Origin: Pseudoroseomonas ludipueritiae
Lineage (GTDB): Bacteria > Pseudomonadota > Alphaproteobacteria > Acetobacterales > Acetobacteraceae
DNA length: 37,888 nucleotides
Direction: 5' to 3'
NCBI RefSeq assembly: GCF_014490445.1
Contig: NZ_JACTUZ010000027.1
Span: forward strand, 1 to 37,888
Positions within the stretch are counted from its first letter, which is position 1. The number at the start of each line of letters is the position of its first letter. The notes under the pieces are model-generated. The model was not told the origin of the DNA. It made no database searches and saw nothing but the letters and a program-made list of their open reading frames with translations. Made by a program: the position numbers and the translations under genes. Positions 1 through 37,888 of this stretch are shown here, piece by piece.

Positions 1-1206
1 CGCCTGACGCGGCTCGACCCCGCCACGCGCCAGACCGCCAGTACCGGCAACCGCCGCTTCGACCTGCGCCCGGTGGCCATCGAGGAGCTGCTGGACCGCC
101 CGCAGGTGCCGCTGGACCGCGAGGGCATGGCCCGGCTGGTGCAGGGCCGGCGCGTGCTGGTCACCGGTGCCGGCGGCACCATCGGGGGCGAGCTGGCGCG
201 GCAGGTGGCGGCGCTGGGCCCCTCGCAACTGACGCTGCTGGACCATGGCGAATTCGCCCTCTACGGCATCGACCTCGAACTGACGGAGCTGCACCCCAAC
301 GTGCCGCGCCGCGCCGTGCTGGCCGATGTGCGCGATGCCGAGCGCATCGCGCGCCTGATGGAGGAGGTACGGCCCGAGCTGGTCTTCCATGCCGCCGCGC
401 TGAAGCATGTGCCGATGGTGGAGAACGACCCGCTGGAGGGCCTGCTGACCAATGCGCTGGGCACCCGCGTCATCGCGGACGCCGCCCGCGCCGTGGGCTG
501 CCGCGCCATGGTCTTCATCAGCACCGACAAGGCGGTGAACCCGACCAGCGTGATGGGTGCGTCGAAGCGATTGGCGGAAATGTACTGCCAGGCGCTGGAT
601 GTGGAGGCGCGGCACGGGCCCAAGGGCAACCAGTCCGCCATGCGCTGCGTCACCGTGCGCTTCGGCAATGTGCTGGGCTCCACCGGCTCGGTGGTGCCGC
701 TGTTCCGCCGGCAGCTCGAGCGCGGCGGGCCGCTGACCGTGACCCACCCGGATATGCGCCGCTACTTCATGACGGTGCGCGAGGCCGTGGGGCTGGTGCT
801 GCAGGCCAGCGTGGTCGGCGCCGAGGATCGGGCGGACCAGCCGCCCGAACTGGCCGATGGCGGCATCTTCGTGCTCGACATGGGCAAGCCGGTGAAGATC
901 GTGGACATGGCGCGGCGGATGATCCGCCTGGCCGGCCTGCGGCCAGACGAAGATGTGGAGATCCGCTTCACCGGCCTCCGCCCTGGCGAGAAGCTCTTCG
1001 AGGAGCTCTTCCACGGGCAGGAGCCGCCGCGCCCCACCCAGTTCCCCGGCCTGCTGGTGGCGACGCCGCGCACCGCCGACGCGGCGCAGATGGGCGCGGC
1101 CATCGACCAGATCGCGGCCTATGCCCGCGACGGCAACCGGGAGGCGGCGCTGGCGCAGCTCGCCCGGCTGGTGCCGGAATTCGACCACAACACCGAAGGC
1201 GGATAG
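1..1206 (+). CDS. Membrane-type nucleotide-sugar 4,6-dehydratase/epimerase (CapD/FlaA1/WbpM family), 5' end missing
   Basis: The reading frame is open from base 1, so the gene starts before the window; the GTG at 73 is only an internal codon. What is visible is the linker and complete C-terminal catalytic domain of a polysaccharide biosynthesis protein. A Rossmann NAD(P) motif, GAGGTIG, lies near base 170. The catalytic region reads STDKAVNPTSVMGASK, with Met where classic short-chain dehydratases have Tyr (MxxxK instead of YxxxK). This substitution is known from the large membrane-bound UDP-GlcNAc 4,6-dehydratases of the WbpM type. By family knowledge the missing N-terminus should hold four transmembrane helices. 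It is followed after 4 bp by a nucleotide-sugar dehydrogenase, so it belongs to a surface-polysaccharide operon. The family call is firm; the exact sugar substrate is not known. Confidence 0.9.
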   Translation, partial: RLTRLDPATRQTASTGNRRFDLRPVAIEELLDRPQVPLDREGMARLVQGRRVLVTGAGGTIGGELARQVAALGPSQLTLLDHGEFALYGIDLELTELHPNVPRRAVLADVRDAERIARLMEEVRPELVFHAAALKHVPMVENDPLEGLLTNALGTRVIADAARAVGCRAMVFISTDKAVNPTSVMGASKRLAEMYCQALDVEARHGPKGNQSAMRCVTVRFGNVLGSTGSVVPLFRRQLERGGPLTVTHPDMRRYFMTVREAVGLVLQASVVGAEDRADQPPELADGGIFVLDMGKPVKIVDMARRMIRLAGLRPDEDVEIRFTGLRPGEKLFEELFHGQEPPRPTQFPGLLVATPRTADAAQMGAAIDQIAAYARDGNREAALAQLARLVPEFDHNTEGG

Positions 1207-1210
1207 CCGA

Positions 1211-2587
1211 ATGGACACAGCCCGGGCGCTGGCCGCGCGCATTCACACCAGGGAAGCGCGCATCGGCGTGGTCGGGCTGGGCTATGCCGGGCTGCCGCTG
1301 GCGCTGCGCTTCGCCGAATGCGGCTTTCCCGTCTCGGGCTTTGATATCGACGCGGCCAAGGTGGAGGCCATCAATGCCGGGCGCAGCCCGGTGCATGGCA
1401 TCGTCGATGGCCGCGTGGCGGCGGCTCGCGTGGCGGCGCATGGAGATTTCGCCGCAGCGCGGGACTGCGACGCCATCCTGATCTGCGTCCCTACCCCCGT
1501 CGGCCCGCACAAGGAGCCGATCCTGGAGCCGGTGGCGCAGACGCTGGCTTCCCTCGCGCCACACCTGCGGCAGGGGCAGGCCATTGTGCTGGAAAGCACC
1601 ACCTATCCCGGCACCACCGAGGACTTTGTTCTCCCCGCCCTGGCGGCGGCGGGCCTGCGCGTCGGCCTGGATGCCTTCGCCTGCTACAGCCCGGAGCGTG
1701 AGGACCCCGGCAACCCGGACGGCACCTTCGGCCGCGTGCCCAAGCTGGTGGCAGGCGCCACCCCGGCCTGCCTGGAAGTGGCGATGGCGCTCTATGGCGC
1801 CGCCACGCCGCATCTGGTGCCCATGACCTCGCTGGCGGCGGCGGAACTGACCAAGCTTTACGAGAATGTCTTCCGCGCCGTGAATATCGGCCTGGTGAAC
1901 GAGCTGAAGCGCATCAGCCACGCCCTGCATCTCGACGTGCATGAGGTGATCGACGCGGCGCAGACAAAGCCCTTCGGCTTCATGCCCTTCCGCCCCGGCC
2001 CTGGACTCGGTGGCCACTGCATTCCCGTCGATCCCTATTACCTCGCCTGGAAGGCGCGGGAACTGGGCGTGCCGTCGGACTTCGTGGAACTGGCCGGGCG
2101 GGTGAATGACGCCATGCCGCATTACGTGGTGGACCGGCTGCGCGACGCGCTGGAAGCCCGCGGCCGCACGCTGCGCGGCGCCCGCGTGCTGCTGCTGGGC
2201 CTGGCCTACAAGCCCGGCGTGCCCGACACGCGGGAAAGCCCGGCGGTGGAGATCTTCCGCCTGCTGGAGGAGCGGCGGGCCGTGCTCGGCTACCACGACC
2301 CGCTGGTGCCGCGCTTCCCCGTCACCCGCCGCCTGGGTGGCGAGGCGCCGGACCTGGAAAGCCAGGAGCTGACCCCGGAACTGCTGGCGGCGCAGGATGC
2401 CGTGCTGGTGGTGACGCCGCAGCCCGGCATCGACTTCGCCCTGGTGCGCGCCCATGCGCCCCTGGTGGTGGATACGCGCGGCGTCTACCGCGACGCGGCG
2501 GTCAGGCTGGAGCCGTTGCAAGTTGAAACCGCTGGTGATTTCCCAATCACCCCCGGCTCGGCCTATCACCGCGTCATCCAGGCCTGA
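1211..2587 (+). CDS. Nucleotide-sugar 6-dehydrogenase (WbpA/UDP-GlcNAc dehydrogenase-like)
   Basis: 458 residues, usual for UDP-sugar dehydrogenases, which oxidise C6 of a UDP-hexose to the uronic acid with two NAD+. The N-terminal Rossmann motif is VGLGYAGLP (about 20-29). The catalytic cysteine is C270 in GGHCIPVDP. The C-terminal UDP-binding domain contains LGLAYKPGVPDTRESP, typical of the family. The frame is open upstream to 953, but that stretch overlaps the preceding gene in another frame. ATG 1211, just 4 bp after the upstream stop, gives the normal N-terminus. The neighbouring aminotransferase and dehydratase suggest an N-acetylated amino-sugar substrate (WbpA-like) rather than UDP-glucose. 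That is inference from context. Confidence 0.92.
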   Translation: MDTARALAARIHTREARIGVVGLGYAGLPLALRFAECGFPVSGFDIDAAKVEAINAGRSPVHGIVDGRVAAARVAAHGDFAAARDCDAILICVPTPVGPHKEPILEPVAQTLASLAPHLRQGQAIVLESTTYPGTTEDFVLPALAAAGLRVGLDAFACYSPEREDPGNPDGTFGRVPKLVAGATPACLEVAMALYGAATPHLVPMTSLAAAELTKLYENVFRAVNIGLVNELKRISHALHLDVHEVIDAAQTKPFGFMPFRPGPGLGGHCIPVDPYYLAWKARELGVPSDFVELAGRVNDAMPHYVVDRLRDALEARGRTLRGARVLLLGLAYKPGVPDTRESPAVEIFRLLEERRAVLGYHDPLVPRFPVTRRLGGEAPDLESQELTPELLAAQDAVLVVTPQPGIDFALVRAHAPLVVDTRGVYRDAAVRLEPLQVETAGDFPITPGSAYHRVIQA

Positions 2588-2637
2588 GCCCCTCGCGGTT
2601 CCGGCCCGACATCGCGTTTGCCGGAGCGATCCGAACC

Positions 2638-3798
2638 ATGACCACCGAGACCACCGCGCGCCCGATCTCCCTCTTTGACATGAAGGCGCAGCAGGCGCTG
2701 ATCCGCGCGGAGATGAACACCCGGATCGCCAAGGTGCTGGATAGCGGCGCCTTCGTGAACGGCCCCGAGGTGCGGGAGGTCGAGGAAAAGCTGGCCGCCT
2801 TCGCCGGCGCCCAGCATGCCGTCGGCGTTTCCTCCGGCACCGATGCGCTGCAGATCGCCATGATGGCCGAGAAGATCGGCCCGGGCGATGCCGTCTTCCT
2901 GCCTGCCTTCACCTATACCGCCACCGCCGAGGTGCCGCTGGTGCTGGGCGCCACGCCCGTCTTCGTGGATGTGGCGGAAGATGGCTTCAACATCGACATC
3001 GCCGACCTCAAGCGCCGCATCGCGCTGGTGAAGGAGCAGGGCAAGCTGCGCCCCCGCGCCGTGGTGGGCGTGGACCTCTACGGCCTGCCCGCCGACTGGC
3101 CCGCGATCCTGGAGATCTGCCGCGCCGAGGGCATGTTCGCCCTCGATGACGCCGCCCAGGCCTTCGGCGGCGCGCTGGAGGGCAAGCGCCTCGGCGCCTG
3201 GGCCGATGCCACGGCGCTCAGCTTCTACCCGACCAAGACGCTGGGCTGCTACGGCGACGGCGGCGCCATCCTGACCAACGACGCCGACCGCGCGGAGCTG
3301 TATCGCTCGCTGCGCACCCATGGCGAGGGCAAGACCCGCTACGAGGTGGAGCGCACCGGCATGAACGGCCGCCTGGACACCCTCCAGGCCGCCATCCTGC
3401 TCTGCAAGATGCCGCTGCTGGAGCAGGAACTGGCCTCCCGCACCCGCATCGCCGGCTGGTACGCGGAACGCCTGGCCAACCATGTGGTGGTGCCGCGCGA
3501 GCGCCCTGGCGCCCAGTCCGCCTGGGGCCTCTACACCGTCATCCTGCCCAATGCCGCGACGCGCGAGCGCGTGATGGCGGCGATGAAGCAGCGCGGCGTG
3601 CCCAGCGCCATCTATTACCCCAAGCCGCTGCACCATCAGCCGGCCTATGCCGCCGCCCATGCCGCCGGCCTGCCGAACGGACCGGTGCTGAGCACCAGCG
3701 AAAGCCTCTGCGAGCGCGTGCTGTCGCTGCCGATGCATCCCTACCTGGATGAAGGGCAGGTCGCGGCCGTGACGGATGCGCTGATCGCCGGGCTCTGA
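2638..3798 (+). CDS. DegT/DnrJ/EryC1/StrS-family sugar aminotransferase (WbpE-like)
   Basis: 386 residues, full length for PLP-dependent nucleotide-sugar aminotransferases. They transfer an amino group, usually from glutamate, to a keto-sugar. Visible features are SSGTDAL (about 65-71, phosphate binding), LDDAAQ (169-174, the Asp contacting the pyridine nitrogen) and the PLP lysine K200 in SFYPTKTLGC. The C-terminal part contains the substrate-region motif YYPKPLHHQPAY. It lies 50 bp after the dehydrogenase in the same direction and is probably in one operon with it. A 6-dehydrogenase next to this family resembles the WbpA/WbpE pair that makes 3-amino uronic acid sugars; the acetyltransferase and oxidase partners are not in the window. 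The gene ends directly at repeat copy A. Confidence 0.92.
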   Translation: MTTETTARPISLFDMKAQQALIRAEMNTRIAKVLDSGAFVNGPEVREVEEKLAAFAGAQHAVGVSSGTDALQIAMMAEKIGPGDAVFLPAFTYTATAEVPLVLGATPVFVDVAEDGFNIDIADLKRRIALVKEQGKLRPRAVVGVDLYGLPADWPAILEICRAEGMFALDDAAQAFGGALEGKRLGAWADATALSFYPTKTLGCYGDGGAILTNDADRAELYRSLRTHGEGKTRYEVERTGMNGRLDTLQAAILLCKMPLLEQELASRTRIAGWYAERLANHVVVPRERPGAQSAWGLYTVILPNAATRERVMAAMKQRGVPSAIYYPKPLHHQPAYAAAHAAGLPNGPVLSTSESLCERVLSLPMHPYLDEGQVAAVTDALIAGL

Positions 3799-4070
3799 GG
3801 GCAGGCCAGGGGCGCTGCCCCTGGACCCCGCTGGGGTGACAGTGTCACCCCAGACCCCGCCATCTGTTTTGTTCCGGTGGCACGGTGGTTCCGCCGGAGG
3901 TCCATGACCTCTGGCGACTGCGGCTTCAATCGGCGTGGCTTTTTTTCGACGCAGGCGGCTGGCGCCATGCCGCGTCCTTTAGGCCCAATCTCAAGCTGGC
4001 AGCGGGGTCCGGGGTGGACTTTCCACCCCGGCGGGAGTGTCCAGAGAGGGCGGAGCCCTCTGTGGCCCCG
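3799..4070. repeat. Intergenic five-hairpin repeat, copy A
   Basis: Begins at the base after the aminotransferase stop codon. Five stem-loops in order: outer left 3806-3824 (8-bp stem), inner left 3831-3853 (perfect 10-bp stem, GGGGTGAC type), centre 3892-3916 (11-bp stem with one G-T), inner right 4009-4031 (perfect 10-bp stem, GGGGTGGA type), outer right 4041-4065 (11-bp stem, one mismatch). The two ends are also reverse complements of each other, forming terminal inverted repeats of about 60-70 bp. Related copies lie at 14286-14536 and 18067-18346. It separates two convergent transcription units, so it could work as a bidirectional terminator. It contains no credible gene; short open frames in it are shadows of the repeat. 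Confidence 0.85.
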
Positions 4071-4080
4071 GCAGCCTCCT

Positions 4081-4260
4081 TCACTCCCCGATCAGCAGCA
4101 GCCCACCCCAGGACAGGCCGAAGACCAGCATGGCCACGGCGGCGGTGGCCAGCCCAGGGGCGCGGGCGGCGCGGTCCAGCATCAGCCCCACCACGCCGGC
4201 CAGCAGCGAGAAGAGCAGGACCGCGGCGACCAGCCCATTCAGGGCTGGCAGGCTCATCAT
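4081..4260 (-). CDS. Small two-helix membrane protein, unknown function
   Basis: 59 residues, starting at the ATG at 4260 (or the next ATG at 4257) and ending TGA at 4081-4083. The sequence begins MMSLPALNGLVAAVLLFSLL and shows two hydrophobic helices (about 8-27 and 41-57) separated by the basic, Pro-containing linker LDRAARAPG. Its first ATG overlaps the stop codon of the upstream 78-residue frame as ATGA, a typical sign of translational coupling. That overlap, the high-GC third positions and the coherent two-helix pattern argue that it is real. No family recognised. The last base lies about 11 bp from repeat copy A, which would sit at its 3' end. Confidence 0.6.
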   Translation of the reverse strand: MMSLPALNGLVAAVLLFSLLAGVVGLMLDRAARAPGLATAAVAMLVFGLSWGGLLLIGE

Positions 4261-4493
4261 GATGCCTCGCGCCGGCGCCGGCGGCGGATGGCGGCGCGTT
4301 CCGGCGCCGAGAGCGGGGCGTAGAGCGCCCGGGCATTGCGCAGCCAGGCGGTGCGGCTGCCGGGGGCGCCGCTTTCATAGCGGGGCGCTTCCGGCGGTTG
4401 CGCCGCGCTGGCTTCCCGGCCGGCGGGCGGGAAGGCGGCCAACCAGCCCATGAGGGCCAGGGGCCAGAGGCGGTTGGGCGGGGTATCCGTCAT
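4257..4493 (-). CDS. Small protein with N-terminal hydrophobic segment and Arg-rich tail, unknown function
   Basis: 78 residues beginning MTDTPPNRLWPLALMGWLAA. The hydrophobic stretch at about 9-25, followed by ASA-AQPPEAP, could be a signal peptide with cleavage near residue 30, or a single membrane anchor. The rest is polar and ends in a run of six arginines followed by EAS. Its stop overlaps the start of the downstream two-helix protein (ATGA at 4257-4260), so the two form a micro-operon. It is divergent from hrcA, with about 207 bp between. No family is recognised and I assign no function. Confidence 0.55.
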   Translation of the reverse strand: MTDTPPNRLWPLALMGWLAAFPPAGREASAAQPPEAPRYESGAPGSRTAWLRNARALYAPLSAPERAAIRRRRRREAS

Positions 4494-4641
4494 GCGACCT
4501 CATCTCCGTCCAATGGGAAAGGCCAAGCTCGCGGCCTTCTTGACCATATCTTTGCAACCCTATCATGGCGACGATGTGACAAGGTGTTGCAGCCTGTGCC
4601 TCATAAACTGCACGAAGCGGTGAAAGCCGGCCGCGCCTGTG

Positions 4642-4669
4642 CTTGACGCAGCGCAACCCGATGCCTAGC
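4642..4669 (+). promoter_or_regulatory. Candidate promoter of hrcA, possibly RpoH (heat-shock sigma) type
   Basis: CTTGAC at 4642-4647 is followed after 16 bp by CCTAGC at 4664-4669. CTTGAC is a good -35 for both housekeeping and heat-shock sigma factors. A -10 beginning CCTA resembles the alphaproteobacterial RpoH pattern more than TATAAT. The predicted start would lie about 25 bases before the hrcA TTG codon. The surrounding 4500-4700 stretch is clearly more AT-rich than the coding DNA. No CIRCE inverted repeat (TTAGCACTC and its complement) is visible here. Confidence 0.45.
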
Positions 4670-4700
4670 GTTTTCCTTTGTTCACAAGGGGTTTCACAGG

Positions 4701-5804
4701 TTGGGCCCGCCACCATTCTCCCGCGCCGGCTATTCCCGAGGCACGCTGCCGCGTGACCTGGGCGGCACCGCGATGCTGCCCGGGCTGGACAGCCGTGGCG
4801 CCGCCATCCTGCGGCAGGTGGTGGAACTCTATGTGGAGACCGGGGAGCCCGTGGGCTCCCGCACCCTCTCCCGCAGGCTGCCGCAGGCGCTTTCTCCCGC
4901 CACCATCCGCAATGCCATGGCGGACCTTGAGGAAGCCGGGCTGCTCTACGCGCCGCATACCTCGGCCGGGCGGCTGCCGACCGAGCAGGGGCTGCGGCTC
5001 TTCGTGGACGGGCTGCTGGAATTCGGCGACCTGACGGAAACCGAGCGCGAGGCCATCGCCATGCGCTGCGCCGCCTCGGGCCGGTCCTATGAGGAGACGC
5101 TGTCGGAAGCGGGGCAGATGCTCTCCGGCCTGGCCGGGGCCGCCGGGCTGGTGGTGGCGCCCAAGACCGAGGCGCCGATCAAGCATATCGAATTCGTGGC
5201 GCTTTCCCCCGGGCGGGCGCTGGTGGTGCTGGTCAATGCCCATGGGCAGGTGGAGAACCGCGTCATCGAGGTGCCGGCGGGCCTGCCGCCTTCCGCCTTC
5301 ACCCAGGCCTCCAACTTCCTCAATGCCCGCCTGTCCGGCCGCACGCTGGAAGAAACCCGCTCGCTGGTGGAACAGGAGATCGAGGCCAACCGCACCGCGC
5401 TGGACGCGCTGAGCCAGCAGGTCATCCAGGCCGGGCTGGCCACCTGGTCCGGCGGTGGCGGCGGCTCGCTGATCCTGCGCGGCCAGGCCAAGCTGCTGGA
5501 GAACCTGGACCAGCTCGCCCGCGTGCAGGAGATCCAGGCGCTGTTCGAGCGGCTGGAAGCGCAGGAGACCATGCTGCGGCTGCTGGAACTCTCCCAGCGC
5601 GGGCAGGGGGTGCAGATCTTCATCGGCGCTGAGAGCGGGCTCTTCGACAGCGCCGGGCTCTCCATGGTGGTCGCCCCCTTCCGCAACGGGGAGGAGCGGA
5701 TCGTCGGTGCCATCGGCGTCATCGGCCCGACGCGCATCAACTACGGCCGGGTGATCCCGGTGGTGGACTATACGGCGCAGGTGATCGGCCGCATTCTCGG
5801 CTGA
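4701..5804 (+). CDS. hrcA: Heat-inducible transcription repressor HrcA
   Basis: 367 residues. HrcA is a dimeric repressor that binds CIRCE operators in front of groESL and other chaperone genes and is kept active by GroEL. The N-terminal winged-helix region is recognisable: LRQVVELYVETGEPVGSRTL, then SPATIRNAMADLEEAGLL and HTSAGRLPTEQGLR. The GAF-like and dimerisation regions follow, with the family C-terminus GVIGPTRINYGRVIPVVDY. I take TTG 4701 as start because AAGGGG at 4686-4691 is a well-spaced ribosome site. ATG 4773 is the alternative and would remove 24 residues without touching the domain. grpE, its common neighbour, is not next; a GST-like gene follows after 17 bp. Confidence 0.95.
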   Translation: MGPPPFSRAGYSRGTLPRDLGGTAMLPGLDSRGAAILRQVVELYVETGEPVGSRTLSRRLPQALSPATIRNAMADLEEAGLLYAPHTSAGRLPTEQGLRLFVDGLLEFGDLTETEREAIAMRCAASGRSYEETLSEAGQMLSGLAGAAGLVVAPKTEAPIKHIEFVALSPGRALVVLVNAHGQVENRVIEVPAGLPPSAFTQASNFLNARLSGRTLEETRSLVEQEIEANRTALDALSQQVIQAGLATWSGGGGGSLILRGQAKLLENLDQLARVQEIQALFERLEAQETMLRLLELSQRGQGVQIFIGAESGLFDSAGLSMVVAPFRNGEERIVGAIGVIGPTRINYGRVIPVVDYTAQVIGRILG

Positions 5805-5821
5805 ACAACCGAGGATCATCC

Positions 5822-6454
5822 ATGGCCCTGACGATCTATGGCGTGCTGCGCTCGCGCGCCTCGCGCCCCATCTGGCTGGCGAAGGAACTGGGGCTGGAAT
5901 ACCGCCACGTTCCCGTCATCCAGGGCTACCGCCTGCCGGACCCGGCGGCGCCCGATGCGCCGCTGAACACCACCTCCCCCGCCTTCCGCGCCATCAACCC
6001 GAACGGGCATGTCCCCTCGGTCGAGGATGACGGGCTGGTGCTGCACGAGAGCATGGCCATCACGCTCCATCTCGCCCGCAAGCATGGCGGCCCGCTGGCG
6101 CCGCGCGATGCGACGGAGGAAGCCCTGGCCACCATGTGGAGCTTCTGGGCCGTGACCTCGATCGAGGAACAGGCGCTCTCGACCCGCGCGGGGCCCGAGG
6201 CCGTGGCGCGGGAACTGCCCGGGCTGCACCGCTATTTCGCCATCCTGGCCGATGCGCTGCGCGCCGGCGGCGGCTGGCTGGTGGGCGGGCGCTTCACGGT
6301 GGCCGACCTGAACGTGGCGGAAGTGGTGCGCTACGCCCAGGGCATGCCGGAACTCTTCGCGGCCCAGCCGGCGGTGCGGGACTGGCTCGCCGCCTGCCAG
6401 GCCCGCCCGGCCTTCCAGGCCATGTGGGCGGAGCGGGAGGCGGAGCCGGCCTGA
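5822..6454 (+). CDS. Glutathione S-transferase family protein
   Basis: 210 residues, the standard GST length. The N-terminal thioredoxin-like half starts with the strand LTIYGVLRSRASRP; the Ser/Arg-containing loop sits where the catalytic residue normally lies. It then has INPNGHVPSVEDDGLVLHES, the glutathione-binding PxVEDxxxxxxES pattern. The C-terminal helical half contains WLVGGRFTVADLNVAEV, the conserved N-capping and hydrophobic staple region. The start lies 17 bp after the hrcA stop, so it is probably cotranscribed with hrcA. That would link a detoxification enzyme to the heat-shock repressor; this is inference. The substrate is unknown. It converges with the next gene, with only 19 bp between the stops. 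Confidence 0.9.
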   Translation: MALTIYGVLRSRASRPIWLAKELGLEYRHVPVIQGYRLPDPAAPDAPLNTTSPAFRAINPNGHVPSVEDDGLVLHESMAITLHLARKHGGPLAPRDATEEALATMWSFWAVTSIEEQALSTRAGPEAVARELPGLHRYFAILADALRAGGGWLVGGRFTVADLNVAEVVRYAQGMPELFAAQPAVRDWLAACQARPAFQAMWAEREAEPA

Positions 6455-6473
6455 GCCGCCTCCGCCCGCCGCC

Positions 6474-8060
6474 TCAGGGCACCGGGCGGACGATCACCAG
6501 CGAGAAGCTGGCCGCCGCGCCGCCCGAGCCGGTGGCGCGCAGATAGGCCGGGCGCGGCTGCGGCCCGGCCAGCAGGCGGGAGCCGAGGCCGCCATCGGCA
6601 TCGTCATTCTCCTCCAGCACCTGGCCCTCGGCATCCAGCAGCTCCAGCACCGTGTCGGCGCCGTTCTGCAGGTCGAAGGTCAGGGCCTGCACGGGGCGGC
6701 CGTCATGCGGCAGGGCGAAGACCGCCGCCTCCCCGGCTTCCAGCTGCACCGCCACGGCCTCGCCGGGCAGCAGGGTCGGGCGGCGCGCCGCTTCCTCGAT
6801 GCTGGCGGCGCCGCCGGGGCTGGCCGTGCCGCCCACCGGGCGCAGCACCAGGTCGAAGCTGCCCGGGGCGCCGTTCAGCGAGGCGGCGCGCACAAAGGCA
6901 GCCCGCCCGCCCGCGCTGGCCGTGGCGATCCGGGAGGCGAGATCACTGCCGCCGTCGTCATCCTCCTGCAGCACCTCGCCATCCTGGTCCAGCAGCGCCA
7001 GCACGGTGTCGGTGCCGCTCGCCAGGTTGCGGGTCTGGATCACCAGCGCCTGGTCCGGTGGCAGGGCGAAGATGGCCTGCTGCCGCCGGCGCAGCGTGAT
7101 GGAGCGCGTGCCCTCCGCCGGCAGCGGGCCCTGCTGCCGGGCCTGCTCCAGCGTAGTGGGGAAATCGGGCGGCGGGGGCGGCTCCTCCTGCCGCAGCACC
7201 AGGTCGAAGCTGCCGGGCGTATTGCCCAGGATGGACGCGCGCAGGAAGAGCTGGCCCGCCGGCGCGCCGTCCAGCGGCAGGGCCGAGGCATTGCCGCCGC
7301 CGCCGTCGTCATCCTCGTCCAGCTGCTGGCCATTGGCATCCAGCAGGGTCAGCACCGTGTCGGTCTCGCCCTGCAGCTTCAGCGTCCGGGCCACCAGCCT
7401 GCCGCGCTCGGCCGGCAGGGCGTAATAGGCGCTCTGGCCCCGGCGCAGGCGCAGGGTCACTTCCTGCCCCGCCGCCAGCGGCGGCTGGGCGGCGGCCGCC
7501 ACCAGGCTGATGGGGAAATCCGGCGGCGGGCGGGGCGCGTCGCGCACCAGCACCAGCTCGAAGGTGCCGCCCTGGTCTTCCAGCGTGCCGGCGCGCAGCA
7601 GGGTGGCGCCAAGCTCGGGCCCGACCTCGATGCTGGAGGACAGTTCCTCGCTGCCGCCATCGTCGTCCTGGGCCAGGACGCGGGACTGGGCATCCAGCAT
7701 CTCCAGCACCGTGTCGGTGCTGCGCGCCAGCTTGCGGGTGGAGACGGTGTAGAAGCCGCCCGCTTCCGGCGCGACGCGGAAGAAGGCGGATTGCCGCGGC
7801 CGCAGCCGCAGGCAGACCGGCTCATCCGGCAGCAGGGGCGGCACGGTGGCGGCATCCGCCGCCCGCAGCGCGATGGGGCCGGTGCGGCCGCCGGGACAGG
7901 CGGCGGATTCGCCGGAAGGGCGCTGTTTCGGCATGCTGGCGCCGGGCGCCGGCTGGGCCAGGGCCGCCCCGGCCGGCAGCGCCAGCCCGAGGGCCAGCGC
8001 CATGGCCCATCGCGATACCCCGTGATGCCGCATCCACCTGGCCTGCCTGTTGCGTGCCAT
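6474..8060 (-). CDS. Secreted protein of four PPC-like (pre-peptidase C-terminal) repeats
   Basis: 528 residues with a signal peptide (hydrophobic 18-35, cleavage likely after ALA-35). The mature part consists of four repeats at about 62-173, 183-290, 300-407 and 419-526. Each has a strand ending DTVL at 116, 234, 351 and 469 (a spacing of 117-118), then LLDA-G-like and an acidic turn (QDDDGG, DEDDDGG, QEDDDGG, EENDDADGG), then a GSFDLVL-type closing strand. The DTVLxLLDxxGxxLxxDDDGG core is that of the bacterial PPC beta-sandwich domain, usually a tail on secreted peptidases. Here no catalytic domain is present. Repeats 1-2 and 2-3 are joined by PPPDFP linkers. It is monocistronic. Binding to surface polymers or cations is a guess from the acidic loops. 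Confidence 0.8.
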   Translation of the reverse strand: MARNRQARWMRHHGVSRWAMALALGLALPAGAALAQPAPGASMPKQRPSGESAACPGGRTGPIALRAADAATVPPLLPDEPVCLRLRPRQSAFFRVAPEAGGFYTVSTRKLARSTDTVLEMLDAQSRVLAQDDDGGSEELSSSIEVGPELGATLLRAGTLEDQGGTFELVLVRDAPRPPPDFPISLVAAAAQPPLAAGQEVTLRLRRGQSAYYALPAERGRLVARTLKLQGETDTVLTLLDANGQQLDEDDDGGGGNASALPLDGAPAGQLFLRASILGNTPGSFDLVLRQEEPPPPPDFPTTLEQARQQGPLPAEGTRSITLRRRQQAIFALPPDQALVIQTRNLASGTDTVLALLDQDGEVLQEDDDGGSDLASRIATASAGGRAAFVRAASLNGAPGSFDLVLRPVGGTASPGGAASIEEAARRPTLLPGEAVAVQLEAGEAAVFALPHDGRPVQALTFDLQNGADTVLELLDAEGQVLEENDDADGGLGSRLLAGPQPRPAYLRATGSGGAAASFSLVIVRPVP

Positions 8061-8132
8061 GACGTTTCCCCGCTGGATCGGCCTTTCAGCTAGACCTTTG
8101 CCAAGACGCCGGCAAGCCGGAAGGGCAGGGTG

Positions 8133-9197
8133 CTAGTCCAGCACCGCCGCATCCACCCCCAGCCGCCCTGCCCAGTCCCGCAGATTCCGCGCGACCTTCT
8201 CCGGCACCTCCAGCCCTTGTCGCTCCGCCTGCGCGATCAGGCGGCTGGCCTGCTCGCCCGGCAGGCGCACCGGGCGCTCCGGATCGACCGGGGCATTGGC
8301 GTGGCAGGCTTCCGCCAGGAAATCCATCTGCGCCACGAAGGCCTCGCGCCCGGCGAAGGCCTCGGGGTCCACCAGTTGCAGGTAGACGCTGGCGCCCCAG
8401 CGGCCCGGCGCATCGCGGCGGCCATGGCCCGCGAGGCCCTGGGTCAGCGCCTCCACCATGAGGGCGAGGCCAAAGCCCTTGTGGCCGGCTTCCTCGCCGC
8501 CCAGCAGCATCAGGCTGCCGCCGCCATGCTCCATGGCCCTGGGGTCGCGGGTGGGGCGGCCGGCGGCATCCAGCAGCCAGGGATGCTCGAACTGCTCCCC
8601 GGCGGCGGCCTTCTGCCGCGTCATGGAGACGGTGGTGATGGAGGCGGAGATATCCACCAGCACCGGCGCCGCCCCGGTGGGAAAGCCCACCGCGAAGGGA
8701 TTGGGGCTGAACAGCGCCTCCCTCCCCCCGAAGGGCGCCACGATCTTGCTGTGCGGGCCGGAGGAAGCCAGCATCACGAACAGCCCCCGGTCCGTCGCCT
8801 GCTTCGCCAGGGCGGCGAGGCAGCCGATATGGTGGCTGCGGCGCATCGCCAGCGTGAAGGTGCCGTGTTCCCGCAGCCGCCCGAAGCCCAGCGCCATGGC
8901 CTGTTCCACCAGCCAGAGGCCGGGGCGGTAGCCGCCGTCCCAGACCACGGTGGAGCCGGTGTCGCGCAGCACCTCCGGCTGGCCGCTGGTGGCCATGCCG
9001 CCCTGGGCCACTTCCTCCAGGTAGTTGCCGCATTGCGCCAGGCCGTGCGTGCGGCGGCCCATCATGTCCGTCAGCACCAGGATGCGGCCGATGCTTTCGG
9101 CCTTCTCCCGCTCCATCCCGGCGGCCTCGAACAAGGCCGCCGCGAAGCCGGAGAGCGCGGCGGGGGTCCGGCGCAGGGCCACGGGTGCCGTGCTCAT
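8133..9197 (-). CDS. Ldh family (malate/L-lactate/ureidoglycolate type) NAD(P)-dependent oxidoreductase
   Basis: 354 residues, typical for the YlbC/MDH2 family, which is structurally unrelated to classic malate dehydrogenase and oxidises 2-hydroxyacids or reduces 2-ketoacids and cyclic imines. The catalytic histidine motif is present as RRTHGLAQ (about 53-60), followed by the family patterns ALFSPNPFAVGFPTG and GHKGFGLALMVEALT near the C-terminal third. Its ATG overlaps the stop of the upstream Bug-type binding protein (ATGA, 9194-9197), so the two are translationally coupled. Context suggests that it acts on a carboxylate imported with the help of that protein. The exact substrate cannot be read from sequence. 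Confidence 0.9.
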   Translation of the reverse strand: MSTAPVALRRTPAALSGFAAALFEAAGMEREKAESIGRILVLTDMMGRRTHGLAQCGNYLEEVAQGGMATSGQPEVLRDTGSTVVWDGGYRPGLWLVEQAMALGFGRLREHGTFTLAMRRSHHIGCLAALAKQATDRGLFVMLASSGPHSKIVAPFGGREALFSPNPFAVGFPTGAAPVLVDISASITTVSMTRQKAAAGEQFEHPWLLDAAGRPTRDPRAMEHGGGSLMLLGGEEAGHKGFGLALMVEALTQGLAGHGRRDAPGRWGASVYLQLVDPEAFAGREAFVAQMDFLAEACHANAPVDPERPVRLPGEQASRLIAQAERQGLEVPEKVARNLRDWAGRLGVDAAVLD

Positions 9198-10165
9198 TCG
9201 GGCTTGATGTTGTGCTTGCCGACTACTCCGCCGAATTCGGTGGTGCTGCTGGCCAGCCAGGCGCGGAAGGCTTCCGGCCCCTCGGTGCGCGGCTCGCCGC
9301 CCAGTTCGGCCAGCTTGGCGGCGATGGCGGGCTGGGCCACCGCCTCGCGCAGCGCCACCTCCAGCCGCTGCACCAGCGGGCGGGGGGTATTGCCCTGCAC
9401 CATCAGCCCCTGCCAGGTGCCGGCATCGGACATCGGCCAGCCGACCTCGCGGAAGGTGGGCACATCCGGCAGCGCCGCCAGGCGCTTCGGGCCGGAAACC
9501 GCGATGCCACGCATCTGGCCGCCGGTGACATAGCTCTGCGTGGCGGTGGCGCCGTTGATGATCATGTCGGCCTCGCCCGAGGCCACCGCCAGCAGCGCCG
9601 GCGCGCCGCCGCGATAGGGTACATGCGTGATCTCCCCGCCCAGGGCGGAGCCGACCTCGACCGAGGTGAGATGCGTCAGGCTGCCGACACCGGCATTGGC
9701 GATATTGAGGCCCCTGGACTTGGCGTAGCCGGCCAGTTCCGCCGCATTCTTCGCCGGCAGGGCGTTCTTCGTCGCGGCCAGATAGGGCGCGTAGATGATC
9801 ATGGAGACCGGCGCGAGATCCTTCTGCACATCGAAGGGCATGCGCGGGAACAGCGCCGGGTTGATGGCCAGCGTGGAGACATCCATCAGCAGCAGCGTAT
9901 GGCCGTCCGGCGCGGACTTGGCCACGAAATCGGCGCCGATATTGCCGGCGGCGCCCGTGCGGTTCTCCACCACCACGGATTGGCCGACCGCCTTGGTCAG
10001 CTCCGGCCCCAGCAGGCGGGCCAGGATGTCGCTGGTGCCGCCCGGCGCATTGGGCACGATCAGGCGCAGCGGGTGGTCGAAGCCCTGCGCCCGAAGCGCG
10101 GGGGCGGCCAGCGGCGACAGGGCCGTGGCGGCGAGCGTGGCACGCAGCAGGCTACGGCGATCCAT
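9194..10165 (-). CDS. Tripartite tricarboxylate transporter substrate-binding protein (Bug family)
   Basis: 323 residues. Bug proteins are periplasmic Venus-flytrap receptors for carboxylates or related small molecules. The N-terminus MDRRSLLRATLAATALSPLA with cleavage near ALRAQ is a signal peptide, possibly Tat-type (DRRSLL). The mature protein starts with the family strand HPLRLIVPNAPGGTSDILAR and has VVENRTGAAGNIGADFVAKS, both characteristic. No TctA/TctB membrane subunits are adjacent, which is usual for the many orphan Bug proteins. It is the first gene of a two-gene operon with the Ldh oxidoreductase and is divergent from a LysR gene 116 bp away, its probable regulator. Confidence 0.93.
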   Translation of the reverse strand: MDRRSLLRATLAATALSPLAAPALRAQGFDHPLRLIVPNAPGGTSDILARLLGPELTKAVGQSVVVENRTGAAGNIGADFVAKSAPDGHTLLLMDVSTLAINPALFPRMPFDVQKDLAPVSMIIYAPYLAATKNALPAKNAAELAGYAKSRGLNIANAGVGSLTHLTSVEVGSALGGEITHVPYRGGAPALLAVASGEADMIINGATATQSYVTGGQMRGIAVSGPKRLAALPDVPTFREVGWPMSDAGTWQGLMVQGNTPRPLVQRLEVALREAVAQPAIAAKLAELGGEPRTEGPEAFRAWLASSTTEFGGVVGKHNIKPE

Positions 10166-10229
10166 GGTTCGTTCTCCCGTGCGGGCCCGGTTGCGGCGGG
10201 CCTTCTGCTTTCCGCTCTAGGCGGTCGTA

Positions 10230-10268
10230 CCGATACCGGTCCAAGCTGTTCTCGGCATCGGCCGATAC
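10230..10268. promoter_or_regulatory. Candidate LysR operator between the divergent bug and lysR genes
   Basis: Within the 116-bp divergent spacer, CCGATAC occurs at 10230-10236 and again at 10262-10268, 32 bp apart, about three helical turns. Each copy lies in a dyad: ACCGATACCGGT at 10229-10240 is a near-palindrome and ATCGGCCGAT at 10257-10266 is a perfect one. Two dyads on the same helix face between divergent promoters fit the recognition and activation sites of a LysR tetramer. The second dyad is within 15 bp of the lysR start codon, so it could mediate autorepression. Confidence 0.45.
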
Positions 10269-10281
10269 GGAATCTGGATCA

Positions 10282-11214
10282 ATGTTTGCCTTCACCCAGC
10301 TTCGCTGCTTCGTGGCCGTGGCGGAGGAACTGCATTTCCACCGCGCCGCCGCCCGGCTGAACATGACCCAGCCGCCGCTGAGCCGGCAGATCCAGTTGCT
10401 GGAACACACGCTGGGCGTGGCGCTGCTGCTGCGCGGCAACCGCGCCGTGCGGCTGACCCCGGCGGGCGAGGCCTTCCTGCGCGATGCCCGCCGCATGCTG
10501 CGGCTGGCCGAGCGCGCCACGCTGCATGCCCGCCGCATCGCCCAGGGGCAGAGCGGGCGGATCACCATCGGCTTCACCGCCGCCTCCGGCTACGGCGTGC
10601 TGCCGCGGCTGGTGGGGCTGATCCGCGCCCGGCTGCCGGAGGTGGAACTGGAACTGCGGGAGATGGTCTCGCTGGAGCAGCTTGAGGCACTCCAGGCCGG
10701 GCGGATCGACCTGGCGCTGCTGCGCCCCATGGCCCGCCGCCCCGGCATCCGCACCGCCCGGCTGCAGCGGGAGCCGCTGCTGCTGGCCCTGCCGCAAGCC
10801 CACCCGCTGCTGGCGCAGGAAGGCTGGGGCATCGCCGAACTGGCGGAGGAACCGCTGATCACCTACCCCCCGGCGGAAGGCCGCTATTTGCACGATCTGG
10901 TGATGGGCCTGTTCCAGATCTCCGGCGCGGCGCCGGCGCGGGTGCAGTTCATCAGCCAGACGCATTCCATCCTGGCCCTGGTCGGCGCGGGCCTCGGCAT
11001 CGCCGTGGTGCCGGAAGCCGCCGGGCTGCTGCGGCCGGACGGCGTGCTGCTGCGCCCCCTGCCGGGGCCGGTGGCGCCGGCGGCGGAACTGGTGCTGGCC
11101 TGGCGGGAAGATGGGGAAAACCCTGCCGCGCCCGCCGTGCTGGCCATGCTGCGGCGGGAATGGGCGGTGCTGTGCCAGGGGTTGCCGGGGGCGGGGGAAA
11201 GGCCGGGGGAATGA
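10282..11214 (+). CDS. LysR-family transcriptional regulator
   Basis: 310 residues. The N-terminal winged helix is clear: FTQLRCFVAVAEELHFHRAA, then LNMTQPPLSRQIQLLEHTLG and LTPAGEAFL. The effector-binding domain follows, starting at about residue 92 (GRITIGFTAASGYGVLPRLV). It is divergent from the Bug/Ldh operon, the usual arrangement for a regulator and its target. The co-inducer is unknown, probably the carboxylate involved. The 3' end is odd: the last codons (GERPGE and TGA at 11212-11214) lie inside the left arm of a palindromic element at 11195-11330. The C-terminus was apparently reshaped by that element. Confidence 0.93.
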   Translation: MFAFTQLRCFVAVAEELHFHRAAARLNMTQPPLSRQIQLLEHTLGVALLLRGNRAVRLTPAGEAFLRDARRMLRLAERATLHARRIAQGQSGRITIGFTAASGYGVLPRLVGLIRARLPEVELELREMVSLEQLEALQAGRIDLALLRPMARRPGIRTARLQREPLLLALPQAHPLLAQEGWGIAELAEEPLITYPPAEGRYLHDLVMGLFQISGAAPARVQFISQTHSILALVGAGLGIAVVPEAAGLLRPDGVLLRPLPGPVAPAAELVLAWREDGENPAAPAVLAMLRREWAVLCQGLPGAGERPGE

Positions 11215-11330
11215 ATTCCCCCGGGCCCCTTCTTCTTTTTTCGAGTTTGGGGTGCGGCCGCAGGCCCACCCGTGAACCTGTGGAAAAAAGATGGGGGTCT
11301 GGGGGAATTCATTCCCCCGGCCTTCTCCGC
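11195..11330. repeat. Palindromic element with ~45-bp imperfect inverted arms
   Basis: The left arm at about 11197-11241 reads GGCCGGGGGAATGAATTCCC and then runs into C-rich sequence and a T-run. The right arm at about 11283-11327 is its reverse complement with a few mismatches, starting with an A-run. The short core between contains a GTTTGGGG stretch and GCGGCCGC. Each arm also carries its own small palindrome (GGGGGAATGAATTCCCCC type). The arms place T6 and A6 runs at the inside of the fold. The structure would give a strong hairpin at the 3' end of the lysR message. It is not related in sequence to repeat copies A-C. Confidence 0.75.
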
Positions 11331-11374
11331 CCCGGGAATAGCAGACCCGTGCCCCCGTGACCTGCGGGGGGAAG

Positions 11375-11387
11375 CGTATCATATAAC
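11375..11387. promoter_or_regulatory. Zur-like operator upstream of cobW
   Basis: An AT-rich island in GC-rich surroundings reads CGTATCATATAAC. Compared with the alphaproteobacterial Zur palindrome GTTATAnTATAAC, it matches 9 of the 12 specified positions, including the whole right half TATAAC. CobW-type metallochaperone genes are common members of Zur regulons, so zinc-responsive repression of cobW and the following WD40 gene is a reasonable inference. It lies about 44 bp in front of the cobW start codon. Confidence 0.5.
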
Positions 11388-11430
11388 AGCCCGAACAAAG
11401 GCCCCACCCTTGGGAGGGAGACTGACCCCC

Positions 11431-12408
11431 ATGAGCGATACCGCCGACACCACCGTCCCCGTCACCGTGCTGACCGGCTATCTCGGCGCCGGCAAGACCA
11501 CGCTGCTGAACCGCATCCTCTCCGAGGAGCATGGCAAGAAATACGCCGTGGTCATCAACGAGTTCGGTGAGCTCGGCGTGGACAACGACCTCGTCATCGA
11601 TGCCGACGAGGAAGTCTTCGAGATGAACAACGGCTGCATCTGCTGCACCGTGCGCGGCGACCTCGTGCGCATCCTGGGCAACCTGATGAAGCGTCGCCAG
11701 AAGTTCGACGGCATCATCGTCGAGACCACCGGCCTGGCCGACCCGGCGCCCGTGGCCCAGACCTTCTACATGGACGAGGACGTCAAGCGCGCCACGCATC
11801 TCGACGCCATCGTCACGCTGGTGGATGCCAAGAACCTCGCCGCCCGGCTGGAGGACAGCAAGGAGGCGGCCAGCCAGATCGCCTTCGCCGACATCGTGGT
11901 CCTGAACAAGATGGACCTGGTGACGGAGGAGGAGGCCGCCGAGGTCGAGCGCCGCATCCGCGCCATCAACCCCTATGCCGAGATCCGCCGCGCCACCAAG
12001 TCCGAGGTGCCGATCGAGGCCGTGATGGGCCGCGAGGCCTTCAAGCTGGACCGCATCCTGGAGCGCGAGCCCGAGTTCCTGTCCGGCGAGGACAACCATT
12101 CCCACAACGAGGACATCATGAGCCTGTCCTTCGAGGTGTCGGAGCCGCTGGACGAGAACAAGTTCAATGCCTGGATCGGCGAGCTGCTGCAAAGCAAGGG
12201 CCAGGACCTGCTGCGCACCAAGGGCGTGCTGGCCTTCAAGGACGAGGACCGCCGCTTCGCCTTCCAGGCCGTGCACATGATCGCGGATGGCGACTACATC
12301 GGCCCCTGGCCCGAGGGCTCCGCCCGCAAGAGCAAGATCGTCTTCATCGGCCGTGACCTGAACCGCCCGCGCCTGCGCCGCGGCTTCGAGGGCTGTGTGG
12401 CGGCATGA
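11431..12408 (+). CDS. CobW/COG0523-family metal-chaperone GTPase
   Basis: 325 residues. G3E-family GTPases of this type load or traffic metal, often zinc under starvation. Walker A is GYLGAGKT (16-23), the metal-binding CxCC motif is CICC (69-72), and the guanine-specificity motif is NKMD (159-162). A His-containing linker DNHSHNED (221-228) precedes the C-terminal CobW domain. The frame runs open from 11272, but that part is the palindromic element. ATG 11431 has GGGAGGGA at 11412-11419 and gives the normal family N-terminus. The stop overlaps the next gene by ATGA. A Zur-like box lies upstream. Cobalamin synthesis genes are absent, so a zinc role is favoured over cobalt. Confidence 0.92.
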   Translation: MSDTADTTVPVTVLTGYLGAGKTTLLNRILSEEHGKKYAVVINEFGELGVDNDLVIDADEEVFEMNNGCICCTVRGDLVRILGNLMKRRQKFDGIIVETTGLADPAPVAQTFYMDEDVKRATHLDAIVTLVDAKNLAARLEDSKEAASQIAFADIVVLNKMDLVTEEEAAEVERRIRAINPYAEIRRATKSEVPIEAVMGREAFKLDRILEREPEFLSGEDNHSHNEDIMSLSFEVSEPLDENKFNAWIGELLQSKGQDLLRTKGVLAFKDEDRRFAFQAVHMIADGDYIGPWPEGSARKSKIVFIGRDLNRPRLRRGFEGCVAA

Positions 12409-13445
12409 GCGAGACCGTCTCCGACGCCGATTTCCTGCTGACCTCGCGCGGCAAGGGCGACGAGCTCGGCGCCTGGGTGATCGGCGCCGCCTTTTCCCGC
12501 GACGGCAAGGCGGCCGCCTTCGCCCTGGGCGACGGCACCATGCGCATCGCCTCCACCACCGACATCACGGGTGAGTGGAACAAGGTTGAGGTGCATGACG
12601 GCGCCTGCCTTTCCATGGTCCCGGATGTGTCCAGCGGCTTCCTGTCCGGCGGCGATGACGGGCTGGTGGCCCGCGTAGCCAATGACGGCAAGGTGGACGA
12701 GTTCGCCAAGCTCGGCACCATGAAGTGGGTGGACAACGTGGCGGCGCACCCGGACGGGCTGCGCGCCGCCTCAGTCGGCAAGGTGGTGCATCTGTTTGGC
12801 AAGGACGGAACGCTGTTCCGCAAGCTGGAGCACCCGTCCTCCGTCGGCGGCATCGCCTTCGATGCCAAGGGCAAGCGGGTGGCCGTGGCGCATTACAACG
12901 GCGCCAGCCTCTGGTTCGCCAACAGCAAGGATGGCTCCGCCAAGGTTCTGCCTTGGAAGGGCAGCCACCAGGGCGTCTGGTTCAGCCCCGACGGTACCCA
13001 TGTGGTCACCACCATGCAGGAGAATGCCCTGCACGGCTGGCGGCTGGCGGATGCGCAGGACATGCGGATGTCCGGCTATGCCACCAAGATCAAGTCGGTC
13101 TCCTTCACCGGCAAGGGGCGCTGGCTGGCCACGGCGGGGGCCGATTGCATCGTGCTCTGGCCCTTCTTCGCCGGCGGGCCCATGGGCAAGCCGCCGGTGG
13201 AACTGGCGGGCGGCGACGGCGTGCTCTGCACCCAGGTCGCCTGCCACCCGCAGCATGAGGTGGTGGCGGCCGGCTTCGATGACGGGCTGGTGCTGATGGC
13301 CGAGATCGGCTCCGGCAAGGTGGTGCCGGTGGCGGCGCCGGGCCGTGGCGCAATCTCGGCCTTGGCATGGAACCCGGCAGGGACTCAGATCGCTTTCGGC
13401 ACCGAGTCCGGATTCGCCGGGCTGGTCGATCTGTCCAAGAGGTAA
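12405..13445 (+). CDS. WD40 repeat domain-containing protein
   Basis: 346 residues with no signal peptide, so cytoplasmic. Several WD-type blades can be picked out, each with an A-F-S/D-x-x-G-K turn followed by a strand and a short loop, for example AAFSRDGKAAAFALGDGTMR, AFDAKGKRVAVAHYNGASLW, WFSPDGTHVVTTM and AWNPAGTQIAFGTESGFAGL. About seven blades would fill one propeller. The start codon overlaps the cobW stop (ATGA at 12405-12408), so the two are translationally coupled. Together with the Zur-like box this suggests a scaffold or partner for the CobW GTPase. The molecular role is unknown. Confidence 0.85.
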   Translation: MSETVSDADFLLTSRGKGDELGAWVIGAAFSRDGKAAAFALGDGTMRIASTTDITGEWNKVEVHDGACLSMVPDVSSGFLSGGDDGLVARVANDGKVDEFAKLGTMKWVDNVAAHPDGLRAASVGKVVHLFGKDGTLFRKLEHPSSVGGIAFDAKGKRVAVAHYNGASLWFANSKDGSAKVLPWKGSHQGVWFSPDGTHVVTTMQENALHGWRLADAQDMRMSGYATKIKSVSFTGKGRWLATAGADCIVLWPFFAGGPMGKPPVELAGGDGVLCTQVACHPQHEVVAAGFDDGLVLMAEIGSGKVVPVAAPGRGAISALAWNPAGTQIAFGTESGFAGLVDLSKR

Positions 13446-13454
13446 CGCCCCCGC

Positions 13455-14285
13455 ATGAGCATCCCCGTCGAGACCACCCCCCGCCTCGCCATCCCCAAGC
13501 TCGGCCTGGGCACCTTCAAGCTGACCGGCTCCGAAGGGCAGAAGGCGATCGAGCGCGCCATCGGCCTCGGCTACCGGCACCTGGACACGGCCGCGCGCTA
13601 CGAGAACGAGGTGGAGGTCGGTGCCGCCATCAAGGCCGGCGGCGTGCCGCGCGGGGATCTCTTTGTCACCAGCAAGGTCTGGTGGGACAACCTGGAGCCG
13701 GAGCCGCTGCACCGCTCCCTGGAAGGCTCGCTGAACCGCCTGGGCACGGATTACCTGGACCTCTTCCTGATCCATTGGCCGAAGCCCGCCATGGACCTGG
13801 AAGGCGCCGTGAAGGTGCTGAAGGCGGCGCAGGCCAGCGGACTGATCCGCGCCTGGGGCGTCGCCAATTTCCCCGTGGCGCTGATGCGCAAGCTGGAGGA
13901 AATGGGCGAGACCCCGGCGGCGCTGCAGGTGGAATACCACGTGCTGCTCTCCCAGAAGAAGCTGCTCGACTGGTGCCAGCCGCGCCAGATCGTGCTGGAA
14001 GCCTATACGCCGCTGGCCAAGGGCTCCCTGCAGGAAGACCCGGTGCTGAAGGGCATCGGCGCCAAGTACGGTGCCACCGCGACCCAGGTGGCCCTGGCCT
14101 GGCTGCTGCGGCAGCAGGGCGTGGTGCCCATCCCCAAGGCCAGCCGCCAGCAGACGCAGCAGGAAAACCTGGACGCCGTGCCCCTGGCCGCCAAGCTGAC
14201 CGCCGAGGACGTGGCGGCCATCGATGCGCTGCCCAAGGACCAGCGCATGGTGAACCCGGACTTCGCGCCGGCCTGGGATCGCTAA
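13455..14285 (+). CDS. Aldo/keto reductase (2,5-diketo-D-gluconate reductase type)
   Basis: 276 residues, a standard AKR TIM barrel that reduces aldehydes and ketones with NADPH. The catalytic tetrad is complete: D44 and Y49 in LDTAARYEN, K74 in VTSKVW and H107 in LIHWPK. The cofactor-binding tail IPKASRQQTQQENLDA is present near the C-terminus. It starts 9 bp after the WD40 stop and is probably the last gene of the cobW operon, though its tie to metal handling is unclear. It ends directly at repeat copy B. Confidence 0.93.
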   Translation: MSIPVETTPRLAIPKLGLGTFKLTGSEGQKAIERAIGLGYRHLDTAARYENEVEVGAAIKAGGVPRGDLFVTSKVWWDNLEPEPLHRSLEGSLNRLGTDYLDLFLIHWPKPAMDLEGAVKVLKAAQASGLIRAWGVANFPVALMRKLEEMGETPAALQVEYHVLLSQKKLLDWCQPRQIVLEAYTPLAKGSLQEDPVLKGIGAKYGATATQVALAWLLRQQGVVPIPKASRQQTQQENLDAVPLAAKLTAEDVAAIDALPKDQRMVNPDFAPAWDR

Positions 14286-14536
14286 GAGGTTCGGGCCGGG
14301 GCCAGAGGGGGCGCCGCCCCCTCTGGACACCCCCGCTGGGGTGACAGGGTCACCCCAGACCCCGCCGTGAGTAAGCGGCTGGTTCCGCCGAGGGTCCAGG
14401 ACCCTCGGCGACTACGGGTTCAGCCCTTACGGCTTTCTGGTTTTCTTGACGCCGCGCGGTGAAGTGCCACCCAGACTGATGGCGGGGTCCGGGGTGACCC
14501 TGTCACCCTGGCGGGGCCTGGGGCAGCGCCCCAGCC
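14286..14536. repeat. Intergenic five-hairpin repeat, copy B
   Basis: Same family as the elements at 3799-4070 and 18067-18346, filling the space between two convergent genes. Stems: outer left 14302-14326 (perfect 11 bp), inner left 14336-14358 (perfect 10 bp), centre 14386-14410 (perfect 11 bp), inner right 14489-14511 (10 bp with one G-T), outer right 14518-14534 (7 bp). Compared with the other copies the outer modules are exchanged: the long CCAGAGGGGGC-type stem is on the left here and on the right in A and C. The central stem differs from copy C by paired changes that keep it perfect. It is probably a bidirectional transcription terminator. Confidence 0.85.
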
Positions 14537-16312
14537 TTAGGCTTCCACCAGCGCCGCCGGGATCAATTCTCCCGTCGCCCCATCCGCCACACCCAGGTCC
14601 GTGACATGTGGCCCGGCGTTGCAGGCCAGCGATGCGCCCACGATGGCCTTGAAGACCAGATAAGGCGGCTTCCAATCTGCGATCTCGTCGGCGGCCGCCT
14701 TCAAAGCACGGAAGGCTTCCGCCACTTCTTCTACCGGCGCATCGGAGACGAGGCCACAGATCGGCAGCGGCAGCAGCGCTGTCACCGCGCCACCCTGCGC
14801 CACAGCCATGCCGCCGCCCGCCGCGATCACCGCATTGGCGGCGGCGGCGAGGTCTTCGGGGCCGCGGCCGAAGACGCAGAGGTTGTGGGAATCATGCGCC
14901 ACCGTGGTGGCCAGGGCACCGCGCCACCGGCTCCAGCCTTGCAGCACGCCCAGCACGGGGGTGGCGGGCGCCAGGCCGTGGCGGTGGATCACGGCCATCA
15001 GGATGCCGTCCTCCGGCAACTGGGCGATGCCATCCACCACCGGCACCTCGGCTTGGCCCCATTGCGTGAAGCGCGGGTTCACGGCGGTGCGCAGGGTGGC
15101 GCGGGGGCCGGGGGCGCGGATCAGGAAATCCTCCGCCGCCAGGGGCGCCAGCTTCATGGTGTCGCGCAGCGGGCCGGCGGGGTGCTCGGGCGGCAGGGGC
15201 GCGCGCAGGCGCCCGGCCTCGGCCACGTGCTGGCCGGAGGCGAAGACATGCGCGACGCCCAGTGTCTCCAGCCCGTCCAGCAGCATCAGGTCGGCACGGC
15301 GGCCGGGGGCGATCAGGCCGAGGTCGGGGCGGTTGATGCGCGTCGCGGCATGCAGGGTGGCGGCGCGCAGGGCCTGCATCGGCGGCATGCCGTAGCGCAC
15401 CAGCCGGCGCAGCAGGTCGATCATGCCGCCCTTCTCCGCGAGGTCGTCGGGGAAAACATCGTCGGTGCAGAGCACCAGGGTCTGCGGCAGGTGGGGCAGG
15501 GTGGCCAGGGCCTTCACCGCATCCGGCAGCAGGTAGTCGTGGCTGCCGCGCAATTCCACCGTGAAGCCGGCGCGCAGTTTTTCGAGTAGGTCCTCGGCCG
15601 AGACGACCTCGTGGTCCGAGCCGATGCCGGCACTCGCGAAAGCCTGGAGGTCCGGGCCGGTCAGGCTGCGGGCATGGCCGCAGACCAGCTTCTCCGCGTC
15701 GAGGCCGGCGCCGACGATGCCGGCCATGCGGGGGCTGCGGTCCAGCACGCCGCGCATGTCCATGACTTCGGCGACACCCGCGACCTCGGGCCAGGAAAGC
15801 ATTTCCTCGAGTTCGGCCGGGCCGAAATCAGCCCCGGCACGCTCCAGCCCGGGGGCGGAGGGGACGCAGGAAGGCGCCAGCACCAGGGCGCGCAGCGGCA
15901 GACCGCGCATCGCCTCCACCGCCCAGCGCACGCCGGGGAGGCCGGAGACATTGCCCAGCTCATGCGGGTCCCAGCAGACGGTGGTGGTGCCGGCGGGCAC
16001 CACGGCCTCGGCATAGCGGCGCGGCGTCACCATCGAGCTTTCGATGTGCATATGCGCGTCGATCAGCCCAGGGGCGGCGATCAGCCCGGTGGCATCCAGC
16101 ACCGAGGCCGCGTCTGCGCGCGTGCCGGGGGCATGGACACTGGCCACCAGCGGCCCGACCAGCCCGATATCGGCGGGGCGCAATTCCCCGGTGGCCATGT
16201 CGGCCAGGGTGGCGCCGGTGATCAGCACATCGAAGGGCGCCTGGCCGCGGGCGGCGCGCACCGCGCGGTCGCGCAGCGCCCTTTCATGCAGGTCGTGCGG
16301 TTCGCGGGTCAT
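14537..16312 (-). CDS. ade: Adenine deaminase
   Basis: 591 residues, the usual size of Ade, which converts adenine to hypoxanthine plus ammonia in purine salvage. It has the amidohydrolase metal site HMHIESS (87-93) and the family signatures CWDPHELGNV (114-123), CGHARSLTG, GSDHE and CTDDVFPDD, and the C-terminal AdeC-type domain with VAHDSHNLCVFG. The frame is open far upstream, to 17254, but that part crosses the tRNA gene and antisense scoA. ATG 16312 gives the normal N-terminus. It lies about 28 bp downstream of the tRNA terminator on the same strand, so it either reads through from the tRNA promoter or has a promoter within that hairpin region. It converges on copy B. Confidence 0.94.
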   Translation of the reverse strand: MTREPHDLHERALRDRAVRAARGQAPFDVLITGATLADMATGELRPADIGLVGPLVASVHAPGTRADAASVLDATGLIAAPGLIDAHMHIESSMVTPRRYAEAVVPAGTTTVCWDPHELGNVSGLPGVRWAVEAMRGLPLRALVLAPSCVPSAPGLERAGADFGPAELEEMLSWPEVAGVAEVMDMRGVLDRSPRMAGIVGAGLDAEKLVCGHARSLTGPDLQAFASAGIGSDHEVVSAEDLLEKLRAGFTVELRGSHDYLLPDAVKALATLPHLPQTLVLCTDDVFPDDLAEKGGMIDLLRRLVRYGMPPMQALRAATLHAATRINRPDLGLIAPGRRADLMLLDGLETLGVAHVFASGQHVAEAGRLRAPLPPEHPAGPLRDTMKLAPLAAEDFLIRAPGPRATLRTAVNPRFTQWGQAEVPVVDGIAQLPEDGILMAVIHRHGLAPATPVLGVLQGWSRWRGALATTVAHDSHNLCVFGRGPEDLAAAANAVIAAGGGMAVAQGGAVTALLPLPICGLVSDAPVEEVAEAFRALKAAADEIADWKPPYLVFKAIVGASLACNAGPHVTDLGVADGATGELIPAALVEA

Positions 16313-16339
16313 GCGGCGGCCTCCGGAGGGCACAAAACA

Positions 16340-16371
16340 GAACAGGGCGCCCGCTGCCGGGCGCCCTGTTC
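16340..16371 (-). terminator. Rho-independent terminator of tRNA-Ala
   Basis: A perfect 14-bp stem (GAACAGGGCGCCCG and its complement) with the 4-base loop CTGC. On the minus strand it is followed by TGTTTTGTG. It lies 8 bp past the tRNA 3' end and separates the tRNA from ade. Confidence 0.8.
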
Positions 16372-16379
16372 GGGAAAAC

Positions 16380-16455
<76 letters not shown>

Positions 16456-16496
16456 GTAGTCTTTGTAGTCGTTCGCCTCTTTCGAAGCGGTGGCGG

Positions 16497-16525
16497 GGTA
16501 TAACTTCGCCCCAAGGGCCACGCAA
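16497..16525 (-). promoter_or_regulatory. Housekeeping promoter of tRNA-Ala
   Basis: On the minus strand TTGCGT (16525-16520) and TATACC (16502-16497) are separated by exactly 17 bp. The -10 box is about 42 bp before the mature tRNA 5' end. This is the best sigma-70-type promoter match I found in the window. Confidence 0.7.
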
Positions 16526-16639
16526 GCCCCCCCGGCAGAAATCTTTCAGCTGTTTTTCATCGCCACCCCGGCGCCCCTTCCCGGCCCCCGCCACCACCTT
16601 TAGCGTGGTATCCGACCAAGGAGTGAGGGAGCGAACCCC

Positions 16640-17401
16640 ATGCGGAAAGTCTACCCCGATGCGCGCACGGCGCTCGATGGCCTGCTGCGCGACGGCATGC
16701 TGATCCATTCCGGCGGCTTCGGCCTCAGCGGCATTCCCGCCGCGCTGATCGCGGCGATCCGGGATTCGGGCGTGAAGGACCTGACGGTGGTGTCCAACAA
16801 CGCCGGCATCGACGGCGCCGGCCTCGGCCTGCTGCTGGAGACGCGGCAGATCCGCAAGATGATCTCCTCCTATGTGGGCGAGAACGCGACCTTCGCGAAG
16901 CAGTACCTGGCCGGGGAGCTGGAGATCGAGTTCAACCCGCAGGGCACGCTGGCCGAGCGCATCCGCGCCGGCGGCGCCGGCATCCCCGCCTTCTTCACCA
17001 AGACCGGCTACGGCACCGCCGTGGCGGAAGGGAAGGAGACCCGCGAGTTCGACGGCCAGCATTACGTGATGGAGCGCGGCATCTTCGCCGACCTCGCCAT
17101 CATCCATGCCTGGAAGGCCGATACGGAGGGCAACCTCGTCTTCCGCAAGACCGCCCGCAACTTCAACCCGATGATGGCGACGGCCGCCAAGGTGACGGTG
17201 GTGCAGGTGGAGGAGCTGGTGGAGCCCGGCCAGATCGACCCCGACCAGATCCACACCCCCGGCATCTACGTGAAGCGCATCGTCAAGCTGCCCGCCAATT
17301 ACGAGAAGCGGATCGAGCAGCGCACCGTGCGCAAGCGGATCACCGACGCCATCCCGCCCAATGCGAATACCTCGGCCGCCGGCGCCGAGAGCGTGGCTTA
17401 A
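16640..17401 (+). CDS. scoA: 3-oxoacid CoA-transferase subunit A (SCOT alpha)
   Basis: 253 residues. With subunit B it moves CoA between succinyl-CoA and acetoacetate or other 3-oxoacids, in ketone-body and polyhydroxybutyrate breakdown. It has the family start [20 protein letters not shown] and the glycine-rich [10 protein letters not shown], then [16 protein letters not shown] and the CoA-binding region [19 protein letters not shown]. The C-terminus ends with [13 protein letters not shown] at 16623-16626 precedes the ATG. Subunit B starts 14 bp after its stop. It diverges from tRNA-Ala, with the promoters back to back. Confidence 0.95.
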
Positions 17402-17415
17402 GGGGAGACAGAGAC

Positions 17416-18066
17416 ATGGCCTGGACCCGCGACGACATGGCCGCCCGCGCCGCGCGCGAGCTGGAGGACGGCTTCTACGTCAACCTCGGCATCGGCATCC
17501 CGACCCTGGTGGCCAACCACATCCCCGACGGCATCTCGGCGCAGCTGCAATCCGAGAACGGCATGCTTGGCATGGGCCCCTTCCCCTATGAGGGGGACGA
17601 GGACCCGGACCTGATCAATGCCGGCAAGCAGACCGTCACGGCGCTGCCGACCACCTCCTTCTTCGACAGCGCCACCAGCTTCGCCATGATCCGCGGCGGG
17701 CATATCGACATCTCGATCCTGGGCGCCCTGCAGGTGGCCCAGAACGGCGACCTCGCCAACTGGATGATCCCCGGCAAGATGGTGAAGGGCATGGGCGGCG
17801 CCATGGACCTCGTCGCCGGGGTGAAGAAGGTGGTGGTGCTGATGGAGCATACCGCCGGCGGCAAGCCCAAGCTGCTGAAGCAGTGCACCCTGCCGCTGAC
17901 CGGCAAGGCCGTGGTGGACATGGTGGTGACGGAACTGGCCGTCTTCACCATCGACCGCGCCCTGGGGCGGATGACCCTGGTGGAACTGGCGCCGGGCGTC
18001 ACCGAGGAAGAAGTGCGGCAGAAGACTGAGGCCGATTACGAGACGGCGCTGGCCGTGCAGGCCTGA
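17416..18066 (+). CDS. scoB: 3-oxoacid CoA-transferase subunit B (SCOT beta)
   Basis: 216 residues, the partner of the preceding gene. The catalytic glutamate that forms the glutamyl-CoA thioester lies in [10 protein letters not shown] (about 45-54). The N-terminal [19 protein letters not shown] and the C-terminal [17 protein letters not shown] are characteristic of the beta subunit. The start follows GGGGAGA at 17402-17408. The gene ends right at repeat copy C. Confidence 0.95.
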
Positions 18067-18346
18067 GGACAGGCCAGGGGCGCTGCCCCTGGACCCCGCT
18101 GGGGTGACAGTGTCACCCCAGACCCCGCCGTCTATTTGAGGTGGCGGCACGGTTGTTCCGCCGGAGGTCCATGACCTCCGGTGACTGCGGGTTCAGCCTG
18201 CGTGGCCCCGCTTGAATTGACCTGCGGCATAACAGGCGCGGCCCTTCAGCCCTAAGGCTTCTCGCAAAAACTGACAGCGGGGTCCGGGGTGGACTTTCCA
18301 CCCCGGCGGGGGTGTCCAGAGGGGGCGGCGCCCCCTCTGGCCCCGG
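18067..18346. repeat. Intergenic five-hairpin repeat, copy C
   Basis: Begins at the base after the scoB stop. Stems: outer left 18074-18092 (8 bp), inner left 18099-18121 (10 bp), centre 18161-18181 (perfect 9 bp), inner right 18284-18306 (perfect 10 bp), outer right 18316-18340 (perfect 11 bp). The left end closely matches copy A (over the first 55 bases almost identical). The two ends align as inverted repeats of about 60-70 bp. Unlike A and B it lies between two genes in the same direction and therefore would insulate pnp from scoAB. Confidence 0.85.
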
Positions 18347-18703
18347 CCTCCGCGAGCATTTTGTTTGTATCCAGGCCATCACCGGTCCATAAGGCGCGCG
18401 GTCCATCCGCAAATGATGCGGCTGGGCCGGACCCGCGAGCGTGAGCGGGGCCACGGTTGACCAAGCTGTTACGCGACCAACCGGTCGTGGCGGCGTTTCC
18501 GGCCACATGGTGCGTTCCGCGGCTACCCCGCGGCCATCCATGCCGCCCGAGACGCCGGCATCCTCCCGACAACAAATTGGGGCGGACCGGACGGCTGGTT
18601 TCCGGGGTATCCCGCGTCGCGCGAACAAGAGGGGCCTGCCGGCATCCGGTGGGCCGAACGGCCGGTGGCGCCCTGCGCTGCCGCCGCGACGCAAGGACGT
18701 TGC
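18347..18703 (+). other. Long pnp leader without a convincing gene
   Basis: 357 bp between repeat copy C and pnp. No frame with coding character fits. rpsO, which precedes pnp in many bacteria, is not here. Small dyads are present: CCGCGG with a 5-base loop at 18517-18533 and a GGCCGAACGGCC hairpin near 18652-18663. TTGACC at about 18458 could be a -35 box, but no clear -10 follows. A structured 5' leader would fit the known autoregulation of pnp messages, which is only inference here. Confidence 0.4.
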
Positions 18704-20911
18704 ATGTTCGACAATTACTTCCGCAAGGACATCAACTGGGGCGGCAAGACCCTGACGCTGGAGACGGGCAAGATCGCCCGCCAGGCCGATGGCGCCGTGA
18801 TGGCCCGCCTGGGCGACACCATCGTGCTCTGCACCGTGGTCGGCGCCCGCAGCGTGAAGCCCGGCCAGGACTTCTTCCCGCTGACGGTGAACTACCAGGA
18901 AAAGGCCTATGCGGCCGGCAAGATCCCGGGCGGCTTCTTCAAGCGTGAGGGCCGTCCCTCCGAGGCCGAGACCCTGATCTCCCGCCTGATCGACCGCCCC
19001 ATCCGCCCGCTGTTCCCGGAAGGGTTCCGCAACGAGGTGCAGGTCATCGCCACCGTGCTGTCCCATGACATGGAGAACAGCCCGGACATCGTGGCGCTGG
19101 TGGGCTGCTCGGCGGCGCTGACGCTCTCCGGCATTCCCTTCTTCGGCCCGGTGGGCGGCGCGCGCGTCGGCTATATCGACGGCCAGTACGTGCTGAACCC
19201 GACGCTGGAGCAGATCAAGCAGTCTGACCTCGACCTCGTCGTCGCCGGCACCGAGGAAGGCGTGCTGATGGTCGAGTCCGAGGCTTCCGAGCTCTCGGAA
19301 GAGGTCATGCTGGGCGCGGTGACCTTCGGCCATGCCGGCTTCCAGCCGGTGATCCAGGGCATCATCGAGCTGGCTGAGAAGGCCGCGAAGGAGCCTTGGG
19401 ACCTGCCGGAAGAATCCGCTGAGACCGCCGCGCTGAAGAAGAAGCTGGCCGACCTGGGCAGCGCTTCCATCGCCGAGGCCTACAAGGAAACCCAGAAGCT
19501 GGTCCGCCAGGGCAAGGTGGGCGAGGCCAAGAAGGCGATCCTGGCGCAGCTCAGCGAGGAAGAGGCCGCCGAGGCCAAGGGCCTGCTGAAGGAGCTGGAA
19601 GCCACGGTGGTGCGCAACGCCATCCTCGACACCGGCATGCGCATCGATGGCCGCGACACCAAGACCGTGCGGCCGATCCTGGCCGAGGTCGGCGTGCTGC
19701 CGCGCGCCCATGGTTCCGCGCTCTTCACCCGTGGCGAGACGCAGGCGCTCTGCGTGGCGACGCTGGGCACCGGCCAGGACGAGCAGATCATCGACCAGCT
19801 CGCGGGCGAGTACCGCGAGAACTTCATGCTGCACTACAACTTCCCGCCCTACTCGGTGAACGAGACGGGCCGGATGGGCAGCCCGGGCCGCCGCGAGATC
19901 GGCCATGGCAAGCTGGCCTGGCGCGCCATCCGGCCGCTGCTGCCGGAGAAGGAGAAGTTCCCGTACACGATGCGCGTCGTGTCCGAGATCACGGAGTCCA
20001 ACGGCTCCTCCTCCATGGCCACCGTCTGCGGCACCTCGCTGTCGCTGATGGACGCGGGCGCGCCGCTGAAGCGCCCCTGCGCCGGCATCGCCATGGGCCT
20101 GATCAAGGAAGACAAGGGCTTCGCCGTCCTGTCCGACATCCTGGGCGACGAGGATCACCTCGGCGACATGGACTTCAAGGTGGCCGGTTCCGAGCAGGGC
20201 ATCACCGCGCTGCAGATGGACATCAAGATCACGTCCATCACGCCGGAGATCATGAAGATCGCGCTGGAGCAGGCCAAGCAGGGCCGCCTCCACATCCTGG
20301 GCGAGATGGCCAAGGGCCTGACCGGCGCCCGCACGGACGTGGCCTCCAACGCGCCGAAGATCACCGTGATCAATGTCCCCAAGGACAAGATCCGCGAAGT
20401 GATCGGCACCGGCGGCAAGGTGATCCGCGACATCGTCGAGACCACCGGCACCAAGATCGACATCGAGGATGACGGCACGATCAAGATCGCGGCCACCTCC
20501 CCGGAGGCCACCCAGGCGGCCATCGACCGCATCCGCGGCATCGTGGCCGAGCCTGAGATCGGCGTGATCTACAACGGCACCGTGGTGAAGACCGCCGATT
20601 TCGGCGCCTTCGTGAACTTCCTCGGCGCCAAGGACGGCCTCGTCCACATCTCCGAGCTGGCCAATGAGCGCGTCAACAAGACCAATGACGTGGTCAATGT
20701 CGGCGACAAGGTGAAGGTCAAGGTGCTGGGCTTCGATGACCGCGGCAAGGTCAAGCTGTCCATGCGCGTGGTCGACCAGGCCAGCGGCGCCGATATCTCC
20801 GAGCAGGTCGGCGCCCGCCGCCCGCGCGAGGAAGGCGAGAATGGCGGTGGCGAGCGTGAGCCGCGCGGTGAGCGCCGCGAGCGCCGTGAGCGCCGCCCGC
20901 ATCGCGACTGA
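18704..20911 (+). CDS. pnp: Polyribonucleotide nucleotidyltransferase (PNPase)
   Basis: 735 residues, usually trimeric, degrading RNA 3' to 5' by phosphorolysis as part of the degradosome. Order of domains: first RNase PH core (about 10-145), helical linker (to about 300), second catalytic RNase PH core (about 310-545), KH domain with [12 protein letters not shown] (about 565-576), and S1 domain starting [20 protein letters not shown] at about 621. The C-terminal tail is rich in Arg/Glu (RREERR-like). ATG 18704 is chosen because AAGGA at 18693-18697 is well spaced and the product then starts MFDNYFRK, the normal family start; the frame is open further upstream. Confidence 0.97.
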
Positions 20912-20966
20912 GGCTTGGCCGGCAGGGGGCGGCGGAAAGCTGCCCCCAAGCTGAGGCATGACTGGC

Positions 20967-20988
20967 GGCGGGGTGGCGACGCCCCGCC
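20967..20988 (+). terminator. Possible pnp terminator hairpin
   Basis: GGCGGGG and CCCCGCC form a 7-bp stem around an 8-base loop, followed by GTTTCG. The T-run is weak. A second GGGGGC/GCCCCC hairpin lies just upstream at about 20926-20947. Confidence 0.4.
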
Positions 20989-21071
20989 GTTTCGCGTGAT
21001 AGGCCCTGAAAACCGTTGAAACATATGCGGCGCCGGGCCAAATGGCGGGCTCCATGCGGGACGTGCCTGCC

Positions 21072-21102
21072 TTCGACAGGCACCGTCCAGGCATGGTATG
21101 AA
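21072..21102 (+). promoter_or_regulatory. Weak promoter candidate for the nitronate monooxygenase gene
   Basis: TCGACA at 21073-21078 and TATGAA at 21097-21102 are 18 bp apart, at the edge of a distinctly AT-rich patch (21096-21122). The -35 box overlaps a perfect 7-bp hairpin, GTGCCTG/CAGGCAC at 21063-21083. Confidence 0.3.
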
Positions 21103-21140
21103 ATATCAATGTTTTTTAATCACAGGAACGGCGAACGGCT

Positions 21141-22541
21141 TTGAAAGCGATCAACGCGATCCGGATGGGTGGGGTGGATGTGCTGCCGCTGGTGGAAGGC
21201 GGCAAGGGCGTGGCCGTCTCGACCGGAGCCTCCTGTGGCGAATGGGCGGGGGCCGGCGGCGTCGGCACCTTCTCCGGCGTCAATGCCGACAGCTACGATG
21301 CCGAAGGCAATGTCATCCGCCAGGTCTATAGCGGCCGTACCCGCGTGGCGCGGCACGAGGAACTGGTGGCCTACGGCATCTCCGGCGGCATCACCCAGGC
21401 GCGCGAGGCCTATGAGCGGGCCAATGGCCAGGGCCGCGTGCACATGAACGTGCTCTGGGAGATGGGCGGCGCCGAGCGCATCCTGCGCGGCGTGCTGGAA
21501 GGGGCCAAGGGCCTCATCAACGGCATCACCTGCGGCGCCGGCATGCCCTACAAGCTCGCGGAGATCTCGCGCGAGTTCAACGTCTTCTACTACCCCATCG
21601 TCTCCTCCGGCCGCGCCTTCAGCGCGCTGTGGAAGCGTTCCTATTCCAAGGTCTCCGAACTGCTGGGCGGCGTGGTCTACGAGGACCCCTGGCTGGCCGG
21701 CGGCCATAACGGCCTCTCCAATTCCGAGGACCCGAACAAGCCCGAGGCGCCCTATGACCGGGTGCTGAAGCTGCGGCAGCAGATGCGGCAGTTCGGCCTG
21801 GGCGATGTGCCGATCATCATGGCCGGTGGCGTCTGGTGGCTGGAGGAATGGGAGGACTGGATCGACAATCCGGAACTCGGCCCCATCGCCTTCCAGTTCG
21901 GCACCCGCCCGCTGGTGACGCAGGAAAGCCCGATCAGCGATGCCTGGAAGCAGAAGCTGCTGACGCTCCAGCCCGGCGACGTGCTGCTGCAGCCCTTCTC
22001 GCCCACCGGCTTCTATTCCTCGGCGGTGCGCAACGACTTCCTGCGCGATCTGGAAGCCCGCAACGAGCGTCAGGTGGCGATCAGCCCCGAGCCGGTCGGC
22101 GAGCACACCGCCGAATACGGCGTGGGTCCGCGCAAGCGCCTGGTCTGGCTGGCGCCGGGGGACCTGGAGCGCGTGCACAACTGGGAAGCCGCCGGCTTCA
22201 CCGAGGCGCTGCGCACCCCGGACAATACCCTGGTCTTCGTGACGCCCGAGAATGCGCGGGAGATCCTGAAGGACCAGACCGATTGCATGGGCTGCCTGAG
22301 CCACTGCCGCTTCTCCAACTGGACGCAGCACGGCCCGGAATACAGCAATGGCAAGAAGGCCGACCCCCGCTCCTTCTGCATCCAGAAGACGCTGCAGGAC
22401 ATCGCCCATGGCGGGCCGATCGACCACAACCTGATGTTCGCCGGGCATAATGCCTATCGCTTCGGGCAGGACCCCTTCTACTCGAACGGCTTCATCCCCT
22501 CGGTGAAGCAGTTGGTCGAGCGGATCATGACGGGCCGCTAA
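21141..22541 (+). CDS. Nitronate monooxygenase-like FMN oxidoreductase with C-terminal cysteine module
   Basis: 466 residues, longer than the usual 320-380 of the nitronate monooxygenase/2-nitropropane dioxygenase family, which uses FMN to oxidise alkyl nitronates or related substrates. The flavin barrel shows GVGTFSGVNAD, NGITCGAGMP, GGHNGLSN (187-194) and IIMAGGVWW (226-233). The extra C-terminal part contains C382, C385, C389 and C413 (C-x2-C-x3-C-x23-C), which could bind zinc or an Fe-S cluster. The start codon is TTG at 21141 with AGGA about 13 bases before; ATG at 21165 is an alternative. It ends at a strong terminator and appears monocistronic. The physiological substrate is unknown. 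Confidence 0.82.
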   Translation: MKAINAIRMGGVDVLPLVEGGKGVAVSTGASCGEWAGAGGVGTFSGVNADSYDAEGNVIRQVYSGRTRVARHEELVAYGISGGITQAREAYERANGQGRVHMNVLWEMGGAERILRGVLEGAKGLINGITCGAGMPYKLAEISREFNVFYYPIVSSGRAFSALWKRSYSKVSELLGGVVYEDPWLAGGHNGLSNSEDPNKPEAPYDRVLKLRQQMRQFGLGDVPIIMAGGVWWLEEWEDWIDNPELGPIAFQFGTRPLVTQESPISDAWKQKLLTLQPGDVLLQPFSPTGFYSSAVRNDFLRDLEARNERQVAISPEPVGEHTAEYGVGPRKRLVWLAPGDLERVHNWEAAGFTEALRTPDNTLVFVTPENAREILKDQTDCMGCLSHCRFSNWTQHGPEYSNGKKADPRSFCIQKTLQDIAHGGPIDHNLMFAGHNAYRFGQDPFYSNGFIPSVKQLVERIMTGR

Positions 22542-22572
22542 CGAACTTCCGTTTCACGTGGAACCATGAGAC

Positions 22573-22603
22573 AACCGCCCCCGGGCCCCGGGGGCGGTTT
22601 TTT
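22573..22603 (+). terminator. Strong Rho-independent terminator
   Basis: CCGCCCCC (22575-22582) pairs perfectly with GGGGGCGG (22590-22597), extended by two A-T pairs. The loop is 7 bases, and T6 follows at 22598-22603. It is placed 31 bp after the nitronate monooxygenase stop. Confidence 0.9.
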
Positions 22604-22632
22604 CATGCCCGCGCGGGGCGGGGGAACATCCG

Positions 22633-23082
22633 ATGATCCGTTCGATCCTGAACAACGGGGCGGTGGAAGCCATCGCCCGCATCCTGCTGTGCTTTCCCTT
22701 CTGGGGCAGCGGCCTGGCCAAGCTGATCGATTTCCAGGGCGGCGTGGCGGAGATGGCCATGTTCGGCCTCAACCCGCCGGTGCTGTTCAACATCGCCGTC
22801 ATCATCGTTCAGCTCGGCGGGTCGGCGCTGGTCATCCTGAACCGCTGGACCTGGCTGGGGGCGGGGGCGCTAGGCGTCTTCACCGCGCTCACCATCCCGC
22901 TGGTGCACCACTTCTGGAGCCTGGAGGGGGAGCGCGGCCTTGTCGCTTTCCACACCGCCACCGAGCATGTCGGCATGATCGGCGCGCTGGTGATCGTGGC
23001 CATCCTGGCGGAACGGAAGCGCCGGGCGCCGCTGCCGCAGCCGGCGGGTGGCAGCGGCACCTCGAGCTGGTCCACCACCTGA
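22633..23082 (+). CDS. DoxX family membrane protein
   Basis: 149 residues with four hydrophobic segments at about 13-30, 48-66, 73-91 and 112-127. The start (AIARILLCFPFWGSGLAKLI) has the Arg and small-residue pattern of the DoxX/DoxD family. These are four-helix inner-membrane proteins, some tied to thiosulfate:quinone oxidation or to oxidative-stress defence; no specific role can be given. It follows a strong terminator, so it needs its own promoter. It converges on the oxidase operon, with only 19 bp between the two ends. Confidence 0.85.
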   Translation: MIRSILNNGAVEAIARILLCFPFWGSGLAKLIDFQGGVAEMAMFGLNPPVLFNIAVIIVQLGGSALVILNRWTWLGAGALGVFTALTIPLVHHFWSLEGERGLVAFHTATEHVGMIGALVIVAILAERKRRAPLPQPAGGSGTSSWSTT

Positions 23083-23101
23083 AGGCGGCGGGCGCGGCCC
23101 C

Positions 23102-24214
23102 TTACCGGCCGCCACCCTGCGAGGCGAACCAGGCGGAGACGGCGTGGGCCTGCTCCGGCGTCAGGCGGCTGGCCACGGTCTGCATGATGCGGTGGTAAGG
23201 GCCGCCACCGCGCGGGCCTTCCCGCCACAAGGCCAGTTGCCCCTCCAGATAGGGCGCGTGCTGGCCATCCAGCCGGGGCCAGGATGGGTTGCGCGCAAGC
23301 GCCTCCGCCCCGTGGCAGGAGAGGCAGGCGGGGAGCTGGTTCTCCGGCATGCCCTGGCGGGCGATGCGCTCGCCCTCCGCCAGCAGGGCCGGGTCGAAGC
23401 TCTGCGGCACCGGCTGGCGCGGCTGGGCGGCGTAATGGGCGGCCAGGGCGCGCAGGGCCTCGTCGCCTGCCCGGGCGGCCGGGGGCTGCATGATGCCGCT
23501 GTGGCGGCTGCCATCGGCAAAGGCACGCAAAGCCTGCAACAGGTAAGCCTCGTTCTGCCCCGCGATGACGGGGAAGGCGGCACCGTCCCGCCCCTGGCCG
23601 TCGCGGTTGTGGCAGCGAGCACAGTCGGCCAGCACCTCAGCGGGCGGCGTGCCCAGCCCGCCAATGCCGGCATTGGCGCCAGGCGGCCGCCGCGGCGTCT
23701 CGGCCCCATAGGCCAGGCGGCGGTATTCCTCCGGCTGCATGTCCCGCAGGGCCTCCAGGAAGGCCACCATGGCCCAGACCTCGTCCCGCCGCTCCGGCAC
23801 GATCCAGGCGGGCATGCCGGTATAGCGCACGCCGTGCTGGACGATGCGGAACAGCTCCTTCGGCGTCCAGTCATCCAGGCTGTCCGAGAAGTCCGGTGGG
23901 CGCGGCGTGCTGCGCTGGATGATGGGGTTCTGCGGCTCCCCCGGCGCGCCATGGCAGGGGGCGCAGCCGCTGGCGTAATGGCCGGCGCCGCGGGCCTTCA
24001 GGGCCATGTCGTCCAGCGGCGGCGGCGCTTCCACCAGCAGGGCATGGGTGCGGACGGAACTGCTCATCACCCAGTGCAGCGCCCAGTTGGTGATGGCCCA
24101 ATGCCCGCCCGAGGCCGCGATGTTGAAGAGCCCGGACCAGGCGAAGAGCAGCGCGCCGGCCACCAGGGCCAGCAGGGCCAGGGCGGCGCGGCGCCAGGTG
24201 ACGCGGATCAGCAT
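23102..24214 (-). CDS. Membrane-anchored triheme cytochrome c
   Basis: 370 residues. An N-terminal transmembrane helix (about 9-29) anchors a periplasmic part with three CxxCH heme c sites: CAPCH at 84-88, CARCH at 198-202 and CLSCH at 297-301. The first domain and the following tandem pair resemble the cytochrome c subunit of alcohol and other dehydrogenases and the diheme cytochromes that feed oxidases. It is the last gene of the caa3 oxidase operon and its start overlaps the ctaG-like gene by 7 bp. It probably passes electrons from the bc1 complex or periplasmic dehydrogenases to the oxidase; that is inference from position. Confidence 0.9.
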   Translation of the reverse strand: MLIRVTWRRAALALLALVAGALLFAWSGLFNIAASGGHWAITNWALHWVMSSSVRTHALLVEAPPPLDDMALKARGAGHYASGCAPCHGAPGEPQNPIIQRSTPRPPDFSDSLDDWTPKELFRIVQHGVRYTGMPAWIVPERRDEVWAMVAFLEALRDMQPEEYRRLAYGAETPRRPPGANAGIGGLGTPPAEVLADCARCHNRDGQGRDGAAFPVIAGQNEAYLLQALRAFADGSRHSGIMQPPAARAGDEALRALAAHYAAQPRQPVPQSFDPALLAEGERIARQGMPENQLPACLSCHGAEALARNPSWPRLDGQHAPYLEGQLALWREGPRGGGPYHRIMQTVASRLTPEQAHAVSAWFASQGGGR

Positions 24215-24831
24215 GCGGCAGGGTCCTCCCGCTCCGGGCCCAGCAGCCGGGCGGCCAGGATCAGCCCGCCGGCCAGATAAGCGGCGCCGCCCACCAGCAG
24301 CATCACCACGCCGCCCAGGCTCTGGTCCTCCAGCACCGTCAGGCCCAGGCAGGCCTCGTGGTTGTAAAGCGGGCGGGGGGCCAGGGTCAGCAGCGCACCC
24401 AGCAGGGTCATGTGCATGGAGGTCAGCAGCAGCGCGACGATGCCGCCGCCGCGCCGCTCCCCCTCGGCCCCGAGGCAGGAGAGCCAGACCAGCAGTCCGG
24501 TCAGCAGGAAGGAGCCCTGCTCCAGCACCAGGAAGGGGAAGGCGGCGCGCGCGGCCTCATGCGGCCCCGGCAGGTGCCAGCCCCAGACGGCGAGAAATTC
24601 CAGCAGGGAGGCCGCCAGCGGCCCCAGCAGCACCGGGTGGCGCCGCGTCAGGTCCCAGCGCGTGCCGGTGAGGCCGATGGCCAGCATTGGCGCGGCGATG
24701 GCCACCACCGCCATATGCATCACCATGCCGCCGGTGAAGCTCGGCCCCAGCAGCAGCCAGACCGGCCCACCCCAGGCCAGGGCCAGCACCAGCAGCCCGG
24801 CGGGCAGAGCCGTGCCCGCCATCAGCGGCAA
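24208..24831 (-). CDS. Cytochrome c oxidase assembly protein, caa3_CtaG type
   Basis: 207 residues with about six hydrophobic helices and the family features GPSFTGGMVMHMAVVAIAAP, with His in the first third, LLTSMHMTLLGALLTLAPRP and YNHEACLGLTVLEDQSLGGV, which carries the conserved Asp-Gln pair. This is the multi-spanning CtaG of Bacillus-type caa3 oxidases, not the copper chaperone Cox11 also called CtaG. It is needed for CuB or oxidase assembly in Bacillus. It overlaps both neighbours (10 bp upstream, 7 bp downstream), consistent with one operon. Confidence 0.85.
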   Translation of the reverse strand: MPLMAGTALPAGLLVLALAWGGPVWLLLGPSFTGGMVMHMAVVAIAAPMLAIGLTGTRWDLTRRHPVLLGPLAASLLEFLAVWGWHLPGPHEAARAAFPFLVLEQGSFLLTGLLVWLSCLGAEGERRGGGIVALLLTSMHMTLLGALLTLAPRPLYNHEACLGLTVLEDQSLGGVVMLLVGGAAYLAGGLILAARLLGPEREDPAAC

Positions 24832-25229
24832 TCCGTGATCAGGAAGGCCGGCAGGGCGATGAAGATGACGCTGGCGAAGCTGAGGCCGGAGAGCAGCAGG
24901 GTGGCCAGGCCGAGGAAGTGCTGCCGGTCCTCGGGCGTGGCGGCGTCATGCGGCGGGTCCTCGGTGCCGGCGCCCCAGTGGCGCCAGGCCTGCCAGGCGG
25001 AGACCAGGATGAGGGCCAGCGCCACCGCCGTGCCGATCGCCACCAGCGGCCGCACCTCACCGATGGGCGCGAAGCTGACGCCGGAGGAAGGCTCGGTCAG
25101 GTTGATGCCGCCTTCCTTGGCGCAATGCACGGCGGCGACGAGGTAGCAGAACAGGAAATGCAGCGCCCAGATCGTGGGCGGCATCAGCAGCGTCCAGAGA
25201 TCGGCCTTGTCGCGGATGCGGATGACCAT
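24822..25229 (-). CDS. Small membrane protein of the caa3 oxidase operon, unknown role
   Basis: 135 residues with three hydrophobic helices (about 12-34, 59-78 and 104-130). It starts MVIRIRDKADLWTLLMPPTI, with ATG 25229 placed 11 bp after the subunit I/III stop. The frame is open much further upstream but only as a shadow of that gene. It has one Cys and His in helix 1 (HFLFCYLVAAVHC). Its position between subunit I/III and the CtaG-like gene is that of the small subunit IV in other heme-copper oxidases. Sequence similarity to any subunit IV is not evident to me, so the role stays open. Confidence 0.75.
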   Translation of the reverse strand: MVIRIRDKADLWTLLMPPTIWALHFLFCYLVAAVHCAKEGGINLTEPSSGVSFAPIGEVRPLVAIGTAVALALILVSAWQAWRHWGAGTEDPPHDAATPEDRQHFLGLATLLLSGLSFASVIFIALPAFLITDCR

Positions 25230-25240
25230 GGCGCGCTCCC

Positions 25241-27754
25241 TCAGGCCAGCAGGGGGAAGAGGGCGGTGACGGCCAGCGTCACCAGGCCCGTGATGGCGGC
25301 GAAGTGCCAGTAGAGCACCACGTTGTGGATATCGATGTCCCAGCGCGTGGTCAGCTTGCCGGCGAGCGAGCGGGCCATGCAGTAGCCCTGCATCACCACG
25401 CCGAGCGCCAGATGCAGCGCCGCCCAGATCAGCAGCACCCAGACGGCGGCGGGATAGACATGGGTGGTGGGCGCCAGCCCGGCCTGCCAGGGGGCCCAGA
25501 GCATGGCCGCGCCGCTGCCCAGCGCCGCCAGGACGCCGATGCCGAGGCCGAGGCGCAGCCCCATGGCGCTGCCGGCGGTATTGCGCGCCCGGGCCCAGAG
25601 CATGGCGCCCCAGGCCAGGGCCAGCAGCCCGAAGGCGACGGCCGGCCAGAGCAGGCCGGGGCCCATCGGCGCGCCATCCGGGCCAAGCGGCGGGAAGACC
25701 TCGTGGATGGTCCAGTAATAGAAATAGCTGAAGACCAGGCTGGCGAAGGCCGTCATGTCGCCGAACATGGTGATGAACATGGCCCACCAGCCGACCGAGC
25801 GGTGGCCGGAGATGTAGAGGGGCAGGGTGAGGCCACGCCCCACCATCTTCTCCTCCTTCTCCGGGATCATGGCGGTGCCGCGCCAGAGCCAGGTCATGAT
25901 GCCGAACATGCCGGCGATGCCGAAGCCCAGTGCGGTCCAGTAGAGGTGGTAGGTGGTGGCGATGAAGCTGGCGCCGATCAGGATGGCGCAGATCATCGGC
26001 ATGAAGCTGTTGCCGGGCACCCGCAGGCATTGGATGGGGTGGCTGTCCAGCACCGAGGTCACCATGGTCTCGCGCTGGCCTTCCTCGGCATCGGGCAGGT
26101 ACCAGCGGCCCTCGTCCACCTCGCGCGGCAGGTCCGGCTGGTCCCAGAGCGGGTAGCGGGAAGCGACCTCGGGCACGCTGCGCACGCCGAAATCGGGGCC
26201 GGGCAGCGGGTTCAGCCATTCCAGCGTGCCGGCATTCCAGGGGTTGCGCGATACGGTCTCGCGCTTGCGGATGCCCCAGAGCAGGTCCCAGGCAAACAGC
26301 AGCACGCCGGTGGCGAAGATGAAGGCGCCGAGGGTGGAGACGAGGTTCAGCCAGTCCCAGCCAATGCCGGAGGGATAGGTGAAGACACGGCGCGGCATGC
26401 CGCGCAGCCCGGTGAAGTGCATCGGCATGAAGCCGATGTTGAAGCCGGCGAACATGAGCCAGAAGACCCACTTGCCCAGGCGGTCGGAGAGCTTTTTCCC
26501 CGTCACCAGCGGCACGTAGTAATAGGCCCCGGCCAGCAGCGGCAGCAGCATGCCGCCGATCAGCACGTAGTGCAGGTGCGCCACCACGAAGTAGCTGTCA
26601 TGCGCCTGCCAGTCGAAGGGCGCGATGGCGACCATGACGCCCGTCAGCCCGCCGATGACGAAGATGGCCAGCGAGCCGGCGGCGAAGAGCATCGGCACCG
26701 TGAAGACCACGCGCCCGGCCAGCATGGTGGCGATGAAGACGAAGATCTGTACGCCGGTCGGGATGGCCACCGCCTCGGAGGCCGCCGAGAAGAAGCCCAG
26801 CGAGATGGCCGGCAGCCCCGTGGTGAACATGTGGTGCACCCAGAGCCCGAAGCTCAGGAAGCCGGTGCCCACGGCGGCCAGCACGATCCAGGAATAGCCG
26901 ATGATCTTCCGGCGGGCGAAGGTCGGCACCAGCATCGCCATCAGGGCGATGGAGGGCAGGAAGATGATGTAGACCTCGGGGTGGCCGAAGATCCAGAAGA
27001 GGTGCTGCCAGAGCAGCGGGTCGCCGCCGCGCGCGGGGTCGAAGAAGGGCCAGTCCGCCATCCGCTCCAGCTCGAAGAGGATGTCGCCGGCGATCAGCGG
27101 CGGAAAGGCGAAGAGGATCATCCCGCCCACGATCAGCACGTACCAGCAATAGAGCGGGATGGTGTTGATGCGCATGCCGGGCGGCCGGCACTTCAGCACG
27201 CCGACGATCAGCTCCACCGCGGCGGCGATGGAGGCGACCTCGATGAAGGAAAGGCCCAGCAGCCAGATATCGGCGCCGATGCCGGAGAGCTTCGGGTCGG
27301 TGGTGAGCGGGGGATACATGAACCATCCCCCGTCCGGCGCGGCATTGAAGAAGATCGATCCGCAGACGAAGACGCCGCCGATCAGGAAGCACCAGTAGCC
27401 AAAGGCCGAAAGGCGCGGGAAGGGCAGGTCGCGCGCTGCCAGCATGGTGGGCAGCAGCAGGATGGCCACGGCCTCGAAGATCGGCACAGCGAAGAGAAAC
27501 ATCATCGCCGTGCCGTGCAGGGTGAAGAGCTGGTTGTAGAGCGGCGCCGGGATCAGCGTGTTGTCCGGCACCGCCAGCTGCGCCCGCACCAGCAGCGCCA
27601 GGGCACCGGCAAACAGGAAGAAGCCGAAGGCGGTCAGCGTGTACCAGCGCCCGACCTCGGTATTGTTCACCGCCGACCAGTAGCGCCAGCCGGGCGGGGA
27701 GGCCCAGACGCGCTCCAGCCGCTCTTCCTGTTCCTTGCGCAATTGCTCGCTCAT
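25241..27754 (-). CDS. ctaD: Cytochrome c oxidase, subunit I fused to subunit III
   Basis: 837 residues, much longer than subunit I alone (about 530). The first 560 residues are subunit I, with the proton-entry DLPFPR loop, HGTAMMFLFAVP (heme a His region), GHPEVYIIFLPS (CuB His, cross-linked Tyr and the gating Glu), VHHMFTTG (two CuB His) and VVAHLHYVLIG (heme His). From about 600 it continues as subunit III (SVGWWAMFITMFGDMTAFAS, then WAALHLALG and WDIDIHNVVLYWHF). Such a I/III fusion is known from Thermus caa3 oxidase. It reduces O2 to water with proton pumping in the inner membrane. The start overlaps the subunit II stop (ATGA). Confidence 0.95.
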   Translation of the reverse strand: MSEQLRKEQEERLERVWASPPGWRYWSAVNNTEVGRWYTLTAFGFFLFAGALALLVRAQLAVPDNTLIPAPLYNQLFTLHGTAMMFLFAVPIFEAVAILLLPTMLAARDLPFPRLSAFGYWCFLIGGVFVCGSIFFNAAPDGGWFMYPPLTTDPKLSGIGADIWLLGLSFIEVASIAAAVELIVGVLKCRPPGMRINTIPLYCWYVLIVGGMILFAFPPLIAGDILFELERMADWPFFDPARGGDPLLWQHLFWIFGHPEVYIIFLPSIALMAMLVPTFARRKIIGYSWIVLAAVGTGFLSFGLWVHHMFTTGLPAISLGFFSAASEAVAIPTGVQIFVFIATMLAGRVVFTVPMLFAAGSLAIFVIGGLTGVMVAIAPFDWQAHDSYFVVAHLHYVLIGGMLLPLLAGAYYYVPLVTGKKLSDRLGKWVFWLMFAGFNIGFMPMHFTGLRGMPRRVFTYPSGIGWDWLNLVSTLGAFIFATGVLLFAWDLLWGIRKRETVSRNPWNAGTLEWLNPLPGPDFGVRSVPEVASRYPLWDQPDLPREVDEGRWYLPDAEEGQRETMVTSVLDSHPIQCLRVPGNSFMPMICAILIGASFIATTYHLYWTALGFGIAGMFGIMTWLWRGTAMIPEKEEKMVGRGLTLPLYISGHRSVGWWAMFITMFGDMTAFASLVFSYFYYWTIHEVFPPLGPDGAPMGPGLLWPAVAFGLLALAWGAMLWARARNTAGSAMGLRLGLGIGVLAALGSGAAMLWAPWQAGLAPTTHVYPAAVWVLLIWAALHLALGVVMQGYCMARSLAGKLTTRWDIDIHNVVLYWHFAAITGLVTLAVTALFPLLA

Positions 27755-28722
27755 CGCAGCGATCCCAGCCAGGTGGCGATGGCGGCACTCTCGGCCGGCG
27801 GCAGCATACCGAAGGAAGGCATGCGCGCGGCCGGCTTGATGGCCTGCGTCTCGCGGATGAAGCGGTCGATATTCTCGGGGCTATTGGGCAGGATGCCGGC
27901 GGCGATGGTGGGCCGCGCGCCCAGATGCGTCAGGTCCGGCCCGACGCGCCCGGCCGCCGCGGTGCCGCGCACGGTGTGGCAGGCGCCGCAGCCGCGTGCC
28001 AGGAAGAGCGCCGCGCCCCCATCGGTGCTGGCCGTGGCCGCGCCGGATTCGCGCTCGACCCAGGCGGTGAAGGCCTCGGGCTCCATCACCTCGACCGACA
28101 TGGCCATCAGGGCATGGGAGGCTCCGCAGAACTCGGCGCAGGCGCCGCGGAAGCGGCCGGTCTGCGTCGGCTCCAGCACCAGGCGGTTGGTGGTGCCGGG
28201 GATCGCATCCATCTTGCCACCCAGGCTCGGAATCCAGAAGGAATGGATCACGTCCTGCGCCGTCAGAAGGAACTCGGTGCGCTGCCCGACAGGCAGGCGA
28301 ACCTCGTTGGCCGTCTCGAAACGCCGGCCATCGGGAAGCACGTAGCGCACGCGCCACCAGAACTGCTGGCCCTCCACCTCCACCCGCAGCCCATCCCCGG
28401 GGGCGCGCAGTTCCGGCATCAGCCGCAGGCCGAAGACCAGCAGGGCCGCCAGCAGCAGCGTGGGCAACAGCGCGCCACAGACCAGGATCAGCCGCGCCGC
28501 CCGCCGCGCCGGCCAGGGCCGCTCCCGCCGGCGGCTGGCGTAGAAGGAGAGGCCCACCACCAGCACCCAGAGCACCAGGCTCGCGCCGGCCATCCACCAG
28601 AAGAGCTGGGAGACCGCTTCCGCCTCATGCCCCGCCGGGGCCAACGCCGATTGCGGGCCATCGCACGCGGCCAGCACCAGTGGCAGCAGCCATGCTCCCC
28701 GCCTGCAAAGCTCCCGATGCAC
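27751..28722 (-). CDS. ctaC: Cytochrome c oxidase subunit II with fused cytochrome c domain (caa3 type)
   Basis: 323 residues starting with GTG. A lipobox LVLAAC with Cys20 suggests a lipoprotein. Two transmembrane helices follow (about 40-61 and 79-101), then the cupredoxin domain with the full CuA site: H160, C195, E197, C199, H203 and M206. A C-terminal cytochrome c domain has CGACH at 245-249 and the likely axial Met301 in MPSF. This fusion defines caa3-type oxidases, which carry their own cytochrome c. It is the first gene of a five-gene operon and is divergent from the DUF983 gene, with 152 bp between. Confidence 0.95.
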   Translation of the reverse strand: MHRELCRRGAWLLPLVLAACDGPQSALAPAGHEAEAVSQLFWWMAGASLVLWVLVVGLSFYASRRRERPWPARRAARLILVCGALLPTLLLAALLVFGLRLMPELRAPGDGLRVEVEGQQFWWRVRYVLPDGRRFETANEVRLPVGQRTEFLLTAQDVIHSFWIPSLGGKMDAIPGTTNRLVLEPTQTGRFRGACAEFCGASHALMAMSVEVMEPEAFTAWVERESGAATASTDGGAALFLARGCGACHTVRGTAAAGRVGPDLTHLGARPTIAAGILPNSPENIDRFIRETQAIKPAARMPSFGMLPPAESAAIATWLGSLR

Positions 28723-28742
28723 TCAAACCCCCGCGGCCACTT

Positions 28743-28758
28743 CTCGCGCCAACGCGAG
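28743..28758. promoter_or_regulatory. Dyad between divergent ctaC and DUF983 genes
   Basis: CTCGCG and CGCGAG are separated by CCAA. It lies about 20 bp upstream of the ctaC start codon, where a repressor or a small 5' hairpin could act. No clear -10/-35 pair is seen in the 152-bp spacer. Confidence 0.25.
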
Positions 28759-28874
28759 GTGATGGAGCAGGTTGCAGGAAATTCACCTTCGCTTCGGGAT
28801 CAGGCTGGCGCGTGACGGAGGACGGGGCCATGGCGTTCCACATCCGCCACGTCGCGGAAGGGAGGATACCAACC

Positions 28875-29282
28875 ATGGCCGAGACACCCGAACACCGGCT
28901 GCCGCCGGGTGAGACGCCCATGTCCCTGGGCATTCGTGGCCGCTGCCCGCGCTGCGGCAAGGGGCATATCTTCGCGGGTTTCCTGAAGCTGGCCAAGCGT
29001 TGCGACCACTGCGGCCTCGACATGTCCTTCGCCGACCCGGCCGATGGACCGGCCTTTTTCGTGATGTCCATCGTGGCGGTGCCGGTCACCATCTTCGCCA
29101 TCTGGCTGGAGCTGGGCCACGAGCCGCCCTTCTGGGTGCATCTGCTGACCACCTTTCCGCTGCTGCTGGTCTCTTCCGTCCTGCTGCTGCGGCCTTTCAA
29201 GGGCTGGCTGGTCTGCTCGCAATACATCAACAAGGCCGAGGAAGGCCGCTTCGGGACGCGCCAGCCGCCACCCCAGGCATAG
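28875..29282 (+). CDS. DUF983 zinc-ribbon membrane protein
   Basis: 135 residues. An N-terminal zinc ribbon with C24-P-R-C27 and C43-D-H-C46 is followed by two transmembrane helices (about 61-80 and 86-106). This is the DUF983 pattern, with RCPRCGKGHIF and DPADGPAFF. The frame is open upstream, but ATG 28875 is set by GGGAGGA at 28860-28866 and the family N-terminus. In alphaproteobacteria DUF983 genes are often found within cytochrome oxidase clusters, and here it diverges from one, so an oxidase-assembly role is a fair inference. The function is not established. Confidence 0.87.
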   Translation: MAETPEHRLPPGETPMSLGIRGRCPRCGKGHIFAGFLKLAKRCDHCGLDMSFADPADGPAFFVMSIVAVPVTIFAIWLELGHEPPFWVHLLTTFPLLLVSSVLLLRPFKGWLVCSQYINKAEEGRFGTRQPPPQA

Positions 29283-29322
29283 AGCACTGGCATCTTGCCG
29301 CGCGCTGTGCCATCCGCGCGGC

Positions 29323-30015
29323 ATGGAACAGGCCCCCGAATTCTGGCAGCGCTACGAGGCCGCGCCGCTGCCGCCGCCCTTCACGGCGGCCGCCCCCGCT
29401 GCCATGCCGGACGGGCGCTGGCTGCACCTGCCGCTGCGCGACTACGGCGCCGTGGCCGTGACCGGCTTCATCGCCAACCAGGCGTCCTTTGCCGTGCTGC
29501 GCCCGGTCTGCGCCTGGATGGCGGAGGCCGCGCGGGACCTCGGGGCCGAGGTGGTGGTGGGCCTGCCGACGCTGGGCCATGTCTTCGGCGCGCCGGTGGC
29601 CGAGGCGCTGGGCCATTCCAACTGGGTCGCCCCCGGCTATTCCCGCAAGAAATGGTACGAGGAGGCGCTCTCGGTGCCCACCTCCTCCTCCACCGCGCCG
29701 GATGCCCGGCGGATGTGGCTGGACCCGCGCCTGCTGCCCCGCCTGCGAGGCCGCCGCGTGCTGCTGGTGGATGACGTGATCAGCACCGGCTCCTCCGCCC
29801 ATGCCGGGCTGGCGCTGCTGGGCAAAGTGGGGGTGCGGCCGGTGGGGCTTTGCGTCGCCATGGCGCAGGGAGACCGCTGGCGTGCGGAATGGCCGGATGA
29901 CGTGCCGGTGGCCGCCGCCTTCGCCACTCCGCTCTTCCGGCGGGGCGAGGGCGGCTGGGTGCCGGACGAGTCCACGCGCCCCGCCATCCGCCTGCCGCTG
30001 CGGGAGGCCGCGTGA
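29323..30015 (+). CDS. Phosphoribosyltransferase family protein
   Basis: 230 residues with the 13-residue PRPP-binding signature VLLVDDVISTGSS at 146-158. The flexible-loop and pyrophosphate region is VVVGLPTLGHVFGAPVAEAL (about 77-96). The N-terminal 40 residues and the hood KKWYEEALSVPTSS do not match the adenine, hypoxanthine or orotate enzymes closely enough for me to name the base. It starts 40 bp after DUF983. Its TGA overlaps the next ATG by one base (TGATG), so three genes from here are tightly coupled. Confidence 0.85.
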   Translation: MEQAPEFWQRYEAAPLPPPFTAAAPAAMPDGRWLHLPLRDYGAVAVTGFIANQASFAVLRPVCAWMAEAARDLGAEVVVGLPTLGHVFGAPVAEALGHSNWVAPGYSRKKWYEEALSVPTSSSTAPDARRMWLDPRLLPRLRGRRVLLVDDVISTGSSAHAGLALLGKVGVRPVGLCVAMAQGDRWRAEWPDDVPVAAAFATPLFRRGEGGWVPDESTRPAIRLPLREAA

Positions 30016-30371
30016 TGGACCGCCTGTGGCTGGTGCTGGGCGCGCTCTCGGGCGGCGTGGCGGTGGGGCTTTCCGCCTGGGCGGCGCATGGGCTGGACCC
30101 GGCGCAGGCAGCCCTGGCTTCCAGCGCCCTGACCATGCAGGGCTGGCACGCCCTGGCGCTGCTGGCCACCGGATTGCTGGCCGGGCACCGACGCGGCTGG
30201 CTGGCGCATCTGGCCGGCGGCGGCTTTGTTCTGGGCACGCTCTGCTTCTGCGGCGCGGTGTGGTGGCGGGCCCTGACCGGCGGCTCCCTGGGCAGCGTCG
30301 CGCCTCTCGGGGGAACCCTGCTGATGCTGGCCTGGCTGTTGCTGGCCCTGGCGGCGGGGCGCCGGGCATGA
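30015..30371 (+). CDS. DUF423 small membrane protein
   Basis: 118 residues and four hydrophobic helices. It has the DUF423 features LGALSGGVAVGLSAWAAHGL near the start, the MQGWHALALL segment (His in helix 2) and APLGGTLLMLAWLLLAL at the end. The first ATG at 30015 overlaps the preceding stop as TGATG; a GTG at 30012 is also possible. The stop overlaps the start of the methyltransferase by ATGA. The function of the family is unknown. Confidence 0.85.
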   Translation: MDRLWLVLGALSGGVAVGLSAWAAHGLDPAQAALASSALTMQGWHALALLATGLLAGHRRGWLAHLAGGGFVLGTLCFCGAVWWRALTGGSLGSVAPLGGTLLMLAWLLLALAAGRRA

Positions 30372-31288
30372 CGCCGCGCAGCGCCTATCTCGCCGCCGAG
30401 GGTTTCGAGCGGGAGCTGGAGGAGGAACTGCGCCGCGCCGGCATCGCCATCGCCGCCTGGCATGGGTTGCTGGCGCTGTCCGAGGCACCGCCCGTGCCCG
30501 CCGCCTGGGCGCTGGATACCTGGACTGATCCGCGCGAGATGCCGGTGGCCTCCATCAAATCCGCCGCCACGGCGCTGCGGGGTATCCAGCGCAACTGGTC
30601 GCTCTATGCCGCCGCCTTCCATCGTCGTGCCGCGCTGATCGAGGCGGCGCTGCCGCCGGTGAAGGCGCGCGCGCTGCATTTCCCGGAACCGGCGCCCACC
30701 GGCCACCTGGGCGCCTGGACGCTGCTGGCACCCGACCGGATGCTGGCCAGCCCCACCAAGACCAGCCCCTTCCTGAATGGCGCCGTGCGCTTCGAGGAAG
30801 ACCGCGAGGGCCCGCCCTCCCGCGCCTATCTGAAGCTGTGGGAAGCGCTGACGCGCATCGGCCGCTGGCCGGGGCCGGGGGAGACGGTGCTGGACCTCGG
30901 CGCCGCGCCGGGCGGCTGGACCTGGGCACTGGCGCAACTGGGCTGCCAGGTGGTGGCGGTGGACAAGGCGCGGATGGACCCGGCCGTGGCCGCGCTGCCC
31001 AATGTCGCCATCCGCACCGAAAGCGCCTTTGGGCTGGAGCCGGAAAAGCAGCCGGCGGTGGATTGGCTGTTCAGCGACATCATCTGCTACCCGGCCCGCC
31101 TGCTGGGGCTGGTGCGGCGCTGGATGGAGGCCGGCCGCGCCCGCAATTTCGTCTGCACCCTGAAGTTCCAGGGGGAGACGGACCATGACACCGCCGCCGC
31201 CTTCGCAGCCATCCCTGGCGCGCAGCTCTTCCACGGCGCGCATAACAAGCACGAGCTGATGTTCTGCCTGCTGCGGGACGCGCCCTGA
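30368..31288 (+). CDS. RlmM-like/FtsJ-type SAM-dependent rRNA 2'-O-methyltransferase
   Basis: 306 residues. The C-terminal Rossmann methyltransferase domain has the SAM motif LDLGAAPGGWT (175-185) and VVAVDKARM, then DWLFSDIICYPAR and FVCTLKFQGE, matching the Asp and second Lys of the K-D-K catalytic set; K156 in RAYLKLWEA is the likely first Lys. The order and spacing resemble RlmM, which methylates the ribose of C2498 in 23S rRNA in E. coli. The N-terminal 150 residues would correspond to its RNA-binding part, shorter than in E. coli (366 aa in total). ATG 30368 overlaps the preceding stop; the frame is open upstream in DUF423 only as a shadow. RlmM identity is likely, not certain. Confidence 0.82.
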   Translation: MTPRSAYLAAEGFERELEEELRRAGIAIAAWHGLLALSEAPPVPAAWALDTWTDPREMPVASIKSAATALRGIQRNWSLYAAAFHRRAALIEAALPPVKARALHFPEPAPTGHLGAWTLLAPDRMLASPTKTSPFLNGAVRFEEDREGPPSRAYLKLWEALTRIGRWPGPGETVLDLGAAPGGWTWALAQLGCQVVAVDKARMDPAVAALPNVAIRTESAFGLEPEKQPAVDWLFSDIICYPARLLGLVRRWMEAGRARNFVCTLKFQGETDHDTAAAFAAIPGAQLFHGAHNKHELMFCLLRDAP

Positions 31289-31345
31289 CGCCGATCCGGG
31301 GCGGGTGCGAACGCGTGGCCGGGTGAAGTGCTCCAGGCATAACGA

Positions 31346-31378
31346 AAGGGCCGGCCCCCTGGCGGGAAGCCGGCCCTT
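31346..31378. terminator. Hairpin between convergent genes, likely bidirectional terminator
   Basis: AAGGGCCGGC at 31346-31355 pairs perfectly with GCCGGCCCTT at 31369-31378 around a 13-base loop. No strong T-run follows on either side. It lies between the converging methyltransferase and small secreted protein genes. Confidence 0.6.
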
Positions 31379-31417
31379 GCGGAACGAAGCGGCCGTGGCC
31401 GCCCGTGGTGTCAGCCC

Positions 31418-31726
31418 TTAGCGATGGGCCAGCTGCTGCGCCTGCTCCACAGGCAGATAGGCCACGTAGCCCTCGCTGCCGCCAACAAAGACCGGGATGC
31501 CGGCCGAAGGCTCAACAAAGCGGCTGTCGAGATGGGCGATCTGCTGGCTCTCACCCTGGCCGGCCACGCGCACGGCGCCGCCGCCCACGATGTTGCCGGT
31601 ATGGCCAGCGGGGTATTGCACCGCGAATTGCTCACCCTGGTTGATGACCTGCAGCTCCTGCGCCTGGGCGGCGCCGGCGAGGCCGGCCATAAGGAGGGCG
31701 GCGGAAAGAATGGCAGAGCGGAACAT
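31418..31726 (-). CDS. Small secreted protein, paralogue 1 (NQGEQF...TGNIVGGG family)
   Basis: 102 residues. The signal peptide MFRSAILSAALLMAGLAGAAQAQ is cleaved probably after AQA, leaving about 80 residues in the periplasm. The core VINQGEQFAVQYPAGHTGNI followed by VGGGAV is shared almost residue for residue with the neighbour at 31980-32285. The tail contains GIPVFVGGSEGYVAYLP, also partly shared. AAGGA in front of the ATG is a good ribosome site. No family recognised; no catalytic or metal motif visible. The mature part is rich in Gly, Gln and Val and is probably all-beta. The two genes are 253 bp apart and each seems to have its own leader. Confidence 0.8.
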   Translation of the reverse strand: MFRSAILSAALLMAGLAGAAQAQELQVINQGEQFAVQYPAGHTGNIVGGGAVRVAGQGESQQIAHLDSRFVEPSAGIPVFVGGSEGYVAYLPVEQAQQLAHR

Positions 31727-31979
31727 GGTGTAGATCCTTTGGCTTGGTGAAGCTCATCGCTTCCGTTGGCCGATATCTATGCGCTCCACGCGCATCTTTC
31801 CAATCAGCCATGCCAATGCCAAGTATTCGCTCAGGCGATGATCATGCATCCGTGACATGATGTGCCAGGATTTATCCCCATAATGCATGGCTGGTCCGTG
31901 ACGGCGCCGTGCCATATGCGGGTAGGAGTGCAAAAACGAGGGAAGGGCTGTCCGGTCCAAGGGCTGGCCTCAACGCCGG
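31727..31979. other. AT-richer spacer between the two paralogues
   Basis: 253 bp, clearly lower in GC than its surroundings, with the palindrome ATGATCAT near 31838 and several CATG/ATGC words. It should hold the promoter of paralogue 1. A 68-codon minus-strand frame (31754-31960) crosses it but has no coding character. Confidence 0.4.
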
Positions 31980-32285
31980 TCAGCCCGGCGAGGTGCTGGC
32001 TGGATCATGGCGGTACGGCAGATACACCACATCGGGGTCCTCCCCGCCCGGCTGGTAGGGAATGCCCGGGGGCGGCAAGGAGTGCAGGGGCGCGGAATAG
32101 ATGACGCTCGGTGTCTCGCCGAGCGTGCGCAGCACCTTGCCGCCACCCACAATATTGCCGGTATAGCCGGCGGAGTAATGCACCTCGAACTGCTCGCCCT
32201 GGTTCACGACCTGCTGGGCCTGCGCGGCGCCACCGGCCAGGACGCCAGCCAAAAGGGCGGCGGCCACCATCGAAGCACGGAACAT
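31980..32285 (-). CDS. Small secreted protein, paralogue 2
   Basis: 101 residues with signal peptide MFRASMVAAALLAGVLAGGA, cleavage near AQA-Q. The conserved block is VVNQGEQFEVHYSAGYTGNI then VGGGKV; the C-terminal region has GIPYQPGGEDPDVVYLP, like paralogue 1. The start is ATG 32285, set by AGGAGG six bases upstream and by the paralogue; the frame runs open to 32363. The central part (LRTLGETPSVIYSAPLHSL) differs from paralogue 1. Probably a tandem duplication that has diverged. Function unknown. Confidence 0.8.
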   Translation of the reverse strand: MFRASMVAAALLAGVLAGGAAQAQQVVNQGEQFEVHYSAGYTGNIVGGGKVLRTLGETPSVIYSAPLHSLPPPGIPYQPGGEDPDVVYLPYRHDPASTSPG

Positions 32286-32416
32286 GGCTGTTCCTCCTGG
32301 AGATCCACAGGGCGCAGCCGCGCCCTCCGAACCTCTATCGCGCCGCCGCCATCGCCCTGCCAATTGGGTGGGGCGATGGTCGGTATTCGCGCCGGCGATT
32401 ACGGTGCCGGCCTGGC

Positions 32417-34708
32417 TCAGTCCTTCATCACCGCACCATGCGCGGCGAAGCAGGCCATATCCAGAATCTGGTTCACGCTGGCGCCCATGCTGGCGATCTG
32501 CACCGGATGCTCCAGCCCCACCAGGATCGGGCCCAGAGTGGTGGCGCTGGTCAGGCGCGGCACCGCCTTGGAGAGGATATGGGCGGCGTGCAGCCCCGGC
32601 ATCACCAGCACATTGGCCGGGCCGCTGAGGCGGCAGAAGGGGTAGAGGGCGCGCAACTGCGGGTCCAGCGCCACGTCGGCGCCCATCTCGCCATCGTATT
32701 CGAAGTCCACGCCACGCTCGTCCAGCAGCTTCACCGCCTCCCGCACCGGGCTGACGATGGTGCCGCCCGGGTCGCCGAAGTTGGAGAAGGAAAGGAAGGC
32801 CACGCGCGGCTCCAGCCCCATCCGGCTGGCGGCGGCGGCGGCACCCTTGGCGATCTGCGCCAGGGTCTCCGCATCCGGCCGCTCATGGATGGCGGTATCG
32901 GCGATCAGCGTGGTGCCGGCGGTGCGGCTCAGCAGCACCGTCAGGCCGAAGAGCGCCCGGCCGGGGATGGCATCCACCGCGCGCGTCACGCCTTCCAGCG
33001 TCACGCTGAAGGAGCGGGTGACGCCGCTGACCATGGCATCCGCATCGCCCAGCGCCACCATGCAGGCGGCGAAGACATTGCGGTCCTGGTTGACCAGCCG
33101 CTGGCAGTCGCGGAACAGCAGGCCCTGGCGCTGCTGCCGGGCATAGAGCCATTCGGCATAGCGCAGGTTGCTGTCGGAAAGGCGGGCATTATGGATCTCG
33201 ATGCCCTCCGGCAGCGGGATGCCCAGCGCGGCCACGGTCTCGCGCACCCGCTCCTCGCGCCCCACCAGCACCGGCGTGCCATAGCCGGCGTTGCGGAAGG
33301 CGATGGCGGCGCGGATGACCTTCTCTTCCTCGCCCTCGGCGAAGACCACCTTCTGCGGATTGGCGCGCACGCGCTCCGTCACCGCCTCCAGCGCCGCCAT
33401 GCCGGCATCCAGACGCCCGGCGAGGCCGCGCGCGTAGCGCTGCATGTCCAGGATCGGCTTGCGGGCGACGCCGCTGTCCATCGCCGCCTTGGCCACGGCG
33501 GGGGAGACATGGGAGATCAGGCGCGGGTCGAAGGCATGCGGGATGATGTAGTCGGGGCCGAAGCGCAGCCCGGCGCCGCCGCCCGCGCCCGCCACTTCCT
33601 CCGGCACATCCTCGCGCGCCAGCATCGCCAGCGCCTCAGCGGCGGCGATCTTCATGGCCTCGTTGATGGTGGAGGCGCGCACGTCCAGCGCGCCGCGGAA
33701 GATGAAGGGAAAGCCCAGGACATTGTTGACCTGGTTGGGATAATCGGAGCGACCGGTGGCCACGATCACGTCCGGGCGCACGGCACGCGCCTCGTCCGGC
33801 GTGATCTCGGGGTCCGGGTTGGCCATGGCGAAGATGATCGGGTTCTTGGCCATGCTGGCCACCATGGCGGGCGTGACCGCTCCCTTCACGGACAGGCCGA
33901 AGAAGGCATCGGCGCCTTCCAGGGCCTGGGAGAGCGTGCGGCGGTCGGTGGAAACGGCGTGGGCCGACTTCCACTGGTTCATGCCCTCGGTGCGGCCACG
34001 GTAGAGCACGCCCTTGGTGTCGCACATCAGGATATTCTCGGGCCGCATGCCCATGGCCTTCACCAGCTCGGCGCAGGCGATGGCGGCGGAGCCGGCGCCG
34101 TTGATGACGAGCCTGGTGTCCTTCAGCTCCCGCCCCGTCAGGTGGCAGGCATTGATCAGCCCGGCGGCGGCGACGATGGCGGTGCCATGCTGGTCATCAT
34201 GGAAGACCGGGATGTCCATCAGCTCGCGCAGGCGCTGCTCGATGACGAAGCATTCCGGTGCCTTGATGTCCTCCAGGTTGATGCCGCCGAAGGAGGGGCC
34301 GAGGTAGCGGACGGAATTGACGAATTCGTCCACATCCTCGGTGGAGACGCAGAGGTCGATGGAATCCACATCGGCGAAGCGCTTGAACAGCGCGGCCTTG
34401 CCTTCCATCACCGGCTTGCCGGCCAGCGCGCCCAGGTTGCCCAGCCCCAGCACGGCCGTGCCGTTGGAGATGACGGCCACCATGTTGCCCTTGGCCGTGT
34501 AGTCATAGGCCAGGGAAGGGTCGCGGTGGATATGCAGGCAGGGTTCGGCGACGCCTGGGGAATAGGCGAGGCTGAGATCGCGTGCGGTGGTCAGCGGCTT
34601 GGTCAGCCGGATTTCCAGCTTGCCGGGTTTTCCCTCGGCGTGAAGGGCCAGCGCCTCCTCAGCGGTGATACGGGCAGTACGGGTGTCAGGCGCGCGGGCG
34701 TCGTCCAT
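32417..34708 (-). CDS. maeB: NADP-dependent malic enzyme with phosphotransacetylase-like domain
   Basis: 763 residues, the three-part layout of MaeB: malic N-terminal domain (about 25-160, [12 protein letters not shown]), NAD(P)-binding domain (about 170-420, with [14 protein letters not shown]) and a C-terminal PTA-like domain (about 435-760, with [14 protein letters not shown] and the [13 protein letters not shown] region). It decarboxylates malate to pyruvate, giving NADPH. The PTA-like part has no phosphotransacetylase activity in known MaeB but binds acetyl-CoA for regulation. It is monocistronic and flanked by unrelated genes. Confidence 0.96.
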
Positions 34709-34870
34709 GGACCTCAGACTTCTACAGAGACGAATGGTCCATCATGAGGCCGCCGGCCGCGCAGGGCTAGCCAGCCGCTTCGCAAGTGCGGCATCGCGCC
34801 GCCGGGCGGCAGGGTGGCGCGGCGGAGGCTGACAGGGTCGTGATGACGGCGGACCCCTGGCCCGCCGCTG

Positions 34871-34900
34871 CCGGCCTGCTCCAGGGGAGGAGCAGGCCGG
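34871..34900 (-). terminator. Hairpin terminator after the fasciclin gene
   Basis: CCGGCCTGCTCC (34871-34882) and its exact complement (34889-34900) form a 12-bp stem with a 6-base loop, 8 bp downstream of the fasciclin stop on the minus strand. No T-run, so it may be a processing or stabilising hairpin. Confidence 0.55.
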
Positions 34901-34908
34901 GTTGGCGA

Positions 34909-35496
34909 TCAAGGCAGCAGCAGGTTGTCGATGCCGTGCACGACGCCGTTGCTGGCCATCAGGTCCGGCATGATGAACCGGGCCGGCGGCTGCAGGTTCT
35001 GCCCGCCCGCGCCGGTGCCGAAGTTGCTGCCGGCGCCGCCGGAGGCCTTCACCACGGCCACGGTGGCAGGCGTGCTGCGGCCATCCAGCCGCACCAGCCC
35101 GCCATTGATGGAGGGCATGTCCCGCACCGTGCCGGCCAGGCTCTGGCTGGTGACGGTGCCGGCCACCATGTGGTGGGTCAGCAGCGCGCCCAGGCGGAAC
35201 TGGTCGGCGGCACCGGCCTGGTTGCCGGATTCGGTGCCCAGCAGGTCCTGCATCAGGGCCGGGTGGCGGTCGATCGCCTCGTTCACCGGCACAAAGAGCG
35301 TCAGGTCCTGCGTGCCGCGCAGCCGCACAAGCTCGCCGCCCCGCTGCGCCAGCTCCAGGAAGCGGGAGAATTGCGGCACGCTGGCCAGGGTATTGGCGAT
35401 GTCGCTCATGGAAGCGACCTGCGCGCGCAGCACGGCGGGGGCGGCGAGCGTCGCGCCTAAGGTGGCACCGAGCAGGGTACGGCGTTGGATCGTCAT
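34909..35496 (-). CDS. Secreted fasciclin (FAS1) domain protein
   Basis: 195 residues. The signal peptide contains QRRTLLGATLGATLAAPAVL, with twin arginines (MTIQRRTLLG), so Tat export is possible. The mature protein is one FAS1 domain: LTLFVPVNEAIDRHP (the H1 box, which normally reads TVFAPTNEAF), then LLTHHMVAGTVTSQSL and the closing SNGVVHGIDNLLLP (the H2 box). Such proteins mediate adhesion or bind hydrophobic ligands. The start is ATG 35496, with GAGGAG six bases upstream; the frame is open to 35604 but without signal features. Confidence 0.9.
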   Translation of the reverse strand: MTIQRRTLLGATLGATLAAPAVLRAQVASMSDIANTLASVPQFSRFLELAQRGGELVRLRGTQDLTLFVPVNEAIDRHPALMQDLLGTESGNQAGAADQFRLGALLTHHMVAGTVTSQSLAGTVRDMPSINGGLVRLDGRSTPATVAVVKASGGAGSNFGTGAGGQNLQPPARFIMPDLMASNGVVHGIDNLLLP

Positions 35497-35739
35497 GAAG
35501 AAACTCCTCGACGGTTCTTGGCAGGCGTGAACTGGAACAAATGAAAGCCCCTGCTGCGCCCACCCTTGTTTCAGGCGCGTGGCGGAGCTGTTGCGGGCAA
35601 GCAACGCCTCGCCCGACGCCGGGTTTCCTGCTGCGTAAGCGCTGCATTTTTCACTGCCATGGTGGAACCCACGCCAGATGACGGCGTTGTCGGAAGCACG
35701 GCCGTACGATGACAGGCCATATCAGAGGGAGTTCTCGCC

Positions 35740-36165
35740 ATGCTGCGCCAGCGCGCGATCCTGTCCACCATTGCCGCTTCTGCCCTGATGCTGGGCTTGG
35801 CGGCCTGCGACAACACCAACAATTCCGCCACCCGCGCGGTGGACCGCGCCGCGGGCACCAATACTTCCGGCGCTTACCCGGCGCAGTCCGACGGCACTCC
35901 CGGCAACCCGCCGGGCACCGAGAGCACCCGGGCGCTGGACCGCGCCGCGGGCACCAACACCTCGGGCGCCTATCCTTCCCAGTCCGATGGCACGCGCGCC
36001 AACCCGCCGGGCACCGCCACCACCCGGGCGCTGGACCGCGCCGCGGGCACCAACACCTCGGGCGCCTATCCTTCCCAGTCCGATGGCACGCGCGCCAACC
36101 CGCCGGGCACCGCCGCCGGCCGGGCGCTGGACCGCGCCACCGGCAACAGCTCCGGCGGCTACTGA
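35740..36165 (+). CDS. Lipoprotein made of 32-residue tandem repeats
   Basis: 141 residues. The signal peptide ends in the lipobox LAAC with lipid-anchored Cys23; the next residue is Asp, which in E. coli keeps lipoproteins in the inner membrane. After NTNNSA the rest is a tandem repeat of TRALDRAAGTNTSGAYPSQS plus DGTRANPPGTAT: units 31-62, 63-94, 95-126 and a half unit 127-141. It is rich in Gly, Thr, Ser, Pro and Asn and probably unfolded. GAGGGAG precedes the ATG. It is a monocistronic gene with a clear terminator. No known family; a spacer or cell-wall tether role is only a guess. Confidence 0.85.
   Translation: MLRQRAILSTIAASALMLGLAACDNTNNSATRAVDRAAGTNTSGAYPAQSDGTPGNPPGTESTRALDRAAGTNTSGAYPSQSDGTRANPPGTATTRALDRAAGTNTSGAYPSQSDGTRANPPGTAAGRALDRATGNSSGGY
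35830..36162 (+). repeat. 96-bp in-frame tandem repeat, 3.5 copies
   Basis: Units at 35830-35925, 35926-36021, 36022-36117 and partial 36118-36162. Units 2 and 3 differ at only a few bases near their ends, while unit 1 has more substitutions (AQ for SQ, PG for RA). The unit length is a multiple of three, so gain or loss of units keeps the frame. Confidence 0.92.
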
Positions 36166-36206
36166 TCCAGGCCTGCGCGGCACCGCCGCCAGCCTGCCGC
36201 TGCAGC

Positions 36207-36237
36207 AGGGCCGCCCGGGATCACCGGGCGGCCCTTT
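36207..36237 (+). terminator. Rho-independent terminator after the repeat lipoprotein
   Basis: AGGGCCGCCCGG (36207-36218) and its exact complement (36224-36235) form a 12-bp stem with a 5-base loop, followed by TTGCGCTT. It is about 42 bp after the stop codon. Confidence 0.75.
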
Positions 36238-36309
36238 GCGCTTCCGCCGCCGGCAGCGCCGCCGGGCAGGCGGTGCTAGTCTCCGCGCCCCTGCCAAGGA
36301 GAATGCCGC

Positions 36310-36690
36310 ATGGCCGATATCGAGCCCGCGCCCGAAGCCGATCCGCCGCCCTGGTTCCAGGCGCATGTCTTTGTCTGCTGCAACCGGCGGCCCGAGGGGC
36401 ACCGCCGTGGCTCCTGCGCCGCGCGCGGCAGCGAGGCGCTGAAGGACTACATGAAGGCCCGCGCCAAGGAACTCGGCCTGAAGGGCGTGCGGGTGAACAC
36501 CGCCGGCTGCCTGGACCGCTGCGAATTCGGCCCCACCATGGTGATCTACCCCGAAGGCATCTGGTACCGCGCCGAAACGCGGGATGACGTGGATGAGATC
36601 CTGACGGCGCATCTGGTGCGCGGCGGCCGCGCCCGGCGGCTGATGCTGACCGAGCGGGACGTGCCGCCCCCCAAGCCGCCCAAGGACTGA
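36310..36690 (+). CDS. Thioredoxin-like [2Fe-2S] ferredoxin domain protein
   Basis: 126 residues. The four cluster cysteines of the thioredoxin-like (Shethna/NuoE type) ferredoxins are present: C23 or C24 (VCCNRRPEG), C36 (GSC), C67 and C71 (AGCLDRC). The CxxxxC pair AGCLDRCEFGPTMVIYPEG is a hallmark. The start is set by AAGGAGA at 36297-36303. The basic, Pro-rich C-terminus (PPPKPPKD) is an addition. It is a soluble electron carrier with unknown partner and lies 129 bp upstream of mnmE. Confidence 0.9.
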   Translation: MADIEPAPEADPPPWFQAHVFVCCNRRPEGHRRGSCAARGSEALKDYMKARAKELGLKGVRVNTAGCLDRCEFGPTMVIYPEGIWYRAETRDDVDEILTAHLVRGGRARRLMLTERDVPPPKPPKD

Positions 36691-36819
36691 GCCGCCGCCG
36701 GTTGCCAGCGGCGGCCGGCCGGCCCACATCCCGCGCCATCCAGCCCGGCCGCGCGGGGAGGGGAGGCGGGTTGCCTTCCGCCGCTGCCTCCCCCGGGCCT
36801 TTCGCGCGGACGGAGCTGC

Positions 36820-37888
36820 ATGACCGATACCATCTTCGCCCTGGCTTCCGGCGCGGGCCGGGCCGCCATCGCGGTGCTGCGGCTGTCCGGCACCGGCTGC
36901 GGCGCGGTGCTGCAACGGCTGGCCGGGCGACTGCCGCCGCCCCGTATGGCCAGCCTGCGACGGCTGCGCGCCCCCGCCAGCGGCGAAGTGCTGGACGAGG
37001 CGCTGGTGCTCTGGTTCCCCGGCCCGCGCAGCTACACGGGTGAGGATTCGGCGGAACTGCACCTGCATGGCGGCCGCGCGGTGCTGGAGGGCGTCAGCGC
37101 CGCCCTGCTGGTTTGCGGGGCCCGCCCGGCCGAGCCGGGGGAATTCACCCGCCGTGCCTTCCTGAACAACCGGCTGGACCTGACGGCAGCGGAGGGCATC
37201 GCTGACCTGATCGATGCCGAGACCGCCGCCCAGCGGCGGCAGGCGCTGCGGCAGGCCGGGGGCGCGCTGGCGGAGCGCTATGCCGGCTGGGCCACGCGCC
37301 TGACCCGGCTGCTGGCGCATCAGGAAGCCGCCATCGAATTCGCCGAGGACGGGCTGCCCAACAGCCTGGAGGACGAGATGCGCGCCGGTGCCGCCGCCCT
37401 GGCCGCCGAGATCCGCCGGCATCTGGATGATGGCGGGCGGGGGGAGCGGCTGCGGGAAGGGCTCTGGGCCGCCATCCTGGGCGCGCCCAATGCGGGCAAA
37501 AGCTCGCTGCTGAATGCCCTGGCGGGGCGGGAGGCCGCCATTGTCTCCGCCACCGCCGGCACCACGCGGGACGTGGTGGAGGTGCGGCTGGAACTGGGCG
37601 GCGTGCCGGTGCTGCTGGCCGATACCGCCGGGCTGCGGGAGACGGCGGATGAGATCGAGGCCGAGGGCGTTCGGCGGGCGCGGCGGCGGGCGGAGGAGGC
37701 GGACCTGGTGATCGCGGTCTTCGCCGCCGATGTGCCGCCGGATGCCGGCACCCGGGCCATGGTGGCGCCGGGCACGGTGGTGGTGGCCAACAAGACCGAC
37801 CTGGCGTCCGCCCCGGCGGAGATCGGCGGCGTGGCGCCGCTGGCGGTCTCGGCCCGCAGCGGGGAAGGGCTGGATGCGCTGCGGGAGG
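36820..37888 (+). CDS. mnmE: tRNA modification GTPase MnmE (3' end missing)
   Basis: The first 356 codons of about 430-450. With MnmG it forms the complex that adds carboxymethylaminomethyl at U34 of certain tRNAs. The N-terminal formyl-tetrahydrofolate-binding domain has IFALASGAGRAAIAVLRLSG and PAEPGEFTRRAFLNNRLDL (104-121). The G domain has GAPNAGKSS (221-229), GTTRD (247-251), DTAG (268-271) and NKTD (324-327). The C-terminus, which carries the catalytic Cys motif, is outside the window. Start ATG 36820 follows GGAG at 36812-36815. The position of mnmE fits a chromosomal housekeeping region. Confidence 0.96.
   Translation, partial: MTDTIFALASGAGRAAIAVLRLSGTGCGAVLQRLAGRLPPPRMASLRRLRAPASGEVLDEALVLWFPGPRSYTGEDSAELHLHGGRAVLEGVSAALLVCGARPAEPGEFTRRAFLNNRLDLTAAEGIADLIDAETAAQRRQALRQAGGALAERYAGWATRLTRLLAHQEAAIEFAEDGLPNSLEDEMRAGAAALAAEIRRHLDDGGRGERLREGLWAAILGAPNAGKSSLLNALAGREAAIVSATAGTTRDVVEVRLELGGVPVLLADTAGLRETADEIEAEGVRRARRRAEEADLVIAVFAADVPPDAGTRAMVAPGTVVVANKTDLASAPAEIGGVAPLAVSARSGEGLDALRE

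Follow-up and report, generated by a model that had tools for sequence, protein, structure and literature searches.

Repeats made of several palindromes mark gene 3' ends in Pseudoroseomonas ludipueritiae and differ in hairpin sequence among its relatives

The genome of Pseudoroseomonas ludipueritiae (G000; relatives also carry G numbers) harbors dozens of copies of a palindromic repeat set at the 3' ends of genes, mostly between convergent genes. While the hairpin sequences vary between species, most of the pairing is preserved, suggesting that the repeat serves a function at gene ends and is not a mobile parasite. Judged from sequence comparison, the elements are probably bidirectional modules for transcript 3' ends whose copies evolve in concert, and they resemble BIME, RIME and Br-REP1 repeats in kind. 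We assign this reading a probability of about 0.55.

The window, i.e. the whole stretch of 37,888 nucleotides analyzed, holds three elements of family A, a repeat of about 270 bp in Roseomonas-type bacteria, and one element of the shorter sister family B (Table 1). The first-pass annotation had described three copies of one architecture with mutually complementary ends, and both points were confirmed: a simple hairpin finder gives five hairpins in A1, five in A2 and six in A3, and the terminal 80-nt arms, set against the reverse complement, agree at 47/71, 45/55 and 49/68 aligned positions, respectively. The three copies align with each other well above the level of GC-rich chance. The suspicion that the genome holds many more copies was likewise correct. 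At least 91 pieces matching A3 were detected by blastn in the own genome (40 of 110 candidate places scored), and 50 distinct A copies and 27 distinct B elements by nhmmer in the own-genome loci examined. Other whole-genome counts of repeats rest on 40 candidate places scored out of 95 and out of 79, and one further candidate scoring on 150 of 7271 and 150 of 7987 candidates. The B element, the placement from stop codon to stop codon and the T-tracts had escaped the earlier note. The Rfam scan of the window gave nothing above the gathering score except a tRNA.

Table 1. Repeat elements of the window and genes flanking them (genes called by a home-made codon model)
Feature	Position	Strand	Details
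Element A1	3799..4072	+	hairpins 3806-3824, 3831-3853, 3892-3916, 4009-4031, 4041-4065
A1 details		+	ACCCCGC 3854-3860; T-tract 3867-3870
Element A2	14286..14540 (stop to stop 14286-14536)	+	hairpins 14302-14326, 14336-14358, 14386-14410, 14489-14511, 14518-14534
Element A3	18067..18350	+	hairpins 18074-18092, 18099-18121, 18125-18147, 18159-18183, 18284-18306, 18316-18340
A3 T-tract	18266-18270	-
Element B1 (sister family B)	11190..11333	+	two inward halves, palindrome GGGGGAATGAATTCCCCC, T-rich tract; left palindrome 11203-11224
DegT/DnrJ/EryC1 aminotransferase gene, flanks A1	2638..3798	+	Pfam PF01041
LysR regulator gene, flanks B1	10282..11214	+	Pfam PF03466/PF00126
Aldo/keto reductase gene, flanks A2	13455..14285	+	Pfam PF00248
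Adenine deaminase-like gene, flanks A2	14537..17254 (codon model: 14537-16312)	-	Pfam PF13382/PF01979
CoA-transferase subunit gene, flanks A3	17416..18066	+	Pfam PF01144

Full copies consist of two halves facing inward around a central hairpin. Read from the adjoining stop codon, each half features an outer hairpin, an inner hairpin, the motif ACCCCGC and a T-tract, which in family A begins just 7 nt past the motif, offset from the hairpin. The inward orientation holds for all two-half elements inspected in G001 (13/13) and G008 (38/38; 51/51 in total), and for 32/32 in the G002 and G001 stretches, a set overlapping the other G001 set and a comparison independent of the own genome. Patterns read backwards, used as controls, match only 0 or 1 times per genome. 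Halves come in types. Both could be read in 35 elements, of which 31 are a/b heterodimers and the other four combine a or b with another type; none of the 35 is a/a or b/b. Of 121 A halves, 57 contain a run of four T and two a run of four A; for 34 B halves the figures are 24 and 0.

Placement is as regular as architecture. A1 starts right behind the stop codon of the aminotransferase gene and ends 8 bp short of the stop of an open reading frame at 4081-4260 on the minus strand; A2 occupies the whole gap separating two convergent stop codons; A3 starts right behind the stop of the CoA-transferase gene and lies upstream of pnp; the TGA stop of the LysR gene falls within the left B1 palindrome. 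In the own genome an inward stop codon lies at most 15 bp from the start of 44/48 A and 20/23 B copies; the counts omit four copies at contig edges (two A, two B) and two B copies shorter than 60 bp. Convergent pairs flank 32/48 A copies, against a baseline of about 15% (57 of 383 neighboring gene pairs in the G001 stretches). A co-directional stop codon is found within 30 bp ahead of 10/13 solo halves, which may hide diverged partners below threshold, and of 48/64 halves of full elements. Canonical terminator scans do not clearly single out the elements: positives were 8/26 element junctions vs. 4/27 others in G002 and 2/7 vs. 5/44 in G001, and none of the seven terminator-like sites in positions 1-20000 of the window, where shuffled sequences give 6.9, lies within an element. 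At one own-genome B site the G002 counterpart is a single hairpin with a T run immediately behind it.

The stems covary. Among the aligned copies 98.8% of cells are paired, and double-change cells number 127 against a shuffled mean of 45; further pair types show no excess (13 vs. 13.5 in shuffles). When copies at shared sites of G000 and G002 are compared, divergence is 0.059 in paired and 0.199 in unpaired columns, stems evolving 3.4-fold slower, and 0.053 vs. 0.158 when G/C columns alone are considered. Compensation at this close range is mixed, the pair being kept in 11 of 18 double changes under the G000 structure and in only 6 of 17 under the G002 structure, with 54 single changes breaking pairs; the corresponding counts for G001 are 16/23 and 17/21. 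The predicted fold of full A3 favors arm-to-arm pairing and has a z score of -7.0, none of 200 shuffles being equally good. Folded locally, five A halves range from z -2.1 to -4.1; the right half of A2 scores -0.4 and the two B1 halves +0.5 and +0.1, no better than shuffled sequence.

All 23 testable own A sites are also occupied in G002, whose flanks are about 94% identical. In the more distant G001, 7 of 16 are occupied and nine empty, six of the nine gaps being shorter than 50 bp; some empty sites keep a single GC-rich hairpin, others nothing obvious, and copies diverged below threshold may reside in them. The nine empty sites imply that the element can be lost, and the G001 absence at the A1 site resembles loss because the element there is common to G007. 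Since occupancy differs between the own genome and G001, gain or loss seems to happen over longer time scales; own-genome loci were chosen for carrying elements, and the comparison thus covers sites occupied in P. ludipueritiae. The A2 site features element-like sequence with other palindromes in G002, G007, G008 and G015, and the B1 site a B element in G002 and G008. Other palindromes are found at most orthologous sites in G008, a more distant genome; of 12 orthologous halves that could be compared, two have the same inner palindrome. Over ten sites, identity is 0.600 between G008 and G000 orthologs, 0.592 between non-orthologs and 0.640 between G008 paralogs (ten paralogs and ten non-orthologs drawn at random per site), a small difference.

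If the elements act as transcript ends, each of two convergent mRNAs would finish in its own double hairpin, which would slow or stop RNA polymerase and shield the processed 3' end against 3'-5' exonucleases, so that neither transcript would run far into the opposite gene. The element would be inherited in place, recombination (gene conversion) among the copies of one genome would keep them alike, and palindromes at many loci would thereby change together within a lineage.

The first-pass annotation had proposed a MITE- or BIME-like mobile or regulatory element. The BIME-like part stands, the repeats being extragenic, mosaic, made of several palindromes and located at gene 3' ends; MITE-like mobility found no backing. 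A non-autonomous element inserting at gene 3' ends, mobilized in trans by a present or past transposase, would fit a delimited unit whose ends are inverted and whose a/b polarity is fixed, the dozens of similar copies, their genome-specific sequences and the sites empty in G001; the window copies also have terminal inverted repeats and no coding capacity, no gene being called within them. We regard such an origin as unlikely all the same. Direct repeats are missing at the ends of 44 copies (mean longest shared word 3.91 vs. 4.01 when ends are mispaired), G002 is occupied at every testable site, stems are better kept than the remainder at orthologous sites, and the A1-site element of G007 makes the G001 absence look like loss. 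RAYT mobilization is ruled out in the own genome, where the Y1_Tnp profile PF01797, representing the transposase family searched, has no match; nor has it in 15 of 16 other genomes of the genus, the single match, in G006, falling in an open frame of 55 aa. REP-type tags are nearly absent from the terminal 12 nt of the 44 copies (GTAG 0, its complement 1; CGTC 1, its complement 0). An autonomous longer copy was also considered and provisionally rejected: at the A2 and A3 sites of G004 and G007, each gap of 1.6-2.2 kb contains one or two predicted open reading frames beside further B-like hairpin sequence.

A role at the DNA level, as cruciforms or protein-bound sites organizing the origin domain or absorbing supercoils between convergent genes, is suggested by position. 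With gidA as a stand-in for the origin, 22/22 elements in G001 and 45/47 in G008, the two genomes mapped, lie in the main-contig half nearest to it, and in G001, the one genome inspected for GC skew, the skew flips there; species-specific palindromes might follow a binding protein. Yet in G014 the cores are scattered along the main contig and two other contigs, strand-polar T-tracts and inward polarity indicate RNA, and placement at 3' ends requires no DNA role, which makes this proposal decidedly unlikely. It is very unlikely, too, that the inner palindromes are sites of one putative RNA- or DNA-binding protein marking gene ends in the origin half, a shift in whose specificity would be followed at dozens of sites by gene conversion with compensatory changes, giving each lineage a palindrome 'dialect' at orthologous sites. 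Scarcely credible is the idea of plain intrinsic terminators of GC-rich genomes, alike only as GC-rich hairpins. By eye, several of 19 G001 convergent junctions of at least 60 bp do carry a single GC-rich hairpin. Against it, 44 aligned A copies share the central hairpin, the ACCCCGC flank, the a/b heterodimer and some 270 bp of alignable sequence, and the backward-read controls are nearly silent; as a full explanation it is refuted. Chance GC-rich similarity is ruled out by copy number, backward controls, shared alignment and covariation.

As transcript-end modules, the A repeats have several relatives in the literature. Br-REP1 of Bradyrhizobium japonicum, first noticed in overlapping 3'-UTRs of convergent genes, features three palindromes or stem-loops at about 200 sites, with the central consensus CCGGAATCTCGAGATTCCGG; palindrome abundance varies across species, and complementary small RNAs have been proposed (PMC5082802). 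The A family is similarly alphaproteobacterial, located at convergent-gene 3' ends, built of multiple palindromes and different among species; it is unlike Br-REP1 in sequence (printed consensus compared by eye), and the inward a/b halves, T-tracts, covariation and origin bias have no counterpart in the available part of that account (PMC5082802). BIME/REP sequences are also extragenic and palindromic and have been suggested to act in termination, mRNA stability and supercoiling (PMC3733652), whereas A elements lack an end tag and a RAYT gene in the own genome and form fixed heterodimer units of about 270 bp. The RIME and AB/C motifs of Sinorhizobium, whose function is not known, are alphaproteobacterial intergenic mosaic palindromic repeats in dozens of copies with conserved secondary structure (PMC2573895), as are A elements; compared by description only, the latter were detected solely within the taxonomic family of their own genome. 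Paired DNA-uptake sequences of Neisseria and Pasteurellaceae make up terminators, form hairpins from a repeated word and are enriched between tail-to-tail genes, as A is; the words measure about 9-11 nt and generally number 1,000 copies or more, against tens of 270-bp units (PMC1852404).

Judged from listings, the literature on Roseomonas repeats, REP concerted evolution and origin bias held nothing relevant, and the family looks to be undescribed in Roseomonas/Pseudoroseomonas. Sites occupied in several species by different yet paired palindromes offer a natural experiment to decide if bacterial extragenic palindromes are parasitic or serve as functional ends of genes; they bear as well on the joint evolution of dozens of scattered copies; the origin bias provides a testable tie between gene-end structures and chromosome position. 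No phage record matched A3; two plasmid records did, both of Pseudoroseomonas cervicalis, covering 26% and 22% of the element.

The three regions that the first-pass annotation had set apart as copies of one complex repeat (A1, A2 and A3) are, by sequence inspection and alignment, true members of a single family of about 270 bp, denoted A, and in each copy one end is related to the other in inverted orientation, as had been noticed. The figure of five hairpins per copy holds for A1 and A2, six being placed in A3 by the hairpin finder. A related element of a shorter sister family, B, also resides in the window (B1). The expected abundance was confirmed in the source genome (G000; 5.35 Mb in 394 contigs), where blastn yielded at least 91, 102 and 105 matching pieces with A3, A2 and B1 as queries (40 of 110, 95 and 79 candidate places scored, respectively; overlapping pieces and both arms are counted), and 50 distinct A and 27 B elements remained after merging in the loci examined. 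DNA searches found matches in 25 of 58 genomes, the source included. R1, a covariance model built for the half-element, matched 37 of 118 genomes, all within the Acetobacteraceae: 16 of 17 of the same genus, and one in each of 21 other genera; strict Infernal filters were used, and lack of a match elsewhere is not proof of absence. Copy number varies inside the genus, from 47 R1 elements in G008 and 22 in G001 to no match in G009, the sole exception among the 17 under these filters.

Features of the window and places of palindrome AACGTATACGTT (L numbers denote loci from the source genome and its relatives)
Feature	Position	Strand
Element A1	3799-4070	
ORF with internal repeats	6474-8003	-
LysR gene	10282-11214	
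Element B1	11190-11333	
Element A2	14286-14536	
Element A3	18067-18346	
pnp leader	18351-18664	
pnp	18665-20911	+
Tandem repeat	35825-36153	
Palindrome AACGTATACGTT	L018:1745, L044:1489, L067:268, L093:4298, L127:3394, L151:7128, L169:17571, L170:1591, L084:15022 (= L171:17022)	

Full elements are made up of two inward-facing halves, separated in A by a central hairpin. Proceeding inward from the stop codon, each half features an outer hairpin with a variable stem, an inner hairpin (a palindrome enclosed by GGGG and CCCC), the motif ACCCCGC and a T-tract, which begins about 7 nt past the motif in A, and is longer, T-rich and nearly contiguous to CCCC in B. In A halves, 83-88% of bases are T at positions 9-11 past ACCCC. 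Runs of four Ts are found in 57/121 A and 24/34 B halves, runs of four As in 2/121 and 0/34 (halves with the motif, from 98 A and 44 B elements; the remaining halves have no motif match). All two-half elements detected by R1 face inward (13/13 in G001, 38/38 in G008, with 9 solo halves in each genome), as do 32/32 in stretches of G001 and G002, which also hold 13 solo halves; the G001 part of the latter set overlaps the former G001 set. Two types of halves were distinguished, a (TGAC...GTCA) and b (TGG...CCA). Among 83 long A elements from G000, G002 and G001, 48 had at least one unreadable half; 31 of the other 35 are a/b heterodimers (18, 11 and 2, respectively), in 4 an a or b half is joined to a different type, and none is a/a or b/b.

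Palindrome AACGTATACGTT, with flanks varying yet paired, was encountered 10 times, at 9 different places, among the loci scanned. Judging from the flanks, every place lies within A- or B-type sequence, as if the palindrome were a swap-in hairpin module. At the sites orthologous to A1, A2 and A3 in G004, another genome of the genus (L093, L094), B-type ends flank an A-like centre, and these elements are mosaics of the two families.

Gene context was assigned by a home-made gene caller. A copies in G000 lie mostly between convergent genes (32/48; ++ 11, -- 4, -+ 1), the baseline for neighbouring pairs being 57/383 in 20 sampled G001 stretches, and 53/344 and 52/328 in stretches near gidA in G002 and G001. 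An inward stop codon lies within 15 bp of the start of 44/48 A copies, and on both sides of 25 of the 32 convergent ones; the same distance holds for 20/23 B copies, 11 of which are convergent. In 32 full elements of the G001 and G002 stretches, a stop codon was found within 30 bp on both sides in 18, on one side in 12, on neither in 2. The LysR gene has its stop codon within the left palindrome of B1, and B1 therefore supplies the end of the LysR protein.

In 58 aligned half-elements of G000, 98.8% of cells are paired, and 127 cells changed on both sides, vs. 45 +/- 8 in shuffles and at most 8 with slid partners; further pair types (13) did not exceed shuffles (13.5). As kinship of rows inflates double-change counts, the comparison of orthologous sites weighs more. 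G000 and G002 (21 elements) differ by 5.9% in paired and 19.9% in unpaired columns (5.3 and 15.8% in G/C columns alone), G000 and G001 (7 elements) by 14.3 and 33.8% (10.6 and 28.1%). Double changes exceed independence in both (18 vs. 3.7, and 23 vs. 6.5). The pair is kept in 11/18 of them on the G000 structure and only 6/17 on the G002 structure, and in the G001 comparison in 16/23 and 17/21, the two structures being taken in the same order. Stem conservation is hence clear at close range, compensation only at longer range, and the pattern indicates that the structure of the element is under selection. Compared with shuffles, five A halves of the window folded better in isolation (z -2.1 to -4.1), but no such gain was seen for one other A half or for either B1 half.

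The repeat would best fit a bidirectional 3'-end module, each functional step of which is putative, because T-tracts are polar, halves face inward, stop codons abut the ends and stems are conserved. Canonical terminator scans, however, do not pick out the elements, the full element folds preferentially arm-to-arm, and the element was lost at some sites. These observations count against the module, and suggest that protection of mRNA 3' ends may matter more than termination. Mobility, which had been proposed along with a MITE- or BIME-like nature, found little to sustain it: flanks share no words beyond chance which could be target duplications, and Y1_Tnp (PF01797), the RAYT-type transposase family, has no match in G000 and matches one of 17 genomes of the genus, in a 55-aa frame. 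Phage records gave no match, and two plasmid records matched partially. The family is not a simple transposon, the transposase evidence covering Y1_Tnp only. In the literature consulted, the nearest relative in kind found is Br-REP1 of Bradyrhizobium, a three-palindrome repeat located where the 3'-UTRs of convergent genes overlap (PMC5082802). Placement or architecture is also shared with REP/BIME (PMC3733652), with RIME (PMC2573895) and with uptake-sequence terminators (PMC1852404). The likeness to BIMEs stands in this respect; unlike REPs, the family lacks the REP tag at its ends and, in G000, a RAYT gene, and unlike MITEs it lacks target duplications. Neither this literature nor the searches for further papers gave a description of a/b heterodimers, palindrome dialects at orthologous sites or origin bias.

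In G002, whose flanks are about 94% identical to those of G000, 23/23 testable A and 6/7 B sites are occupied in both genomes, and at the seventh B site G002 has one hairpin with a T run after it (A sites without usable flank in the stretches compared numbered 25 and B sites 18; these, and 4 sites at contig edges, were left out). In G001, 7/16 testable A sites are shared and 9 are empty, with gaps shorter than 50 bp in 6 and a single GC-rich hairpin retained in some; B sites are shared in 0/3. Syntenic sites shared between G002 and G001 stretches were 9/12 and 10/19 for A, 1/2 and 0/5 for B. G008 A elements lie opposite A in 10, B in 2 and an empty site in 1 of the G000 loci, counts biased by the choice of loci carrying elements, and are matched by occupied sites in 6/7 and 4/5 cases in G002 and G001 stretches.

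Orthologous A elements are 87.5% (23 sites; lowest 61%, and 68% for A3) and 75.3% (7 sites) identical (medians) to those of G002 and G001, and paralogs in G000 72.4% (median, 80 pairs). Between G008 and G000, orthologs (0.600, 10 sites) show no greater similarity than non-orthologs (0.592), and somewhat less than is found among G008 paralogs (0.640). The inner words found most often are TGGAAAGTCCA and TGACAGTGTCA in G000, TGGCTGAGCCA and TGGCAGTGCCA in G008, and of 12 orthologous halves legible in both genomes, 2 have the same inner palindrome. Such a pattern would be expected from concerted evolution, or if sequences had been replaced repeatedly at the same sites. At the A2 site, element-like sequences of G002, G007, G008 and G015 have inner palindromes which differ yet still pair.

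Taking gidA as a stand-in for the replication origin, 22/22 R1 elements of G001 and 45/47 of G008 reside in the gidA-nearest half of the main contig (median distances 132 and 398 kb); no median this small was obtained for either genome in 20,000 uniform simulations. GC skew flips sign near gidA in G001, and 400 kb sampled along its contig held no A and two B elements. In G014, the A cores among the matches listed, which reach 2.87 Mb (gidA being at 3.02 Mb), are dispersed over the main contig and also occur on two others. The bias, as yet uncorrected, may stem from gene order that has been conserved, or from expression.

A leader of about 300 nt precedes pnp, and is 78-96% identical to sequences in 7 further genomes of the genus, the match in G001 and G003 being only about 75 bp long. 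In an alignment of six leaders, a long hairpin is almost unchanged throughout and covaries little (3/53 pairs); no Rfam family matched. In E. coli pnp has an autoregulatory leader, and this one is possibly its counterpart. The window also contains a tandem repeat of three copies with 96-bp spacing, and a 509-aa ORF made up in part by about four repeats spaced 351/354 bp.
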